A DNA stretch of 64,000 nt from NCBI RefSeq assembly GCF_000170755.1, contig NZ_ABCK01000001.1, positions 310,001 through 374,000 of the forward strand, given 5' to 3'. Every line of letters begins with the position of its first letter. The first letter of the stretch is position 1. This document shows positions 1 through 64,000 of this stretch, in pieces. This DNA comes from Lentisphaera araneosa HTCC2155. GTDB lineage: Bacteria; Verrucomicrobiota; Lentisphaeria; Lentisphaerales; Lentisphaeraceae. The notes under the pieces were generated by a model that was not told the DNA's origin, searched no databases, and saw only the letters and a list, made by a program, of their open reading frames with translations. Made by a program: the position numbers and the translations under genes.

Positions 1-2
1 CT

Positions 3-1364
3 CAAACGCCAAACATCGACAAAATTGGTACTGAAGGTGTCCAGTTTAAAACCTGTTTCGCACCCGCCATCTGCGGACCTTCACGTGCCCTCATTATGAC
101 GGGTGTTTATGCCAACCGCACGGGGGCCTTTCGCAATGATATGTGGGCTTTCGATTCACGTGGAACACTTTTCACCAAGCAGCATAGTTGGGCTAAACTT
201 CTTTCAGAAGGTGGCTACAAAACAGCTGTCGCGGGCAAATGGCATTGCAGTGCTCTCGAACCCTACACTCCAGAAGTTGGTTTCGATGAATTCTGTATTT
301 ACGAGAGTGCCGACAAAATCGAAAAACACTTCGGTTTTAATCCCGTCAAACAAGGCCGCCGTAAAGATGTAAAACTTCCCGATGTTCGCTACTGGTATCC
401 ATCGACAGTACAAAATGGTAAATACCTTGACGCAACAGAAAACGATTTCGGACCCGATCAGCGCTGTGAATTTATTATGGATTTCATGGAACGCAATGCC
501 AAAAAAGATCAGCCCTTCATGGCTTACTGGCCCATCGTTATCCCCCATGGCCCATATACTACGACTCCCGACAATGGTTTAGCCATGGATATTGAACTTA
601 AAAAGCCTGATGTACGCGGCAAGAGCAAAGAAGAAAAAGAACGCATCATGGGCGAGTATAGTCAGAAGCAAAACACCCGTTTTGTCAACCTTATCCAATA
701 CATGGATAAACTTGTTGGCAAAGTCATGAATAAAGCCAAAGATCTTGGCATTTATGAAAATACTTACTTCATTTTCTGCTCAGATAACGGAACGGCTTCT
801 ACTGCAAAAGACCGTGCCGTTGAACGCGGAGTTCACGTCCCCTTCCTCGTTTGTGGACCTGGTGTCAAAAAACGCGGCATGACTGAAGAACTCACTGACT
901 TCTCTGATGTGGCTCCCACACTCTTAGAAATGGCGGGTGTTCCCTTCCCAAAAGATGTTCCTTTTGATGGCAAGAGTCAGCTCCCCTTCCTTAGTGGAAA
1001 AACAGATACACACCGCGAATGGATTTACGCTTATACTGGACCGGTACAAATTTTCCGTACCAAGACCCACCTGCTTGAGGCTCGTTCAGTTCTCTATGAA
1101 AAACCAGAAGGCCGTCTTTATTTCACTGCGGACAAACGTTTTGGCGAGGGTTACAAACGCGTTGATAATAATCCAGAACATAGCCAAGCTAAAAAGCAGT
1201 TCAAAGAACTCATTGCCGAGCTACCAAATCACCTCGAACTCGACCACCCCTTTTACAAGAGTAAGTATGGCCAAAAATGGATGAATAATAACGACATCAA
1301 AGAGCTTTCCCGTAAACACCTCTATAGTCACCCAGACTGGAAACTCTACGACCAAGAAGATTAA
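3..1364 (+). CDS. Secreted-type sulfatase, 5' truncated by window edge
   Basis: This is the C-terminal part of a formylglycine-dependent sulfatase, which hydrolyses sulfate esters, probably on sulfated polysaccharides. The frame is open from base 3, and the sulfatase signature CGPSR lies at bases 72-86, upstream of the first in-frame ATG (96). That ATG is therefore internal, and the true start lies left of the window. The first Cys of the signature is the residue converted to formylglycine. Downstream the protein keeps the family pattern: GKWH near base 235, an SDNGT metal-binding segment near 781, and a C-terminal part without a lysine-rich tail. The signal peptide, if any, lies outside the window. 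The substrate cannot be told. A REP-like palindrome begins 8 nt after the stop codon. Family confidence is high. Confidence 0.93.
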   Translation, partial: QTPNIDKIGTEGVQFKTCFAPAICGPSRALIMTGVYANRTGAFRNDMWAFDSRGTLFTKQHSWAKLLSEGGYKTAVAGKWHCSALEPYTPEVGFDEFCIYESADKIEKHFGFNPVKQGRRKDVKLPDVRYWYPSTVQNGKYLDATENDFGPDQRCEFIMDFMERNAKKDQPFMAYWPIVIPHGPYTTTPDNGLAMDIELKKPDVRGKSKEEKERIMGEYSQKQNTRFVNLIQYMDKLVGKVMNKAKDLGIYENTYFIFCSDNGTASTAKDRAVERGVHVPFLVCGPGVKKRGMTEELTDFSDVAPTLLEMAGVPFPKDVPFDGKSQLPFLSGKTDTHREWIYAYTGPVQIFRTKTHLLEARSVLYEKPEGRLYFTADKRFGEGYKRVDNNPEHSQAKKQFKELIAELPNHLELDHPFYKSKYGQKWMNNNDIKELSRKHLYSHPDWKLYDQED

Positions 1365-1371
1365 TGGGTAT

Positions 1372-1426
1372 GCCAAGCACCTGCTTGGCAACTGCTTTTG
1401 TATGGTACGCCAAGCACCTGCTTGGC
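1372..1426 (+). repeat. REP-like palindrome, two tandem copies
   Basis: Two copies of the palindrome GCCAAGCACCTGCTTGGC (1372-1389 and 1409-1426) lie 37 bp apart, just after the stop codon of the first sulfatase. The second is preceded by TATGGTAC. The two 8-bp arms are perfect reverse complements around a CC loop, so the RNA would form a hairpin. Confidence 0.9.
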
Positions 1427-1509
1427 AATAACCATAGACCTTCTCCATCCGCCAGTTGAGGGTGGCAATCCTCAAAGCGTTCGGGGCTGCCCCCGAGAAC
1501 CCATCAGGT

Positions 1510-1564
1510 TCTATCTACCAGCTTGGCATCTGCTTTTGTATGGTACGCCAAGCACTAGCTTGGC
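1510..1564 (+). repeat. REP-like palindrome, half copy plus full copy
   Basis: A half copy (right arm only, about 1518-1527) is followed at the same 37-bp period by a full copy, GCCAAGCACTAGCTTGGC, at 1547-1564. The connecting segment CATCTGCTTTTGTATGGTAC is the same as in the other arrays. Confidence 0.85.
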
Positions 1565-1640
1565 AACTGCGGATATAACGAACTTATTTCAATTTAAAAC
1601 TTGGTATAAGAAATCCATAGCTTAACAAAACCATTTTCAT

Positions 1641-1775
1641 GGTACGCCAAGCACCAGCTTGGCAACTGCTTTTGTATGGTACGCCAAGCACCAGCTTGGC
1701 AACTGCTTTTGTATGGTACGCCAAGCACCAGCTTGGCATCTGCTTTTGTATGGTACCGCCAAGCACCAGCTTGGC
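1641..1775 (+). repeat. Tandem array of four 37-bp REP-like units
   Basis: Four copies of GCCAAGCACCAGCTTGGC occur at 1646-1663, 1683-1700, 1720-1737 and 1758-1775. The spacings are 37, 37 and 38 bp; the last unit has one extra C before the palindrome. The linker is nearly identical between units (AACTGCTTTTGTATGGTAC or CATCTGCTTTTGTATGGTAC). The array resembles a CRISPR in outline, but its linkers are not variable spacers and no cas gene is near. Confidence 0.93.
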
Positions 1776-1875
1776 ATCTACCGACCCACTCTTCTCAACA
1801 ACTTAAATTAAACTTCCCTCAAATCATATTGCACACTACCTTTCAAAGGAAAAGCAACATCTTTTCGGTATTTCG

Positions 1876-1899
1876 GCCAAGCTGGTGCTTGGCGTACCC
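1876..1899 (-). repeat. REP-like palindrome, inverted orientation, 3' of the RAYT gene
   Basis: GCCAAGCTGGTGCTTGGC (1876-1893) is followed by GTACCC. It is the reverse complement of the array units and lies 50 nt beyond the stop codon of the transposase gene. Confidence 0.88.
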
Positions 1900-1943
1900 A
1901 ACAAAAACTAAATTTTGTCTCTACTGCTCCAGCTCCTCAAACC

Positions 1944-2546
1944 TCACTTCCTCTCATCATAAGCACTGCTCATTTTCCAATCTTTCACCTTATCACACAA
2001 GCCCGCTTTCACAGGATTCTGATGAATATAGCCAATGACTGTATAATAATGCTTTTCACTGCGAATGAATCTATCCCAATAATCTCGCATCCAGAAGCGC
2101 TTAGCTTTGTCTGGTATTCCTAAATCGAGTTCTTCATTATGTTTCATTGCCCATCTCCCCGTATATGATCTCCAGGACTGAACTATTTTCGCAAGGCTAA
2201 GCTTTGATTTCATCAAAACATGAACATGATTAGGCATGATACACCAGGCGATTAAATCATATCGCTCACCATTGAACCTTAATAATGATTCACGCATAAC
2301 TTCAGCCATTTCCGTATTTACCAGGGCACAACAACCATATCCTGCATCTAGATATTGATCGATAAGTTTTCTTCGTTTAATATCTAAATTCTCTTCTCCA
2401 CATACACTTAAATCTTCTTCTAAATTCAGTAAAACTTTCTGCGGCAAACTATCTGCTAAACGAAAGGTAATGAATTGATACACATCCGAATTATCGTAGT
2501 GGGGTAAATAACCACGACTATGCCAGCTTGTTGAATCCTTTTCCAT
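1944..2546 (-). CDS. RAYT: REP-associated tyrosine (HUH, Y1) transposase
   Basis: This 200-residue protein belongs to the IS200-like Y1/HUH transposase superfamily, in the REP-associated (RAYT) subgroup. It carries the HUH metal-binding motif as NHVHVLM (His107 and His109) after WCIMP, and a C-terminal RDYWDRFIRSEKHYY segment that supplies a candidate catalytic Tyr (Y156 is the best fit). The ending IHQNPVKAGL is typical of RAYTs. Such enzymes nick and join single-stranded DNA at REP hairpins and are usually single-copy, domesticated genes. Here the gene is embedded between REP-like palindromes on both sides (1372-1893 and 2635-2730), which is the expected arrangement. Start: ATG at 2546. The gene looks intact. 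Confidence 0.92.
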   Translation of the reverse strand: MEKDSTSWHSRGYLPHYDNSDVYQFITFRLADSLPQKVLLNLEEDLSVCGEENLDIKRRKLIDQYLDAGYGCCALVNTEMAEVMRESLLRFNGERYDLIAWCIMPNHVHVLMKSKLSLAKIVQSWRSYTGRWAMKHNEELDLGIPDKAKRFWMRDYWDRFIRSEKHYYTVIGYIHQNPVKAGLCDKVKDWKMSSAYDERK

Positions 2547-2634
2547 ATCTGCTTCCTTTTCCTTATAAAAACTAAGGTATGAGTTTTCTTATGTAAATTC
2601 TATCGATCAAAAAAAGTTCGTTTTATCCGCAGTT

Positions 2635-2730
2635 GCCAAGCTGGTGCTTGGTGTCCCCGGTAATTTTGCCAAGCTGGTGCTTGGCGTTCCCAACTGTTGC
2701 TTGGCGTGCCCGGTAATTTTGCCAAGCTGG
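2635..2730 (-). repeat. REP-like palindromes upstream of the RAYT gene (two full, two half copies)
   Basis: GCCAAGCTGGTGCTTGGT (2635-2652, one arm mismatch) and GCCAAGCTGGTGCTTGGC (2668-2685) are followed by two half copies (about 2695-2706, right arm, and 2721-2730, left arm). The recurring spacer CCCGGTAATTTT separates them. All have the inverted orientation relative to the arrays at 1.4-1.8 kb. Confidence 0.87.
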
Positions 2731-2825
2731 TAATTAGGTATAAAATTCCAGTTGTTTTTTCTTTAATGATCCAAATCCCTCCTTTAGCCCTGTAAGTTTA
2801 GAAAAACAATTTCAGGGATCCATTC

Positions 2826-4547
2826 ATGTTAAAAATAAGCTTTCTAAATCTTTTGCTTTTACTGAGTTCTTTTGCACTTGATCGCCCCAACGTCGTTCTC
2901 ATCCTTACTGATGATCAAGGCTACGGCGAAGTCGCTGCCCATGGCAATAAAATCATTCAGACTCCAGAGATGGATAAACTCTACCGCGAAGGTGTGCGAC
3001 TCGATAATTACCACGTCAATTCCATCTGTTCTCCTAGCCGAGCGGCCCTCGTCACTGGCCGATACGCGAGCCGTGTTGGCGTTTGGCATACACTCGGCGG
3101 TCGAAATATCATTCGCAAAGATGAAAAAACCATCGCCGATCATTTTGTCGCTGCTGGATACAAAACTGGCATGGTGGGTAAATGGCATTTGGGTGATAAC
3201 GCCCCCTATCGTCCCGAAGATCGCGGCTTTCAAGACGTCTTTCGCATTGGTGGTGGCAGCATTGGTCAATTGCCTGATTACTGGAAAAATGACCTTTGGG
3301 ATGGTCACTATTGGAATAAAGGCCAATGGGTAAAAACCAAAGGTTTTTGTACTGATGTTCAATTTGATTATGCACTTGATTTTGTCGAAGAAAACAAAAA
3401 ATCTCCCTTCTTTCTATTTATTTCAACTACTGCTCCACACAGCCCCACTGGCGCTGACAAAAAATATCTCGAACCCTACGAAAAGCTTGGTTTAGATAAG
3501 GGCATCTGCGCCTTTTACGGCATGGTTACAAATATAGACGATAATATCGGACGCCTGCGCAATAAACTCCGCGAACTCAAACTCGAAGAAAATACCATCC
3601 TTATCTTTTCTAGTGATAATGGCTCGGCATGCGACAAAAAAGGTGATTCTTTTAATGGTGGTATGCAGGGCAAAAAAGGTAGTCTCTACGAAGGTGGCCA
3701 CCGCGTGCCCTGCTTTCTGTACTGGCCTAAGGGTGGTTGGATCGGCGGCAAACAACTCGATCAAGTCACCGCTCACATCGATATACTGCCCACCTTGCTT
3801 AAGGCTTGCGCTATTGAGAACCCATTAAACACTGCCTTTGATGGTATTGAGCTCAACGGAATTATTGCGAAGCCCGCACAAAAGCTCTCTCGCCTCTTAA
3901 TCACAGAGAACAAAGCGAATAAACGCGATCAGGAATTTCAGAATAGTGTTGTACTCACAGATGAATGGCGACTCATTGATGGACAAAAACTCTACGATGT
4001 AAAAAATGACTTCACTCAGAAAAATGATATCGCCAAAGAACATAATGAGAGAGTCAAATCTTTACGTAAGTCCTATTCTCAATGGTACACTTCAATCAAA
4101 GCCCGCTTTAACGAACTCACTCCCATTGATATCGATCATGAACAAGCCGAACTCTATTCCATGGACCTCTATCCGAATGAATCTACCGGAGAAAAGGGAA
4201 AAGTTGTTTGGAATCAAAAAGGAATCTCCAAGGGTGAGCAATACCGCGGTTTTTGGGCACTCAATGTACTTGAATCAGGCAAGTACAAAATATCACTGCA
4301 TCGTTGGCCCAAATACATCAAAGCGAGCCTCAGTACTGACGGTGATCATAAAACAAAGAGTCTGGATATCAAAGCAGCTAAAATTCAACTGGCTGATAGA
4401 TCACTCGAACTCAGCCTCACCCCAGAAGCCGAAGCCGCTCATTTTGAAATTTCACTCGAAGCAGGAGAACTCCCTTTGCAAGCCGAATTTATTAATCAAA
4501 AAGGCGAAGCCTTCAGTGCTTATTACGTCTACATTCAAAAAATTTAA
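2826..4547 (+). CDS. Secreted sulfatase with extra C-terminal beta domain
   Basis: This is a 573-residue formylglycine-type sulfatase. An N-terminal signal peptide (about residues 1-18, hydrophobic LLLLLSSFA) leads into RPNVVLILTDDQGYG, whose Asp pair (D29, D30) binds the Ca ion. The signature CSPSR starts at C68, the residue converted to formylglycine. Later motifs are GMVGKWHLG, SSDNGSA and YEGGHRVP. After the usual core (about 430 residues) there is an additional domain of about 130 residues predicted to be beta-rich, which is not in minimal sulfatases and could bind carbohydrate. An AGGGA ribosome site precedes the ATG. The next sulfatase starts 12 nt after this stop, so the two probably share a transcript. 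The substrate is unknown. Confidence 0.93.
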   Translation: MLKISFLNLLLLLSSFALDRPNVVLILTDDQGYGEVAAHGNKIIQTPEMDKLYREGVRLDNYHVNSICSPSRAALVTGRYASRVGVWHTLGGRNIIRKDEKTIADHFVAAGYKTGMVGKWHLGDNAPYRPEDRGFQDVFRIGGGSIGQLPDYWKNDLWDGHYWNKGQWVKTKGFCTDVQFDYALDFVEENKKSPFFLFISTTAPHSPTGADKKYLEPYEKLGLDKGICAFYGMVTNIDDNIGRLRNKLRELKLEENTILIFSSDNGSACDKKGDSFNGGMQGKKGSLYEGGHRVPCFLYWPKGGWIGGKQLDQVTAHIDILPTLLKACAIENPLNTAFDGIELNGIIAKPAQKLSRLLITENKANKRDQEFQNSVVLTDEWRLIDGQKLYDVKNDFTQKNDIAKEHNERVKSLRKSYSQWYTSIKARFNELTPIDIDHEQAELYSMDLYPNESTGEKGKVVWNQKGISKGEQYRGFWALNVLESGKYKISLHRWPKYIKASLSTDGDHKTKSLDIKAAKIQLADRSLELSLTPEAEAAHFEISLEAGELPLQAEFINQKGEAFSAYYVYIQKI

Positions 4548-4559
4548 TTAGGATAGAAA

Positions 4560-6134
4560 ATGAAAAAATTTCTCACTAGTCTTCTTCTCATCTGCAGCTC
4601 AGCCTTTTGCTCAAGTGAGCGCCCCAATATTATTTTTCTTTTAGCCGATGATATGCGCTGGGACTCCCTAGGTCATCTCGATATTTTTGAGGTCAAAACC
4701 CCTACCCTTGATAAACTGGCGGAAAAAGGCGTGCGCTTCACGCGCAATTATAATACAACTGCTATCTGTATGGCTAGCCGTGCTCAAATCATGACTGGCC
4801 TCTATGAATTTTCCACGGGCTCTAATTTCCTACACGGAAATTTAGCTTGGCAAAAATGGGAGAATTCTTACCCCATGATGCTCCGTGAAAACGGTTACTA
4901 TACAGGTTTTGCGGGTAAGTTTGGTTTTCACCTCAATGATGAAGAAGGCAAGGCTCTTAAGGGTGGTGCCACAGAGCGCGTCATCAATAGTTTCGACTGG
5001 TGGTCAGGCTGGATGGGCCAAGGAAGTTACCAAATGAATGAAAATCGCGAAGCGCGCGAATATAAATCAGTTTATGGTGACAAGGCTGAGCATACCACTT
5101 ATGCCCTTGGCCTCATGGGTCGCGATTTTATCAAAAAAGCAAAAGCTAGCGGTAAACCCTTCTGCCTTTCCATTAGTTTTAAAGCTCCCCATACACCACT
5201 CGCTACTGACCCGCGTTACGACGCTCTCTACGAAGGTGTAAAATTCACCAAGCCCGCCGATTTCAACGAAGTCGATTCACTCCCTGAGCAAGCCAAGAGT
5301 GGTCGTCCCATGTCTAAAGGTAAGTCATGGATCAAGAGTTACGACGACACCATGAAAAAATATCACACCATGATCTACGGTATGGATAAGGCAATCGCCA
5401 TGATTATGGAAGAACTTAAAGAGCAAGCCCTCGATCACAATACTATTATTATCTTCACTTCCGATAATGGTCACCATAATGGCAGCAAAGGACTTGGCGG
5501 CAAACTCTACGCTTATGAAGTCGGTTCTTTGGCCCCAGCAATCATTTACGACCCACGTCACGATACTGGAACACAATTTAAAACAATTGATGCCCTAAGT
5601 GGCAATATTGACTTTCATCCCACTATCCTTGATTATGCGGGCGTCGCAAAAGCCGCCCCTAACCATGGCAAAAGCCTTGCTTCTTTAATCAAAGGTGAAA
5701 CTGATCGCATCCATGACGCCATCTTACTCATCAATGTTTGGGGTATTGCTTCTGCACAAAGCCTAGGCGTCGTCACTGATGATTATAAATACATCAATTG
5801 GTTTTATGGTGCGGGTGATTTCACTCCTACAGAAGAACTCTTTAACCTTACAAAAGATCAATTCGAACAAAATACCCTCGCAGCGAATCCCGAAGCAAAA
5901 CCTCAGCTCGAAGAAATGCGCAAGATCTACGATAAGTTTCTAGAGCAATGGAAAAAAGAGCACGTTAAAAACGCTGGTTACGGTAAATATGTCCAATTAG
6001 CTGATCGCACGATCCCCTTCTCTCAAAACTCCAAAGAAGTCATTGCGAGCATGTATACTTATGATAAAGCCGGTAAAAATAAGAAGGATAAAAAGGCCAA
6101 GAAGGACAAAAAAGCTGCTGATAAAAAGGGGTGA
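4560..6134 (+). CDS. Secreted sulfatase (CMASR type) with lysine-rich tail
   Basis: This is a 524-residue sulfatase with a Sec signal peptide (about residues 1-19) and the metal-binding LADDM (D30, D31). The signature is CMASR with Cys70, so the usual Pro is replaced by Ala, as seen in a minority of sulfatase subfamilies. FTSDNGHH supplies the second metal site. The C-terminus (from about residue 503) is a run of Lys, Asp and Ala (KNKKDKKAKKDKKAADKKG), absent from the neighbour upstream but echoed in the sulfatase at 10.9 kb. The gene lies 12 nt downstream of another sulfatase, so the pair is likely co-transcribed. A REP-like palindrome follows 11 nt after the stop. The substrate is unknown. 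Confidence 0.92.
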   Translation: MKKFLTSLLLICSSAFCSSERPNIIFLLADDMRWDSLGHLDIFEVKTPTLDKLAEKGVRFTRNYNTTAICMASRAQIMTGLYEFSTGSNFLHGNLAWQKWENSYPMMLRENGYYTGFAGKFGFHLNDEEGKALKGGATERVINSFDWWSGWMGQGSYQMNENREAREYKSVYGDKAEHTTYALGLMGRDFIKKAKASGKPFCLSISFKAPHTPLATDPRYDALYEGVKFTKPADFNEVDSLPEQAKSGRPMSKGKSWIKSYDDTMKKYHTMIYGMDKAIAMIMEELKEQALDHNTIIIFTSDNGHHNGSKGLGGKLYAYEVGSLAPAIIYDPRHDTGTQFKTIDALSGNIDFHPTILDYAGVAKAAPNHGKSLASLIKGETDRIHDAILLINVWGIASAQSLGVVTDDYKYINWFYGAGDFTPTEELFNLTKDQFEQNTLAANPEAKPQLEEMRKIYDKFLEQWKKEHVKNAGYGKYVQLADRTIPFSQNSKEVIASMYTYDKAGKNKKDKKAKKDKKAADKKG

Positions 6135-6144
6135 ACTTGTGCAC

Positions 6145-6162
6145 GCCAAGCACCAGCTTGGC
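6145..6162 (+). repeat. REP-like palindrome
   Basis: A perfect GCCAAGCACCAGCTTGGC lies 11 nt after a sulfatase stop codon, in the same orientation as the arrays at 1.4-1.8 kb. It may act as a transcript-end hairpin. Confidence 0.85.
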
Positions 6163-6266
6163 AATTTCGGGCAAAACTTAAATTGCCCGTACGGCAGTAC
6201 CGCCAAGAAAAATCAATCTGTGTTCATCTTAATAATATGTGGATACCTTAAAACAGGAAAACTTAC

Positions 6267-7796
6267 ATGAATAAACTCTTTACTCTATTCACTTTATTGG
6301 GCTCATTCCTTCTCGCCGAGAGCAAGCCCAACATCATTTATATCCTCGCCGATGATATGGGCTACGGCGATGTAAAAGCCTACAATAAAGACTGTAAGTT
6401 CCCCACTCCCCATCTCGATTCCATGGCTGAGAATGGCATAATGTTCACTGATTCACATACCAATTCATCCGTCTGCACCCCGACTCGCTACGGCATTATG
6501 ACTGGGCGTTACGCTTGGCGCACTCGCCTCAAGGATGGCGTACAAAATGGCTATGGTCCAGCTCTCATTGGACCCGAGCGTCTGACCCTAGCCTCGCTTT
6601 TAAAAGACCAAGGCTATAACACTGCCTGCATCGGTAAATGGCATATTGGCATGAACTGGAAAATCACAAGTGGTGCCTCACCCAAAGCCAAAGGCGAGAA
6701 TGTCGATCATAAAACTCCTATCCAAGGTGGCCCCGTTGATATTGGCTTTGATTATTACTTTGGACTGGCTGGTTCACTAGGAATGCCTCCACACTGCTTT
6801 ATTGAAAATCGTGAACTCATTGCTGAACTCGACGTAAAGCACAAAGACAAAAAGGGAGGAGATAAAAAACTTCATTCTTGCCGTCCTGGTTACGCCAATA
6901 GCGATTTCGATGTTTTCAAAGTTCTCAATCAGATTACTGATAAAGCAGTTGATTACATTGCGGAGAACGCCAAAAAGCCAGAACCCTTTTTTATCTATTT
7001 TTCTCTCAATTCCCCCCACGCCCCCGTAACTCCCCACAAGGACTTTCAGGCCAAGAGTAAGATCAATGCCTACGCAGATTTCTGTATGGAAACTGATTGG
7101 CGTGTGGGTCAAATCATTCAGGCACTCAAAGATCAGGGAATCTATGATAATACCCTAGTCGTCTTCACCACTGATAATGGCTGTTCTGGCACGGCAAAAA
7201 TAGATCAATTACTCGAAGTCGGCCACAATCCCAGCGCTCACTTTCGCGGCATCAAAGGCAATCTCTATGAAGGTGGTCACCGCGTCCCCTTCCTCGTTCA
7301 ATGGCCCAAACAAATCAAAGCGGGATCCGTCTCTGATCAAACCATTTGCACTACTGATTTTCTTGCGACTCTCGCAGATATGAATGGTCTAAAACTCAAA
7401 GATAATCAAGGTGAAGATAGCGTCAGCTTTCTTCCTGCACTTAAGGGACAAACTATACAAAAACAACGCGAAGCCATCATCCATCATTCTGACAAAGGCA
7501 AGTTTGCTATTCGCCGCGACAAGTGGGTACTCATCATGGATGAAGGCGCCGGCTCAGGACGTAATCCAAAATACTGGGACCCCGTCCAAAACCCTGCCGC
7601 TATTCAACTCTTTGATTTAAGCAAAGACCCTGGTCAAACAATTAACCTGCAGGCACAAAACCCCGAAGTCGTTTCGCAAATGAAAAAACAGCTCATGAGT
7701 ATTATTGATAATGGTCGTAGCACTGCTGGCCTCAATCAAAAAAATGATGATGGCAAAAAAGGCTGGCCCCATTACGATGAACTCAAAACTAAATAA
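6267..7796 (+). CDS. Secreted arylsulfatase-A-like sulfatase (CTPTR)
   Basis: This is a 509-residue sulfatase. A signal peptide (about residues 1-18, LFTLFTLLGSFLLAES) precedes KPNIIYILADDMGYGD (D29, D30). The signature is CTPTR at Cys70, followed by YGIMTGRYAWR. The remaining family motifs are present: CIGKWHIG, FTTDNGC and YEGGHRVPF. The arrangement resembles arylsulfatase A-type enzymes that act on sulfated glycans, but the substrate cannot be inferred. It is separated from the previous sulfatase by 132 nt holding one REP-like palindrome, so it may have its own promoter. No lysine-rich tail is present. The start ATG at 6267 is supported by the signal peptide immediately after it. Confidence 0.93.
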   Translation: MNKLFTLFTLLGSFLLAESKPNIIYILADDMGYGDVKAYNKDCKFPTPHLDSMAENGIMFTDSHTNSSVCTPTRYGIMTGRYAWRTRLKDGVQNGYGPALIGPERLTLASLLKDQGYNTACIGKWHIGMNWKITSGASPKAKGENVDHKTPIQGGPVDIGFDYYFGLAGSLGMPPHCFIENRELIAELDVKHKDKKGGDKKLHSCRPGYANSDFDVFKVLNQITDKAVDYIAENAKKPEPFFIYFSLNSPHAPVTPHKDFQAKSKINAYADFCMETDWRVGQIIQALKDQGIYDNTLVVFTTDNGCSGTAKIDQLLEVGHNPSAHFRGIKGNLYEGGHRVPFLVQWPKQIKAGSVSDQTICTTDFLATLADMNGLKLKDNQGEDSVSFLPALKGQTIQKQREAIIHHSDKGKFAIRRDKWVLIMDEGAGSGRNPKYWDPVQNPAAIQLFDLSKDPGQTINLQAQNPEVVSQMKKQLMSIIDNGRSTAGLNQKNDDGKKGWPHYDELKTK

Positions 7797-7886
7797 CTTA
7801 ATCCTCCCACGGGTTCATCTGGGTACTATCCACCAGCTTAGCATTTGTGGGCAAAAGCTCAGCTACAGATTACATCAAAATCATTA

Positions 7887-7919
7887 ATCCGCCCGCGGGG
7901 GCTCCCCGCATCCCGCTGA
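7887..7919. repeat. GC-rich hairpin, member of a second dispersed repeat
   Basis: ATCCGCCCGCGGGG followed by GCTCCCCGCATCCCGCTG forms a GC-rich hairpin that stands out from the AT-rich surroundings. A related sequence in the opposite orientation occurs at 9198-9225, directly after a REP-like palindrome. Confidence 0.6.
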
Positions 7920-7963
7920 TAAGCGATAAATCCCCTACAGAAAAAACTCCCCACTTGGCGCTA

Positions 7964-8088
7964 CCTAAGCGTCAGCGATTCCTAAGCGTCAGCGCAACCT
8001 AAGCATCAGCGCAACCTAAGCATCAGCGCAACCTAAGCATCAGCGCAACCTAAGCGTCAGCGATCCCTAAGCGTCAGCGATTCCTAAG
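7964..8088. repeat. Seven-unit 17-bp tandem repeat
   Basis: Seven units of CCTAAGC(G/A)TCAGCG(CAA/ATT/ATC), each exactly 17 bp, run from 7964 to 8082. A six-base remnant, CCTAAG, follows. The outer units carry GTCAGCGAT and the inner units ATCAGCGCA, so the array has a layered pattern typical of expansion from the middle. It ends a few bases before the stop codon of the gene on the minus strand. No ORF spans it convincingly. Confidence 0.93.
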
Positions 8089-8092
8089 TTCT

Positions 8093-8917
8093 TTAAACCA
8101 AGGCCTTCAAATTGGCGATTTCAGCTTCTTTCTCAGCAAGAAGGAGCTGTAGTTTTTCTATTTCTTTTTGGAAGGCCAATTCACGGGGAGAGAGCTCATT
8201 TGCTGAAGAAACTTCGATGACTGATTCTTGTGAGTGCTGCTCATTGTTTACGGTTGATTCCTGCTTTGTTTCTTGAACGACTTCTCCAGTTCCTGACGTC
8301 ACTTCTTGAGAGCTAAGTGATGCTTCAGAACTTGAATCTTGCTCAGAAACACTTGTCGACTCAGTTGATAAATCCACATTCAATACAGTCATTTCCACGT
8401 CAGGTAAATCTTCAACTCGCTTATCCGCTTCTAAAGACTCTTGAAGTGCTTGCGCCCGCTTTTCTTCCGCTTCAATCTTTTTCTTTTCGATTTTTTTCTT
8501 AACTCGCGCAATAGTTTTTTCTGGAACACCTGTACGAACTGCCACGGATTCATTTGGAGCACTTTCGCCATGGTTATCAAGATCTTCAATGACTAATTTT
8601 TCAGCTGTATAAAAGCGGAATTTACAGAGTTTGGCAACCTTAGTTAGAAGCCCACTATCGCAATCAACTCGATCCAAGAATTCCGTTTTCATCCAACGAC
8701 GACATTTTGGTTCCGCCATATAGGCACGAAGTAAGTTAGTTTTGGATGTGTCAATTGCAGAAGCTGAGGCATGACAAGCCTCTTTGATCATGATCGCTGC
8801 TGACTCAATTGTCTCCAAATCTAATTCTGCCGTCTCCAGATCAAAAGAATCTGAACATAGCTCAAGCATCAATGGGGTGGGATCAATAGTAACCTCAGGA
8901 ACAATAACATGACTCAT
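8093..8917 (-). CDS. Hypothetical protein with possible HTH and Ser/Glu-rich tail
   Basis: I do not recognise this protein. The frame extends upstream to an ATG at 8986, but the residues added there are not convincing. I prefer the ATG at 8917 (MSHVIVPEV), which has AAGG nine bases upstream, giving 274 residues. Residues 1-110 are acidic to neutral and helix-rich, with four Cys. Residues 120-145 (SVAVRTGVPEKTIARVKKK) look like a helix-turn-helix followed by a basic helix. Residues 165-240 are low-complexity, rich in Ser, Glu, Gln and Thr. The C-terminus (about 243-274) is a short amphipathic coiled coil, probably oligomerising. No signal peptide or membrane segment is seen after the chosen start. 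It could be a regulator, but no function is assigned. Confidence 0.75.
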   Translation of the reverse strand: MSHVIVPEVTIDPTPLMLELCSDSFDLETAELDLETIESAAIMIKEACHASASAIDTSKTNLLRAYMAEPKCRRWMKTEFLDRVDCDSGLLTKVAKLCKFRFYTAEKLVIEDLDNHGESAPNESVAVRTGVPEKTIARVKKKIEKKKIEAEEKRAQALQESLEADKRVEDLPDVEMTVLNVDLSTESTSVSEQDSSSEASLSSQEVTSGTGEVVQETKQESTVNNEQHSQESVIEVSSANELSPRELAFQKEIEKLQLLLAEKEAEIANLKALV

Positions 8918-9130
8918 AAAAAACGGCCTTATAATAAATTTGAAAAATAAAAACTTACTATAATTGAGCTTTATAAAACTGCGCATGACTCCACTCTAGT
9001 TTTGAGAAATTTTCAGATGATTTCTTTAAGCATAACTGGGGGGCTACGAAGTCCTAAAAAAGACTGAGAATAAACTTCGCTTATTAGCGGGATACGGAGA
9101 AAACCCGCGGGTAGCTAATCAATTTTTATG

Positions 9131-9195
9131 ATCTGAGTCAATCAGTGAAATCTGTGGATGAAATTTTGTCCGCAATTGCCAAGCTGGAGCTTGGC
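9131..9195 (-). repeat. Extended REP-like repeat with conserved leader
   Basis: A 47-nt leader (9131-9177, beginning ATCTGAGTCAATCAGTG) precedes the palindrome GCCAAGCTGGAGCTTGGC (9178-9195). The same leader, with two mismatches, occurs at 14652-14698, where it precedes a different palindrome. The GC-rich second repeat follows directly (9198-9225). The rest of the 522-nt gap between 8918 and 9439 holds no gene that I can support, apart from the operator-like motifs nearer 9440. Confidence 0.85.
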
Positions 9196-9274
9196 GGTCC
9201 CAGCGGGGATGCCCCGCGGGCGGATAAACAGGGCTTAAATACCTACATAGTCTCAGATGATACTATCAGCTATT

Positions 9275-9438
9275 AAAAAAAGAATGGAAATGATAGTCAC
9301 TCTAAAAACTTTTAACGCTCAAGAAGTCATTCTAAACACAACAAAAAGAATGAATTCATTCTTTTTTACTAAAAAAGAATGGAAAAAGACAGGTGCATGA
9401 ACTAATTTAGGATGAATTTAAAGAAAAAAGAATGAATC
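9275..9438 (+). promoter_or_regulatory. Operator-like cluster of AAAAAGAATG motifs upstream of the fic gene
   Basis: The motif AAAAAGAATGGAAA occurs at about 9277-9290 and 9373-9386, and AAAAAGAATGAATCC at about 9424-9438, overlapping the ribosome-binding region. A perfect 24-bp palindrome with half-site AAAAAGAATGAA lies at 9343-9366. A partial inverted half-site (GTCATTCT) lies at about 9326-9333. Repeated half-sites and a palindrome are what a ribbon-helix-helix dimer would bind, and the downstream protein has an N-terminus of that type. Autoregulation is inferred. Confidence 0.65.
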
Positions 9439-9439
9439 C

Positions 9440-10486
9440 ATGAAACGTTTTTCCCTAAAAGTTAGTGAAGCCATGCATAAAAGCATTAGGCAATTGGCCT
9501 CTCAGCAAAAAGCCATTAATACCCTTATTGATGATTTTTCAAAGGGAGAACTCCAGCCACATAATGAGCCGAAAAATGGAAAATTAAGTCAGCAAATAAG
9601 TTTTAAATTAGAAGATCAGCAAATCGAAGACTTGCTCAAAAAAGCCAAGCTGAGTGATAGTCGACAAATGCTCAAACTTCTGCGCTCATTACTTGCTGCT
9701 TATATCAAAGTCAATTCACCGCTTAATTTTCTTCGGGGCCTCGATAATGATTTAGCAGAGATTCTAAAGAAGCGAATTCGCGATGAATGGACTCATGATT
9801 CAACTTCAATTGAGGGCAACACCCTAAGCCTCGGAGAAACTTCTTTCATTCTCAATGAGGGCCTAACAATCTCAGGTAAATCCCTGAGAGAGCACGATGA
9901 GATTGCCGGACATGCCCGAGCCATCGAGGCTATTTATCAAATTTATGATCGTGAGCAGCTCGATGAAGACGATTTATTTTTAGTTCATCGTGCAATGATG
10001 ATCAATCCCGCTTTTGACATCTATAAACCCGTAGGAGCTTGGAAAAAGGAAGATAATGGTGCTTACTGGGGCCGCGAATACATCCTCTATCCCTCACCAC
10101 AAAAGACACCACATTTAATGAATCTATGGTTGCATGAATTCAATCAAATCCCGCGTGATTTGAATTTACCAGAGATGCTCAAGGCCTATAGCCGACTCCA
10201 TATTCTTTTTACTTGTATTCATCCCTTTTTTGATGGCAATGGTAGGATGGCTCGCTTACTCGCGAATATCCCGATCATTCGTGCGGGCTATCCCCCCATC
10301 ACTATTGATAGCGAGAAACGCTTTGATTATTTAGAAATGATGCGACAATTTCACCTCCTCAAAGATGATGCCCTCGATTTCAGCGGAGACCTCAAGAGCT
10401 TTAGTGATTTGATTTATTCTCAATGGAAAAAGACTCTCAATATCGTCGAGGAAGTTAAGGCCATACAAGAACAGAGGGAAAAATAA
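9440..10486 (+). CDS. Fic-domain protein with N-terminal ribbon-helix-helix-like region
   Basis: This 348-residue Fic/DOC-family protein is a predicted AMP-transferase, or transferase of another NTP moiety, to target hydroxyls. The Fic motif HPFFDGNGRMAR starts at catalytic His261. An inhibitory-helix motif, STSIEGN (121-127, with Glu125), lies N-terminal to the core, so it is a self-inhibited class II-type Fic with no need for a separate antitoxin. Residues 1-35 (KRFSLKVSEAMHKSIRQLA) and 50-90 (QISFKLEDQQIEDLLKKA) each look like a strand plus helices of a ribbon-helix-helix unit. This suggests DNA binding and autoregulation through the repeated motif upstream. No separate antitoxin gene is adjacent. 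The ATG lies directly downstream of an AAAAAGAATG motif copy. Confidence 0.9.
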   Translation: MKRFSLKVSEAMHKSIRQLASQQKAINTLIDDFSKGELQPHNEPKNGKLSQQISFKLEDQQIEDLLKKAKLSDSRQMLKLLRSLLAAYIKVNSPLNFLRGLDNDLAEILKKRIRDEWTHDSTSIEGNTLSLGETSFILNEGLTISGKSLREHDEIAGHARAIEAIYQIYDREQLDEDDLFLVHRAMMINPAFDIYKPVGAWKKEDNGAYWGREYILYPSPQKTPHLMNLWLHEFNQIPRDLNLPEMLKAYSRLHILFTCIHPFFDGNGRMARLLANIPIIRAGYPPITIDSEKRFDYLEMMRQFHLLKDDALDFSGDLKSFSDLIYSQWKKTLNIVEEVKAIQEQREK

Positions 10487-10558
10487 CATCGCTCCTATCG
10501 AAGATGATTCGCCTTGCTCACTGTAGAACGGCCTGCAGATCGTCCTCGAGGGACAATT

Positions 10559-10747
10559 ATCTGAGTTAATCTGTGGGTGAGGCTTTGCCAACAATTGCCA
10601 CGCTGGGTATTACCATACGGGCGAATAAAAATTGCCAAGCTAGTGCTTGGCGTACCATAGTCTTTCAGCGTAGCGGTCTTGCAGCGCAGTGAGCTTGAAA
10701 ACTATCTATAAACTTTATTGTCCGCAATTGCCAAGCTGGTGCTTGGC
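10559..10747 (-). repeat. REP-like copies and leader remnant downstream of fic
   Basis: A shortened leader copy (10559-10600, ATCTGAGTTAATCTGTGGG) is followed by palindromes GCCAAGCTAGTGCTTGGC (10634-10651) and GCCAAGCTGGTGCTTGGC (10730-10747). The last is preceded by TTTATTGTCCGCAATT, the end of the common leader. These repeats account for most of the 402-nt gap between 10487 and 10888. I see no gene in it. Confidence 0.83.
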
Positions 10748-10888
10748 ATACCCATGGGCTACAAGTCTTGCCTCTTGCAGCTCAGCGGTCTTGCAGTATT
10801 ACTGATCTAAATTGATAAGAAACTTTATCAACTCATATCCAAACAGCTTTGCAAGAGATGTATACTTAAAAAAACTTTTAGGATACAG

Positions 10889-12382
10889 ATGAATTTTTTC
10901 TTTTATATTTTACTCTTTGTGAGCGCTGGACTCTGTTGGGCAGACCAAAAGCCCAACTTCATTTTTATGATGGCTGATGACATGGGCTACGGCGATTTGG
11001 AAGCCTATGGCTACAATGACAAACTCAAGACACCAAACCTCAATGAGATGGCTGCAAACGGCATGCTGTTTACGAGCTTCTATTCTCAGGCATCCGTCTG
11101 CTCACCTACTCGCTTCAGTTGCTATACGGGTCGCCACCCCTTTAGAACGGGCATCTGGGAAGCTAACCAAGGCTCACTTCGCGATGAGGAAATCACCCTG
11201 CCAGAAGTTTTAAAAAAACATGGCTACGCTACGGGTCACTTCGGTAAATGGCACCTTGGTCAAATGGTCGATGATCCCACACTCGGTAAAGGGGCTCGCA
11301 TGCCCATGGCGCCTCCACATGAAAATGGTGTGGATGAATGGTTTGCGGTTCACAGTTGTGTGCCGACTTTCAACCCCTATGGCCCCAATGGTGAAGAAGC
11401 GGCCGAATCGGATAACGCCTATTACCATAACGGAGTCAGAGTTACAGACAATCTCGTTGGTGATTCCTCAAGGATCATCATGGACCGCGCTATTCCCTTT
11501 ATAGAAAAGGCAGTTCAAAATGAAACTCCCTTTATCACTTACATCTGGTTTAATACGCCCCATGCACCTGTAACTGGCAATCCTCAATGGCAATCAACTT
11601 ATGAACCCATAGTCGGCAAAGCCTGGCAATACTACTCCAACCTCGCTGATATGGATAAACAAGTGGGGCGTTTGCGCAGCAAACTTCAAGAATTGGGTGT
11701 TGCGAATAATACCGTGCTCTGCTTCACTTCTGATAATGGCCCGGTTTCACACGGTAGCTCTGGTCCCTTTCGTGCGTCTAAGCGCCACCTCTTTGATGGC
11801 GGGGTTCGCGTCCCGGGAATTATCGAATGGCCAGCAAAAGTCCGCAAGGGAAGTGAAACTGCAGCCATCTCCTGTACCACAGATTACTTCCTAACTGCCC
11901 TAGATGCTGCAGGTATTGATTATCAATCACCCTATAAAATGGATGGACAAAGTCTAGTCCCTATTCTCATAGAGGATGAAAGTACACGTAGGGAGCCATT
12001 GATGTTTCAAAGTCATGGTTCACAAGTCGTCCTAGGGGAAAAATTTAAAGCCATGCGAGTTTACGAAGGCTCTTTTTCCCAAAGTCATGCTGAAGATGCA
12101 GGCCTAAAACTTGGTGAATGGGGACTATTTAATCGTTTAAGTGATGTGGGAGAAGAAAATAATGTTGCTGCTTCCAAACCCGAAATCCTCAGTCAATTTA
12201 GTCGCATCTTTGAAACTTGGGATGCGAGCCTTAAGCAGAGTTACCTAGGACAAGAATTTGGCGAAGCTGGAGAGAAATATGCCGATGGTTCTTATCGCAC
12301 TCAAGGTGGTTTGAAAGCTAAAAGTCAAAAGGCTGGCAAAGAGAAAAAAGGGAAGAAAAAGCAAGGCAAGAAGAAAAACTAA
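10889..12382 (+). CDS. Secreted sulfatase (CSPTR) with lysine-rich tail
   Basis: This is a 497-residue sulfatase with a signal peptide (about residues 1-18, FFFYILLFVSAGLCWA). KPNFIFMMADDMGYGD supplies the Ca-binding Asp pair (D30, D31) and CSPTR at Cys71 is the formylglycine site. HFGKWHLG, FTSDNGPV and FDGGVRVPG follow. The C-terminus is again a basic tail, KAGKEKKGKKKQGKKKN, like the sulfatase at 4.6 kb though otherwise dissimilar. An AGGA ribosome site sits just before the ATG. The gene stands alone: repeats lie upstream and a MITE-like element downstream. The substrate is unknown. The tail could bind acidic polymers or the cell surface; this is a guess. Confidence 0.92.
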   Translation: MNFFFYILLFVSAGLCWADQKPNFIFMMADDMGYGDLEAYGYNDKLKTPNLNEMAANGMLFTSFYSQASVCSPTRFSCYTGRHPFRTGIWEANQGSLRDEEITLPEVLKKHGYATGHFGKWHLGQMVDDPTLGKGARMPMAPPHENGVDEWFAVHSCVPTFNPYGPNGEEAAESDNAYYHNGVRVTDNLVGDSSRIIMDRAIPFIEKAVQNETPFITYIWFNTPHAPVTGNPQWQSTYEPIVGKAWQYYSNLADMDKQVGRLRSKLQELGVANNTVLCFTSDNGPVSHGSSGPFRASKRHLFDGGVRVPGIIEWPAKVRKGSETAAISCTTDYFLTALDAAGIDYQSPYKMDGQSLVPILIEDESTRREPLMFQSHGSQVVLGEKFKAMRVYEGSFSQSHAEDAGLKLGEWGLFNRLSDVGEENNVAASKPEILSQFSRIFETWDASLKQSYLGQEFGEAGEKYADGSYRTQGGLKAKSQKAGKEKKGKKKQGKKKN

Positions 12383-12435
12383 GGCTGAGAAAAAAGAAAA
12401 GTCTAAAATAAATGACACTAGAGTAAATATTTAAA

Positions 12436-12607
12436 GATTTTGCTGAATCCGTGAGCTGGCTTTGGAATAATCTCGTAGGTTTTTTAATTTCAGAACTTTA
12501 CAACTTTTTGCAGGAATACCCGTAGGTCTTTTGAAAAAAGTTGTAAGTCAATGAAGGTGATAGACCAAGATGATTAACTTAATGTAGCTCACGGATTCAG
12601 GATTTTG
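12436..12607. mobile_element. MITE-like element with 15-bp terminal inverted repeats and 7-bp target duplication
   Basis: The left end CTGAATCCGTGAGCT (12443-12457) and the right end AGCTCACGGATTCAG (12586-12600) are perfect 15-bp inverted repeats bounding 158 bp. The 7-bp direct repeat GATTTTG abuts both ends (12436-12442 and 12601-12607), as expected of a target-site duplication. Inside is a second inverted repeat, TTACAACTTTTT (12498-12509) and its complement (12535-12546), so the transcript would fold into a long hairpin. It has no coding capacity, so it would be a non-autonomous element needing a transposase elsewhere. It occupies most of the gap between 12383 and 12758. Confidence 0.75.
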
Positions 12608-12758
12608 CTTGTTTATACTTAAAAGACCTAAAATTAAATTTTAATGACTCAGCTATTTTGTACGTCGTAATTTATTTTTTTCATACTTTTTAGTTAAAAG
12701 TCTATTTTCTGTTCTGTATTTATTAATATAACAATTATATTTATCAAAGTAACGCCTT

Positions 12759-13466
12759 ATGTCTTTTCGTAAAAAACATTTCTCTCTGATCGAGATTTTA
12801 GTGGTGGTGGCCATCATCGGCATACTTGCCAGTTTACTTCTTCCCTCGCTAAGTAAAGCTCGAAAAAGTGCCCAACTCGCTAGCTGCAAAAGCCAAATTA
12901 AACAAATTAATTTTGCCCTTTACAATTATCTAGATGATAATGATCAACATTTTATTCCTCAACGGCGTAATCCTTCTAGTCTAATTATTTGGGATGACGA
13001 CCTATTTGATTACCTCAGTGTTTCATTGACCGATAATGAAAAAGATGGCGTTAAGCTAAATCGCACTAATTACCCTCAATTCACCAAGAAAAGCCCTTTC
13101 AAATGCCCTGCAGATAACATAGTTAGAAATGGCGACCGCAACCCTAGGTCCTATGTCTACAACGTTGCTAATACAAGTGGTCGCTTTGGTTTCAGTGGCT
13201 TAGGAACGACCTGGGGAGAAAGTATTTCTATTTCTCAACTCGGAAAAAGTAGTGAAGTTCTCACCTTTCTACAAGACGATGACCATGCCGAAAAGAAATT
13301 AGGAGCGAACGGATATTCACATATAGGAACCCAGTGGGCTAATAGCCTAGAACCAGAAAATACTCACGAACTCGTTGACCGCTACAGCGCCGGCTTTGCC
13401 GATGGCAGTGTGAGACTCATCCACAAAGGCAATCTCTATAACGCTCTACTTCATGAACCGCAATAA
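12759..13466 (+). CDS. Pseudopilin-like protein (prepilin-type N-terminus, H-Xn-DG C-terminus)
   Basis: This 235-residue protein begins with a type II secretion/type IV pilin-like N-terminus: a short basic leader, then FSLIEILVVVAIIGILASLLLPSL. The Glu at mature position 5 and the hydrophobic helix are as in pseudopilins. The residue before the Phe is His7 rather than Gly. The C-terminus contains HELVDRYSAGFADGSVRLI, resembling the H-X9-DG processing-associated motif found in the large pseudopilin families of Planctomycetes and Lentisphaerae, though here 11 residues separate His from DG. The protein would be anchored in the inner membrane with its C-terminal domain outside. Many such genes sit beside sulfatases in this phylum. 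Function is unknown. No clear Shine-Dalgarno is seen. Confidence 0.82.
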   Translation: MSFRKKHFSLIEILVVVAIIGILASLLLPSLSKARKSAQLASCKSQIKQINFALYNYLDDNDQHFIPQRRNPSSLIIWDDDLFDYLSVSLTDNEKDGVKLNRTNYPQFTKKSPFKCPADNIVRNGDRNPRSYVYNVANTSGRFGFSGLGTTWGESISISQLGKSSEVLTFLQDDDHAEKKLGANGYSHIGTQWANSLEPENTHELVDRYSAGFADGSVRLIHKGNLYNALLHEPQ

Positions 13467-13485
13467 AGCTGGAGTACGTGGCTAC

Positions 13486-13577
13486 GCCAAGCACCAGCTG
13501 AGCAAAAATTATTGTTCTCTTATTGTCAGTATCATTTTTTGTTTTTAAAGTCCGCAATAGCCAAGCTAGTGCTTGGC
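13486..13577. repeat. Inverted pair of REP-like palindromes
   Basis: A degenerate copy, GCCAAGCACCAGCTGAGC (13486-13503), lies 20 nt after the pseudopilin stop codon. A full copy in the opposite orientation, GCCAAGCTAGTGCTTGGC (13560-13577), is preceded by AAAGTCCGCAATA. The head-to-head pair, 56 bp apart, resembles a REPIN (two inverted REPs moved as a unit). Confidence 0.8.
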
Positions 13578-13669
13578 GTACCATAGCTACCTGCCACATA
13601 TTAAAGCTTTTGAAAAAACCATCCAATAAGTGAGTTTCACTCTGTATAGTTTTAATAAAAGGATAAAAA

Positions 13670-14584
13670 GTGCATAAGCTAGCATTAAGTCTCATTTTCA
13701 GTTTTTTACTTTTCCCCAGCTTCGTCAATGCCAAGGACAAGGCACCCGAACTCAAGCCAGATGAAATTGTAAAATGGAAAAAAGTTCCTCAACGCGATCG
13801 TCCTTTAGAATTTCATTATTTTTATCCCGAAAAATTCAAAAAAACGGATTCCCGTCCCACAGTGGTTTTCTTTTTTGGGGGCGGTTGGTCCGGCTTCAAT
13901 GCCACACAATTTTACCCGCAAGCTAAATACTATTCTTCCCGGGGCCTGCTTGCGATTTGCGCAACTTACCGAACAACGAGTTTCTACAAAACTGAGCCCT
14001 GGCAATGTGTACAGGATGCCAAGTCCACTGTTCGTCACTTAAAGGTCAATGCAAAACAGTTGGGTATTGATCCCAAGAAACTTATTGTCGGTGGTGGTTC
14101 CGCAGGCGGCCATATTGCCGCCGCAACGGCCACACTCAAAGAATGGAATAACAAAGAAGATGATCTAAGTATTTCCTCCACACCAAGTGCCCTATTACTC
14201 TTCAACCCCGTATTTGATAACGGTCCCGGAGGCTATGGCAATAATGAAAAAGATTCACGCGTTAAAAACTACTGGAAAACATTCTCACCACTGCACAACC
14301 TTAATGGTAAACAGCCACCCACACTTGTGCTCATGGGAGATAGAGATAAACATACCAGTGCTGAAAAAACTCGGCTCTATGGTGACACAATGAAGAAAAA
14401 TAATAACACCTGTGAAGTGATCATCTACCCTGGACAAAAACACGGATTTTTCAATATCCAAAAAGGCGGCAAGCAATACTTCATCAAAACACTTGTGGCC
14501 GCAGATAATTTTCTAGTTGAGCAAGGTTTTATTTCTGGAAACGAGAAGGTCGCTGAGTGGTATAAAAACACTATAGAAAAGTAG
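13670..14584 (+). CDS. Secreted alpha/beta-hydrolase (esterase/lipase type)
   Basis: This is a 304-residue exported hydrolase. The start is GTG at 13670, with AAAGGA eight bases upstream; a signal peptide follows (about residues 1-22, LALSLIFSFLLFPSFVNA). The catalytic set is visible: FFFGGGW (oxyanion region, in place of the usual HGGG), GGGSAGGH with the nucleophilic Ser, the acid Asp in LVLMGDRDKHT, and the His in YPGQKHGFF. This matches small polysaccharide esterases such as acetyl-xylan or feruloyl esterases of the BD-FAE/Abhydrolase_3 type. Together with the neighbouring sulfatases it fits removal of ester groups from polysaccharides; the substrate is inferred only from context. A REP-like palindrome follows 11 nt after the stop. 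Confidence 0.85.
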   Translation: MHKLALSLIFSFLLFPSFVNAKDKAPELKPDEIVKWKKVPQRDRPLEFHYFYPEKFKKTDSRPTVVFFFGGGWSGFNATQFYPQAKYYSSRGLLAICATYRTTSFYKTEPWQCVQDAKSTVRHLKVNAKQLGIDPKKLIVGGGSAGGHIAAATATLKEWNNKEDDLSISSTPSALLLFNPVFDNGPGGYGNNEKDSRVKNYWKTFSPLHNLNGKQPPTLVLMGDRDKHTSAEKTRLYGDTMKKNNNTCEVIIYPGQKHGFFNIQKGGKQYFIKTLVAADNFLVEQGFISGNEKVAEWYKNTIEK

Positions 14585-14594
14585 GTGTAAATAT

Positions 14595-14612
14595 GCCAAG
14601 CTGGTGCTTGGC
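14595..14612 (-). repeat. REP-like palindrome
   Basis: GCCAAGCTGGTGCTTGGC, followed by GTACCC, lies 11 nt after the esterase stop codon. It is in the inverted orientation relative to the arrays at 1.4-1.8 kb. Confidence 0.85.
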
Positions 14613-14651
14613 GTACCCAGAGTGGTGGTCGCTGCGCTCCAACTATTAATT

Positions 14652-14715
14652 ATCTGAGTCAATCAGTGAAATCTGTGGATGAAGTTTTGTCCACAATTGC
14701 AGGCGAGCCGCCTGC
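14652..14715. repeat. REP leader with a replaced palindrome
   Basis: The 47-nt leader seen at 9131-9177 recurs here with two substitutions. It is followed not by the usual palindrome but by GCAGGCGAGCCGCCTGC (14699-14715), a different perfect 7-bp-stem hairpin, and then GCTCCC. A degenerate ordinary copy lies at 14813-14830 (GCCAAACTGGACCTTGGC). The remainder of the 470-nt gap between 14585 and 15054 holds no gene I can support. Confidence 0.75.
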
Positions 14716-15054
14716 GCTCCCAGAACAATTTCTTTAAGCGCAGCTTGTGCTACGCGATCCATAATAACTACGTGAACGGTCTTTCAGTGAGTTGATTTTC
14801 TTTTCCGCAAATGCCAAACTGGACCTTGGCGATCCATAAATATCTACAGATACCCAACAAACTTTAGCACCAATATAGGCACTAAATGAAATGCTTTTTA
14901 AAGTAGAGGCTACTATTACACTAGATCAGAAAAATGATCACAGGATCCTAAGAAATGATTTATGGGGCAGTTTGTTTACTATGGTCGTGAAGATTTCTAC
15001 AAGAAAAATAGCTGCGAACTAGCTGATTTAGCTCATTTGAAAATGGGTTTTAAT

Positions 15055-16782
15055 TTAATCTGTTTCTTCAAGTGCATCTGGAGCTTTGCCGTGGTTGAGG
15101 AGTTTGTGTTTGAGTGCGACGAGGAGTTCTTTATCTTTGCAGTTGCTGACGAGGGTGATTTTCTTGCCATTGACTTTTAAGGATAAATTCCAAGACGTGG
15201 TCTTATCATTTGTTTTGGCACTCCAGCTGATATCAAACTTGGCATCATCTCGTTGACATTCGACCACTTTCGTTCCCAAGGGGTGTGTTTGTTTTACAAT
15301 TAAGTTCTCGCCTTTGAGGGCGAATTCTCTTTTGATGAAAGTCGCTGAATAGAAGATGGCGAAAAAGACCAAAAAGAAGATGCCCACAACAAAGGTGACG
15401 AAGTACTCTTTATGGCTTATGGCAAAGCCAATGCCGACTCCAATGCCGCAAGTTACGATAAAGGTGATCAGAGAGGTGCTAATTCGACGCATTCTCGGCA
15501 CAATGATCAGCAAACCCTGCCCAACCTTCTGCATGTGTATTTTGTAGCGCGGCAAAGCGCCTTCTAAATCGTACCCCGATTCGACTAATTTCTTCTCTTC
15601 AAATTCTTCAATAGGTTTATTTTGTGAGTCCTCGGTGACAAAAACGGGAACCCGAAATTCTTCTTTAAAATCAACACCTGGAGTTTCAGCGACTGCAGTG
15701 AGTACCCAGTACTTGCTATCTCCTGTGGATTGAGATATTTTTCCGCCACTAGGAATATCGAATTCCACTTCAATTTCTGTATTAAAGTTACTGCCATGCT
15801 GGGCTTTAATAATTTTGCTATCTTCCCAGAGCACATCTCGATGCGTCGTGGAATTCTTGCCTGAGCCCGTGCGGTATTGATGAATATTCTTGAGTGTGAG
15901 TTTAAAACCATCCATGGCTTGGACTTCAACGGGCACTTTAATGACGCCTTTGCATTGACCTCCGATAACAGCAGGAAAAGTCTCCATATGGAAATTCACC
16001 TTGCCATACTTTTTACTTCTAATGAAGTGATAGATAAAGGTTCCCACTAAACCAAAGGCAATGAGCTGAAAGAGTCCGATGATTCCATAAGCAAAAATGG
16101 GGACTTTTTTATCTGAGTTTAATACCCCCGCCCAAAAGGGAACCATAAATAAATTGAGAAAAACCGCGATGCCAAACAAGCCCCAAACGCCTTTTGAGGT
16201 CTTTGCCAAAATAACTGAGTCCTGCCAATCTTTGTTCCATTTCCATGGCTCATCTGGAGCTTTTTCTTGTAAGACCTTCTCTTTCTTTCTGGCCTTGCTA
16301 GAAAAAAGCCCTGAACACATCAAGCCGCCACCTACAAGAACAAATACTGAGCCGAAAGGAATCATAAAGACGAGCATTCTAGTGCGGTTTTTGCGATCTA
16401 AAATGACTTCTTTAGGATTGGAAGGATTTACATAACAAGGCACTGATTCATTATTGGATTTAGCTTTATTGAGCTTGTCATGAAAATTTTGGTGATAGCG
16501 TGAGACATTGCCAGTCATCATATTGAAGGCCACTTGACCGGAAGAGTAGTTTTTGCCTTCATAAGTGTAATTGTATTTTGCGATAAGTTTTACTGAGTCA
16601 CCACGGCCATCTAAACTGACTTCAGTCAGAGTAGCGGGAACTTCTTTCCATTCACTCGCTAAATGATTGTGGTAAAGGGGTTTTAACGCCATAAAAATGA
16701 CAAAGGCACCCGCGGCAAAAAATGGCATGCCAAATATAGTGAGAAAGATGACTGAAAAAATATTATTTTTAGTTTTCGCCAT
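15055..16782 (-). CDS. DUF3592-type multi-pass membrane protein
   Basis: This is a 575-residue membrane protein. The N-terminal segment (about residues 8-32) is hydrophobic, and residues about 40-130 match the DUF3592 pattern (WKEVPATLTEV, TYEGKNYSSGQVAF, VPCYVNPSNPKEVIL). A second transmembrane segment follows (about 135-160). The middle has two more (about 200-265), then a beta-rich region of about 150 residues (KVNFHMETFPAVIGGQCKGVIKVPVEV), two further helices (about 430-470) and a cytoplasmic-looking C-terminal domain. It is the last gene of a leftward four-gene operon (19776 to 15055), 39 nt after the gene before it. Function is unknown. The beta region recalls membrane proteins that sense or bind envelope components, but that is speculation. 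Confidence 0.8.
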   Translation of the reverse strand: MAKTKNNIFSVIFLTIFGMPFFAAGAFVIFMALKPLYHNHLASEWKEVPATLTEVSLDGRGDSVKLIAKYNYTYEGKNYSSGQVAFNMMTGNVSRYHQNFHDKLNKAKSNNESVPCYVNPSNPKEVILDRKNRTRMLVFMIPFGSVFVLVGGGLMCSGLFSSKARKKEKVLQEKAPDEPWKWNKDWQDSVILAKTSKGVWGLFGIAVFLNLFMVPFWAGVLNSDKKVPIFAYGIIGLFQLIAFGLVGTFIYHFIRSKKYGKVNFHMETFPAVIGGQCKGVIKVPVEVQAMDGFKLTLKNIHQYRTGSGKNSTTHRDVLWEDSKIIKAQHGSNFNTEIEVEFDIPSGGKISQSTGDSKYWVLTAVAETPGVDFKEEFRVPVFVTEDSQNKPIEEFEEKKLVESGYDLEGALPRYKIHMQKVGQGLLIIVPRMRRISTSLITFIVTCGIGVGIGFAISHKEYFVTFVVGIFFLVFFAIFYSATFIKREFALKGENLIVKQTHPLGTKVVECQRDDAKFDISWSAKTNDKTTSWNLSLKVNGKKITLVSNCKDKELLVALKHKLLNHGKAPDALEETD

Positions 16783-16821
16783 GAATCACTCCCAAATTAT
16801 TTCCGACTCCAAAAAGATATT

Positions 16822-17703
16822 TTACGTGAGGAGTTTATCACCTTGTTCATTGACTCCCACTAAATTGCGCATTTCGCATTCTACTGCGAAAGTAAAAGCA
16901 CAGACCTTTAACATATAGAGTAAAGGCATAAATAAAATGCCGATTAAAGGAATTGAATACACGATGCAGAATAGCCAGCCTAAACGCGCGGAATCTTTAA
17001 AGGGCATCTGACATAGGTCAGGAACTTCTATTTCTTCTTCCGCATAAACCATAACAACGGTGGCAATAATATCTTTTCCTGAGCTCCAGGCTACCCCCAA
17101 AAGAAAGATTGGGTAACCAATAAAAGGGATCCAACCCAAAGCAAAAAAGAGCAGAGTTACACCAAGGGTTCTGAGAGTGAGGCGCATACCCGTTTTCAAT
17201 AAGCGCAATAACCAAGTCATACTGAAGGGAGTATTGGGACGATTCCGGCTGATTTTCATTACTGAAGCAATCATCTCATCGGTCCAGTAAATCATAAATA
17301 AGAAGGCTATACGCACAGCTAAATACACAATAATAAGGTAGGTTACACCGAGAATAATGAGTCCGCTAAAATCGCGAATCCATTGTTCGGGCGTGCTCAA
17401 CCATTTCAACCAATTAGGCCAATTAACTTGACCTTGTACCATGGCTTCCAGTGGCTCACGCCCAAAAGCCTGAAAGACAAAATAGAAAGCCACACAGAGA
17501 GAGACTGATGCCAATAAGCAAATAGTCACACCAAATGCGTACTTCGCAAATAATTGTTTATCACGGGAAAAGAGTTTAAAGCCACCTTTCATGAGGCTGA
17601 GGCTCGTTTCTTTCTTTATTACCCTATCTAAGGCCGATAGGATCAATTCTTTTTGTTTAGGTTCTAGGGCTTGCCCACTAGGCTCCATTCGAGCTTTCTC
17701 CAA
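16822..17703 (-). CDS. Multi-pass membrane protein of unknown function
   Basis: This is a 293-residue protein with about six predicted transmembrane helices (around residues 52-75, 112-140, 175-205 and 240-275; some may be hairpins). A soluble N-terminus of about 45 residues carries a possible amphipathic helix. The segment GWIPFIGYPIFLLGVAWSSG resembles EI24/CysZ-type membrane proteins, with a Pro-Gly rich hairpin between helices. That similarity is weak and no transport role is claimed. The ATG at 17703 overlaps the upstream gene by 26 nt; an in-frame ATG at 17688 is an alternative. The tight overlap indicates translational coupling in the four-gene leftward operon. Confidence 0.75.
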   Translation of the reverse strand: MEKARMEPSGQALEPKQKELILSALDRVIKKETSLSLMKGGFKLFSRDKQLFAKYAFGVTICLLASVSLCVAFYFVFQAFGREPLEAMVQGQVNWPNWLKWLSTPEQWIRDFSGLIILGVTYLIIVYLAVRIAFLFMIYWTDEMIASVMKISRNRPNTPFSMTWLLRLLKTGMRLTLRTLGVTLLFFALGWIPFIGYPIFLLGVAWSSGKDIIATVVMVYAEEEIEVPDLCQMPFKDSARLGWLFCIVYSIPLIGILFMPLLYMLKVCAFTFAVECEMRNLVGVNEQGDKLLT

Positions 17704-18655
17704 TTTTTAATCTCATGTAATCCGCTCCTAGCATCATAGCAAAGGGAAGCATGAAACTAAAAACGAGCAACATTAGCACCCCTTTTAAGTAACGAAAGCT
17801 CAAATTTTTAAGCACTTTGTTGGATTGTTCTGCCTTGTTGAATTCTAAGCTCAAAAGTTCTTTAACTTTTTCTAGCTGATCTTCGATGGCCCAGTGGCTT
17901 GTGAGGTTTAAACGCAATTCATTTTTCATTTGAACAAGATCGTTTTGAACTTGAAGAACTTTGATTTTTAAATCCGTCTCTTTAACATCGACCGTCTTCT
18001 TATGTGAACCCACAAAGTTTTTGAGCACAATGAGCTTTTTGAGGTAAGAATGAGCGAGCTCCCTATTCTCCGCTTTGTCCATTTGAGCCCCTAACTCTTC
18101 TACATAAGTATAGTTTTCATCTAACTTAGTTTGGATATTTGCTAGGTTCTCCAAGGCTTTGGGGCCATAGACTGGCTCAAAATCACTGGCTTGAATTTCT
18201 TGCTCTTGATCTTCAATGAGGCCCTCTTCTTTATACATTTTAATGACAGTGGCAATTCTCGATAACATCTCCTCTAAATCTTTATTCAGCGTCTTCATGA
18301 GAAGTTCTTTATGTCCATTTATATCGGATTCAATTTGACTGAGTTCCTGACCTAGATCCTCTAGCTCCATTAAATTGCGGTAGGATTTATAGAGTTTCTC
18401 TTTTCGAAAGCTAGGAGCTTCTTCGCCAAACTGCAGCATCAAACCATTGAGGTTTGATTTGACTCGCTTGAGTTCAGTGTGAAGTTTTTCACTCTCATTA
18501 CCAAGCGTATGGCTCGGTGCGTAAGAACTGACTTTGAGTTTACTGATATAATCTGCGATCTCGAGTCCAGAAATTAAGAGTCCAATAAAGAAGACTAAAA
18601 AGCTGAGGATCTTGATATTGCGGACAAAGAAATTGAGTGTTTTTAGATTTTTCAC
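17678..18655 (-). CDS. Membrane-anchored coiled-coil protein
   Basis: This 325-residue protein has a transmembrane helix near each end: about residues 18-36 (ILSFLVFFIGLLISGLEIA) and about 288-312 (GVLMLLVFSFMLPFAMML). Between them are about 240 residues of charged, Leu-rich heptad-like sequence predicted to form long coiled coils. The middle would lie on one side of the membrane, probably the periplasm, as a hairpin anchored at both ends. The start overlaps the preceding gene's stop by 4 nt (18652-18655), so translation is coupled. I do not recognise the family. By context it works with the two membrane proteins and the zinc-finger protein of the same operon. Confidence 0.75.
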   Translation of the reverse strand: MKNLKTLNFFVRNIKILSFLVFFIGLLISGLEIADYISKLKVSSYAPSHTLGNESEKLHTELKRVKSNLNGLMLQFGEEAPSFRKEKLYKSYRNLMELEDLGQELSQIESDINGHKELLMKTLNKDLEEMLSRIATVIKMYKEEGLIEDQEQEIQASDFEPVYGPKALENLANIQTKLDENYTYVEELGAQMDKAENRELAHSYLKKLIVLKNFVGSHKKTVDVKETDLKIKVLQVQNDLVQMKNELRLNLTSHWAIEDQLEKVKELLSLEFNKAEQSNKVLKNLSFRYLKGVLMLLVFSFMLPFAMMLGADYMRLKIGESSNGA

Positions 18656-19776
18656 AGTCCAATGCTCTCCAATTTCAATTTCTTAATCTTTTCTTTTATG
18701 GCTTCATGATCACGTAGTTTTTGTGCTTCTTTTAACCATTTTATCGCTTCTAATTCGAGACCTTTATTTTCAGCTTCTTTGGCTTTTATCATTAGGTCAG
18801 CTTGCTTGAGGTAGGTATTTATATACCTCTTTTTAACTGGATCAGCAACATTCGAAAAATCATTCTCAATAACTTTTTTGGCTTTTTCTGGAGCGAGTAC
18901 CGAATCATCTTCAAGGGACTTAAACTTCTTATCCATCTTAGCTCGCAACTCTTGCTCGCGTTTTTGCTCTTCTCGACGACGTTGAACTTGACTTGTACGT
19001 TCATTTTTCAAGCGTGCAGCTGTATCCATTTTCTCAATTTCTGCTGCCGTGTAATAACGATCGCCACGTTTGATTTTCCCTTTGGCCAATTGATCTTTTT
19101 CAAAACCTTCTACGAGGTGGGCATCCACTAGAGCGTTCATCCCCATCAAGCCGGATTTGAACTGCTCTCGCACTTTCATTTTATTGAGTAGATAACCAAA
19201 GCTACGGCATATATTACAAGGGATTTTATAGATGCCACTTCCTCCGCAAGTTTGGCAAAAGCCCGTGGCTTCACAGACTGGGCAATCCGTGCTGACTTCT
19301 TCAAAATTACCGTCAATTTTTTCTAACTTAATAATTTGTCCCTTACGGCATTCGGCATTGCGACAAGTTTTTGTCCCATTACATTTTTTACAAGCTCTAC
19401 TATTTTTAGCTGAACCTTCGCAAACGGAACATTCATCACCAAATTGATCGACGCTACAAAAATTTAACCATTTACTATCACCAATATTTTGGCCGAGTTC
19501 ATTTAAGGAATTGTAGGTGCGAGTGCCGTATTCAACTTTCCCCTGAAGGTACGCACCTAAGGCCGCATAAGCATAGGCACCTGCTTTTAACTCAGAATCC
19601 TCTAGTTTTTCCGCACTCTTAAGAAAGGCTCGGTAGGAGGCATAGTTGTCGGGTGCATTTTTATATAAAACCCAGGAAGATTTAAAAGCCATTGCCTCTT
19701 GGTAATGACTTACAGTTTTTTCTTCTTCTTGTGCAAAGAGCGAGAAAGTGAAAATAATTAATAAAAGTACGCGCAT
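18652..19776 (-). CDS. Exported protein with DnaJ-type cysteine-rich zinc fingers
   Basis: This is a 374-residue protein, first gene of a leftward operon of four. A signal peptide (about residues 1-15, LLLIIFTFSLFA) indicates export. The central part (about 110-200) has six CxxC-type pairs in the DnaJ central-domain style: CSVCEGS, CKKCNGT, CRNAEC, CPVCEATG, CQTCGGSG and CNICRSFG. There is no J domain. The C-terminal half is highly charged (an Arg/Glu/Lys coiled coil about 255-300) and ends in a TPR-like helical segment. DnaJ-type zinc fingers on an exported protein are unusual; they may mediate protein-protein contacts or redox chemistry. Function is unknown. Confidence 0.78.
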   Translation of the reverse strand: MRVLLLIIFTFSLFAQEEEKTVSHYQEAMAFKSSWVLYKNAPDNYASYRAFLKSAEKLEDSELKAGAYAYAALGAYLQGKVEYGTRTYNSLNELGQNIGDSKWLNFCSVDQFGDECSVCEGSAKNSRACKKCNGTKTCRNAECRKGQIIKLEKIDGNFEEVSTDCPVCEATGFCQTCGGSGIYKIPCNICRSFGYLLNKMKVREQFKSGLMGMNALVDAHLVEGFEKDQLAKGKIKRGDRYYTAAEIEKMDTAARLKNERTSQVQRRREEQKREQELRAKMDKKFKSLEDDSVLAPEKAKKVIENDFSNVADPVKKRYINTYLKQADLMIKAKEAENKGLELEAIKWLKEAQKLRDHEAIKEKIKKLKLESIGL

Positions 19777-19843
19777 AAAATTCCAAAACTTTTCTTTTTA
19801 AAACGTTATACGCTAAACTTTATTGCCGGCGAGGCAAAGTAAA

Positions 19844-20731
19844 TTAGAGATTTAAAATGAACTCTAAGGCAGAAAGATCACAATTTTTCACTGAATTTGG
19901 TGCTTCTGCACAAACAATTGGTTTTGCGTGGAACGCAAAGCCCTGCCCAGATGCATGGATCATGGGTAAATCATTGGCTCCGTCACCTACCGCTACTGTG
20001 AAAGCGGGATCAACGCCCTCTTTTCCAGCCAGTTCTAAAAGGCTTTCTTTCTTTACTTGACTATCGACGATTCCGCCGATGTGTTTACCTGTGAGGGCTT
20101 CTTCGCCACATTCTAAAACGTTGGCACGTACGTAATCAAAACCAAAGCGCTCTTGGAGTGAATCCGCGAAATAAGTAAAACCACCAGAGAATACTGCCGT
20201 TTTCCATTCACTCTGCACGAGTTTTGTGACGAGGCTCTCCATGCCCGGCATCAGTGGTAATTCTTCTTTAAGTTCATCGAGGGCTTCTAATTTCAAGCCA
20301 TCTAGAAGAGCTAAGCGTTTCACAAAACTTCCAGAGAAATCTAACTCACCACGCATTGCTGCAGCAGTAACTGCTTTCACTTGGTCACCGACACCAGCTT
20401 TGACGGCCAATTCATCGATGCACTCACATTCAATGAGAGTGGAATCCATATCAAAAGCTATGAAGCCCGTATTATCCTTGAAGTAATCCATCGGCAATAT
20501 TACACCATCAGATTTTGAGTTGGCTTGGAGCTTACTAATTAAACGCTCTTTAATCACTTGTACCTGTGCGTCTTCGAGCTCGAGGTGATAGATAAAGCAG
20601 TTGTAATAATCGTGGTTCTTTTCTTCTGCTATAGAGTAATCCATTTTCTCGGATTGAAAGAAGTATTCAACAGCAGATTTTGCCGAAGCCGAATCATTAA
20701 AAGGGGAAATCAAAAAGAAGTCGTATTTCAT
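19844..20731 (-). CDS. serB: Phosphoserine phosphatase SerB
   Basis: This is a 295-residue cytosolic HAD-superfamily enzyme that dephosphorylates O-phosphoserine in the last step of serine synthesis. Motif I is FDMDSTLIECECIDELA, whose first Asp is the nucleophile. Motif II is FSGGFTYFA and motif III includes VAVGDGANDLPM, with the metal-binding Asp. The N-terminal 95 residues are a separate ACT-like regulatory domain, as in the longer SerB proteins (about 290-320 residues). The gene lies alone between the four-gene operon and korAB, on the same strand. Specific assignment is strong because the DMDSTLIECE and GDGANDL motifs are SerB-characteristic. Confidence 0.95.
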   Translation of the reverse strand: MKYDFFLISPFNDSASAKSAVEYFFQSEKMDYSIAEEKNHDYYNCFIYHLELEDAQVQVIKERLISKLQANSKSDGVILPMDYFKDNTGFIAFDMDSTLIECECIDELAVKAGVGDQVKAVTAAAMRGELDFSGSFVKRLALLDGLKLEALDELKEELPLMPGMESLVTKLVQSEWKTAVFSGGFTYFADSLQERFGFDYVRANVLECGEEALTGKHIGGIVDSQVKKESLLELAGKEGVDPAFTVAVGDGANDLPMIHASGQGFAFHAKPIVCAEAPNSVKNCDLSALEFILNL

Positions 20732-20853
20732 AAGAGTCTCAGGTTTAAATTTTATTTCGCTTAGCTTAACACTTTTAGCGCATCAGTGAAGTGAGTTTGA
20801 GCATTTTTATAAAACTTTGCGTTCATCGCGTTTAGTCTTGTTGGCTCAGAAAC

Positions 20854-20882
20854 AAAAAAGGCCTCACGAGGAGGCCTTTTTT
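20854..20882 (-). terminator. Rho-independent terminator after korB
   Basis: The inverted repeat AAGGCCTC-ACGAG-GAGGCCTT is flanked by an A-run and a T-run and lies 18 nt beyond the korB stop codon. It is symmetrical and could work in both directions. Confidence 0.88.
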
Positions 20883-20899
20883 AATTGTAGAAAGTAGAC

Positions 20900-21952
20900 T
20901 TAGGGAGTGAAAGTCGTAAATTCTTCTTCGATTGGATGTGCATCACTTTTTACTTCCCAAGAGGCATTGCCATTGAGGAGGTTCTGCAAGTCACCCATAC
21001 CATACTTTTCTTTCACATCTTCAGTCTGCTGAATAACCGCATCGTTGTAGACTGGACGTTCAACCTGACGGAAGATACCAATTGGAGATGGTACTTCAGC
21101 ACCTTGAAGGTCAGCTAAAATTTTAGCGTAAGTAGGTGAAGCTTGAGCTGTTTCGTGAGTCACGATATCATCTTCATTAACATCAGCTACGTTTTTAACT
21201 GTGAGTTCGAGGCCTTCGAAAACAAGACATTTATCTTTCTCTTTACCAAAGATGAGTTTCTCACCATTCATGAGCTCAACTAAGCGCTCACTACGAATTG
21301 TTCTTTCGAGAACATTATCGTGGGCACCATCGTTGAAGATAACGCAGTTCTGGTAAATCTCGATGAAAGATAAGCCGCGGTGCTTACGAGCTTCAGAGAA
21401 GACGTGCTGCATGTGCTTAGGGTTTGTGTCGTAAGTACGAGCTACAAAAGTAGCGCCAGCACTTAGAGCAAAAGACAAGGGGTTAATTGGCTCGTCAATA
21501 GAACCGTAAGGAGTTGACTTAGTTACTGTATCAACTTCAGAAGTTGGCGAGTACTGACCCTTAGTTAAACCATAAACCTTATTATTAAAGAGAAGCACAA
21601 CCATATTGACGTTACGGCGGATAGCGTGCAAGAGGTGGTTACCACCAATTGATAAACCATCGCCATCACCAGTTACTAACCAGATATCTAGATCCGGATT
21701 AGCTACTTTAACACCTGTCGCTACAGACGGTGCACGACCGTGGATTGTATGGAAACCATGAGTATCCATATAAATGGGGAAACGACTAGAGCAACCGATA
21801 CCAGAGATAACGACTTGCTGCTCTTTAGGGCGACCGATGTCAGCCATCGTTTTCTGTACAGCTGCTAGGATTGCATAGTCGCCACAACCTGGGCACCACT
21901 TAACGAGCTTATCGGATGTGAAATCTTTTTTCGTGTATTTTTTCTCAGACAT
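20900..21952 (-). CDS. korB: 2-oxoglutarate (2-oxoacid):ferredoxin oxidoreductase, beta subunit
   Basis: This is a 350-residue thiamine-diphosphate-binding beta subunit of a 2-oxoacid:ferredoxin oxidoreductase. The complex oxidatively decarboxylates 2-oxoglutarate (or a related 2-oxoacid) to the acyl-CoA with reduction of ferredoxin. The N-terminus KWCPGCGDYAILAAV is the family signature. The TPP/Mg site is in VTGDGDGLSIGGNH, followed by NNKVYGLTKGQYSPTSE. The C-terminal part (from about residue 225) is longer than the minimal beta subunit. The start lies 2 nt after the stop of the alpha subunit gene, so the pair is co-transcribed. It replaces or supplements 2-oxoglutarate dehydrogenase in the TCA cycle; gltA is also in this window. 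The exact 2-oxoacid is inferred from the overall family. Confidence 0.92.
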   Translation of the reverse strand: MSEKKYTKKDFTSDKLVKWCPGCGDYAILAAVQKTMADIGRPKEQQVVISGIGCSSRFPIYMDTHGFHTIHGRAPSVATGVKVANPDLDIWLVTGDGDGLSIGGNHLLHAIRRNVNMVVLLFNNKVYGLTKGQYSPTSEVDTVTKSTPYGSIDEPINPLSFALSAGATFVARTYDTNPKHMQHVFSEARKHRGLSFIEIYQNCVIFNDGAHDNVLERTIRSERLVELMNGEKLIFGKEKDKCLVFEGLELTVKNVADVNEDDIVTHETAQASPTYAKILADLQGAEVPSPIGIFRQVERPVYNDAVIQQTEDVKEKYGMGDLQNLLNGNASWEVKSDAHPIEEEFTTFTP

Positions 21953-21954
21953 AA

Positions 21955-23793
21955 TTAAAGGTACTCACTGATACTGTTAACAAGTTCGGAAACGAGGAAG
22001 GGTTTACCTTCGATCTTACAAATCAATTCTGCGTCAATCGCAAATTCTGAACGAATGACTTTATGAAGTTGACCTAGGTTAATTTCCACGACTACAACTT
22101 TCTTGAAGCGAGATATGAGTGCCTCTAGATCGTTATGAAGGGGATTCAAATGTGTTAAATGTGTATAGGAAAGAGTTTTGTGCGTTTTACGCAACTCTTT
22201 AACTGCAGCACAAATACTACCATAAGTACCACCCCAGCCGATAACGAGTACGTCGCCTGAATCGGGACCCATAACTTCAAGTGAAGGTAAGGATTTGGCA
22301 ATATTTTTAATTTTTTCTGCACGCTCTAAAGTCATCTTTTGGTGGTTTTCACCATCATAGGAAATATCACCGAGTGTGTTGTGCTCGAGACCTGTGAGTG
22401 TATGTTGAAGGTCCGGTGTACCAGGAACAACCCATTTACGTGCGCCTTTCTCATCGCGAGCAAAGACTTCGTAACCTTCCGCATCACCTTCATAAAACTC
22501 CACATCAACTTTATCAAGTGATTTAATATCTGGAACTCTCCAGAGGTCAGAACTGTTAGCCACAAATCCGTCAGAAAGAACGATAACTGGTGTCATGTAC
22601 TCAACGGCAATTCTTACAGCTTCGCGAGCGGTATAGAAACAATCTACAGGAGATTTTGGCGCAATGACAGGGACAGAGATTTCACCATTATGACCATACA
22701 TAGCAAGCATCAGATCTGATTGTTCAGTTTTAGTTGGAAGACCTGTAGAAGGACCACCGCGCTGAACATTGACCAGAACTAAAGGAAGCTCAACCATTGC
22801 TGCAAGACCGAGGAATTCTGTTTTTAAACATAAACCAGGACCAGAAGTGGCTGTCACACCTAAGGAACCTGCATAAGAGGCTCCGAGAGCCACACCAATT
22901 GAAGCGATTTCGTCTTCGGCCTGAACTGTACGCACATCATAGTGCTTGAGCTTTGCGAGCTCGTGTAAAATATCGGAAGCTGGAGTGATGGGGTAAGAAC
23001 CGTAAACAAGTTTTAAATCACTTGAGAAAGTTGCCGTCGTTAAACCATAAGCTAAAGCACTATTACCCGTAACCTGACGGTATGTACCAGAAGGCATGTC
23101 ATTACTTTTAATGGTGTAACGATTATTGAAGAGCTCAATAGTTTCGCCATAGGCATAACCTGCTTCGAGAGCAATTGTATTGGCTTCAATTAAAATAGGC
23201 TTTTTAGCAAACTTCTTTTTGATCCAGTTTTTAGAGAAATCTAATGAACGGTCATAAACCCAGTACATGAGTCCTAGAGCAAAAAAGTTTTTACAGCGCT
23301 TTTTTTCAGATGCTTTTAAATCGATCTCTTCGAGTGCTGTCTGAACTAACTTTGTCATGCCGACTTCTACGACCTGATAAGTTTCGTGGAGCACGGTATC
23401 GTTTTCGAAAGGATTGTGCTCGATACCAGCTTTGCGTAAGTCAATTGCGCCAAAAGAATCTGAGTTAACGACCAAAAGGCCACCGTGTTTAAGATCCTTC
23501 ACATTTGTAATGAGCGCTGCTGGGTTCATAGCTACGAGAGCATCTGGAGCATCACCATGTGATGTAACAGGGTTCGAACTGAAGTTAACCTGAAAACCAG
23601 AAACACCGCCTACTGTACCAGCAGGAGCGCGAATCTCCGCAGGGAAATCTGGGAATGTTACCACATCGTTACCAGAAACCGCTGATGTATCGGTAAATTG
23701 ATTACCGGTCAATTGCATGCCATCACCGGAATCGCCAACGAAGCGTACAACTGCACTTTCAATTTCTAAAATACTTGTCTTATTATCTGACAT
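21955..23793 (-). CDS. korA: 2-oxoglutarate (2-oxoacid):ferredoxin oxidoreductase, alpha (gamma-alpha fused) subunit
   Basis: This is a 612-residue alpha subunit with the gamma domain fused at the N-terminus. Residues about 10-190 form the gamma domain (VVRFVGDSGDGMQLTGN, FPAEIRAPAGTVGGVSGFQ). Residues about 225-600 form the alpha pyrimidine-binding domain (GNSALAYGLTTA, YGSYPITPASDILHELA, EDEIASIGVALGASYAG, TSGPGLCLKTEFLGLA). The fused arrangement is the common form of KorA in bacteria with an oxygen-tolerant two-subunit enzyme. It lies 2 nt upstream of korB in a leftward operon and is divergent from ilvA across a 136-nt gap. No 4Fe-4S ferredoxin domain is encoded next to it. Confidence 0.92.
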   Translation of the reverse strand: MSDNKTSILEIESAVVRFVGDSGDGMQLTGNQFTDTSAVSGNDVVTFPDFPAEIRAPAGTVGGVSGFQVNFSSNPVTSHGDAPDALVAMNPAALITNVKDLKHGGLLVVNSDSFGAIDLRKAGIEHNPFENDTVLHETYQVVEVGMTKLVQTALEEIDLKASEKKRCKNFFALGLMYWVYDRSLDFSKNWIKKKFAKKPILIEANTIALEAGYAYGETIELFNNRYTIKSNDMPSGTYRQVTGNSALAYGLTTATFSSDLKLVYGSYPITPASDILHELAKLKHYDVRTVQAEDEIASIGVALGASYAGSLGVTATSGPGLCLKTEFLGLAAMVELPLVLVNVQRGGPSTGLPTKTEQSDLMLAMYGHNGEISVPVIAPKSPVDCFYTAREAVRIAVEYMTPVIVLSDGFVANSSDLWRVPDIKSLDKVDVEFYEGDAEGYEVFARDEKGARKWVVPGTPDLQHTLTGLEHNTLGDISYDGENHQKMTLERAEKIKNIAKSLPSLEVMGPDSGDVLVIGWGGTYGSICAAVKELRKTHKTLSYTHLTHLNPLHNDLEALISRFKKVVVVEINLGQLHKVIRSEFAIDAELICKIEGKPFLVSELVNSISEYL

Positions 23794-23929
23794 ATTAAAA
23801 AATCCTGCAAAATATATAAAATTTTAATTAAATGATTGCGCAGACAGTAACATGACTTCTATTCTTTATAAAGAAGTTTTATTAACAAATATTCATAAAT
23901 TATCCACTCTGACAAAGAAGGAACTGTTT

Positions 23930-25468
23930 ATGCATTTACAAAGTCAAAAAAGCACCATGGAATCCTCTCAGTTAATCAAAGAAATCCTCTCGGCAAAAAT
24001 TTACGATCTGGCAATAGAAACTCCTCTCAACAAAGCACTTAAACTCTCAACAAAGCTCAAAAACGAAATTTACCTTAAACGCGAAGACCTGCAATCCGTC
24101 TTTTCCTTTAAGATCCGTGGTGCTTATAATAAGATGAGAAAACTTGATCAGAATTCATTACAACGTGGGGTTATCGCAGCTTCGGCTGGCAACCATGCTC
24201 AAGGCGTTGCGCAAGCCGCAAATCATCTGCATATTCCCGCGACTATTGTGATGCCCACGACGACTCCTCAAATTAAAGTTGATTCAGTTGTGGAAAAAAA
24301 TGCTGAAGTGATTCTTCATGGCGATAACTTTGATCAAGCTTGTCAGCGCGCCTTCGAAATAGAAAAAGAACGTGGCCTCACTTTCATCCACCCCTACGAT
24401 GACTGGGATGTGATCGCTGGCCAAGGTACCATTGGCGTCGAAATTCTTAAGCAACTTAATGAGGAACCCGATTATATCTTCGTTCCCGTCGGTGGGGGGG
24501 GTATTGCCGCTGGCGTTGCGAACTTCGCAAAATACCTCAGTCCAAACACCAAAATCATCACGGTTGAATGCGAAGATTCGGCTTGCTTTAAAGAAGCTTT
24601 TCAATTGGGTGAGCCCACACAATTAGCTGAAGTGGGCATTTTTGCTGATGGCATTGCAGTTGGGAAAATTGGTGAGAATACTTTTAAGGCACTCAAGGAT
24701 AATGTCGACGAAGCCATCACTGTAAGCACTGATGAAATCTGCGCAGCGGTCAAAAGCATATTTGAAGAAACGCGCGTCGTTGCGGAACCCGCAGGTGCCA
24801 CCGCACTTGCAGGTGTGGTAAAGTACATCAAAGAAAATAAACTTCAGAATAAACGTATCACGACAATCATCAGTGGAGCGAACACTAGCTTTGGACGGCT
24901 CCGACACATCTCCGAGAGAACTGAACTCGGTGCAGAGAAAGAAGCTCTCTTCGCTATTTCCATCCCGGAAAAAAAAGGGAGTTTTCGCCATTTCTGTCAA
25001 TTGCTTGACGGATCAAGTATTACCGAATTCAATTATCGCTATAACAATCCAGACCAAGCACAGATCTTTGTGGGGATTGAATTAAAGGATGGCGACAAGA
25101 GTCGTTTATCTATCATAAATAATTTGCAGCAATCGCATATCGATCACCTGGATCTTAGTCATAACGAAATTGCGAAACTTCACCTCCGTCATATGCTTGG
25201 AGGTCAATCAGCTGTAAAAGACGAACATTTTTATCGTGTGCAATTCCCCGAAAAGCCCGGTGCCCTACTCAAGTTTTTAAATGACCTCGGCTCAGAATTT
25301 AATATCACCTTATTCCATTATCGGAATCATGCCTCTGCTCATGGTCGTGTTTTATTGGGAATTCAGCATCCTGATAGTTCACTGATTGAAGCTCAGCTCA
25401 AAAAAATTGATTATCCCTACTTCCCAGAAGATGACAATCCCGCCTGCTCTTTATTTTCAGGTAATTGA
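23930..25468 (+). CDS. ilvA: Threonine dehydratase, biosynthetic type (IlvA)
   Basis: This pyridoxal-phosphate enzyme deaminates threonine to 2-oxobutanoate, the committed step of isoleucine synthesis. The PLP lysine is in the motif SFKIRGAYNKM, and the glycine-rich phosphate loop is in VPVGGGGIAAG. The C-terminal third (from about residue 325) has two ACT-like regulatory domains (FAISIPEKKGSFRHFCQLL and YRVQFPEKPGALLKFLNDL), so it is the allosteric anabolic type. The frame is open from 23852, but I choose the ATG at 23930: it has AAGAAGGAA upstream and gives 512 residues, close to the 514 of E. coli IlvA. It is divergent from korAB and has no operon partner. Confidence 0.93.
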   Translation: MHLQSQKSTMESSQLIKEILSAKIYDLAIETPLNKALKLSTKLKNEIYLKREDLQSVFSFKIRGAYNKMRKLDQNSLQRGVIAASAGNHAQGVAQAANHLHIPATIVMPTTTPQIKVDSVVEKNAEVILHGDNFDQACQRAFEIEKERGLTFIHPYDDWDVIAGQGTIGVEILKQLNEEPDYIFVPVGGGGIAAGVANFAKYLSPNTKIITVECEDSACFKEAFQLGEPTQLAEVGIFADGIAVGKIGENTFKALKDNVDEAITVSTDEICAAVKSIFEETRVVAEPAGATALAGVVKYIKENKLQNKRITTIISGANTSFGRLRHISERTELGAEKEALFAISIPEKKGSFRHFCQLLDGSSITEFNYRYNNPDQAQIFVGIELKDGDKSRLSIINNLQQSHIDHLDLSHNEIAKLHLRHMLGGQSAVKDEHFYRVQFPEKPGALLKFLNDLGSEFNITLFHYRNHASAHGRVLLGIQHPDSSLIEAQLKKIDYPYFPEDDNPACSLFSGN

Positions 25469-25554
25469 ATTGTTTTTTAAACAAAGCCTCAAAGAAAATT
25501 TAGAATTATTCCGTCAGCCCATTATTGTGCGGTTGAACAGCAATAGGAGTTGAT

Positions 25555-28011
25555 GTGAAAATATATTTTAGTTTGCTTACCTTTTTCTTGAGTTACATGA
25601 CTCTTGCCCAAAGCACCCTACCCAGTACAAGTGAAGAGGAGAACCCACAAAGCCCTTCGTCTTCAGTAGAATCTGCGCCGGCTCAAACGCCAGCTGTACA
25701 AGCTCCTGCAGCAACAACAGAAACTTCCCCCATGCAAACTCCTGCGCCAGAGAAAGAGCCCGCTCCGCTAAAGCGAAGTCAACTGGAGCTCTACCATAAC
25801 CAAGCAACTCAATTAAAGAAAGTAACGAGCGAACTCAATAATCAAATCGAGGCTTTAGAAAAACTCAACCTCATTAATGACACTTCTAGAAAAGTTACTA
25901 AAAAAACACTGCCCAAAATTGAGGAGTCCATCACAGAGATTTTAAAATTATCGAAACAAATTCATCTATCCTATAAAATAGACAAGAAAGAAGCATCACA
26001 AAACGATGTGGACTTTAGTCAGAAAAACTTAAAATACAGAGAGATTTTTTTCAATTTAGCCACGGCATTGGATCAAGCTCAATCCAGCCGTGATTTTTGT
26101 TTTAAAAATACGACATCAGTTAACAAAAACTCTCTTGATAACTTTAACGCCGACTCAATAACAAGGCTAAAAGGTGAAATGAGTGAAGTCCTCACTGAGC
26201 TTAGATTTTATTATTTAACTTTGAATAAGCGCTTTCAAAAATCTTGGCAGGATTTCAGCACCTCCCCGATACCCCTACTCGCAGTTATATTCAAATCACT
26301 CTTTTTACTCTACCTTTTTAATTCTTGGTTTAAATGGCTTCAAAAAAGAGAGAATAAACGTCCCTCCACATGGCTTTGGTATTCACTTCAACTGAGCCCA
26401 GCCCTTAAAAAGGTTTTGATGGTTTATATCATAGCAACTCCGATCTATACCTTATTTACTTACCCCGACATTAAAATATATATAAAGATTTGTTACGTTT
26501 ATGTAGCGGCCAACCTCGTTATCAATATTTGTAACTCTCTAGCATCTCGACGCAACTATACTTTTAACCAAGTAGATAAACCTGAGTTGCGTCAAAAGAC
26601 ACTCAAAATTATTGTTGGTTTTCTAGCTCTGATCTATGTATTCAAACGAATCTCACTGCTTTTTTTAGAAGGCTGTTGGATGATTCAATCTTGGATGTAC
26701 TGGTTACTCGTTGCTTTATTTATTGCCGCATCTTATCACATCTTAAAAATCTGGAAAACCAATATTTTACAGATGATTGATGAGATCAGTAATGAAACAT
26801 CAAACTTAAAGAAAATAAAGGGCTTCAGTAACAGAGAAGTATACAAGATCTTTACTGCGCTTTTAGGTGGTATTTATTTCTTTTTAAAAGGAACACTCCA
26901 ATGGATTCTAATTACACTTTCTAACTTTGAAATCTTCCGGCCCATGATGGCATCTTTCCTCACTTTAAAAGCGATTCGACCCGAAGATGATAATGCCGAA
27001 GGTTTAAAGCTTATCGATGAAGAGCGGTACATACCCGCTGATTCAGACATACTCGTTAATGACTATGCGGCTCAAGAATTAGATCAAATTATAAAGCATG
27101 AAAATCGAACCGGAATGCATTTAATCACTGGTGAAAAAGGTTTAGGGAAAACAACTTTTTTAAAGCGATTAGAAAAATCTCTTAAGGAAAACACCAAGTT
27201 AATCTTCCACACTTGTGATCACACCAATGCCGAATCCTTCATCGAGAGAATGCAAGAAATTGTCAAGGAAAGTAAAAAGGATGATTTCCAAAGTACTACT
27301 GTACTCATTGATGACTTTCACCATATTTTCAAGGCTACTATTGGCGGTTTCGAAATAGTCGATCGCTTTATCGATCTGGTGCGAACTGAACAAGACTCTA
27401 TGACTTGGTACGTTTCAATAAATAATGAATCTTGGCAGGTTTTGAAAAGAATTCGCGCAAAAAAAATTCTCTTTGAATCTGTGACTAAACTTCCAAAGTG
27501 GGATATGCCCCAATTGCAAATGATGATTTCATCACGTATTAAAAATCTCGGCATGAAAATCTCGTTTCAGGGCTTGGTGATTCCACGACATTTAGATAGC
27601 CCTCAAATAGATGGTCGACGTAAAAAAGACTTAAGTTACTACCGTATACTTAGGGATTACTCTGAAGGGAATCCGAGTGTTGCACTCTACTGCTTCAACC
27701 TCTCACTTTATGAAGGGAAACAAGGAGATGTTTTAGAAGTCAGATTGTTTAACCCTCCCTCACTAGCTGAACTCGAATCCATGCCTGCTTTAAGTTACTT
27801 TATCCTAAGAACTATTGTCCAAATGGCTAAGACGAATCGTGCCGATCTAAAAGATTGTGCAGCTGAGAAAAGCTCTTTAGTTGACGATAGTCTTCATCTC
27901 TTGCTCACTCATGGCTTTATCAAGGAACACGATGGTTTCTACAAAATTGCCACACGCTGGTTTCGACCTGTGATGATCATCCTTCAACGACAACACCTAT
28001 TATCTAAGTGA
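25555..28011 (+). CDS. Membrane protein with periplasmic coiled coil and cytosolic AAA+ ATPase domain
   Basis: This 818-residue protein starts with GTG, with AGGAG upstream (ATAGGAGTTGAT). A signal peptide or first helix (about 1-18) is followed by a Pro/Ser/Ala/Thr-rich linker (20-75) and a coiled-coil region (about 80-225), probably periplasmic. A membrane block of several helices follows (about 235-460). The C-terminal part (from about 500) is an AAA+-like P-loop ATPase: Walker A is GEKGLGKTT (526-534) and Walker B is VLIDDFHH (583-590). The layout (signal, coiled coil, helices) resembles large MscK/MscM-type channel proteins, but the channel domain is replaced by an ATPase. The stop codon overlaps the start of the MscS gene by 4 nt, so the two are translationally coupled. 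I do not know a named family with this architecture. Confidence 0.82.
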   Translation: MKIYFSLLTFFLSYMTLAQSTLPSTSEEENPQSPSSSVESAPAQTPAVQAPAATTETSPMQTPAPEKEPAPLKRSQLELYHNQATQLKKVTSELNNQIEALEKLNLINDTSRKVTKKTLPKIEESITEILKLSKQIHLSYKIDKKEASQNDVDFSQKNLKYREIFFNLATALDQAQSSRDFCFKNTTSVNKNSLDNFNADSITRLKGEMSEVLTELRFYYLTLNKRFQKSWQDFSTSPIPLLAVIFKSLFLLYLFNSWFKWLQKRENKRPSTWLWYSLQLSPALKKVLMVYIIATPIYTLFTYPDIKIYIKICYVYVAANLVINICNSLASRRNYTFNQVDKPELRQKTLKIIVGFLALIYVFKRISLLFLEGCWMIQSWMYWLLVALFIAASYHILKIWKTNILQMIDEISNETSNLKKIKGFSNREVYKIFTALLGGIYFFLKGTLQWILITLSNFEIFRPMMASFLTLKAIRPEDDNAEGLKLIDEERYIPADSDILVNDYAAQELDQIIKHENRTGMHLITGEKGLGKTTFLKRLEKSLKENTKLIFHTCDHTNAESFIERMQEIVKESKKDDFQSTTVLIDDFHHIFKATIGGFEIVDRFIDLVRTEQDSMTWYVSINNESWQVLKRIRAKKILFESVTKLPKWDMPQLQMMISSRIKNLGMKISFQGLVIPRHLDSPQIDGRRKKDLSYYRILRDYSEGNPSVALYCFNLSLYEGKQGDVLEVRLFNPPSLAELESMPALSYFILRTIVQMAKTNRADLKDCAAEKSSLVDDSLHLLLTHGFIKEHDGFYKIATRWFRPVMIILQRQHLLSK

Positions 28012-29120
28012 TGACTATGCGCCTTATTTTACTTACATTTCTTTTCTTACTAGCCCCCTCTCTTCTTTTGAGTCAGGAGAAAACTCAAACTGAGCCTGCT
28101 AATCCACCACAACAAATCGCTAGTCCTGAGCTAGTTTCACCTCCAGATAGTGAGCAAGGTAATCAAGTAGAGATCCCTGATTCTAATTTAGCTCAAGATA
28201 CTTCTCAGCCAGCCAGCGAGGCTACTAAGGCCGATATCAAAGAACCCGCACAAGCACTTAATGAATCATCTGAAATCATTAAAAAGACGATTGAAGCCAG
28301 TGCTGATGAGGCCAGTGAATTAAGCTTTAGTAAAATAACACGATTTGTCCGACTTGGCGGAGTTATCATTTCGATAACACTTATTATCCTGACTATCATA
28401 ATTTTACGAATTATGCACAGGTTAGTGGAACGCTTTAGTCTGCAAATCCCTCAGAAACGCATGCTCTTCCACAAGGTTGAAACAATCACCCAGTTTTTTA
28501 TCTATGTGGGTGTTGCTATTAGTGTTTTTTTATTAAGCTTCCGTATTAACGATCAACTTCTGAGCATCATTGGGGGTACGCTTGCCGTATCATTTGGCTT
28601 TGCGATCAAAGATCTTATTGCTTCCTTTATTGCGGGCTTAATGATCATGATTGACCGACCTTTCCAAGTGGGCGATCGCATTACTTTTGATGGTCAATAC
28701 GGCGACATAACGGCCATCGGTTTAAGGTCAGTCAGAATGCAAACTCTTACGGATGATACAGTAACTATTCCCAATAATAAGTTCCTAAGTGACAGTACGG
28801 TTTGTGGTAACTATGGTGAACTCTCAATGCAAATGACCATTGACTTTTATATTGGACTCGACCAGAATATAGAACAAGCCTGTACAATTGTCAATGAAGC
28901 CACCTCCACGAGTCATTATGTCTGCCTACCTAAACCGGTAGTCGTCTTAGTTAAACAAGTCATTATTGAAAACTACATGGCCTACCGTGTACGCATCAAA
29001 GCTTATGTATTAGATACACAATATGAAGCGGCTTTTGAAACTGATTTAAACCTACGTATTATGAAAGCTTTTAAAGAGCAAGAAATCCATCCCCCCTCAA
29101 TCTTGCATCGCAATACCTAA
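28008..29120 (+). CDS. MscS-family small-conductance mechanosensitive channel
   Basis: This is a 370-residue MscS-type channel. A signal peptide (about 1-22) and a Pro/Ser/Glu-rich linker (25-95) precede the transmembrane region (helices about 115-135 and 150-180). The pore-lining helix is recognisable as GGTLAVSFGFAIKDLIASFIAGLMIMI, followed by the beta domain DRPFQVGDRITFDGQYGDI and the C-terminal MscS domain (IPNNKFLS, YRVRIKAYV). MscS channels open under membrane tension and release solutes in hypo-osmotic shock. The start ATG overlaps the stop of the upstream AAA+ membrane protein. The kinase gene begins 1 nt after this stop. The three are thus a tightly packed operon and probably function together. 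Confidence 0.9.
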   Translation: MMTMRLILLTFLFLLAPSLLLSQEKTQTEPANPPQQIASPELVSPPDSEQGNQVEIPDSNLAQDTSQPASEATKADIKEPAQALNESSEIIKKTIEASADEASELSFSKITRFVRLGGVIISITLIILTIIILRIMHRLVERFSLQIPQKRMLFHKVETITQFFIYVGVAISVFLLSFRINDQLLSIIGGTLAVSFGFAIKDLIASFIAGLMIMIDRPFQVGDRITFDGQYGDITAIGLRSVRMQTLTDDTVTIPNNKFLSDSTVCGNYGELSMQMTIDFYIGLDQNIEQACTIVNEATSTSHYVCLPKPVVVLVKQVIIENYMAYRVRIKAYVLDTQYEAAFETDLNLRIMKAFKEQEIHPPSILHRNT

Positions 29121-29121
29121 A

Positions 29122-30978
29122 ATGAATCAAGAAGAGTATTTTCAGCAGTTAGAATCGACTTCTACAGCCTTGTTTGATGTGGCTCTTGGACGCGATAGCA
29201 AGGAAGATCGTTATACCGAAATGAATGAAGTCGGTCGAGGCGCCACTAAACACATTTATAAAGTTTTAGATTTAAGTAGTGGTCGCACCGTCGCTCTCGC
29301 TCTTCCGAATGAAGATTTGAGTAAAGAACAAGTCCATGGCTTCTTAGAAGAAGCAAGACTCACGGCCTCTTTACAGCACCCCAACATCATTCAAGTCTAT
29401 AATTTAGGTTATCGTCAAGATGGTAAGCCTTTCTTCACAATGAAATTGTGCTCTGACAAAAAACTGAGCCACATGCTTGCGGACTCGGCAAACTCACTCT
29501 TTGATTTGATGGGCATCTTCCTCAAAGTCTGTGAGGCCGTCTCTTACGCTCATAGTATGGGGGCTATTCATCGGGATATTAAAGACGACAACATCCTTTT
29601 AGGTGACTTCGGCGAAGTTTTACTTTGTGACTGGGGTTCAGCACAAATACTCAAGGACTCGATATTAGAGCAAGAAGTGGGACAGTTAATGAATCCCATT
29701 AGTCTTGGGACAAATGGTTTCATGTCACCTGAACAGACTCAAGGAGGTGAAGCCAGTGAATGTCAAGATATCTACTCATTAGGAGCCCTGCTCTACAAAA
29801 TCTTAACAAAAGAAGAACCTTCAGCAACAGCAAGGCCACCACGAGAAGTAGACCCCACAATCCCTCTAAGTCTCGAAGCTATTTGTTTAAAAGCAAAAGC
29901 GACAAACTCTAAAGATAGATACCTAAATTGCGAAGAGCTTATCACAGATATCAAAGCTTACCTATCTGGCTTTGCTCCCCAAGCTGAAGGCGCTTCACTC
30001 AACAAGCATGTGTGGTTATTTTTAGTCAGGCATAAAAGCTTAACTTTATTTACTCTTTTTAGTTTTATTCTCATCACTTGTTTATCACTCTATTACATCG
30101 TCTCTCTTAAAGAAAAAGAAGCACAAACATCTATTGAACGTGATCGTGCAGAAAATGCCTTGGAACTCTACGACATTGAAAAATCCAGCCGCAAAAAAAT
30201 TGCAGCACTGGGGGCTGACTACTTCTTTCAGCAGGCGGCGCAACTTATCAGTGCTCACTCGAGTCAACTTGCCATCGAATTATTAGAATCCATACCTACA
30301 AAGAGCTTAAGTAAAAAACAAGTAAAGAAAAAAAATATGCTTTATGGACGGATCCACTTTTATAGACAACAGTTCAATCAAGCCTTGGAGTACTTTAACA
30401 AAGGTGAAGTTTACAAAGATAATGAACTCATAAGGATAGCTAAATACTTTGTGAACAAAAAATCCAATGATAGCGAAAGGTTGAACAGTACTGACATAGT
30501 TAAAATTCTTGACCAGCTCTATCAAATTGAAATTCATCAGGCGCATTGCTTCTTTAGGGAGCAAGTTTTAGCAATTACAGATTATGAAGGCCAAATCCCC
30601 ATAATTCAGAAAATGATTAAGCTCAATAACAAGATTGATGATGTGGATATTAAATTTGAAATCATTAATGGTAAGCATCACATGGATCTTTCCCATAACA
30701 AAAATATGCGCCGTTGGGAACCCGTAAGAGAAATGAAGCTAAATCATTTGAACTTATCTCACAGTCCCATAAGAATTCACTTTCATGTCCTTAAAGGAAT
30801 GCCTTTGGAAAGTTTGAATATCGCCTTTACAAAAGTTAAAAATTTTGATTTCCTCTACACTCTCCCCAATTTAAAAGAGCTCATTATTGACAAAAGCATG
30901 ATAAAGGGTTCAAACCTAAATGAAATTCTAGATGAGTTGAAAGATCAAGCTATTCAACTTAGTATTAAAGAAAGTTAA
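29122..30978 (+). CDS. Membrane Ser/Thr kinase with relocated active-site lysine, TPR/LRR-like C-terminus
   Basis: This is a 618-residue bacterial Ser/Thr kinase. The kinase domain (about 33-285) has catalytic HRDIKDDN (Asp152, Lys154, Asn157), DWG instead of DFG (Asp170), MSPEQ, and the conserved Asp in QDIYSLG. The beta-3 VAIK lysine is absent (VALA, Ala60). A lysine instead stands in the glycine-rich loop (GRGATKHIYK, Lys43), as in eukaryotic WNK kinases. Glu77 is the candidate salt-bridge partner. One transmembrane helix (about 306-328) separates it from an extracytoplasmic part with a TPR-like segment (360-420) and a short leucine-rich-repeat-like end (530-618). It is the last gene of the AAA+/MscS operon. 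Its stop overlaps the convergent ECF sigma gene by 4 nt. Confidence 0.9.
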   Translation: MNQEEYFQQLESTSTALFDVALGRDSKEDRYTEMNEVGRGATKHIYKVLDLSSGRTVALALPNEDLSKEQVHGFLEEARLTASLQHPNIIQVYNLGYRQDGKPFFTMKLCSDKKLSHMLADSANSLFDLMGIFLKVCEAVSYAHSMGAIHRDIKDDNILLGDFGEVLLCDWGSAQILKDSILEQEVGQLMNPISLGTNGFMSPEQTQGGEASECQDIYSLGALLYKILTKEEPSATARPPREVDPTIPLSLEAICLKAKATNSKDRYLNCEELITDIKAYLSGFAPQAEGASLNKHVWLFLVRHKSLTLFTLFSFILITCLSLYYIVSLKEKEAQTSIERDRAENALELYDIEKSSRKKIAALGADYFFQQAAQLISAHSSQLAIELLESIPTKSLSKKQVKKKNMLYGRIHFYRQQFNQALEYFNKGEVYKDNELIRIAKYFVNKKSNDSERLNSTDIVKILDQLYQIEIHQAHCFFREQVLAITDYEGQIPIIQKMIKLNNKIDDVDIKFEIINGKHHMDLSHNKNMRRWEPVREMKLNHLNLSHSPIRIHFHVLKGMPLESLNIAFTKVKNFDFLYTLPNLKELIIDKSMIKGSNLNEILDELKDQAIQLSIKES

Positions 30979-31547
30979 CCCCACTCTTGATCCAAACGCC
31001 TTATTTCAGCCGTCAAGCGACGCAAGACACGTTCTTTGTAAACTGATACTTGATTAGGGCTCACATCCATTAACTCAGCTACTTCTGGACGTCTCCTGCC
31101 TTCCTGTAAGAGCTCAAAAATCTTGATCACTTTCTCGGAAAAGAGAGGACGAATATTATCCATGGCTCTCAAAACGGCGTATTTCTTCCAACTCTCTTCA
31201 GTAATGTTCTCAATCTCAGGGTCACTCATACTCTGATCAAAATATTTTTTATTGCGCTCTTCGCGACGCTGATGGCTCCGAAAAAAGTTCTTCACTTGAT
31301 TTCCCGTCACCGTGCACAGCCAGGCACGAAAGCGGCCGTTCTTTTCATATTGAAACTCGGGAAGCTTATCCCAAAGTTTTAATAAAATATCTTGTGTGAG
31401 TTCTTCGGCTTCGTAATGGGCCACGTTCATACGACGACATACCGAGTAGATAAAGGGTCGATAAGTATCGACGAAATCTTCCCATGATTGCTCATCATGT
31501 TTATTTCGTACCTTTTCTAGAAGTGTGAGTCGCGTATTATCATTCAT
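30975..31547 (-). CDS. ECF RNA polymerase sigma factor
   Basis: This 190-residue extracytoplasmic-function sigma factor directs RNA polymerase to a specific promoter set. Region 2 is in FIYSVCRRMNVAHYEAEELTQDILLKLWDKLP, followed by a segment (GRFRAWLCTVTGNQVKNFFR) that forms the rest of sigma-2. Region 4 is near the C-terminus (RRPEVAELMDVSPNQVSVYKERVLRRL), a helix-turn-helix binding the -35 element. It is convergent with the WNK-like kinase gene and overlaps its stop codon. A paralogue at 44309 is more than half identical over the first 90 residues and sits directly upstream of a second such kinase. This strongly suggests each sigma factor is controlled by, or controls, its neighbouring kinase. 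No anti-sigma gene is seen. Confidence 0.93.
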   Translation of the reverse strand: MNDNTRLTLLEKVRNKHDEQSWEDFVDTYRPFIYSVCRRMNVAHYEAEELTQDILLKLWDKLPEFQYEKNGRFRAWLCTVTGNQVKNFFRSHQRREERNKKYFDQSMSDPEIENITEESWKKYAVLRAMDNIRPLFSEKVIKIFELLQEGRRRPEVAELMDVSPNQVSVYKERVLRRLTAEIRRLDQEWG

Positions 31548-31595
31548 AAGTAAACTAATACCTTTAAAACCGCAGATTTAAAGTCTAATCCAAGA

Positions 31596-33371
31596 TTGGT
31601 AACAGAAGCAACATCTAACTTTTTACCCTCGAGTTTTATTTATAATTTATTGAAAGCTTGTCAAAAAAAATCAAAGCCTGTCGTAGTTAAAGAAAAACAC
31701 ACAGGACCTAGATTGAGTAAACACGTAAAATTTGACCAGCTTTTAGCTTATGGTGCAGGTGGCATTGTGCCTATCGCCCTCTTCAATATCACCGGACAAC
31801 TCATGGGCCTCATGGGGAATATTAGTCTAGGCCTAAGTGCTATCCTCATGGGCTTTATTATGCTCATTCCACGCTTATGGGATGCTTTTTCAGATCCAAT
31901 CATGGGGTATATTTCGGATAATCATAAATCAAAAAATGGTCGCCGGCGTCCCTTCATCCTCTATGGCGGCGTGGCCGTTTCCATTAGCTTTGTTTTAATG
32001 TGGTGGGTACCGCGCAGCCAAGAATTCCAAGCATTGTTTCCATCTGAAGGCGCCTACCAGTGGTTCCAGCTCGCTTACATCCTCGTCTTTTTACTCATTT
32101 TTTATACTTCCTGTACAGTCTTTGAAATCCCACATGGTGCCTTGGGAATGGAATTGAGCCACGACCCTGATGATCGTACCAAGCTCTTTTCTGCAAAAAG
32201 CTTCATGGGAAATTTATTTGCCATGGGCACACCGTGGTTATTCTTTTTGGCTAACTTAGAGTTTTTTAAAGGAACAGGAAATGAAATTGATGGCATGCGT
32301 TACGTGTCGCTCTTAGTTGCCTTAATCGTCATCCCCTTATCTTTTTGGTCCTATAAGACACTTCGTGAACCTAAACAAGTTATCGAACCTAAGAAAGAAC
32401 TCAAGATCAGCTTCATTCAAGAATTCAAAAACACCTGGCAAAATAAGACTTTCATTAAACTTATCTTCATCGTCTTTAGTTTAGCTATGGGCTTCAACTT
32501 CGTGGGCTTATTGGGTTACTACATCCCTATTTATTATATTTTCTCGGCGGATAAAGAAGCTGCAGGAGCGCTCTTAGGTTTCAACGGCATGCTGTGGGGT
32601 TTTACTGGCTTACTCGCCGTGTTCCCTTTAAATATGATTGCTCATAAACTTGGCAAAAAGTCTACTCTATTTATTGCGATTATGATTATGATTCTTGCCC
32701 AACTCACTAAAATTGTTTGCTATAATCCCGACTACCCTTACCTCATTGTGATTCCTACCATCATTCTCTCTATTGGTATGTCTTTCTTTTTTACCCTTGG
32801 AGCTGCAATGGTCGGTGATGTTTGCGACGAGAACACCGTCAAGACCGGAAAAACCAAGCAAGGAAGTTATTACTCCATTTATTGGTGGTTCATCAAACTA
32901 GGCACAGCTTTTGCAAGTATCATCACAGGATTTTTAATTAGCTCAGTTAATTTCGATGAAACGCAAGTTCAAAAAGCTGAAGCAATCACACAAAACATAA
33001 GAGAAATTCAAAAGTTCGACTTCCCATCTGAAGAGCAACTAAAAGAGCTTCAAAGCTCCATTGATAAATTCAAAACTCATATGCTTGAAAGTGAGCATAA
33101 AGATAAAGAAATGATTTTATCAAAGCTCTCTAGTATTGAAACAGGTATAACACACAAGTATAGCACGGATCTATACGATGAGCTTGAAATAACGAGCAAG
33201 AAACTGGCGAGCCAATCTACACACACACTTTTATGGATGAGAGTTGTGGAAATTGTTTTGCCTATTTTGCTTTGTCTGATCTCGGCAATCATCTGCTTCA
33301 TTTATCCACTTGGCAAGAAAGAAGTCTTAGCCATCAAAGAACAATTTGATGCTAAGGAAGAAAATACATAA
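31596..33371 (+). CDS. GPH-type (MelB-like) sugar:cation symporter
   Basis: This twelve-helix transporter belongs to the glycoside-pentoside-hexuronide (GPH) family of the MFS superfamily, importing an oligosaccharide or glycoside with H+ or Na+. The family motif is RLWDAFSDPIMGYISDNHKSKNGRRRPFI near the second and third helices. The open frame begins at TTG 31596 and has no early ATG. A TTG at 31713, with AGGA six bases before it, would start just ahead of helix 1 (SKHVKFDQLLAYGAG) and is a likely alternative. A soluble, charged, helical insert of about 90 residues (about 450-540) lies between the last two helices, which is unusual. It is followed by a terminator and then the GH94 phosphorylase gene, suggesting uptake of that enzyme's substrate. 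Confidence 0.85.
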   Translation: MVTEATSNFLPSSFIYNLLKACQKKSKPVVVKEKHTGPRLSKHVKFDQLLAYGAGGIVPIALFNITGQLMGLMGNISLGLSAILMGFIMLIPRLWDAFSDPIMGYISDNHKSKNGRRRPFILYGGVAVSISFVLMWWVPRSQEFQALFPSEGAYQWFQLAYILVFLLIFYTSCTVFEIPHGALGMELSHDPDDRTKLFSAKSFMGNLFAMGTPWLFFLANLEFFKGTGNEIDGMRYVSLLVALIVIPLSFWSYKTLREPKQVIEPKKELKISFIQEFKNTWQNKTFIKLIFIVFSLAMGFNFVGLLGYYIPIYYIFSADKEAAGALLGFNGMLWGFTGLLAVFPLNMIAHKLGKKSTLFIAIMIMILAQLTKIVCYNPDYPYLIVIPTIILSIGMSFFFTLGAAMVGDVCDENTVKTGKTKQGSYYSIYWWFIKLGTAFASIITGFLISSVNFDETQVQKAEAITQNIREIQKFDFPSEEQLKELQSSIDKFKTHMLESEHKDKEMILSKLSSIETGITHKYSTDLYDELEITSKKLASQSTHTLLWMRVVEIVLPILLCLISAIICFIYPLGKKEVLAIKEQFDAKEENT

Positions 33372-33403
33372 ACTTCAATTATTCAACTATTTTGTACATG
33401 ACA

Positions 33404-33443
33404 ACTGAGATCTGTCCCGATGAGGGAGATCTCAGTTTTTTTA
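33404..33443 (+). terminator. Rho-independent terminator after the GPH transporter
   Basis: ACTGAGATCT and its perfect complement AGATCTCAGT flank a 13-nt loop and are followed by a run of T. It lies 32 nt after the stop codon, so the GH94 gene downstream needs its own promoter. Confidence 0.87.
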
Positions 33444-33628
33444 TGCTTTATAATGAACTCCAAATCTCTACTTAATTTAAATAGAAAGAAATAAAGCTTT
33501 AAAAACAAGATCTAGGGCAAGATTATTAAAAAAAAACTATATTTTTGTTTAATTATTTGACCTCTTTTTGTCAACTAAGCCAAAAGCTTTTCGTAGTTCC
33601 TTTTAAACATTACTAACTAAGGAAAATT

Positions 33629-36600
33629 ATGAAAGATATCAAATACAGGTACGAACACACCCTAGGTTTTAGCGAGTTCCGCAACAACACAGGAATGCAC
33701 TTCCGCATTCTCCAAGACGGCACAGCTTATAGCATTGAAAACGACAATGTTATGGTCAACCTTTTCATGGGTAGTATTTTTGATGAAGCTGTGAGCAATA
33801 TCTACCTTCGCGTTTTTAAATCAGGCGAAATCATTTCGACTCCCATGATCTCAAAAAATTCTAAATTTGCGATCTCCGCAGATGATAGAGCTTATGTTTT
33901 AAAAGGTCAATTTGAGAATATTGATTATTCCTTAACTTTCCGTCTTTCCGAAAATACAGGCACCTGGTTCTGGACAGCTTCCGTAGAAAACAAAGGTGCT
34001 GATACTGAAGTTGACTTCATCTATGTACAAGATGCCGGTGTTGCCGCTAAAGGCGCTCCCCTCAATAACGAAGGTTATGTCTCTCACTACATTGACCACA
34101 CTGTGCTCGGTGACAAAGAAAGTGGTTACGTTCTCTTCTCTCGCCAAAACCTCAAACAGCACACGGGCTTCCCTTTCCTTATGTCAGGTGTTCTAGATGG
34201 TGCCACTGGCTTCAGTACTGATGGTATTGACTTCTTTGGCCACCAATACAAAGAGAATGCTGAAATCGCAGCTCTCAAAGAAGAAACATTACGCAGTATT
34301 CGTCGTCAGGGTGAGTTCTCCTGCCACGTGCTTCAGTCAAAGCGCGTCAGTCTTGCGGCTGGTGCTTCTGCAGAAAAAACTTTCTTCGCTTTCTTTGAAA
34401 TCAATCACGAAGCAACGACTTCTTCTGCTGACCTCGAAAAAGTAGAACTCGCTAAAAATGAATTCGCAGCTCTTCCCGCGATTGAGTTTCCTGAAGCCAA
34501 GGCGAGTGGCTACAATAACCTCTTTGGCGAAGCTAAGTTCTTTGCTACTGAAGACCTCACTGAAGCTGATCTTGAAAAATACTTCACTGGCGAAAAACGC
34601 AACCTCGAAGAACTCAATGGTCAAACAGCCGCTTTCTTTTATGGTGATGATTCAAAACACGTTGTTCTCAAAAATAAAGAGTTGAGCTGCGACCGTCCTC
34701 ACGGTCACATTGTTCGTTCAGGTGAAGACCTCTTCCCTTCTGACGAAGCCATTGCTTCGACTTGTTGGATGGGGGGCGTTTTTAACTCACAAGTCACTTT
34801 TGGTAATACTTCATTCAACAAATCAATCGGCATTGTCCGCGGTTGGGTTAATTTTCAACGTGCCTCGGGTCAACGAATCTTTGTTAAAGATGGCGATAAA
34901 ATCGAACAACTTCGCATGCCTTCTGCTTTTGAGATCAGCCTCAACGCTTGTCGCTGGATTTATAAAGGCGCCGAAGAAACGATCATTGTCACAACTCAAT
35001 GTGCTATTTCCGACGCTGTCCTCGTGACAAATATCGAAGTTGAATCAGGTAAAGAACTCGAGTTCATCATCACGAACAACATCATCATGGGTGTGAATGA
35101 ATACGCTAATGAAACTGTGGGACGTGTGGATGACAAACGCTTTACTTTCTTCCCTGGCCACGATTACTTCGGTAAAAATAAGTACCCAAAAAGTCGTTTT
35201 GACCTCTCGGTAAAAGAAGGACAAGCAGATGCTAAACTTTCTGGCGACGAAGTTCTCTTCCTCGATGGCGAGTTCAAAAACTACCCTTACGCGACAATCA
35301 CAACAAGTGCAACAAGCCAATTCGAAATTGTCCTCACGGGCACAATCACTGATGACGTAAAAGCTGATGCAAACGCCAAAAAATACACCGCCGCTGATTT
35401 CGATACGTCGATCTTCAAAGTTGAAGCCGATGCATACTGGCGTTCACTCAATAACAACGCTAAATGCTCTGGGCTTGATAACAACTCAGTATCTAAACTC
35501 AGTGAAGTGATCCCATGGCTCCAGCACAATGCCATGATCCACTACACAAAACCTTACGGTCTCGAACAGTATTCTGGCGCTGCATGGGGTAGCCGTGACG
35601 TTTGCCAGGGTCCTGTAGAACTTCTTCTTGCCTTTGGTAAGACTGAGCCCGTCAAACGCGTTGTGCTCGAAGTTTACAAACACCAATACGAGCAAAATGG
35701 CGAATGGCCTCAGTGGTTCATGTTCGACAAGTTCTCTGATATTCAGCAGGCACACGCTCACGGCGACATCATTGTATGGCCTTTGAAAGCGGTTTGTGAT
35801 TACGTTGAATACTCCAACGACCTTTCCATTCTCGACGAAAAGATTCCTTACACAAATATTGAAGGTTTCGAATTCACTGACAAAGAAGAAACTCTCTTCG
35901 ATCACATCAACAAAGAACTCGATCACATTCGCAATGCTTTTGTCGGTGATACTAAGCTCATCAGTTATGGCGATGGCGACTGGAATGATTCACTTCAGCC
36001 TCACGACCCAGAGATGAAAGATAAACTCGTTTCTGTTTGGACCGTTGAACTTCTTTACCAAACATTTACGCGTTACCAAGTTGTTTGTGAAAAAGCTGGT
36101 AAAACTGAACTCGCAGCAGAACTCAAAGCGACTTGTGGACAAATGAAGAAGGACTTCAATCACTACCTCGTGAAAGACGATCTCACTGCAGGTTTTGCTT
36201 TCTTTAACTCTGAGGACGACGTCGATCTTCTCCTTCACCCAACGGACACAAAAACGGGTGTTAAGTACCGTCTTCTCCCAGCGATTCGCGGTATTATTTC
36301 AGAGATCTTTGAACCTGAACAAGCGGAAGCTCACTACCAAATGATTCAGGATAAACTGCTCTTCAAAGATGGGGTTCACCTCATGGATCCTCCCCCGCAA
36401 TACACGGGTGGTATTTCTAAATCTTTCCAACGTGCGGAAACCGCAACTTTTGTAGGTCGTGAAATTGGTAATCACTATGTCCATGCTCACCTCCGTTACA
36501 TGGAAGCCATGGCTAAGCTCGGTAAAGCCGAAGAACTCTTAACGGCCATGGAAGTTGTGAATCCTGTGAATATTCAGGATAGCTTTGACTCGGCGGAAAT

Positions 36601-37042
36601 CCGTCAATCTAACTGCTACTTCTCATCTTCAGATGCGGACTATAATGACCGTTATGAAGCTCAAGAAACGGTTGAAGATCTTCGCTCTGGTAAAGTTAAA
36701 TCTAAGGGTGGCTGGAGAATCTATTCTTCTGGACCTGGTATCTACGTGAACGTGCTGATTACTCGCGTTCTCGGCATTCGTCGTTTCTATGATGATTTTG
36801 TGATCGATCCCGTTCTTCCTGAGAACTTTGATGGCCTCAATTTCAACTTCGATATCGATGGCAAACCCGTCGTCTTTAAATACAACAAGTCGGCAGATAA
36901 AAAGGTGCTTCTCAATGGTAAAGAGCTCGAGCTCAATACGTCTAGCGACAACCCTTATCGCGATGGTGGTCTGAAGACTAAATGGACAACTTTCCGTCAA
37001 CTTCTTCAAGAAGATAGCAACGTAGTCGAAATTTATTCCTAA
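33629..37042 (+). CDS. GH94 glycoside phosphorylase, probable 1,2-beta-oligoglucan phosphorylase
   Basis: This 1137-residue protein has no signal peptide and is therefore cytosolic. It belongs to GH94, a phosphorolytic family that releases sugar 1-phosphate with inversion. The catalytic-region motif GDGDWNDS (781-788) is present, along with QYSGAAWGSRDVCQGPVELLLAFG, EWPQWFMFDKF, and the closing GGWRIYSSGPGIYVNVL. The length (about 1100 residues) and an N-terminus with ENDNVMVNLF and ISNIYLRV-like patterns match the 1,2-beta-oligoglucan phosphorylase subgroup (EC 2.4.1.333) better than cellobiose phosphorylase (about 800). The exact linkage is inferred from length and from neighbours of GH144 type. 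A strong AAGGAA site precedes the ATG. It would be the inside-cell step after import by the GPH symporter. Confidence 0.82.
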   Translation: MKDIKYRYEHTLGFSEFRNNTGMHFRILQDGTAYSIENDNVMVNLFMGSIFDEAVSNIYLRVFKSGEIISTPMISKNSKFAISADDRAYVLKGQFENIDYSLTFRLSENTGTWFWTASVENKGADTEVDFIYVQDAGVAAKGAPLNNEGYVSHYIDHTVLGDKESGYVLFSRQNLKQHTGFPFLMSGVLDGATGFSTDGIDFFGHQYKENAEIAALKEETLRSIRRQGEFSCHVLQSKRVSLAAGASAEKTFFAFFEINHEATTSSADLEKVELAKNEFAALPAIEFPEAKASGYNNLFGEAKFFATEDLTEADLEKYFTGEKRNLEELNGQTAAFFYGDDSKHVVLKNKELSCDRPHGHIVRSGEDLFPSDEAIASTCWMGGVFNSQVTFGNTSFNKSIGIVRGWVNFQRASGQRIFVKDGDKIEQLRMPSAFEISLNACRWIYKGAEETIIVTTQCAISDAVLVTNIEVESGKELEFIITNNIIMGVNEYANETVGRVDDKRFTFFPGHDYFGKNKYPKSRFDLSVKEGQADAKLSGDEVLFLDGEFKNYPYATITTSATSQFEIVLTGTITDDVKADANAKKYTAADFDTSIFKVEADAYWRSLNNNAKCSGLDNNSVSKLSEVIPWLQHNAMIHYTKPYGLEQYSGAAWGSRDVCQGPVELLLAFGKTEPVKRVVLEVYKHQYEQNGEWPQWFMFDKFSDIQQAHAHGDIIVWPLKAVCDYVEYSNDLSILDEKIPYTNIEGFEFTDKEETLFDHINKELDHIRNAFVGDTKLISYGDGDWNDSLQPHDPEMKDKLVSVWTVELLYQTFTRYQVVCEKAGKTELAAELKATCGQMKKDFNHYLVKDDLTAGFAFFNSEDDVDLLLHPTDTKTGVKYRLLPAIRGIISEIFEPEQAEAHYQMIQDKLLFKDGVHLMDPPPQYTGGISKSFQRAETATFVGREIGNHYVHAHLRYMEAMAKLGKAEELLTAMEVVNPVNIQDSFDSAEIRQSNCYFSSSDADYNDRYEAQETVEDLRSGKVKSKGGWRIYSSGPGIYVNVLITRVLGIRRFYDDFVIDPVLPENFDGLNFNFDIDGKPVVFKYNKSADKKVLLNGKELELNTSSDNPYRDGGLKTKWTTFRQLLQEDSNVVEIYS

Positions 37043-37051
37043 GCACCCCCT

Positions 37052-40000
37052 GTGAAGTATTTCTTTTTAAGCCTACTTTTTTGTTTTAGCCTCTTTGGTC
37101 TCGACCTTGTTGACTCGGGCACCATTCACATGAATGGTGCTGAGGGTCACTCACATTTCTCCAATGAGGGGTCGAAATTAAACTATAAGCTCAAACATCT
37201 AGCTATTGTCGGTAACTGGCACCGCTTAAAAGATATTGAACGAAAAGATTTACTTCACTTCACAATTTCAGATCCTTCCAAAGCGAAGGATCTGCAAATC
37301 AACTTAGAACTCAAGGGAGACGCGGGTGTTCAGCATTTTCCTTTGAGTTCTGAGAGCCAAGATATTCTCATTCAGTGGGATCTACTTGGCAACTTAAACG
37401 AAATCGTTTTGCTCGTCAGTAACACAAAACAATCAACTGTTTCAGGAGAGTTGAATTATAGTTTTGACTTAAGGAATTTCCCTGCATTAGAAAAGAAGCA
37501 AAGTTTTCAAATCGCTGAGTCCGGTGCTTTAAACATCAATTCAGCCATTTCTTTCTTAGACGATAGTAGACTGAAATTTGCTCTCGGACCAGGGGATATT
37601 TGTGGTGTGTGGGCCAAGGGTTTTGATCTTCAGGGCATGGATATATTAGAATTAAATTTATCGCCCCTTCAACTCAACTCTAAGTTGCAATATTCTGTGG
37701 AAATCAAAGGCGACAAAAACACTCAAGTTATCAGCTTAAATGACAGTACTTCACGCACGGTTCTTGATCACGAGAATTTAAGTAAGATAAACGAACTCGT
37801 ACTCTTGATCGAGAATACCAGTCCCAATCATGTCAGTGATCAACTCGCGTTCCAATTGCAAAGTTCAAAAATGACTTTCTTGGAAAAGATCAACCAAGAT
37901 CAAAAACTCGCACTTCTACTTATTCTCATTTGTGCTTTGATTTTTGCCCAATTTTTCAAAACTCCTTCCATGCTCAAGGCAAAAACATACCATAAGTCAC
38001 TTGCGATCAGTTTATACATAAGTTTAAACCTTATTGTTTACTCAATTTCTAACAGCCCTGCTTTGGAAAGGTCTTTTTATCCAATCTTAGCCTTAGCCTT
38101 AGCTTTTTGTTTAAGCGTTCTCATCAGTATTTTAGTGAGTTCAAAACTTCCAAGCCGTCGTGAAGTTTTCACTCATATCTCTCTCATCGGCATTAGCCTG
38201 ACTTTTATATCGACTTCAGCTGTATGGTCAATGCCCGATTCTTTTCTTGATTTGCCCTATTCCGGTGGCTTTGGGACCATTTTATTATTGACGCTCTACT
38301 TCGGTGCCTGCTATTTAAAAGCCAGTAAAAAATCTTTGCCTTTACTCACTTTTTATGGCCTCGCACTCGTCCCAAGTTTTATCTCACTTTTGCTGATGAT
38401 GCAAAACACGGCCTTTCTCAATGAACTCGTACAATTAAAATTCATTAGTCACCAAAGTTTATCAGAGAATATTGGTCTTATCACAAGCCGTTTTCTCATC
38501 CTCTTTTTCTTTGTGGAGTTCATCTGCCAGTGCTTTTCTTTCATCATTAATAAGCATGCTTTGTTCGACAAGAATGCTCATAAAAAACTGGCTTACTTAT
38601 CTTTTGCGATTGTCTTAGCTCCCTATATCGCTGACTTAGGTTGTGGAACTTACATGAGCGAGTTCCCACGAATCTTACAAGCTATCATTGCTGTTGTCAC
38701 AACCGTCTTCTCGCAGGGGATGTTATGGGCTTTTGTGTTTATGATCACGGGTGTGCTCCTCGATGCCATAAAAGGCATTGGTCCTGCGGCGCATACCATT
38801 CACGATCACGCTTTTAAAGGCCGCCATAATGGCCGTGTTTACTCGGGCGTGCTCATGGCGATCTTGCAGCTTTTAGGCATGCTCTGTGAATGGAACTTCA
38901 GTCGTCAGCTCTTTGAATCGTCTCCGATCATAAGTCTAAGTTTAATCATGATCTTTGTTTTCCCCACAGTCAAAGTCATCATCGAAAGTTTTGATGGTAG
39001 CCACGGTTTCTTTGATCGTACCAAGTCCGCTTACAAAGAAAGCCACCTTTACACCCGCGGTGCTTTAGTCGGTTTATCATTAGGTTTAGCCATTCAATGG
39101 AACTTGAGTTCACAACACACTTTTCTCCGGATTCTTTTTGGCTGTATTGCCGGAACCCTTGTCTTTGCAGGCGTTAATGCGCTAAAAGAGAAGAGTGCTA
39201 AATCATTTTTACTTAACTCTCTGCAAGGTGGTTTCATTGGTGCTGCTCTCGCCTTCTACTTTGACGCAGGCCAACTTCCCGTTGTGAGCGAAAGGTTCTT
39301 TAACTACAATACTTTTGCGACAAACGCACAAAACTACTCTTTCGACACGCTCTTATCCAAATGGGGTCACGTGCAGCTCGGGACTTACACGGGTGGTTCA
39401 AAACTCTTTTTCAACCAAGCGCTCAATGGCGTTATTGCCTGGGGTGTTGCTGCCTGGCTCTTTGCCTTAAACCAATCCCTTTTAAAGGCTTTATTTACAC
39501 GCAATAGCATCCACCTCAAACGCATTGTTTCTCAAGATGGGCTCACTGAACTTGCCGAAGGAACCATTCGCGTTTTGCGTTGGGGACTCTGGATGTCACC
39601 CATTATTTTCACTTTCCTTCGTCAAATGCCCGCACCAACTTGGTACAACCAGGATGGTGCGGTTCATACTCTCTTTTGCATTGGAGCGAACTTCACCATG
39701 AGTGCTGAACAATTTCATTCTTGGTCATTAGAAGTCTTTATGTGGATCATGGCTTACGAAGGCTTCCGCATCCTCATTTGGCTCGATCACATGGGCTTGC
39801 GCGTTGCCACTTTAGTTAACTTAAGTTTTATCGGCATGGATGACTTGGATAAGAAATTTGCACGTTTTACGGGCAAGGAAGGCCTCTCTGTCATACCTGA
39901 AGGTGTAAAACGTTTCATGACTTGGGCACCGTTGCTCATCCCCTATTACATTCCTCGTTCAGGAGCTGACTGGGATTATGCTTGGAATAAAGCTCTATCC

Positions 40001-40840
40001 ATACAGGCAAGTAGCCAGAACTTCAATTCACTCAAGCCTACAGTTCTGCTCACTCTATTTGCCTCAACTCTCGTGCTTATCCAGCTCTATTTAACATTCC
40101 GTAAATACAGAGAGAAAAATTCTTTACAGATCAGTAATCAAGAACTTCACCTCTCTTGTCAGGATGGACATGTGAGCAGCTCCATGCACGGCCTTCGATC
40201 AAATATCCAAATCACTCGATCGAGTAAGCTTCATGAAAACTCTCAAATTTTCCTTTTAAAGCACGGAAATGAAAAATTTAATCTCTTTAAAGAATCAAGG
40301 ATTCGCAGAGATGAAAACACACTGATTTTTGAACTCCAGAAAGAATTATTCAAGGCTGAAGTCAAAATCACCATCCCAGTTAAAAGTGATCCTATTTACT
40401 TTGTTGATCTAAAAATTGAGAATGCGAAAAAAGCCGACATCGAACTGATTCTCTATCAAGAGTGGAGCTTAGATAAAGCTAACGAAGATAGTGTGCGAGT
40501 TAAAGAAAAACGTGAATCACAAGAGGTCCTATTGTCGCCGGGATCTAATGCCCTCTACTGCCTACAGCCTACGACTGGAATGTTTGGCTTGATGGCTTCC
40601 CAAAAAGCTCCTAACACTTACTTACGCCATCGTAGCGATTTCGACGCATCGAGCTTAATGAAAGAGGCGCCAAAAACTCAACGTCAATGGCATGCTGACC
40701 CCGCAACTGGACTCGTGCTAAATTTCACTTTGGACGAAAAGGAAAATTATCAAAACCGTTTTGCTATGGGCTGTGCTTTCTACGAAGACGAAGCCATCAA
40801 TTTTGTTAAATCTTATCTCTTACCTGAAACAAGGAAATAA
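37052..40840 (+). CDS. Very large polytopic membrane protein with C-terminal GH94-like beta-sandwich
   Basis: This 1262-residue protein starts with GTG, 9 nt after the previous stop. A signal peptide (1-16) precedes two similar extracytoplasmic domains (about 20-145 and 150-275). Each ends with a matching stretch (LLGNLNEIVLLVSNT and LSKINELVLLIENT), so they are an internal duplication. Residues about 285-1020 contain some twenty transmembrane helices with short loops (AHTIHDHAFKGRHNGRVYSG, PYYIPRSGADWDYAWNKAL). Residues 1023-1262 look like the N-terminal beta-sandwich domain of GH94 and cyclic-glucan-synthase proteins (LILYQEWSL, MASQKAPNTYLRHRSDFDAS, TGLVLNFTL). No GT84 or GH94 catalytic motif was found. 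It may bind, export or sense beta-1,2-glucan. The function is inferred from context. The next gene begins 2 nt after its stop. Confidence 0.72.
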   Translation: MKYFFLSLLFCFSLFGLDLVDSGTIHMNGAEGHSHFSNEGSKLNYKLKHLAIVGNWHRLKDIERKDLLHFTISDPSKAKDLQINLELKGDAGVQHFPLSSESQDILIQWDLLGNLNEIVLLVSNTKQSTVSGELNYSFDLRNFPALEKKQSFQIAESGALNINSAISFLDDSRLKFALGPGDICGVWAKGFDLQGMDILELNLSPLQLNSKLQYSVEIKGDKNTQVISLNDSTSRTVLDHENLSKINELVLLIENTSPNHVSDQLAFQLQSSKMTFLEKINQDQKLALLLILICALIFAQFFKTPSMLKAKTYHKSLAISLYISLNLIVYSISNSPALERSFYPILALALAFCLSVLISILVSSKLPSRREVFTHISLIGISLTFISTSAVWSMPDSFLDLPYSGGFGTILLLTLYFGACYLKASKKSLPLLTFYGLALVPSFISLLLMMQNTAFLNELVQLKFISHQSLSENIGLITSRFLILFFFVEFICQCFSFIINKHALFDKNAHKKLAYLSFAIVLAPYIADLGCGTYMSEFPRILQAIIAVVTTVFSQGMLWAFVFMITGVLLDAIKGIGPAAHTIHDHAFKGRHNGRVYSGVLMAILQLLGMLCEWNFSRQLFESSPIISLSLIMIFVFPTVKVIIESFDGSHGFFDRTKSAYKESHLYTRGALVGLSLGLAIQWNLSSQHTFLRILFGCIAGTLVFAGVNALKEKSAKSFLLNSLQGGFIGAALAFYFDAGQLPVVSERFFNYNTFATNAQNYSFDTLLSKWGHVQLGTYTGGSKLFFNQALNGVIAWGVAAWLFALNQSLLKALFTRNSIHLKRIVSQDGLTELAEGTIRVLRWGLWMSPIIFTFLRQMPAPTWYNQDGAVHTLFCIGANFTMSAEQFHSWSLEVFMWIMAYEGFRILIWLDHMGLRVATLVNLSFIGMDDLDKKFARFTGKEGLSVIPEGVKRFMTWAPLLIPYYIPRSGADWDYAWNKALSIQASSQNFNSLKPTVLLTLFASTLVLIQLYLTFRKYREKNSLQISNQELHLSCQDGHVSSSMHGLRSNIQITRSSKLHENSQIFLLKHGNEKFNLFKESRIRRDENTLIFELQKELFKAEVKITIPVKSDPIYFVDLKIENAKKADIELILYQEWSLDKANEDSVRVKEKRESQEVLLSPGSNALYCLQPTTGMFGLMASQKAPNTYLRHRSDFDASSLMKEAPKTQRQWHADPATGLVLNFTLDEKENYQNRFAMGCAFYEDEAINFVKSYLLPETRK

Positions 40841-40842
40841 AT

Positions 40843-42732
40843 ATGAAAAAACTCCTCTCACTCGGGCTTCTCGCCTTAGTTTCTGCATCATGCACAAGTA
40901 CAAAAACTTACTCAGAAAAACTTCTTGATAACTCATTAAAGTTCGTCGATGAAGAACACGGCATGATTGATCCTTATTCTTCTTATCCTGTAGAAGGTTG
41001 GAACCAGGACCCTGAACGTGGGCTTTACTTGAGAAACTTCACGCAACTCTCTGCGATTGGTGAATACCTTGAGCTTCTAGCTAATATGTCGGCGGGCTAC
41101 TGTGGCGATGCTTACTCACAAGCCGATTCACTCGAAAAACTTGATCGTATGAGCAACACACTATTAACAGATCAAGACAATCCTCAGCTTGCAGCTAAAG
41201 GCCTTATGGTTAACTTTCTCGATTTAGGCAATGGCCATCGTGTAGGCCCGCTCGGTGAAAAAATCAGTAAAGCCAAATTCCAAAAGAACCTTGAGAATAT
41301 TGACACCAATAAACTTTGGGATGTGCTCGTTGAAGCTAAGTGGATCAAGCCCTCAAGTGATGGCACTTGGGCAAACATCCTACGTTCGGATAAATACGGT
41401 ACAGAACATTTTGAAGGTGTGCTTGCCCCTTATTTCGAACAGCGTTATCAAATCATGGAAGTCCTCGATCAGCGCGTGGTGAATATTGTTTTTGGCGACA
41501 ACGTCAACCTAACCGCATCCCTTGCTAAATCTATTGGCGCCCTACTTGACCCCAAACTTGTGGATAATGAAAAAGCTCTAAAAATCCGTAAAAAGCTCGA
41601 CCTTTTTCTAAGAAGGCAAAAAGTTGGTTATGAATCTCTCATCGATCCGAAGACCCAATCATTCTACTTTGCTTGGGATGCAACAAATAATACTTACACG
41701 GGCTGGGAAGTTAATGGAGTCTTTCAAGAAGCTCATATGAATTCATTTATCAATGAATTCCGTGCACCTTGGACTTTTGTTGTTCTTTATTACGACTTAA
41801 ATCCTGCGACTCTCGCAAACGCCGCCTTCAAAATCAAGCCCTACCCACATAGTTCTGGAGAAGACATTTATTCTTTAGCAACGTGGGATGGCTCGGCTTT
41901 CCAATTCCTCGGCCTCACCAACTTCTTACGTGATCAAGATAATCCTGCTTGGAATAAACTTATGACGATTGCTGCTAAAATTCATTTAGATTACTCTAAG
42001 CAACATCAATTGCCTGGTCTATTATCGGAGTCTTATACGGGCAACAAAACTCAATACACGGGCCATGTTGGCTTGCCGTCGAACTGCATTTCTAGCGAAC
42101 ACCGCATAACTGATGCACCCTCACTTTACGCATTGGGTGTTGCTAGCATTTACCAAGCCGAAAAAGTTGAAGCCCTCCTAGAACGTCATTGGGAAACGAT
42201 CTCACTTCTACTCACAGATCACGGCCCATGGGAAGGCTATAACACAACACAGAAAAAAGTCATTGAGTTCCAAACCTCGGCACACACACTTGCCCTTAGT
42301 TTAGGTTTACTCCAAACGGGTCCAGTCATGATGGAACGTTTCTTGGATCATTATGAGCTCAATTCAAAGCTCGCTGAATTCTACCAAGCTGGAGAAAGCT
42401 GGCAAGTAAGCGACTTCGCTAATAGTGAAGTGCGTTTCTCACAAGCTCAGAATTTGAGTAATGGCGAAATCACAGTTGCCTATTCTTCTAGTGCCGATGA
42501 AAAAGCTGTCTTAACTTTTATGCGTAAAGCTGACTCAGCCTACGGTAGAATGGAAATGAATAACGAAATTTACCTAAACCTTAAAGCGAATGAATCAGGC
42601 GAACTCAACATCACCCTACCTGCCGTGCTGAGTTTACACGATATTGAGAGCATTCAGATTAGCCCTCTTTCATCTTCTAAAATCACGAACATTAGCTACA
42701 AAGCTTTTGATTCTGTACTTAAGCAAGATTAA
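40843..42732 (+). CDS. Lipoprotein, possible alpha/alpha-barrel glycan-acting enzyme
   Basis: This 629-residue protein has a signal peptide and a lipobox-like site (LALVSASC, Cys17), so it is probably a lipoprotein. The sequence is acidic to neutral and rich in aromatic and Asp/Asn residues. Segments such as EGWNQDPERGLYLRNFTQL, YTGWEVNGVFQEAHMNSFINE and GHVGLPSNCISSEHRITDAPSLYALGV suggest a helical-barrel enzyme fold like the beta-1,2-glucanase families (GH144 and its relatives). I cannot place it in a named family with confidence, so enzyme activity is only a possibility. It sits 2 nt after the giant membrane protein and 8 nt before the GH144-like gene, within one operon. AAGGA precedes the ATG. 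Confidence 0.65.
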   Translation: MKKLLSLGLLALVSASCTSTKTYSEKLLDNSLKFVDEEHGMIDPYSSYPVEGWNQDPERGLYLRNFTQLSAIGEYLELLANMSAGYCGDAYSQADSLEKLDRMSNTLLTDQDNPQLAAKGLMVNFLDLGNGHRVGPLGEKISKAKFQKNLENIDTNKLWDVLVEAKWIKPSSDGTWANILRSDKYGTEHFEGVLAPYFEQRYQIMEVLDQRVVNIVFGDNVNLTASLAKSIGALLDPKLVDNEKALKIRKKLDLFLRRQKVGYESLIDPKTQSFYFAWDATNNTYTGWEVNGVFQEAHMNSFINEFRAPWTFVVLYYDLNPATLANAAFKIKPYPHSSGEDIYSLATWDGSAFQFLGLTNFLRDQDNPAWNKLMTIAAKIHLDYSKQHQLPGLLSESYTGNKTQYTGHVGLPSNCISSEHRITDAPSLYALGVASIYQAEKVEALLERHWETISLLLTDHGPWEGYNTTQKKVIEFQTSAHTLALSLGLLQTGPVMMERFLDHYELNSKLAEFYQAGESWQVSDFANSEVRFSQAQNLSNGEITVAYSSSADEKAVLTFMRKADSAYGRMEMNNEIYLNLKANESGELNITLPAVLSLHDIESIQISPLSSSKITNISYKAFDSVLKQD

Positions 42733-42740
42733 GTTCAAGT

Positions 42741-44153
42741 ATGAAGAAATTATTCAAATCTCTACTCGGCGAAGCCCCCAAAGCTGCGGAAAATGTTTTC
42801 GTTCAGCCAGCAACTCGAAATGTATATGAAATACTTGGTAGAAGCGCCCATTTAAATGATGATGATTTTTTAGATCTCGTCAGCCGAGCGAGTTTTGAAT
42901 ACTTTTGGCATGAAGCCTCACCAAAAACGGGTATTATTGCCGATAATTTAAATAAGCCCACAACTTATTCGACTGCATCAATTGGCTTTGGTTTAAGTGC
43001 TATGGTAGTCGCCGCTGAACGAGGTTTTAGAGATAGGCAAGAGATTGAGCAAAGAACGCAGACGATTCTCCTTTCCCTGACTAAGACTCAAACCAAAGAC
43101 GGCATGTTCTACCACTTTCTCGATGAAGACTCACAAGTGACAACAGATGGCTATGAAACCGCTATCTCTACGGTAGATACTGGCCTTTTAATCATGGGAG
43201 CCATTACAGCTGGTGAATACTTTGGCGGTAAGTGCAAGGAATATGCCGATCAAATCTTCGAAAAGTGCAATTGGGCCGCCTTTACTGATCACGAACACAA
43301 ACAAGTTTTCATGGCTTGGGAACCTGATAGCAAAGAAGACCTTTCGGGCATAGGAAAATTTCATCCCGTTCGTTGGGATTACTTTAGTGACGAAAGTATC
43401 ATCTGCTGTTTACTAGGTAACGCGAACCCAAACAAAGATTTTGCGCTCCCCGCAGATTACTTCTATCATTGGGCGAGAAATAAAGGTCAGTATCATCCAG
43501 CAACACCAGGCTATCAATCAACAGATGAGTTTGTCTACAGTTATAGCGGAGCTCTATTTACTTATCAATTTGCTCACATCTGGTTAGATTTTGAGCAACT
43601 CGGTAAAGATCAGCCTCGAAAACATCAACTCGATCATGTTCCAGCTATTAACTGGTATCACAATTCACAAGCGGCGACCCAGGCTGCCTGGTTAGTTGCT
43701 ATCGATAATTCTCAAGCTTCACGTACTTATGGCCCCTTTGGCTGGGGCTTTACCGCACACACTTCGATCAATGGTTATAATGTGGGAGCGATCCTTCCAA
43801 GAGGCGAACAAAATCAACCCTTTATGCTCAACGGCGAAGTGGCTCCTTATGGTGCGGGAACCTGCATCATGTTTGAACCAGAAAAAGCGATTAAGACTTT
43901 GCGTTATTATTACGGCCTCCACGACGATAATGACAACGCCATTGTGTGGAATAATGAAGGTGAAACTCCTTATGGTTTTTACGATACATTTAACTTAGAT
44001 TCAGGTTATGTGGCGCAACAGTACCTCGGTATTGATTTGGGTCCGATGTTATTGGCTATAGAAAATCACCGTACTGGACTCATTCAAGAAACCTTTATGA
44101 AGAACGAACATATTCAAAAAGCTCTTAAAAATATTGGCTTTGAAAAGCTTTAA
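42741..44153 (+). CDS. GH144-like glycoamylase-fold enzyme (probable beta-1,2-glucanase)
   Basis: This 470-residue protein matches the glycoamylase-like domain (PF10091) that defines GH144 endo-beta-1,2-glucanases. The pattern is RASFEYFWHEASPKTGIIADN near the start, then TASIGFGLSAMVVA, the acidic ETAISTVDTGLLIMGA, WDYFSDESII, SYSGALFTYQFAHIW, and near the end YGFYDTFNLDSGYVAQQYLGIDLGPML. No signal peptide is seen at the chosen ATG, so it may be cytosolic; the N-terminus (1-40) is short and charged. It ends an operon with the GH94 phosphorylase, the giant membrane protein and the lipoprotein. Together they fit hydrolysis and phosphorolysis of beta-1,2-glucan. Substrate is inferred, not proved. 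A paralogous domain occurs in the protein at 46998. Confidence 0.8.
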   Translation: MKKLFKSLLGEAPKAAENVFVQPATRNVYEILGRSAHLNDDDFLDLVSRASFEYFWHEASPKTGIIADNLNKPTTYSTASIGFGLSAMVVAAERGFRDRQEIEQRTQTILLSLTKTQTKDGMFYHFLDEDSQVTTDGYETAISTVDTGLLIMGAITAGEYFGGKCKEYADQIFEKCNWAAFTDHEHKQVFMAWEPDSKEDLSGIGKFHPVRWDYFSDESIICCLLGNANPNKDFALPADYFYHWARNKGQYHPATPGYQSTDEFVYSYSGALFTYQFAHIWLDFEQLGKDQPRKHQLDHVPAINWYHNSQAATQAAWLVAIDNSQASRTYGPFGWGFTAHTSINGYNVGAILPRGEQNQPFMLNGEVAPYGAGTCIMFEPEKAIKTLRYYYGLHDDNDNAIVWNNEGETPYGFYDTFNLDSGYVAQQYLGIDLGPMLLAIENHRTGLIQETFMKNEHIQKALKNIGFEKL

Positions 44154-44308
44154 GTCCTCGCAAAGCGCCTTCACAAGTCCAAATAGAGCTAATTCTGCAC
44201 TCTCTTAGCTAATTTACTCTGCCCTAGCTACAAAATCAGACTTCAAGACATTATTTTGATCACATGAGATATGATAATATTTATTAAATCCTTTCTTAGG
44301 TTGAAGCA

Positions 44309-44908
44309 ATGAATGAAGAAAATTTCCATACGAGAGAAACACTCTTAGAAAAAATTCGCAATCGCCATGATGAAGCGTCATGGGAAGATTTTGTTTTTTA
44401 CTACCGTCAATATGTCTACATCATTTGCCGAGGCATGAATGTCAATCACCACGATTCAGAAGAGATTGTTCAAAAAGTTATGATGAAAGCTTGGGATAAA
44501 CTTCCAGAATTTGAATACGACAAAAAAAAGCGTTTTCGAGGCTGGCTCTGCATGGTCACAGGAAACACCGTGAAAGATTTTTTTAGATCCTACAAGAGAC
44601 GTCAGGATAGGAAGGAAAAAGCCGCTGATTATCAAGCTTGGAATCCCGAAAGGACGAGTGGCCCTGAAATCGAAGAATATGCTGAGCGTGAATGGGAAAA
44701 CTACATCAGCAATATGGCGCTCAATAATATAAAAGATAAATTCTCTGAAAATGTCATGAAGTGCTTCACTGAACTCAACGAAGGTAAATCCGCTAAAGAT
44801 TTTAGTGAGGAAACTGGTATGGCACTCAATACTGTTTACGTTTATAACAAGCGCGTCACCAATAAATTTCACGAAGAAATTCGCCGCCTCTATTACGAAC
44901 TTAGTTAA
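44309..44908 (+). CDS. ECF RNA polymerase sigma factor (paralogue)
   Basis: This is a 199-residue ECF sigma factor. Sigma-2 is in YVYIICRGMNVNHHDSEEIVQKVMMKAWDKLP, followed by RFRGWLCMVTGNTVKDFFR. Sigma-4 lies in GKSAKDFSEETGMALNTVYVYNKRVTNKF. More than half of the first 90 residues are identical to the sigma factor at 30975, so the two are recent paralogues. The stop codon overlaps the kinase start by 1 nt (TAATG), so this sigma and its kinase are translationally coupled. It would be expected to act at a specific promoter set; the targets are unknown. A promoter in the 155-nt gap after the GH144-like gene is likely but not defined. Confidence 0.93.
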   Translation: MNEENFHTRETLLEKIRNRHDEASWEDFVFYYRQYVYIICRGMNVNHHDSEEIVQKVMMKAWDKLPEFEYDKKKRFRGWLCMVTGNTVKDFFRSYKRRQDRKEKAADYQAWNPERTSGPEIEEYAEREWENYISNMALNNIKDKFSENVMKCFTELNEGKSAKDFSEETGMALNTVYVYNKRVTNKFHEEIRRLYYELS

Positions 44909-46866
44909 TGAACGACGAAAACCAGGATCTCTATACGAATTTCAAACCTTTAGGTGAGCACTTTCGAGCGGCGTTTGAAGAGCAATCCACAAAGGACACG
45001 CTCTTCTACGATGAAATCAGCAACGTTCATGACCGCTACCAAAAGGATACCGAAATTGATCATGGTGGCATGAAACAAGTTTCGCGTTATTCCGATCGTT
45101 TTACCATGCGTGAAATCGCCTTAGCAGAACTGCTTGATTCGGATAGCCCCGCCAATATTGATCGATTTATACGTGAAGCTCGTTTAACGGCCTCCCTGCA
45201 GCATCCGAGTATTATGCCCATTTACGATATGGGGCTCAACGATGATGGCGAACCCTTTTTCACAATGAAACTTTTCCAAGGCTTACGAGTCGATGAATGG
45301 CGCGAGAAAATAGATATTCGAAAATCCGACTCATTTCAGGAAATGATGCAAATCTTTGTGAAAGTCTGCCAAGCCATTTCCTACGCACATGATAATGGCG
45401 TAATACACCTCGACTTAAAGCCAGAGAATATTGGTGTTGGTGCCTATGGTGAGGTACTGGTTTTTGACTGGGGAATCGCCAAGATTATTGATGACCAAGA
45501 CGATTCACCGACAGCGAGTCTTCTGGACCCACAAGTTTATAATGACGCCACTTTAAACGGTGTCATTAAAGGTTCTCCCGGTTATTTGGCGCCTGAACAA
45601 ATTGATTCTAAATACGGCGCCAAGGATGAACGCACTGACGTTTATGCCCTAGGTGGGATTCTCTACTTTATTTTATCTGGACACAAGCCCATAAAATCCA
45701 ATGATGATTTAATGGAATCACTCAACAAAACGATTAACGGCGACATCATCAAGCCCTCTAAAATGGTAGATTTCGCTATACCCGAAAGTTTAGAAGCCGT
45801 CGCCATGAAGGCCCTTTCTACAAAGTCCGAAAATCGCTATCAGAGTGTGGATGAACTATTGAGTGAAGTCAATCTATGGATCAATGGCTTTGCGACTCAC
45901 GCAGAAAATGCGAGCTTTTCTCGATCTCTAGTTTTACTAATGAGAAGACATAAAGATATCACTTTAATGATGGCTCTAATGAGTATAATTGTGATCTATG
46001 GGATTGCGCAAATTATCATTAGCGAAAGACGCGCTGTAAAAAATGAACAAGAAGCCATTGCTGCACTCGAGCTCTATAAAACTGAGAAAGAGCATAGTAA
46101 ACAACTCGGTAAAGAAGTCGCTCCCTACATGGTCAATGACCTACTTAAAGAGCTCTCGGAAAGTAGTACTTATGATTTTGATAAAGCTTTGCGAATTGCG
46201 CAAACTACTGTGGCTCGAGATCCCGATTTTTCCGATGCTCGCTTAGTTTTAGGCAGGACTCACTTTGTGCGTCAAGAGTTTCAACTTGCTCTCGAGACAC
46301 TTACTTCATTAACTGAGAATCAACGTAAACACAGTAAAATATTTGACCTAGCAAAGAAATATGGCTCAATGAAAAGTGATTCAGAATTACTTAAAACTAA
46401 AGATCTCATTAACTTAATGAATGAACTCAAGCACATGCAGATGTCATTCTTAATGGCAGGTTTTGCCGAGCAAAAAATGAATGATGTCCAAGATAAAATC
46501 AACATCGCTGAATACATGCTAAAAGTCACCAATAAGTTAGCGGCTCCAACCATGAATTTAAAAATCAAAGTTCTTGATAATGAGGCTCTATCTGTCGATT
46601 TGAGTGACAACCCCCAACTCACTTCTGTATCAGGAATCCGTAATTTAAACGTTAAAATTTTAAATATCTCAAATACAAGCATCAAAATTACTTTGGATTT
46701 GGCTCGTATGCCTCTAGAAACTTTGATCATTAAAAAATCAAAAATTCCCAACATTCATGAGCTCACTAAACTCAAGGGGCTGAATACTTTAGTCATAGGA
46801 ACGAATGATTATCCCAGATTCAATAAAAGAAAAAACCTAAATGGCGTCGAAATTATTAGACAATAA
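44908..46866 (+). CDS. Membrane Ser/Thr kinase, relocated lysine, LRR-like C-terminus (paralogue)
   Basis: This 652-residue kinase is built like the one at 29122. In the kinase domain (about 45-325) the glycine-rich loop is IDHGGMKQV with Lys56, while beta-3 has IALA (Ala73) in place of the VAIK lysine. Glu90 is in the helix-C motif FIREARLTASLQHPS. The catalytic loop is HLDLKPEN (Asp169, Lys171, Asn174), with Leu in place of the Arg of HRD, and the metal site is FDWG (Asp187). A transmembrane helix lies about 350-372. The C-terminal part has a TPR-like region (425-475) and LRR-like end (LSVDLSDNPQLTSVSG, LETLIIKKSKI). It is coupled to the ECF sigma factor gene. Confidence 0.9.
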   Translation: MNDENQDLYTNFKPLGEHFRAAFEEQSTKDTLFYDEISNVHDRYQKDTEIDHGGMKQVSRYSDRFTMREIALAELLDSDSPANIDRFIREARLTASLQHPSIMPIYDMGLNDDGEPFFTMKLFQGLRVDEWREKIDIRKSDSFQEMMQIFVKVCQAISYAHDNGVIHLDLKPENIGVGAYGEVLVFDWGIAKIIDDQDDSPTASLLDPQVYNDATLNGVIKGSPGYLAPEQIDSKYGAKDERTDVYALGGILYFILSGHKPIKSNDDLMESLNKTINGDIIKPSKMVDFAIPESLEAVAMKALSTKSENRYQSVDELLSEVNLWINGFATHAENASFSRSLVLLMRRHKDITLMMALMSIIVIYGIAQIIISERRAVKNEQEAIAALELYKTEKEHSKQLGKEVAPYMVNDLLKELSESSTYDFDKALRIAQTTVARDPDFSDARLVLGRTHFVRQEFQLALETLTSLTENQRKHSKIFDLAKKYGSMKSDSELLKTKDLINLMNELKHMQMSFLMAGFAEQKMNDVQDKINIAEYMLKVTNKLAAPTMNLKIKVLDNEALSVDLSDNPQLTSVSGIRNLNVKILNISNTSIKITLDLARMPLETLIIKKSKIPNIHELTKLKGLNTLVIGTNDYPRFNKRKNLNGVEIIRQ

Positions 46867-46997
46867 TTTAGCTACTGCTGTAAAAAATTATGGTTTCATG
46901 ACGTATTTAGATTAATCTCTAATTTAATAAAAGGTACGCATGCATTTTAAGAACTTACCCAAGTTCCTCTCAATATAAAAATTGCATCATATAGATT

Positions 46998-48473
46998 ATG
47001 AATAAGTATCAATGCCCTCACTGCGCAGCACCTTTTGAAGACGAAAGAGATTTAACGGGAATCAAGGTACAGTGCTATAAATGTGAGGCTAAATTCATCA
47101 TTCAAGCATGCCAAGAAGATCATTTAGTCGAAGTCCAACCGACGCAAGTAGTTAAGAACAAAGTTCGACCAAAGAAACCAATTCCGACAAAGAAGAAGAA
47201 TTCAACCAAAAAAATTGTTCTTAGTCTTATTTTTCTCTTAGTTTCATCCACTTCAGTTTACTTTTTCCTTCTTAAAAAAGATTCAAACCCTAGGTCCATC
47301 AAGGCACAATCGGGCAATCCAATTACTACAAACGTGGCACCTATGAAGCCGCAACTCTCAAAGAGTCTCACTGACACTTGTAAATTCTACGATTACATTC
47401 GTTCAGAATCTGGTTTTTACTTAGACTCATACGGTCGAAAGTCAGGCCTTGAAGATAAACGTATTTCATCTGCGAGCACGGGCATTGGACTCATTGCATT
47501 AGCTATCAGTCATGAAATTGATATAGACCCCAATGCTAAAGAAAAAATTATCAAAACACTCAAGTCATGTTTAAATAAAACGCCTGGCATCAAGCTCGAA
47601 AGAAATGCCAACGGCCTTTATCGCCACTGGTTTAATAAAGACAATGGTGAAACAATGTGGAATTCGGAATTCTCTACCATCGACACCGCTTTACTCGTTG
47701 CAGGAGCTACCATTTGCCGTAATACATTCACGCAAAACTCAAATATCCAAAACTTAACTCAGGAATTATGGGACTCCATTAACTGGGAGAGCTCACGCAT
47801 GGATACATTTGCTTTTGCTTTAACCCAAGGACAAGATGGAACGAATTCGGGACGAACAAAGCTTTTTAATGAATATCTTTTACTTTCCGATTACGTCTCC
47901 TACTCGCTCGATGAAAAACCCATCGAAATTGATCAAAACTGGACGCGTTCTACGTATCGTGATCATTCGGTGTTAAGTGATCGCCGAAAAGCTCAGCTGC
48001 CCCTCTTCACTTTTCAGTTCCCCTTATATTTAAGTCCCTATAGAATTGCTTCCGATCAATTTATTAAAGAGAGCTTAAAGGCGGCTGAACTTGACCGTCA
48101 ATGGTGGTTTGATCAATCGAAACAAAAACTCCTATGGGGCAGTAGCGCAGGAGCCGGTTTTAAGGGTTACTCCGTGGATTCTTCTCAAGAAAATCACGAT
48201 ATGATTGCCCACTTCCCGGCCATTTTAGGTTTCGCCCCCTTCGATAAAGAAATCATTCCAGAAGCTCTCGAAGCCTTAAAAACTCATCCACAAGCCTACT
48301 TTTCAGTGGATGATTTAACTATACCTTGGCGTACAAGTACCCTAGACCCTAAGTGGAGTCCACGAGCTGTTCAAGGAATCGACCTCTGCCCACTCTTATT
48401 TGGTCTAGCTGCCCTACACCCAGATGTGGGATTAGAGTTTTTTGAAGAAAAAACCAAATTAAACTACAAATAG
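46998..48473 (+). CDS. Zinc ribbon - transmembrane - GH144-like protein
   Basis: This 491-residue protein begins with an N-terminal zinc ribbon of the MJ0042 type (YQCPHCAAPF and VQCYKCEAKF, two CxxC pairs). A basic Lys/Pro linker and a single transmembrane helix (about 72-92, IVLSLIFLLVSSTSVYFFLL) follow. The rest (about 120-480) is a GH144-like domain: ISSASTGIGLIALAIS, NGLYRHWFNKDNGETMWNSE and FSTIDTALLVAGA mirror the GH144-like protein at 42741 (YSTASIGFGLSAMVVA, ISTVDTGLLIMGA). The zinc ribbon would be in the cytosol and the glycan domain outside. It stands 131 nt downstream of the ECF-kinase pair. This looks like a membrane sensor of glucan or a tethered enzyme. Domain order is visible; function is inferred. 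Confidence 0.78.
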   Translation: MNKYQCPHCAAPFEDERDLTGIKVQCYKCEAKFIIQACQEDHLVEVQPTQVVKNKVRPKKPIPTKKKNSTKKIVLSLIFLLVSSTSVYFFLLKKDSNPRSIKAQSGNPITTNVAPMKPQLSKSLTDTCKFYDYIRSESGFYLDSYGRKSGLEDKRISSASTGIGLIALAISHEIDIDPNAKEKIIKTLKSCLNKTPGIKLERNANGLYRHWFNKDNGETMWNSEFSTIDTALLVAGATICRNTFTQNSNIQNLTQELWDSINWESSRMDTFAFALTQGQDGTNSGRTKLFNEYLLLSDYVSYSLDEKPIEIDQNWTRSTYRDHSVLSDRRKAQLPLFTFQFPLYLSPYRIASDQFIKESLKAAELDRQWWFDQSKQKLLWGSSAGAGFKGYSVDSSQENHDMIAHFPAILGFAPFDKEIIPEALEALKTHPQAYFSVDDLTIPWRTSTLDPKWSPRAVQGIDLCPLLFGLAALHPDVGLEFFEEKTKLNYK

Positions 48474-48547
48474 TCCCAAAACTTTGTCAAAGCCCTGCTT
48501 TCCCCACCGTAGTAGGTTTAGATTAGATAATAACAAAAGGAACTATA

Positions 48548-50107
48548 ATGAAAAAACTTTTTACTCTCTGCGGATTAATCTTGTCCAACTTCATGATTAG
48601 TGCTCAAGAACGCCCCAATATACTTTTCATTTTTTCAGATGATCACTCGACAAATGCTATTGGTGCTTATGGTTCAAAAATTAACACAACACCTAATATC
48701 GACCGCATTGCTGATGAAGGTGCGGTTTTTGAAAAGAGCTTCTGTACAAATTCAATCTGTCAACCAAGTCGCGCATCGATCCTTTCTGGCGTTCACAGCC
48801 ATATCAATGGAGTGACTTATAATGGCGCTCACTGGAACGGCAATCAGACAGTGTTTCCCCGTGAACTTAAAAAAGCAGGATATCAAACGGCGCTCATTGG
48901 TAAATGGCATATGCACCCCAACCCCACAAACGAATTTGATTACTGGAAAGTTCTCGTAGGTTCTGGTGGTCAAGGCGATTTCTACAACCCCGATTTCATG
49001 TCTATTGATAAGGGACATGAACAAATCATGGGCTACTCGACAGATGTGGTTACAGACGAATCGATCAAATGGTTAGACCAACGTGATCAAAACAAGCCTT
49101 TCCTGATGATGGTTCAGTTTAAATCTCCGCATGTTCCTCGCATTCCCCACCCGCGCTACATGAATATGTATACTGAAGATGTTGCGGAACCCGCAACACT
49201 CTACGACAACTACCAAAATCGCCTCAAAGGTGCCTCAACTGCTTGGATGGAAATCAATGGTCAAAACGAAGAAGTCCTCGCTTATTTCCCACCAAAAAAT
49301 GCCACTGAGCCTGTTAATAAGAAACAGAAAAAACACCTCGATCGCATGACTCCTGAGCAACGCAAAGCTCTACTCGATGCCATGGATAATCAAAATAGTG
49401 AGTATTATGAATTGAAGAAAGCAGGTGCTTTCAAGGACCCAGTAAAAGCGCGTAAACTTAAGTACCAATTCTTTATCAAAAACTACCTGCGTTGTGTTCA
49501 AGCTATCGACGATAATGTCGGTCGACTTCTCAAATGGCTTGAGGATAATGAACTCGACGAAAACACCATTGTTATTTATAGTTCTGACCAAAGTTACTTT
49601 ATTGGCGAACATGGTTGGGCTGAAAAACGTTGGATGTATGAAGAAGCACTAAAAATGCCTTTCGTGATTCGCTGGCCTGGAAAAATCAAACCTGGCAGTA
49701 AGCCGCAGGCAATGATTCAAAATATTGACTACGCCCCAACTTTCCTCGATGCTGCTGGCGCCAAGATTCCAACTCGCTTTCAAGGTAAATCCTTGTTGCC
49801 TATTTTCTCTGAAGAAAAATCTGAAGTTCGCGATGCCATTTACTACCACTATTATCACCATGGAGCTCATAATGTTCCACGTCACGAAGGTATTCGTACT
49901 GAGCGCTACAAACTGATCAATTTCTATACCAATAATGAATTTGAGCTCTACGACCTCAAGAATGATCCCAATGAAGTCAATAGTGTCGCTAACAACCCCG
50001 AATACGCTGAAATTAAAAAGAAATTACTAAAGCAACTCAAAGCACAAAGAAAAGAATTTGAGGTTCCCGAATCAACTTTCTCTGCTCCGTGGGTATACGG
50101 AAAATAA
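48548..50107 (+). CDS. Secreted sulfatase (CQPSR)
   Basis: This 519-residue sulfatase has a signal peptide (about residues 1-20, LCGLILSNFMISAQ), the metal-binding FSDDH (D31, D32) and the formylglycine signature CQPSR at Cys71, followed by ASILSG. Further motifs are LIGKWHM, FKSPHVPR, and YSSDQSYFIGEHGW, in which the usual DNG is replaced by DQS. FDLKND-like C-terminal strands (FELYDLKNDPNEVN) close the domain. The DQS-GEHG form is typical of the heparan- or mucin-acting sulfatase subgroups, though the substrate cannot be inferred. It is a distant member relative to those in the first 13 kb. A good AAAGGAA site precedes the ATG. It ends at a strong terminator. Confidence 0.92.
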   Translation: MKKLFTLCGLILSNFMISAQERPNILFIFSDDHSTNAIGAYGSKINTTPNIDRIADEGAVFEKSFCTNSICQPSRASILSGVHSHINGVTYNGAHWNGNQTVFPRELKKAGYQTALIGKWHMHPNPTNEFDYWKVLVGSGGQGDFYNPDFMSIDKGHEQIMGYSTDVVTDESIKWLDQRDQNKPFLMMVQFKSPHVPRIPHPRYMNMYTEDVAEPATLYDNYQNRLKGASTAWMEINGQNEEVLAYFPPKNATEPVNKKQKKHLDRMTPEQRKALLDAMDNQNSEYYELKKAGAFKDPVKARKLKYQFFIKNYLRCVQAIDDNVGRLLKWLEDNELDENTIVIYSSDQSYFIGEHGWAEKRWMYEEALKMPFVIRWPGKIKPGSKPQAMIQNIDYAPTFLDAAGAKIPTRFQGKSLLPIFSEEKSEVRDAIYYHYYHHGAHNVPRHEGIRTERYKLINFYTNNEFELYDLKNDPNEVNSVANNPEYAEIKKKLLKQLKAQRKEFEVPESTFSAPWVYGK

Positions 50108-50130
50108 ATTTGCCCTAAGCAAACGCAAGG

Positions 50131-50165
50131 AAAGAGGCCGTGAGTTTAACTCACGGCCTCTTTTT
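50131..50165 (+). terminator. Rho-independent terminator after the sulfatase
   Basis: GAGGCCGTGAGTT and its perfect complement form a 13-bp stem, flanked by AAA and a TTTTT run, 24 nt after the sulfatase stop codon. Confidence 0.93.
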
Positions 50166-50345
50166 GTACACATCAGTTTAAATAAGGCCTTCCCGCTTTT
50201 TCTTAAATGTACTTATCCCACTCGTTCATGGTCCCTTTTGAGCTCAATCGCTAAAATTCATAATGAGTTAAACAGCTAAGCAAGCTATAGGACTCTCGAT
50301 TCTTCACCCATAACTTAGTCAATAATAAAAGAAGAGGACTTAGTT

Positions 50346-50657
50346 ATGAAACTCATTTACCTTTCAATTATTGTAAGCTTTTTTCTTGTTGGCCTTCGTT
50401 GTGGTTGTCGTTGCTCAAATGACAGTAGTAGCTACTATAAGTACAAAGAAAAACAAGAAAGACGCGCTGAACGCAAAGCTCGTGCCCTCGATCGAGAAAG
50501 AATCGAAAGAGAAACCACCCGCGTTCATTATTCCCCCTCTCCTGAATACTTAGAAAAATATCAGGATGCTAAAACGATACATCACAATCGCAAGATGGAA
50601 GACCTCAAAAGAACCATGAAAGCGGAGCAAGCATCAAACCGCTACACGGGACCTTAA
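50346..50657 (+). CDS. Small exported or membrane-anchored basic protein
   Basis: This 103-residue protein has a good ribosome site (AGAGGA, seven bases before the ATG). Its N-terminus (about 1-18, LIYLSIIVSFFLVGL) is a signal peptide or anchor. It is followed by three Cys (RCGCRCSN) and a strongly charged region of Arg, Lys and Glu (KEKQERRAERKARALDRERI) likely to be helical. The C-terminus is Tyr/Ser/Pro rich. A lipobox is not convincing because Arg or Gly precedes the Cys. I do not recognise it. The neighbours (sulfatase and gltA) give no clue, and it is separated from both. Confidence 0.65.
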   Translation: MKLIYLSIIVSFFLVGLRCGCRCSNDSSSYYKYKEKQERRAERKARALDRERIERETTRVHYSPSPEYLEKYQDAKTIHHNRKMEDLKRTMKAEQASNRYTGP

Positions 50658-50934
50658 AACAATCGGGTAAAGTAAGCTACAGAGCTTGGTACTTTGACTT
50701 ATCCCTCTCATAGAAACCTACATTTACCATCATGATAGAAACAGGTCGCGGTTTCAACTTTTCTTATATCTAAAAATTTCAGTTCCCCAAACAAATTTTT
50801 CTCATGAAATAATACGCATTTGTAGAGTAAAGTTTCCGATAAGAAACTACTAAGAATTTGTTATTCTGATTGATGTTTTTCCTAGTTGAAGTACCCCGAG
50901 TTCTTAGCTATTAGCATAGTTTGTTAGGCAAAAT
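50658..50934. other. Intergenic gap without a supported gene
   Basis: This AT-rich stretch between the small exported protein and the gltA terminator contains no ORF with a credible start and no tRNA-like fold that I could see. It is followed directly by the terminator at 50935. Confidence 0.6.
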
Positions 50935-50964
50935 AAAAAAGGCCAGCTGTTAAGCTGGCCTTTT
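50935..50964 (-). terminator. Rho-independent terminator after gltA
   Basis: GGCCAGCT-GTTA-AGCTGGCC flanked by an A-run (left) and a T-run (right) lies 20 nt beyond the gltA stop codon on the minus strand. It is symmetrical, so it could also stop transcripts from the left. Confidence 0.92.
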
Positions 50965-50983
50965 GAGTGAATGCTACTAAAAA

Positions 50984-52237
50984 CTAGCGCTGTGTTTCAC
51001 CAGTATATATCTGACGAGGACGGCCAATTCTAGCTTTTGGATCAGAGTTTTGTTCTCTCCAGTGAGCAATCCAACCAGGAAGACGGCCTAAAGCAAATAA
51101 AGGTGTGAACATCTCTGTTGGGATTTTAATCGCTCTGTAAACAATACCTGAGTAGAAGTCTACGTTAGGGTAAAGCTTTCTACTTGTAAAGTATTCATCT
51201 TCTAATGCTGCTGCTTCTAATTTCTGAGCAATAGCAAGAAGTGGATCTTCTTTACCTAGCTTTGCCATTACGCGGTCACAAGTCTTTTTGATGATGCGAG
51301 CACGCGGGTCGTAGTTTTTGTAAACGCGGTGACCGAAGCCCATTAGGCGAATACCATCTTCTTTGCGCTTAACTTTTTCTAAGTACTCTTGCGGGTCAAT
51401 ATTGTTTTCGTGAATGAACTGGAGCATTTCTACGACAGCTTGGTTAGCACCACCATGTAAAGGACCCCAAAGAGCTGAGATACCGCCAGAAACTGAAGCG
51501 AAAAGGTTAGCTTGTGAAGAACCAATTAAACGTACTGCTGAAGTTGAGCAGTTGAATTCGTGATCAACGTGAAGGATGAGTAATTCGTCAATAACTTTTT
51601 CTACATCAGGATCAACAACATAGTCGTTACCGAACATCATTTTTAGTAATCCTGCAGCAGATGAACATGGCTCAGTCGGGTATTCAAAACTTGCGCCGAT
51701 ACTCTTTCTGTAAGCGAAAGCTACAAAAGTGAGCATTTGACCGATAGCAACTTGAGTCGCTTTCTCTACTTGAGCTGGGTCTGAGATACTTGTCACTTCT
51801 GGGAAGTAAGCAGAAAGTGAAGAAGTCAATACATTGATCATTACCATTGGGTGAATTGTATCTGGGTAAGCTTCGAAAATTTTCTCAAGTTGCTTTGGCA
51901 TCTTAGAATAGGCGTTTACACCTGATTTAAATTCAGCCAATTGCTCTGCAGTTGGGAGTTCACCGTAAAGTGTAAGGTAAGAAGCTTCTTCAAAAGTGTG
52001 CTTTTCACAAAGTTCTGCAATTGTGTAACCGCGGTAACGAAGTGCACCTGCTTCACCATTTAAGAAAGTGATTGAACTTTTAGACGGGCATGTATTACCA
52101 TAACCTGGGTCAAAAGTTACAAAACCAGTCTCTTTGCGAAGTGCGCTGATGTCGATTGCTTTTTCGTTTTCTGTACCCTCTAAAATGGGTAGATTTAGGG
52201 TTTTTCCCGCGAGGTTTAGCGTTGCTGATTCAGACAT
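50984..52237 (-). CDS. gltA: Citrate synthase
   Basis: This 417-residue citrate synthase condenses acetyl-CoA and oxaloacetate in the first TCA-cycle step. The family hallmarks are all present: LHVDHEFNCSTSAVRLIGSS, the GPLHGGANQAVVEML segment with the catalytic His, GFGHRVYKNYDPRA with the second His, and NVDFYSGIVYRAIKIPTEMFTPLFALGR with the catalytic Asp. The length fits the type II hexameric form of Gram-negative bacteria. The N-terminal domain (about 1-60, IDISALRKETGFVTFDPGYGNT) is also of that type. It stands alone, divergent or isolated from neighbours, with a terminator downstream. The start ATG is preceded by GAGGAG (AATTCGAGGAGAAATA). Confidence 0.97.
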   Translation of the reverse strand: MSESATLNLAGKTLNLPILEGTENEKAIDISALRKETGFVTFDPGYGNTCPSKSSITFLNGEAGALRYRGYTIAELCEKHTFEEASYLTLYGELPTAEQLAEFKSGVNAYSKMPKQLEKIFEAYPDTIHPMVMINVLTSSLSAYFPEVTSISDPAQVEKATQVAIGQMLTFVAFAYRKSIGASFEYPTEPCSSAAGLLKMMFGNDYVVDPDVEKVIDELLILHVDHEFNCSTSAVRLIGSSQANLFASVSGGISALWGPLHGGANQAVVEMLQFIHENNIDPQEYLEKVKRKEDGIRLMGFGHRVYKNYDPRARIIKKTCDRVMAKLGKEDPLLAIAQKLEAAALEDEYFTSRKLYPNVDFYSGIVYRAIKIPTEMFTPLFALGRLPGWIAHWREQNSDPKARIGRPRQIYTGETQR

Positions 52238-52395
52238 TATTTCTCCTCGAATTGTCTTAGATTTAAAAAGTGCTGTAAGATATAAAGTTTTGTCATAAAA
52301 TCAACTGCATAGGTACACTAGTTTAAGCCATAATTTACCTTTTATGTAAAAAAGTATAAAATTTTACAAAACCGTAACAATACTTGAATATTATA

Positions 52396-54741
52396 TTATT
52401 TTAAGAGTTCTTCAAGCAAGGGTGATTTTGCGGCGCCCATAGATAGAGCCTTGTCATACATTTGCTTAGCTTGATCAACTTGCTTTGGGGTTTGAGAAAG
52501 ATAAAGAACAGCAAGGTTTAATGCTGTTTGAGCATTTTTGTCATTTATCTCATAGGCTTTTTCCATCTCTTTCAGCGCTGCTTTTTCCCAACCTAATGCC
52601 TGCAATGCCACACCTAGATTAACACGCAGTTCATCATTATCTGGCTTCAGTGACACTGCCCTACTTAATAAGGAGATACCCAAATGATAGTCTGCTTTAT
52701 CTAAGACAGACATTGCAAGGGGAATAAGAATGTTCGCGTCGTCAGGGTTTTGATAAAATGCTTGATTCAGATAGCGCTCTGCTTCCGATAACTGACCTAA
52801 TTGATAATAAAGTACGCCCGCTCTCATGAGGGCATCAAGATTTTTACTATCTAATTCTAGGGCTTGTGCATATAAACCTAAGGCAACCTGGTGCTTACCT
52901 TCGTTGGAAGCTTTATAGGCATCATAAATGAGTGTCTCTATTTTTCGTTTAATGTTTTCAGATGATTCATCGGTAAAACTCTGACTTTCTTGATCACTTT
53001 GAGGAATTCTTTGGACCAGTTTTTTGAAATCCGATTGCAACTCTTCGTGCTCTTTTTTCAGCTTAACATAGAGAGAAATGATTTCATCATCTTTTTGACC
53101 GCTCATTGCATTGAGTCGAATAAATCTTTCTCGTAATGAAATGAGTTCTCGATTGAGCTTTTTATTGAGTTTTTCACTCTCTTCTAATTTTTTAATTAGA
53201 TCGAGCTTCTCTTGATCACTCATTTTATTCGACGAATCAGTACTTTGAGTTTCCTTCATCAATTTTTCTAACTCGGCATTGAGCGAAGCCATCGTGATAT
53301 TCGTCGAGTCGAGTCGAGAAGAATAAATTTTATTTAAGTCAATTTTTTTCTTCAGTTCTTTATTGAGTTTATCAATTTCTTCTGATTGTTGTGCCGACGT
53401 TTTCTTTAATTGATTGACGAAACTCGTCTCACGAACAATTAACTGTTCTTTCAGTTGAGAATTTTTTAGGTTCACTGAGTTCTTTTCAGCTTGGGCTTTA
53501 TTGGCCGCTAAAAGTAGTTTTTGATTTTCCAAACTTAAACTATTCACTTTTACTTCGAGTTCAGCTCTCTCTGCTTTTGTTTTATCTTCGTTTTTCTTGA
53601 CGGCAAGTAATTGTTTTTCGTGAAGATTGATGGCTTGAGCATATTTTTTACGCTCAGAATCGAGAAGTTTATTAAGCTTATCCAAGTCACTTTTACTCAC
53701 CATCTCTTGAGATTTAGTACTATTTTTAACAAGTGACTGCTTGAGTGTATCTCGCTCACTTACGAGTTTAATGATCTGTGCCTGTAGTTCTTCGATTTGT
53801 TTGAATAATTTTTTCTCACTCAACTTCTCTCTTTCAGAACTACTGCTTGCAGCCTTTTGAGCAATATTTAAAGAACTTCTCAAATTCATTGTCGTGCTCT
53901 TTAAACTATTTAACTCCTTATTCAATTTAGCTATAAGGGTATTTTTATCAGCAATTTGATGCAGGTATTTTTTCTTCTCTATTTCACTGTCCGTTGAAAG
54001 GTTTTTCAATTCTTTGTATAGACGTTTTTGGTCCATCAATGAGTTGCTTTTTTCAAGCAGAATTTTCTTATCCTTTCTAATGATTTCTTCGAGCTCTCTT
54101 TGAGTTTTTTGCGAACTCAGCAAATGAGTATCCATCTTGGCTTGAAGTTTAAGGAGCTCCTCATTATTTGTTTTCTCGTTCTGAACTTTGACTTCAGCTA
54201 GATCCTTTTCCAAACTTTTTATGGTGAGCTCTAATTTACGCTTTTCTAAAATAAGTTTTTCTAACTCACCTTGAGATTGTGAAGATTGCCCTGCAGACAT
54301 TTGAGCTCGTTTCAACAAAGCCTTTGTCACTTCTAACTCTCGTTTATTCTTTTTGTTTTCATGATAAACCTTAAGCATCGCTTTAGCATACTTATCTCGC
54401 TCAGCACGAACTTTAATTAACTCTGAGTTATTATTTGATCGTGAAGATGTTTTATTACCTGAAGTTTGAAGGTTTTTAATCTCATTCATTTTATCCTTAC
54501 ACTCATTAACGTGGTAATTTACTGAACTGGTTTCCCACTGAGGGTAATCTACCGTTATTTTCAGGAACTTTGCTAAGGCTGTACTATAAGCAGAATCTGC
54601 TTCTGAGTATTGAGATTTTTTAAAGTGAATCTCAGCTTTATCGAAATCTTTAAAAGCATTTTTCCACATGGAATCAGGCGTTTCACAGAAAGCTAAAAAA
54701 TTAAATAAAATTAGAAAGATAAAAACTAAGGGCTTGTTCAC
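52396..54741 (-). CDS. Exported long coiled-coil protein with C-terminal TPR repeats
   Basis: This 781-residue protein has a signal peptide (about 1-19, LVFIFLILFNFLAFC), then a short TPR-like unit (FDKAEIHFKKSQYSEADSAYSTALAKF). A very long coiled coil (about 110-590, rich in Lys, Glu, Leu and Ser, with heptads and few Pro) follows. The C-terminal 190 residues hold four or five TPRs (ALGLYAQALELDSKNLDALM, AERYLNQAFYQNPDDANILI, SRAVSLKPDNDELRVNLGVAL). It is predicted to be periplasmic, a scaffold or spacer that binds other proteins through its TPR end. No enzyme motif is present. The gene is monocistronic and divergent from tsaD. I do not assign a family. Confidence 0.8.
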   Translation of the reverse strand: MNKPLVFIFLILFNFLAFCETPDSMWKNAFKDFDKAEIHFKKSQYSEADSAYSTALAKFLKITVDYPQWETSSVNYHVNECKDKMNEIKNLQTSGNKTSSRSNNNSELIKVRAERDKYAKAMLKVYHENKKNKRELEVTKALLKRAQMSAGQSSQSQGELEKLILEKRKLELTIKSLEKDLAEVKVQNEKTNNEELLKLQAKMDTHLLSSQKTQRELEEIIRKDKKILLEKSNSLMDQKRLYKELKNLSTDSEIEKKKYLHQIADKNTLIAKLNKELNSLKSTTMNLRSSLNIAQKAASSSSEREKLSEKKLFKQIEELQAQIIKLVSERDTLKQSLVKNSTKSQEMVSKSDLDKLNKLLDSERKKYAQAINLHEKQLLAVKKNEDKTKAERAELEVKVNSLSLENQKLLLAANKAQAEKNSVNLKNSQLKEQLIVRETSFVNQLKKTSAQQSEEIDKLNKELKKKIDLNKIYSSRLDSTNITMASLNAELEKLMKETQSTDSSNKMSDQEKLDLIKKLEESEKLNKKLNRELISLRERFIRLNAMSGQKDDEIISLYVKLKKEHEELQSDFKKLVQRIPQSDQESQSFTDESSENIKRKIETLIYDAYKASNEGKHQVALGLYAQALELDSKNLDALMRAGVLYYQLGQLSEAERYLNQAFYQNPDDANILIPLAMSVLDKADYHLGISLLSRAVSLKPDNDELRVNLGVALQALGWEKAALKEMEKAYEINDKNAQTALNLAVLYLSQTPKQVDQAKQMYDKALSMGAAKSPLLEELLK

Positions 54742-54938
54742 AAATTAATCCGCATTTTTTTTAAACAGAGCAACTTTAGAAGCCTGCAGAGCTAATGTCA
54801 ATTACCAATAGCCATTCGAAGTCGAGAGTTTAACATAATAAGTGTGTATTTTTTATCCTATTTTCTAAATGATCATGTTTGTTGACACATGGATAAATGT
54901 TTATATCTTGCAATATATTTTATTATCAAGGGTAGAAA

Positions 54939-56006
54939 ATGATTATTTTAGGAGTTGAATCCAGCTGCGATGAAACTGCAGTCTCTCTAGTGAGAAATGG
55001 CCACGAAGTTTTAGCCAATGCCATTTCTTCACAAATAAAAGACCATGCCAACTATGGCGGCGTGATTCCAGAATTAGCCGCTCGTGAACATTTAAATAAT
55101 GTTCGTCCCACTTTAAATGAAGCTTTAGAAAAAGCAGCGCTTAAACTAGATGACATCGATGGAATTGCGGTCACCGCACAACCTGGACTCTTACCCGCCC
55201 TTCTCGTCGGTGCAGGTTTTGCCAACGGACTTGCACTCTCCCTAGGAAAAAAAGTTTGTGGCATTAACCATTTAGCCGCTCATATCTATGGTGGCTTAAT
55301 AGAGCGCCAAGATATCCTTAGTAACCCTAATGCCTTTCCTTTATGTGCCCTGCTGATTTCTGGGGGAAATACTCAACTCTTTATCATTAAAAAAACTGGT
55401 GATTGTGAATTGGTAGGTTCAACCATTGATGATGCAGCTGGAGAAGCCTTTGATAAAGCCGCAAAAATCCTTGGACTCCCTTACCCTGGGGGACCCATTA
55501 TTGACCGACTTGCGAAAAGTGGTGATAAAAATAAATATAAATTCCCTCGATCTTTTTTGCCCAAAACTCGTTCTTATAGCGAAGAACATAAACTCAACTT
55601 TTCTTTCTCAGGAGTCAAAACCTCCTTGCTGAATTTAGTAAAAAAGAATTGGAAAGACGGTATGGTTCCCGATGGCGACCTCCCCGACTTATTAGCCTCT
55701 TATCAAGACGCCATTGTCGATGTACTTTCGACCAAATTAAAAATGGCTGCCGAAAGCTACGGGGCACGAACATTATTACTTTGCGGAGGCGTTGCCTGTA
55801 ACAGCGCTATTCGTGAACGCGTTCAAAAAATGGCGATTCAAACAGCTAAAGAACTTGTCTTAACACCTCCTAAGTATTGCACCGATAATGCTGCAATGAT
55901 TGCAGGCTTGGGTTATCATTACCTAAAAGACCCCAACTTTACTGGCGACTTTGTCGAAGCAAGTGGCCGCGCTCCTATAATCGAAAAACTTCCTGTGTTC
56001 AACTAA
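54939..56006 (+). CDS. tsaD: tRNA threonylcarbamoyladenosine transferase TsaD
   Basis: This 355-residue universal protein of the Kae1/TsaD family, with the TsaB/TsaE partners, transfers the threonylcarbamoyl group to A37 of tRNAs that read ANN codons. The N-terminus MIILGVESSCDETAVS is the family signature. The metal-binding motif is seen as HLAAHIYGG, followed by SGGNTQLF, the DDAAGEAFDKAAKILGLPYPGG loop, and LLCGGVACNSAIRER. The length is as expected. The Nth gene overlaps its stop codon by 1 nt. AAGGG precedes the ATG. Confidence 0.97.
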   Translation: MIILGVESSCDETAVSLVRNGHEVLANAISSQIKDHANYGGVIPELAAREHLNNVRPTLNEALEKAALKLDDIDGIAVTAQPGLLPALLVGAGFANGLALSLGKKVCGINHLAAHIYGGLIERQDILSNPNAFPLCALLISGGNTQLFIIKKTGDCELVGSTIDDAAGEAFDKAAKILGLPYPGGPIIDRLAKSGDKNKYKFPRSFLPKTRSYSEEHKLNFSFSGVKTSLLNLVKKNWKDGMVPDGDLPDLLASYQDAIVDVLSTKLKMAAESYGARTLLLCGGVACNSAIRERVQKMAIQTAKELVLTPPKYCTDNAAMIAGLGYHYLKDPNFTGDFVEASGRAPIIEKLPVFN

Positions 56007-56644
56007 TGAAAAAATCAGAAAAAGTTGCTGATATTTTAAATATTTTGCAAAAACTTTACCCCAAGCCTCCAATCCCACTCAATCATAAAGACCCCTACAC
56101 TCTTTTAATTGCCGTCTTGTTATCAGCTCAATGTACCGATGCTCGTGTGAACACATTTACCCCCGCACTCTTTGAATTAGCCGATAATCCATTTGACATG
56201 ATGCACAAAGATGTCGACGATATAAAAGCTATCATTCGCCCCTGTGGACTTTCACCACGTAAATCGAAAGCCATTAGTGAACTCTCTAGGATTTTAGTCG
56301 AAAAACACCAAGGACAAGTTCCGTGTGACTTCGATGCACTAGAAGAACTTCCAGGCGTCGGACATAAAACGGCTTCAGTAGTTATGTCTCAAGCTTTTGA
56401 AGTCCCAGCTTTTGCCGTCGATACACATATCCATCGTTTAGCTTACCGATGGGGCTTATCTACAGGTAAATCTGTTGAACAAACAGAAAAAGATCTCAAG
56501 CGTCTCTTTCCAAAAGAAACTTGGATTGCCCTCCATTTGCAAATCATTTATTTTGGCAGAGAATTCTGCCCCGCTCGTGGTCACGATCCCCAAGCATGCC
56601 CTATCTGCAGTATTTATGGACGTAAAGGTATAAAGAAATCATAG
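56006..56644 (+). CDS. nth: Endonuclease III
   Basis: This is a 212-residue DNA glycosylase/AP lyase for oxidised pyrimidines in base-excision repair. The helix-hairpin-helix (LEELPGVGHKTASVVM) with its catalytic Lys is present, as is the catalytic Asp in FAVDTHIHRLAYRWG. The C-terminal 4Fe-4S cluster Cys are seen as CPARGHDPQACPIC. The length is typical. The start ATG overlaps the tsaD stop by 1 nt (TAATG), so it is co-transcribed. With mutM nearby it forms a small repair neighbourhood, though in separate operons. Confidence 0.97.
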   Translation: MKKSEKVADILNILQKLYPKPPIPLNHKDPYTLLIAVLLSAQCTDARVNTFTPALFELADNPFDMMHKDVDDIKAIIRPCGLSPRKSKAISELSRILVEKHQGQVPCDFDALEELPGVGHKTASVVMSQAFEVPAFAVDTHIHRLAYRWGLSTGKSVEQTEKDLKRLFPKETWIALHLQIIYFGREFCPARGHDPQACPICSIYGRKGIKKS

Positions 56645-56764
56645 ATGATTTTTTATTAAGCAGAAGAACCTTACAACTTAGTTAAAATATAATTAAGAAA
56701 TTTGGTTTGCGAATAAGTCATGCTAAAGTGTGCGAATTTAAAATAAATAAGGATATAATATCTA

Positions 56765-57592
56765 ATGGAATTAGAGAATCGCGGCCCAGTTGGCCCTTCA
56801 ATCATTGATGATTACCCAAGAGAAGATTTTGGTGATTTTTTCGAAATGGAAAACGTTGAAATTCAAATGAAAAAAATCACTTCTGGCTCTTACTATAAAG
56901 GTAAAGATGACGGCCATGTAAATGAACGCCCTCGTCACCGTGTACATATGACTCGTTCTTTTTGGATGAGCTTACATCCTATTACTGAATTTCAGTACCA
57001 GGAAGTTATCAAAAAGAATCCAAGTATGTTTAAAGATCAAGAAGGCTCATCTAACTATCCTGTTGAAAAAGTGAGTTGGGACAATGCTGTGACTTTCTGT
57101 AAAAAACTTACTGAACTCGAACGCGAAGCTGGTCGCTTGCCAGAGCCTTACGTTTACCGTTTGCCTACAGAAGCTGAGTGGGAGTATGTTTGTCGTGGTG
57201 GTTCAGATGAAGATTTTGTCGAAGATATTGAAACAATTTCTTGGTACTTCAAAAACTCAAACGAAAGAGCACACGAAGTTGGTACTAAAGAGCCTAATAA
57301 CTGGGGCTTTTACGATATGCAGGGCAATGTTTGGGAATGGGTCATGGATGGCTGCGACTTCCAAGAACTCGAATACTATGAGAACCCTGCTCACCAACTC
57401 CAAAAAGTTGATATTGATGATGCTGTGAACCCATTTAACAAAGATGGTGCAAATAAAATTGCTAAAGGTGGCTGCTGGCTCTTAGACCCTGCTGCTTGTC
57501 GTCCTTCTGCACGTTTCATTAACCCACCTGATTCCAAGTACTTCGTTCTTGGTTTCCGCATTGTCTTAGGTGAGCCACTAAGTAAAAAATGA
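56765..57592 (+). CDS. Formylglycine-generating-enzyme-like (FGE-sulfatase domain) protein
   Basis: This is a 275-residue protein of the SUMF1/FGE-sulfatase fold (PF03781), after a short acidic N-terminus (1-30). Typical segments are VSWDNAVTFCKKL, RLPTEAEWEYVCRGG, NNWGFYDMQGNVWEWVMDG, the closing KGGCWLLDPAACRPSARF and FVLGFRIV. In true FGEs two Cys bind Cu(I) and oxidise the sulfatase Cys. Here only the second position is a Cys (C245); the first is Leu, though another Cys (C237) lies nearby. It therefore may not be a working FGE and may instead be one of the many SUMF1-domain proteins of other roles. It has no signal peptide. It starts a run of overlapping genes. Confidence 0.85.
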   Translation: MELENRGPVGPSIIDDYPREDFGDFFEMENVEIQMKKITSGSYYKGKDDGHVNERPRHRVHMTRSFWMSLHPITEFQYQEVIKKNPSMFKDQEGSSNYPVEKVSWDNAVTFCKKLTELEREAGRLPEPYVYRLPTEAEWEYVCRGGSDEDFVEDIETISWYFKNSNERAHEVGTKEPNNWGFYDMQGNVWEWVMDGCDFQELEYYENPAHQLQKVDIDDAVNPFNKDGANKIAKGGCWLLDPAACRPSARFINPPDSKYFVLGFRIVLGEPLSKK

Positions 57593-58098
57593 AACATTTA
57601 GTTTTTATACTAAGCTTTGTTTTACTAAGCTCATGTAGCTCAGTAAAATATGACTTCCAACCTGGTATTGACTTTTCTCAGTACAAAAGTTTTTCTTTTG
57701 TACCCAGCATCAAAAGCAAGACCCTTAATCGCCAACGTTTAGAGACATCTTTAATCAACGGCTTGGAGTTAAAAGGCTTAGTATTTAAACCAAAAGCATC
57801 TGTGGCTGACCCTGCAGACTTAGTCATTAAACCACGTTATCAAATCGTCACAAATGAACGCATGGTGACCGCTCACGGTGGTCTCTATCACCGTAGTTAT
57901 TATGCTGGTACTGATTTTTACTTTGTGGAAAGCCAAGAGCGATACTTAGTGATTGAATTTGTCGATACTCGAAAAAACGAAGTCATTTGGCAGGCAACCT
58001 CCTATGGCTTTAATGCGATTACTTTTTCACAAGAAAAGTTTCATCGTATCGTTAGCGACATGCTTCAATATTTTCCACCTGATCTCACTAAAAAATAA
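57589..58098 (+). CDS. DUF4136-type lipoprotein
   Basis: This 169-residue protein has a lipoprotein signal (FILSFVLLSSCSS, lipobox LSSC with Cys16). The rest matches the DUF4136 pattern: DFSQYKSFSFVP near the start, DLVIKPRYQIV, and the closing LVIEFVDTRKNEVIWQATSYG with a C-terminal helix. Members are outer-membrane or periplasmic lipoproteins of unknown function. The ATG overlaps the upstream stop by 4 nt, so the two are translationally coupled. No relation to mutM, which follows 8 nt after the stop, is known. Confidence 0.85.
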   Translation: MKHLVFILSFVLLSSCSSVKYDFQPGIDFSQYKSFSFVPSIKSKTLNRQRLETSLINGLELKGLVFKPKASVADPADLVIKPRYQIVTNERMVTAHGGLYHRSYYAGTDFYFVESQERYLVIEFVDTRKNEVIWQATSYGFNAITFSQEKFHRIVSDMLQYFPPDLTKK

Positions 58099-58106
58099 GT
58101 TGAGCA

Positions 58107-58937
58107 ATGCCTGAACTCCCAGAAGTTGAAACAGTAAAAAATGCGCTTGCGCCCTATATAGAAGGTGAGACGATAAAAAGTTTTCACTTCTATACACCTC
58201 GCTTACGGCAAGAATTAGATGCTGCTTTATTCAACAAAACATTTTCAGGCAAAAAGATCACTCGTTTAAAAAGAAGATCAAAATACCTTCTTTTTGAATT
58301 TGATGATCAAAAATGGATTCTTTCTCATTTGGGAATGACTGGAAGTTGGCGCATTTGTAAACTCACTGAAGAGCGAAAAAAGCATGAACACATTAGTATT
58401 CGTTTAGATAACGATCAAGAACTACGTTATTGTGACCCAAGGCGTTTTGGTGAGTTTCGCGTAATTACAGCTCCCTTAGATTCGACAACTGATCCTCAAG
58501 CCCTTTCTCATTTAGGACCTGAGCCCTTTGACGAAAGTTACAGCCAAGAATACCTCTGGGATTTATCGCGTTCCAAAACCAAACCCATAAAAAACTTTAT
58601 CATGGATCCCCGAACCGTTTGCGGCATTGGCAATATCTATGCGAGTGAAACACTTTTTCGCTGTGGGATTTCTCCTTTGCGCAAAACGCAAAAACTTAGA
58701 AAAAAAGACTGTCTCAATCTAATTAATCATAGTCAGTCTGTGCTTCAAAGTGCTATTGATGCAGGCGGCACTACAATTATTGATTTCCAAGCGCCCGATG
58801 GCAGTGAAGGTTGGTTTCACCAACAACTCAATGTCTATGGCCGTGAAGGTGAGGATTGCGTGCAATGCGACAAAATAATCAAACGCATTGTCCAAGCTGG
58901 TCGATCTAGTTTTTATTGCCCAGGGTGCCAGAAATGA
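58107..58937 (+). CDS. mutM: Formamidopyrimidine-DNA glycosylase (Fpg/MutM)
   Basis: This 276-residue base-excision-repair enzyme removes 8-oxoguanine and formamidopyrimidines. The N-terminus MPELPEVETVKNAL, with catalytic Pro2 (after Met removal) and Glu3, is invariant in the family. The Lys of KRRSKYLLFEF and the SHLGMTGSW motif are present. The C-terminal zinc finger is CVQCDKIIKRIVQAGRSSFYCPGC with four Cys. The length is normal. Its stop codon overlaps the histidine-kinase start (ATGA). Confidence 0.97.
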   Translation: MPELPEVETVKNALAPYIEGETIKSFHFYTPRLRQELDAALFNKTFSGKKITRLKRRSKYLLFEFDDQKWILSHLGMTGSWRICKLTEERKKHEHISIRLDNDQELRYCDPRRFGEFRVITAPLDSTTDPQALSHLGPEPFDESYSQEYLWDLSRSKTKPIKNFIMDPRTVCGIGNIYASETLFRCGISPLRKTQKLRKKDCLNLINHSQSVLQSAIDAGGTTIIDFQAPDGSEGWFHQQLNVYGREGEDCVQCDKIIKRIVQAGRSSFYCPGCQK

Positions 58938-60973
58938 ATAATCACTTTATGGAGATGCTCCCAGCTCTGAGCCTTTGCTTCTTAGAGCTTACTTTTCTTG
59001 CAGTATTGATTATCTCCATGCACTCCTTAAGAAAGGTTATTGGTCTCACTTCCTATTACATGGTCGTTAGCTTCATCCTCGTATTTGCTCAACTTGTTAA
59101 CGCTGCTGACATTAGCTTAGTTTACGAATTCATTGACGTTCAGATGAATATTTCTTCATCGCTTTTATTAACGACTTTCATGGCGTCATTACTCATTACC
59201 TACACACTAGATGGACCGATTGCCGCTCAACGATTAACAGTAGCTTGTGTTGTTGTATCTGGTAGCTTCTTTCTACTTAACACCATCAGTCAGACTCAAA
59301 CACAATGGTATGGCTTTATGGTAGATGCTGAGAAGCGCCAGTTCTTTTTTGAGTTCTTTGAAAAAATACGTATTAATACCGCCGCTTCACTTGGTGCCAT
59401 TGTCGCAGACTTACTCGTCTTACCTGTGGTTTTTCAAATTTTCAAAAACCGTAATTTCGGGACCTATTTTAGTGTTGTCATCTCTTTTCTTTTGACACAA
59501 GTCGTCGATACCTACGTATATAGCCTAATCTCAAACTATCACTCAGATCAATTTTGGTTGAAGATGAATCAACTGTTCGTCTCACGTGCGTTTATTATTA
59601 TATGGCTAAGTGTTATTGTCACCATTTACCTGAGGCTTAATGAGTATGGTAAAAAAGATGGGGAAGAACGTAACCCTATGGATTTTTTACGCGCTATTTT
59701 AAGTACTTATTCTTATGGAAATCTAATTAGCCAACACTCACGTGATTGGGAGGGCCGTTTTGCTCTCTTTGTCGAAAATAGCCCTGACCTAATCTTTTTA
59801 GTTAATTCCAAAGGTTACCCTACCGATGTTAACAAAAGACTTATTTTACGCTCAGGACATCCCTTTCATAAGCTTCAAGAAACTCATATGGATGATATTC
59901 TTCTCGATATAGAAGGTTGCCCAGATAAGATATTTGAAGATATCATTAAAAATCGTATGAGTTTTAAAGAAATTTGGAAAGCAACTGAAAACTCGCCTGA
60001 AATGCGTGACTTTAATTTTGAGTCAATTATTAAATCTACTGAAGATGAATATATATCTATCGACTTTATTGCCTCCATTTTATATGCAGGTAAAACAAAG
60101 CTTATCCTACTGACAGGTCGTGAAACAACGGCCCGTCATCAACTAACTCATCAACGTGACCAACTCACTAACCAGGTATCTCATCTGCAAAGACTCGAAT
60201 CTGTCGGTCGCTTAGCGGGTGGAGTTGCCCACGATTTCAACAATTTATTACATTCCATCCAAGGTTCTCTTGACTCATTTGACAATAAGTCTGACTTAAA
60301 TGAAAAAGAACGTATTGTAGGGAATATTCGCTACGCAGTAAACCGTGCTTCTGATCTGACTTCAAAACTCTTGAGCTTCGCTAAAAAAGGTAATTTTGAA
60401 CTTAAGAAACTCAAAATCGAAGATGTCTTAAATTCGAGTTGGGAACTATTTAAACCGAGTTGCACTACACAAATTAAAATCAAACTCCTCAACTCACCTG
60501 ACCCAATCTATATCCGCGGTGATAGAACCCAACTTGAACAAATGATTCTCAACCTACTGATCAATGCTCGCGATGCTTTAGAAGATGTAGAACGCGCAAA
60601 AATCACCATGCGTTGTGAATTGGCTTATGAAAATACTCAGGGCTGGGAACATGCTGCTGAAAACTTGATCCCTAGTAATTATTGTTGTATAAGGGTCAAA
60701 GATAATGGAAGTGGTATTCCAGAAGATGTCATGGAAAAAGTTTTTGAACCTTTCTTCACAACTAAACCAGTGGGTAAAGGTACCGGCATGGGGCTTTCTA
60801 TGGTTTTTGGTACTGCTTCAAGCCACAATGGCTGGATACACCTTGAGAGTGTTGTTGATAAAGGTACTGAGTTCTTTATTTTCCTCCCCTTATACAATGC
60901 ACCGAGTCAAGAAAATATAACACGATACGATATGGAAATAGAAAATGTTCAGACCTTGCATAGACCTTCATAA
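58934..60973 (+). CDS. Membrane sensor histidine kinase with PAS domain
   Basis: This sensor kinase has an N-terminal membrane block of about seven helices (about 1-230: MLPALSLCFLELTFLAVLIIS, and others). A PAS domain (about 270-385, ALFVENSPDLIFLVNSKG) and a HisKA domain follow, with phospho-acceptor His433 in LAGGVAHDFNNLL. The HATPase domain shows the N box LLINARDAL and the ATP lid DNGSGIPEDV...FEPFFTTKPVGKGTGMGLSM. No receiver is fused. I place the start at ATG 58934, which overlaps the mutM stop; an upstream TTG is less likely. It is hybrid-type-like (GGVAHDFNN), probably paired with a response regulator elsewhere. The hisA gene overlaps its 3' end by 29 nt. Confidence 0.9.
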   Translation: MNNHFMEMLPALSLCFLELTFLAVLIISMHSLRKVIGLTSYYMVVSFILVFAQLVNAADISLVYEFIDVQMNISSSLLLTTFMASLLITYTLDGPIAAQRLTVACVVVSGSFFLLNTISQTQTQWYGFMVDAEKRQFFFEFFEKIRINTAASLGAIVADLLVLPVVFQIFKNRNFGTYFSVVISFLLTQVVDTYVYSLISNYHSDQFWLKMNQLFVSRAFIIIWLSVIVTIYLRLNEYGKKDGEERNPMDFLRAILSTYSYGNLISQHSRDWEGRFALFVENSPDLIFLVNSKGYPTDVNKRLILRSGHPFHKLQETHMDDILLDIEGCPDKIFEDIIKNRMSFKEIWKATENSPEMRDFNFESIIKSTEDEYISIDFIASILYAGKTKLILLTGRETTARHQLTHQRDQLTNQVSHLQRLESVGRLAGGVAHDFNNLLHSIQGSLDSFDNKSDLNEKERIVGNIRYAVNRASDLTSKLLSFAKKGNFELKKLKIEDVLNSSWELFKPSCTTQIKIKLLNSPDPIYIRGDRTQLEQMILNLLINARDALEDVERAKITMRCELAYENTQGWEHAAENLIPSNYCCIRVKDNGSGIPEDVMEKVFEPFFTTKPVGKGTGMGLSMVFGTASSHNGWIHLESVVDKGTEFFIFLPLYNAPSQENITRYDMEIENVQTLHRPS

Positions 60974-61712
60974 TGGACAAGTAAAACAAATTGTGGGAGG
61001 AACCCTCGATGATTCTGAGTCTCCTGACACTAATTTTGTTTCCGAAAATGATTCAGCCTATTATGCTGAACTCTACCGTAAAGATAGCTTAAGTGGTGGC
61101 CATGTGATTAAGTTGGGCCCAGGCAATGATGAAGCCGCAAAAAATGCTTTAAAAGCCTGGCCAGGCGGACTGCAAATTGGCGGTGGCATCAATGATCAAA
61201 ATGCTCGATTTTGGTTAGACCAAGGCGCTTCTCATTTAATTGTAACCTCTCACGTATTTTCAAATGGTCAGTTTGATCAAGGAAAGTTAGATGAGCTGGT
61301 TAAGATCACTGGAAAAGGTAAACTCATCCTCGACCTCTCCTGCCGCATTAGAGATGGCAAATACTGGATCGTTACTGATCGTTGGACCAAGTTCACAGAA
61401 ACGGAACTCAATGAAAAATCACTCGACTTTTTCTCTCAGTACTGTGACGAGTTCCTCATTCACGCTGTTGATGTGGAAGGCATGTGCAAAGGAGTAGATA
61501 TGAATTTAGTCGAACTGCTCACAGATAAGTCACCACTCATTTCTACTTATGCGGGAGGTGCAAAATCACTAGATGATCTTGAGAAAATTACGAATTTAAG
61601 TCAGAATCGCGTTCATTTAACTATTGGTAGTGCTCTAGATATTTTTGGTGGCAAAGACATCAAATATACCGAAGCCCTTGCCTTCAACAATCAGTATGAG
61701 TCGTCTCTATAA
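60945..61712 (+). CDS. hisA: HisA-type isomerase (eukaryotic-type phosphoribosylformimino-AICAR ribotide isomerase)
   Basis: This 255-residue TIM-barrel enzyme of histidine synthesis isomerises ProFAR to PRFAR. The signature is the FRPCIDLHNGQVKQIVGG start, with VIKLGPGNDEAAKNAL, the QIGGGINDQNARFWLDQGASHLIVTS phosphate loop, and the second-half YAGGAKSLDDLEKI. The pattern (RPCIDLHNGQVKQIV and long insertions such as the WIVTDRWTKFTETELNEKSLDFF segment) is the eukaryotic HIS6-like subfamily, not the ordinary bacterial HisA. The ATG overlaps the sensor-kinase gene by 29 nt, and the next gene overlaps its end by 17 nt. No other his genes are in this window. Confidence 0.85.
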   Translation: MFRPCIDLHNGQVKQIVGGTLDDSESPDTNFVSENDSAYYAELYRKDSLSGGHVIKLGPGNDEAAKNALKAWPGGLQIGGGINDQNARFWLDQGASHLIVTSHVFSNGQFDQGKLDELVKITGKGKLILDLSCRIRDGKYWIVTDRWTKFTETELNEKSLDFFSQYCDEFLIHAVDVEGMCKGVDMNLVELLTDKSPLISTYAGGAKSLDDLEKITNLSQNRVHLTIGSALDIFGGKDIKYTEALAFNNQYESSL

Positions 61713-62388
61713 ATTCCTCGACAATCCTGATTTTTTTGCGAAGCTCGCAAATTCAGGTTTATTGATTCTTGGGGATCGTGAGAAGCATGGTTTCTCCTGC
61801 ACTGAAAACAATAAGAAACTCTTTTCTTTTCGTCTTCCACTCTCTTACCCTGCTCCCCTAGATGGACAAGCTTTGTTTGAATACCTTAACACTGTTCAAC
61901 TGACGGATGACGAAGATTATATTATCCTTCTCATGGAAGCGGGTCGTGCAGCCGTCGGATTATATAAGGGTGGAAAGCTCATCGATCATAAAAACATACG
62001 AAAATACATGGTTCGCAAGAAACAGGGCAAAGCTCAAATCAGTCATTTAAAGAGCAAAGGAAAATCGCGCTATGGCTCTCGCCTTAGGCTAAGAGAATCC
62101 GAGGCTTTTTTTGATGAGATTTTAGAAAAGCTATTTAGTGAAGATTATAAATTCATTTCAAGTATTTATTATCATTGTCCCGTACGCCTCAAGGCTTGTC
62201 TAAATGAAGCGGCTGAAGACCTAAAGTTAGATCTTAATCAATTCACTTGGAAACGCTTAGCTACTGATATTAAGGAATGTAGTTTTAATGAGTTTAAACG
62301 AGTCAGTTCAGAACATCATTATTGCCGCTTTTTACTGGAAAACGAACATTCAAAAACCCCCTCAATCCCAGAATATAAAAAACTCTAA
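61696..62388 (+). CDS. Vms1/VLRF1-like release factor (candidate peptidyl-tRNA hydrolase)
   Basis: This 230-residue protein resembles the Vms1/ANKZF1 release-factor domain (VLRF1), including the bacterial bVLRF1 families. The characteristic pattern is present: a first strand and helix ending in DDEDYIILLMEAGRAAVGLYKGGKLIDHK (71-99), then IRKYMVRKKQGKAQISHLKSKGKSRYG (101-127). The motif QGKAQ (Q114 the candidate catalytic Gln) corresponds to the GxxQ loop that acts like the GGQ of eRF1. A helical C-terminal part follows. Such proteins cleave nascent-chain-tRNA on stalled ribosomes. I choose the ATG at 61696, although the frame extends to 61645, because 61696 begins the conserved domain. It overlaps hisA by 17 nt. 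Confidence 0.75.
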   Translation: MSRLYKFLDNPDFFAKLANSGLLILGDREKHGFSCTENNKKLFSFRLPLSYPAPLDGQALFEYLNTVQLTDDEDYIILLMEAGRAAVGLYKGGKLIDHKNIRKYMVRKKQGKAQISHLKSKGKSRYGSRLRLRESEAFFDEILEKLFSEDYKFISSIYYHCPVRLKACLNEAAEDLKLDLNQFTWKRLATDIKECSFNEFKRVSSEHHYCRFLLENEHSKTPSIPEYKKL

Positions 62389-62400
62389 TCACCAAGGATT

Positions 62401-62423
62401 ACTATTGTAAACTAATAGTTTTT
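62401..62423. terminator. Possible weak terminator between convergent genes
   Basis: ACTATT-GTAAACT-AATAGT followed by TTTTT lies between the convergent VLRF1-like and mfd genes. The stem is short and AT-rich, so this is tentative. Confidence 0.4.
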
Positions 62424-62430
62424 TAGTCAG

Positions 62431-64000
62431 TTAAACAAGTTTAACTTTAAAACGTTTCGCAATATTTCTTAAGCCTTGCTCCACTTCATCTAATGCCGCA
62501 TAGCCTTTTTGTTTTAATTTGGGGATTTTGCGAGCCTCGCAATAGAGACCGTCATTGCCTTCAAGGTAAAGCGAGGACTCTTTGATCTCACATGAATGAA
62601 ACTCTAGTAAGTTACATAAAGATTTGATTTTGTGAATCACCACATAAGCTTTTACTTCGCTCGTAAAGTTTCCAAAACGATCTTTGAGTTCATCTTCTAA
62701 ACTAATAATTTCATTATACTTCACTGCTGTAGAAAAGCGCTTATACATTTCTAGGCGAACATCATCTGATTCTATATACTGCGGTGTCAGTGCCACGGGG
62801 ATTTTATTATCAATAGACTGAAAACCATAATGAATAAAATCGGCGCTAAAACTAGTACTTGTGTCTTGATGAATACTACCCTTTAAATCTTCGACTGATT
62901 TTTTAAGAAGTTGACAATATAATTCAAAGCCCACGGCAGCAATATGACCACTCTGTTGCGAGCCCAACATATTCCCCGCTCCACGAATCTCGAGGTCACG
63001 CATAGCGAGTTTAAAGCCTGCTCCAGGATGAGTGTGTTTGCGAAGAGCGCTAAGTCTTTCTTTAGCATTATCCATAATAGCTTCATCACGAGGCATCAGT
63101 AAGTAACAATAAGCTTGACGATGATCACGCCCTACACGGCCGCGAAGTTGATAGAGTGAGGATAAGCCAAAGCGGTCAGCACGATCGATGACCATTGTAT
63201 TGGCATTGCGTATATCCATTCCTGACTCAATGATTGTTGTACAAACTAAAATCTGCCCATCTCCATCGGTAAATTCATTCATCACCATCTCGAGTTCTTC
63301 TTCATCCATCTGACCATGACCAATCAAAATATTAGCTTCTGGAAATTGCCTCTTCAGTTTAAGAGCCACATTTTCAATAGTCTTCACACGATTATGAAGA
63401 TAATAAACCTGCCCTCCTCGCTCCAGTTCACGCCTAATGGCGACCTCTATGATTTCATCATTTTCTTTTGTCACAATCGTACGTACAGGTTTACGGTTAT
63501 GCGGCGCCGTCAAAATTGTCGAGAAATCTCTCAAACCCGTCATGGAAAGATAGAGTGTCCTTGGAATTGGCGTTGCCGACATGGAGAGGATATCCACATT
63601 GACTCGCATGCGCTTCAAAGCTTCTTTACTTTCGACGCCAAAACGTTGCTCTTCATCAACGACCAATAAACCCAATTTTTGAAAGTTAATATCTTTTTGC
63701 AATAAACGATGAGTTCCTACCACAATATCGACTTCACCTTCAGCCATTTCTTTTAAGACTTGTTTCTGATCTTTTTTACTGATAAAACGACTCAAGGTCG
63801 CAATCTTAATCGGAAAATCTGACATCCTCTGAGAAAAAGAGTGAAAGTGCTGTTGAGCCAAAACTGTCGTTGGCACCACTATTGCGACTTGATGAGAACT
63901 CATGACAGCTTTAAAGGCAGCTCGCATGGCAACTTCAGTTTTACCAAAACCCACATCACCGCAGAGTAAGCGATCCATTGGTTTAGCTCTTTCCATGTCC
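62431..64000 (-). CDS. mfd: Transcription-repair coupling factor Mfd, C-terminal part (cut by window edge)
   Basis: This is the C-terminal half of Mfd, the ATP-driven translocase that releases RNA polymerase stalled at DNA lesions and recruits the UvrA repair proteins. The helicase motifs are complete from Walker A: LLCGDVGFGKTEVAMRAA, VVDEEQRFGV (motif II), LSMSATPIPRTLYLSM (motif III), TTIIESGMDIRNANTMVIDRADRFGLSSLYQLRGRVGR (motifs V-VI) and the RLSALRKHTHPGAGFKLAMRDLEIRGAGNMLGSQQSGHIAAVGF segment. The C-terminal TRCF domain follows. The ATG at 63996 is internal: the frame stays open to base 64000 and the true start lies right of the window. Assignment is certain. Confidence 0.96.
   Translation of the reverse strand, partial: DMERAKPMDRLLCGDVGFGKTEVAMRAAFKAVMSSHQVAIVVPTTVLAQQHFHSFSQRMSDFPIKIATLSRFISKKDQKQVLKEMAEGEVDIVVGTHRLLQKDINFQKLGLLVVDEEQRFGVESKEALKRMRVNVDILSMSATPIPRTLYLSMTGLRDFSTILTAPHNRKPVRTIVTKENDEIIEVAIRRELERGGQVYYLHNRVKTIENVALKLKRQFPEANILIGHGQMDEEELEMVMNEFTDGDGQILVCTTIIESGMDIRNANTMVIDRADRFGLSSLYQLRGRVGRDHRQAYCYLLMPRDEAIMDNAKERLSALRKHTHPGAGFKLAMRDLEIRGAGNMLGSQQSGHIAAVGFELYCQLLKKSVEDLKGSIHQDTSTSFSADFIHYGFQSIDNKIPVALTPQYIESDDVRLEMYKRFSTAVKYNEIISLEDELKDRFGNFTSEVKAYVVIHKIKSLCNLLEFHSCEIKESSLYLEGNDGLYCEARKIPKLKQKGYAALDEVEQGLRNIAKRFKVKLV

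Follow-up and report, generated by a model that had tools for sequence, protein, structure and literature searches.

PknB-type receptor kinases of Lentisphaera with a WNK-like lysine swap and neighboring ECF-type sigma factor genes

Introduction

According to Kannan et al. (2007), the WNKs are the sole functional ePK family without the β3 lysine, and the lysine that they carry at position 55 is needed for catalysis (PMC1821047). In the CAK-chloro subfamily, the positive charge has also shifted from position 72 to position 55, as Arg55/Met72, and the αC glutamate is replaced by Phe (PMC1821047). The control of ECF sigma factors by kinases has precedents in the pairs PknS/EcfK and PknT/EcfP (PMC13147305, PMC8999054). 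The review by O'Boyle et al. (2025) names no pseudokinase family from Lentisphaerota or Planctomycetota.

Here, we describe two membrane kinases, A and B, encoded in a 64,000-nucleotide stretch of Lentisphaera araneosa HTCC2155 DNA (the window), in which the β3 lysine is absent and a lysine is found in the glycine-rich loop. Our searches of open-access papers gave no earlier description of a bacterial family of this kind.

Results

Kinases A and B

Kinase A (29122..30978, + strand; 618 aa) and kinase B (44908..46866, + strand; 652 aa) were found where a preceding sequence-only reading of the window had placed them, and both are Pkinase members (120 and 95 bits, respectively). With this domain and with bacterial proteins as best relatives, they belong to the PknB-type (Hanks) kinases. 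Kinase A consists of a cytoplasmic PknB-type kinase domain, a single TM helix (approximately residues 309–327), and a C-terminal TPR/LRR-like part. In the model of kinase B, the kinase domain is followed by a single TM helix (approximately residues 353–371), a long helix, TPR-like helices, and an LRR-like end. No PASTA repeats were found in 36 members of the family, and the NCBIfam PASTA-kinase model NF033483 gave 161 and 178 bits, far under its cut-off of 450.

As had been claimed from the letters of the sequence, neither kinase has the β3 VAIK lysine. Alignments and modeling place Ala60 of kinase A (VALA; codon 29299..29301, + strand) and Ala73 of kinase B (IALA; codon 45124..45126, + strand) at its position. 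The claimed lysine at a matching place in the glycine-rich loop is likewise confirmed in the alignments, as Lys43 in kinase A (GRGATKHIYK; codon 29248..29250, + strand) and Lys56 in kinase B (HGGMKQV; codon 45073..45075, + strand). In two AlphaFold models, the lysine is the first residue of β2, where WNK1 has Lys233 and PKA has Gly55, and the alanine lies within β3. Both kinases retain the catalytic Asp, the Asn, and the DWG motif, also in agreement with the initial claim, as well as the catalytic-loop Lys; the HRD motif is kept in kinase A and reads HLD in kinase B.

Lysine swap across the family

The genome contains 105 Pkinase matches, 61 of which carry Lys at the third glycine of the glycine-rich loop (PKA Gly55) and Ala at the β3 lysine (PKA Lys72). 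The relocated-lysine pattern therefore stands, but not its restriction to two kinases: the family comprises about 60 per genome. Since all 61 Lys55 kinases have Ala72 and none of the 34 Lys72 kinases has Lys55, the pairing is not due to chance, and no intermediate between the two states was seen among the kinases of the genome. Three seeming G55/A72 kinases without either lysine (L141, L203, and L204) were profile misalignments; their sequences read AMK or ALK. The proposed search for further bacterial kinases with the loop lysine and without VAIK also gave more than 60 K55/A72 kinases in other genomes of Lentisphaerota, Kiritimatiellota, and Verrucomicrobiota, and the swap pattern holds there too. 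In the sampled genomes of Planctomycetota (six single genomes) and Myxococcota, the best matches were canonical. Within the profile set, a glycine-rich-loop/β2 Lys without a β3 Lys was present in 104 of 104 sequences, as were Ala72 and DWG.

The formal definition of a pseudokinase (loss of K72, the HRD Asp, or the DFG Asp), which says nothing on activity, applies to the family through K72 alone, both Asp residues being present. The members could accordingly be pseudokinases in which the loop lysine merely aids nucleotide binding, acting as ATP-dependent scaffolds that bind or free the sigma factor and transfer no phosphate. Formally, the K-D-D triad has lost its K, which is the usual pseudokinase criterion (PMC12599244, PMC11032199). 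In addition, HLD stands in place of HRD in 57 of the 61 members. The non-RD (HLD) share is 96%, and most members have a polar residue at the adenine floor (PKA Leu173), which is a C-spine position, so that nucleotides may be handled differently. Pseudokinases usually erode, whereas the αC Glu, the catalytic Asp, Lys, and Asn, and DWG are invariant in more than 100 divergent family sequences. These residues would be needless in a dead kinase, which favors activity. The replacement lysine is also invariant, and its position is the only one at which a lysine is known to rescue a kinase (WNK). A check for a substitute elsewhere in the N-lobe gave no further basic residue that is both invariant and peculiar to the family. 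We consider the pseudokinase explanation improbable and prefer active kinases.

Relation to WNK kinases

WNK1 (PDB) aligns without gaps over the segment from the loop to β3 (GRGSFK233TVYK...VAWC250), with the same spacing of 17 residues from Lys to β3. The sequences support a WNK-like relocation of the lysine well: Lys55 and Ala72 covary without exception, the lysine begins β2 in the two models, and the rest of the active site is intact. The identity of position and spacing might suggest that the family members are true WNK homologues, transferred horizontally from a eukaryote. However, the closest solved relative is PknB, and PKA, PAK1, and WNK1 separate from all bacterial kinases in the tree (support 100/98). 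A clade with WNK1 was rejected in the smaller, careful tree (AU p = 0.0012), though not formally in the larger, quick first tree (p = 0.218). A eukaryotic origin is extremely unlikely. Because the careful tree rejects a clade with WNK1, the WNK arrangement arose by convergence inside the PknB-like radiation, a possibility that the sequence-only reading had already raised.

An MscS-family channel gene (28008..29120, + strand; MS_channel_2nd) is located just upstream of kinase A, and an osmotic or chloride-related role had been considered on this basis. Such WNK-like sensors would have gained, through loss of the β3 lysine, an open halide site that switches the kinase. The halide site of WNK1 is tied to its unusual lysine position (PMC4718504), and the host of the channel and kinase A genes is marine. 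At the WNK1 chloride-site positions, however, the family has W for L369, F for L299, and V/I for F283, and only the L371 position is mostly Leu (92/104), as in the canonical Lys72 relatives, which have much the same residues throughout. MscS is absent from the recurrent neighbors of the family kinases (in a sampled neighbor set to which the kinase A locus does not belong), and the neighbors point to glycan use. The osmotic/chloride role is not supported by these observations and is very unlikely.

Sigma factor partners and glycan-use genes

The recurrent partner of the family kinases is an ECF-type sigma factor, which was absent from the sequence-only reading. In the window, one such gene (30975..31547, − strand; Sigma70_r2, TIGR02937 sigma70-ECF above cut-off) is convergent with kinase A with a 4-base overlap. 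Another (44309..44908, + strand; N-terminal TRETL motif) lies directly upstream of kinase B with a 1-base overlap. An ECF-type sigma gene is located within 500 bp of the kinase gene for 51 of the 61 K55/A72 kinases versus 5 of the 34 canonical ones, and it is upstream on the same strand in 35 pairs, convergent in 12, and otherwise arranged in 4. The linkage is present in other genera as well; shorter K55/A72 kinases from other families had no sigma gene in the small flanks examined. Kinase and sigma sequences co-vary (Mantel r = 0.67; permutation maximum, 0.17). The N-terminal motif T-R-x-[T/S]-L of the sigma factors is conserved, and TRxT also occurs in three of five sigma factors beside canonical kinases. 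The acidic motif of sigma-2.2 is retained (D/E at the last position in 50/50 and at the third in 41/50), a pattern that does not fit ECF43-type activation, where this motif is replaced by a phosphorylatable Thr.

The kinases might be active with the sigma gene as a duplicated passenger, other targets being phosphorylated. Each kinase gene may have been copied together with its sigma gene, and this would by itself be sufficient for the Mantel correlation. No phosphate is needed at sigma-2.2 because its acidic motif is retained, and 10 of the 61 family kinases lie farther than 500 bp from any sigma gene. On the other hand, the linkage persists across the different arrangements and in other genera, and the PknS/EcfK and PknT/EcfP pairs are direct precedents. 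The passenger explanation is unlikely, although it deserves some weight, and we favor control of the sigma factor by the kinase.

The region between the two kinase/sigma pairs (31596..44153, + strand) contains glycan-use genes, which by Pfam encode an MFS_2 transporter, an SOGP-type GH94 phosphorylase, two unassigned proteins, and a PF10091 protein. A sulfatase gene (48548..50107, + strand; PF00884, PF16347) is located downstream of kinase B. Sulfatases account for 24 of the 102 neighbors of family kinases, with none listed among the 85 neighbors of canonical kinases, and their linkage is only approximately twofold over random positions.

Discussion

Proposed mechanism

The family members are probably receptor kinases that are active and whose catalytic lysine has been relocated, and each would control the sigma factor encoded beside it, in many cases for the use of sulfated glycans. 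Kinases A and B belong to a large clade made up of PknB-type receptor Ser/Thr kinases from Lentisphaerota and related groups. In this clade, the catalytic lysine appears to have left its place in β3 (PKA Lys72, replaced by Ala) for the end of the glycine-rich loop and start of β2 (PKA Gly55, replaced by Lys), independently of WNK. The moved lysine would substitute for Lys72 and pair with the αC Glu, which is invariant, and with the ATP phosphates, and it is from this role that we infer activity. The C-terminal TPR/LRR-like part past the single TM helix may sense a periplasmic signal. The kinase would control the co-encoded ECF-type sigma factor, perhaps via the conserved N-terminal motif, and the sigma factor would in turn transcribe genes nearby, often for sulfated-glycan use. 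A wider proposal can be made only tentatively: a second, independently evolved active clade with a glycine-rich-loop lysine, with about 60 paralogues per genome, dedicated sigma factors acting via an N-terminal TRxT phosphoswitch, and lineage-specific (sulfated) glycan sensing.

A bacterial clade with a WNK-type swap would demonstrate that the lysine move is repeatable, and more than 100 natural sequences with canonical sister kinases would offer material to study how the lysine moves. A rule that equates the missing VAIK lysine with a pseudokinase (e.g., the K-D-D filter, PMC11032199) would drop more than half of the kinome of this bacterium. The adjacency to sigma genes in most of the approximately 60 membrane kinases suggests a large, uncharacterized kinase–sigma signaling system in marine polysaccharide degraders.

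Comparison with known systems

PknB-type bacterial receptor Ser/Thr kinases are nearest to the family in sequence and fold, with an N-terminal cytoplasmic kinase and one TM helix. The β3 lysine is kept in PknB, whereas every member here has Ala. Like WNK1 and WNK3, the family has its lysine at the third glycine of the loop at the start of β2, none in β3, and equal spacing, together with the αC Glu, the catalytic Asp, and DxG. It differs from WNK in the β3 residue (Ala instead of Cys, WNK1 Cys250), in DWG instead of DLG, in mostly HLD instead of HRD, in its receptor architecture with a TM helix, in its separate placement in the tree, and in chloride-site residues that are not those of WNK. The relocation of the positive charge from position 72 to 55 is shared with CAK-chloro, which by its description is a small-molecule kinase-like family and has Arg55/Met72 and Phe for the αC Glu. 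The bacterial pseudokinase families ActPs, GLW, CP1, DYD, and DLHK (O'Boyle et al. 2025) resemble the present one in lacking the β3 lysine in many or all members, but a position-55 lysine is described for none of them. As in the ECF43 pairs EcfP/PknT and EcfK/PknS and in the planctomycete groups ECF59, 61, 62, and 217, the sigma gene is located beside a membrane-kinase gene. The acidic sigma-2.2 motif is present here as in the reported groups other than ECF43, which is without it. Unlike the ECF43 and planctomycete pairs, the kinases here have a rearranged active site, and about 50 such pairs occur in one genome.

Active-site residues of kinases A and B

Kinase A (window 29122–30978, plus strand, 618 amino acids) and kinase B (window 44908–46866, plus strand, 652 amino acids) are both encoded where the sequence-only reading had placed them, and both are Pkinase proteins. 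That reading described a WNK-like relocation of the catalytic lysine, and the alignments bear it out. Lys43 of kinase A and Lys56 of kinase B occupy the third glycine of the GxGxxG motif (Gly55 in PKA), and Ala60 and Ala73, respectively, are at the position of the β-3 lysine (Lys72 in PKA). The WNK1 segment GRGSFK233TVYK...VAWC250, taken from a sequence checked against the PDB, was aligned with both kinases without gaps, and the spacing is 17 residues in both. AlphaFold2 was used to model A as the kinase domain (pLDDT 92.9) and B at full length (pLDDT 85.5); β-2 is predicted to begin exactly at Lys43 and Lys56, with Ala60 and Ala73 within β-3.

The Lys55/Ala72 family in the genome

The combination of lysine at position 55 and alanine at position 72 (PKA numbering) is present in 61 of the 105 Pkinase matches in the 6.02-Mb genome. 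Lys72 is kept in 34 matches, none of which has Lys55 (canonical kinases), and 10 are partial or degenerate. The two positions covary, and they are the only two columns that completely separate the family from its canonical relatives. No other family-specific invariant basic residue that could substitute for Lys72 was found in the N-lobe in this comparison. The α-C Glu is invariant among the 61 kinases, and the catalytic-loop Asp, Lys, and Asn and the DWG motif are present in all 60 scorable members, the 61st being broken by a stop codon. In one Lys55/Ala72 locus (L053:3523–3903; G000:C7:244691–245491), an in-frame TAA follows 126 codons, and the sigma gene is still adjacent. HLD replaces HRD in 96% of the family, and a conserved C-lobe Thr is a further feature. 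The PKA Leu173 position (Leu159 in kinase A), which belongs to the adenine floor and the C-spine, is Met or Leu in the canonical relatives and mostly polar (Gln, Arg, Asn, or His) in the Lys55 kinases, whose nucleotide recognition may differ, judging from this substitution. A kinase with HLD and DWG whose N-lobe is cut off by a contig end (L091, G000:C52:10120–10566) is probably the 62nd member.

Besides its kinase domain, full-length B is modeled with a long helix that passes through the one transmembrane segment, with TPR-like helices, and with LRR-like strands. A single transmembrane helix is predicted in 59 of 60 family members, with the kinase mostly on the inside.

Distribution among other bacteria

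A search for further bacterial kinases with the same swap found them in Lentisphaerota (L. marina, WC36, and Victivallales), Kiritimatiellota (Pontiellaceae), and Verrucomicrobiota (an Akkermansiaceae MAG and JB023). In the phylum-wide sample, 79 of 388 genomes gave a strong match, only part of the matches being classified by residue; canonical kinases lead in three of these genomes (G010, G015, and G018). All 23 additional loci from this sample are Lys55/Ala72, as are the three best matches in the WC36 genome. Single genomes from Planctomycetota and Myxococcota, together with an Akkermansia MAG, gave 27 best matches whose N-lobe could be read, and every one of these is canonical. The seeming absence of both lysines from three kinases was due to alignment slips. 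Short Lys55/Ala72 kinases of about 370–440 amino acids (loci L185, L187, L189–L191, L217, L222, L224, and L227), for which the short flanking stretches examined contain no sigma gene, possibly represent a second architecture.

Relationship with WNK1

The sequence-only reading had cautioned that the resemblance to WNK might be convergent. In the tree, for which the PKA and PAK1 sequences were entered by hand, WNK1 pairs with PAK1, and PKA, PAK1, and WNK1 are set apart from all bacterial kinases (support 100/98). Constraining the Lys55 family with WNK1 worsened the log-likelihood by 40.6 units (AU p = 0.0012); in a 101-row quick tree, the same constraint cost 23 units and was not significant (p = 0.218). 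When the Lys55 kinases of bacteria were constrained to be monophyletic, the likelihood rose in both trees, a result that fits a single origin without proving it. The closest solved structure to the family is M. tuberculosis PknB, both by sequence (E = 5e-56) and by fold, and the closest non-WNK relatives of WNK1 are eukaryotic. Because WNK1 splits off with the eukaryotic kinases and PknB is the closest solved relative of the family, the common lysine position is best explained by convergence. Gly55 and Lys72 are kept in some kinases from other families of Lentisphaeria (L192, L194, and L195, also L120) that nevertheless have the HLD and C-lobe Thr of the Lys55 family; these could be relatives that predate the swap or kinases that have reverted.

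Sigma factor partners and gene surroundings

An ECF-type sigma gene lies within 500 bp of 51 of the 61 Lys55 kinases, whereas this is the case for only 5 of the 34 canonical kinases. It is directly upstream on the same strand in 35 cases and convergent downstream in 12, and the arrangement was found again in other genera. Kinase and sigma distances are correlated (r = 0.67, 50 pairs; the highest value in 2000 permutations was 0.17), as expected for cognate pairs or joint duplication of pairs. An N-terminal T-R-x-[T/S]-L motif precedes sigma region 2 in the partners, with the first Thr and the second Thr/Ser each present in 50 of 50; its bearers include the window partners at 44309–44908 and 30975–31547. 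Since three of the five sigma factors adjoining canonical kinases also carry the motif, it is a candidate phosphosite and not a proven one.

Sulfatases account for 24 of 102 sampled neighbor proteins of the Lys55 kinases, which also include SASA esterases and GH95 proteins, and are absent from the families listed for 85 neighbors of canonical kinases. Based on a partial list of 150 sulfatases, one lies within 5 kb of 20 of the 61 Lys55 kinases and 1 of the 34 canonical kinases; for random positions, the figure is 17.7%. The sulfatase genes of the whole genome number at least 150, an initial look having given 340 candidates. Between the two kinase/sigma pairs of the window (31596–44153), Pfam identified an MFS sugar transporter, an SOGP-type GH94 phosphorylase, and a PF10091 protein; the proteins at 37052–40840 and 40843–42732 matched no Pfam family. 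From the SOGP domains, our guess is that this locus targets β-1,2-glucan. A sulfatase is located past kinase B. The N-terminus of the 491-residue protein between them (46998–48473), which matched no Pfam family, resembles a zinc ribbon.

Proposed function and comparison with known systems

The family is not described in the searchable text of the 2007 microbial kinome paper, the 2025 bacterial pseudokinase review, or the PVC kinase paper, within literature outside subscription journals; the last, in that text, applied a K-D-D filter, which would leave the family out.

The MscS gene beside kinase A, which the sequence-only reading had mentioned together with the osmotic and chloride responses of WNKs, does not recur as a partner across the sampled neighbors. 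A halide-sensor function is unsupported: the family lacks the chloride-site residues of WNK1, and the residues in their place are common to the canonical relatives. In WNK1, the lysine at position 55 is needed for catalysis (PMC1821047). By analogy, the lysine at this position most likely assumes the role of Lys72 in the bacterial family, whose members would then be active as receptor kinases and regulate the partner sigma factor, presumably by phosphorylation, upon a periplasmic signal. The output may often serve glycan use. The partner sigma factors differ from those of ECF43 in retaining the acidic sigma-2.2 motif, which ECF43 lacks.
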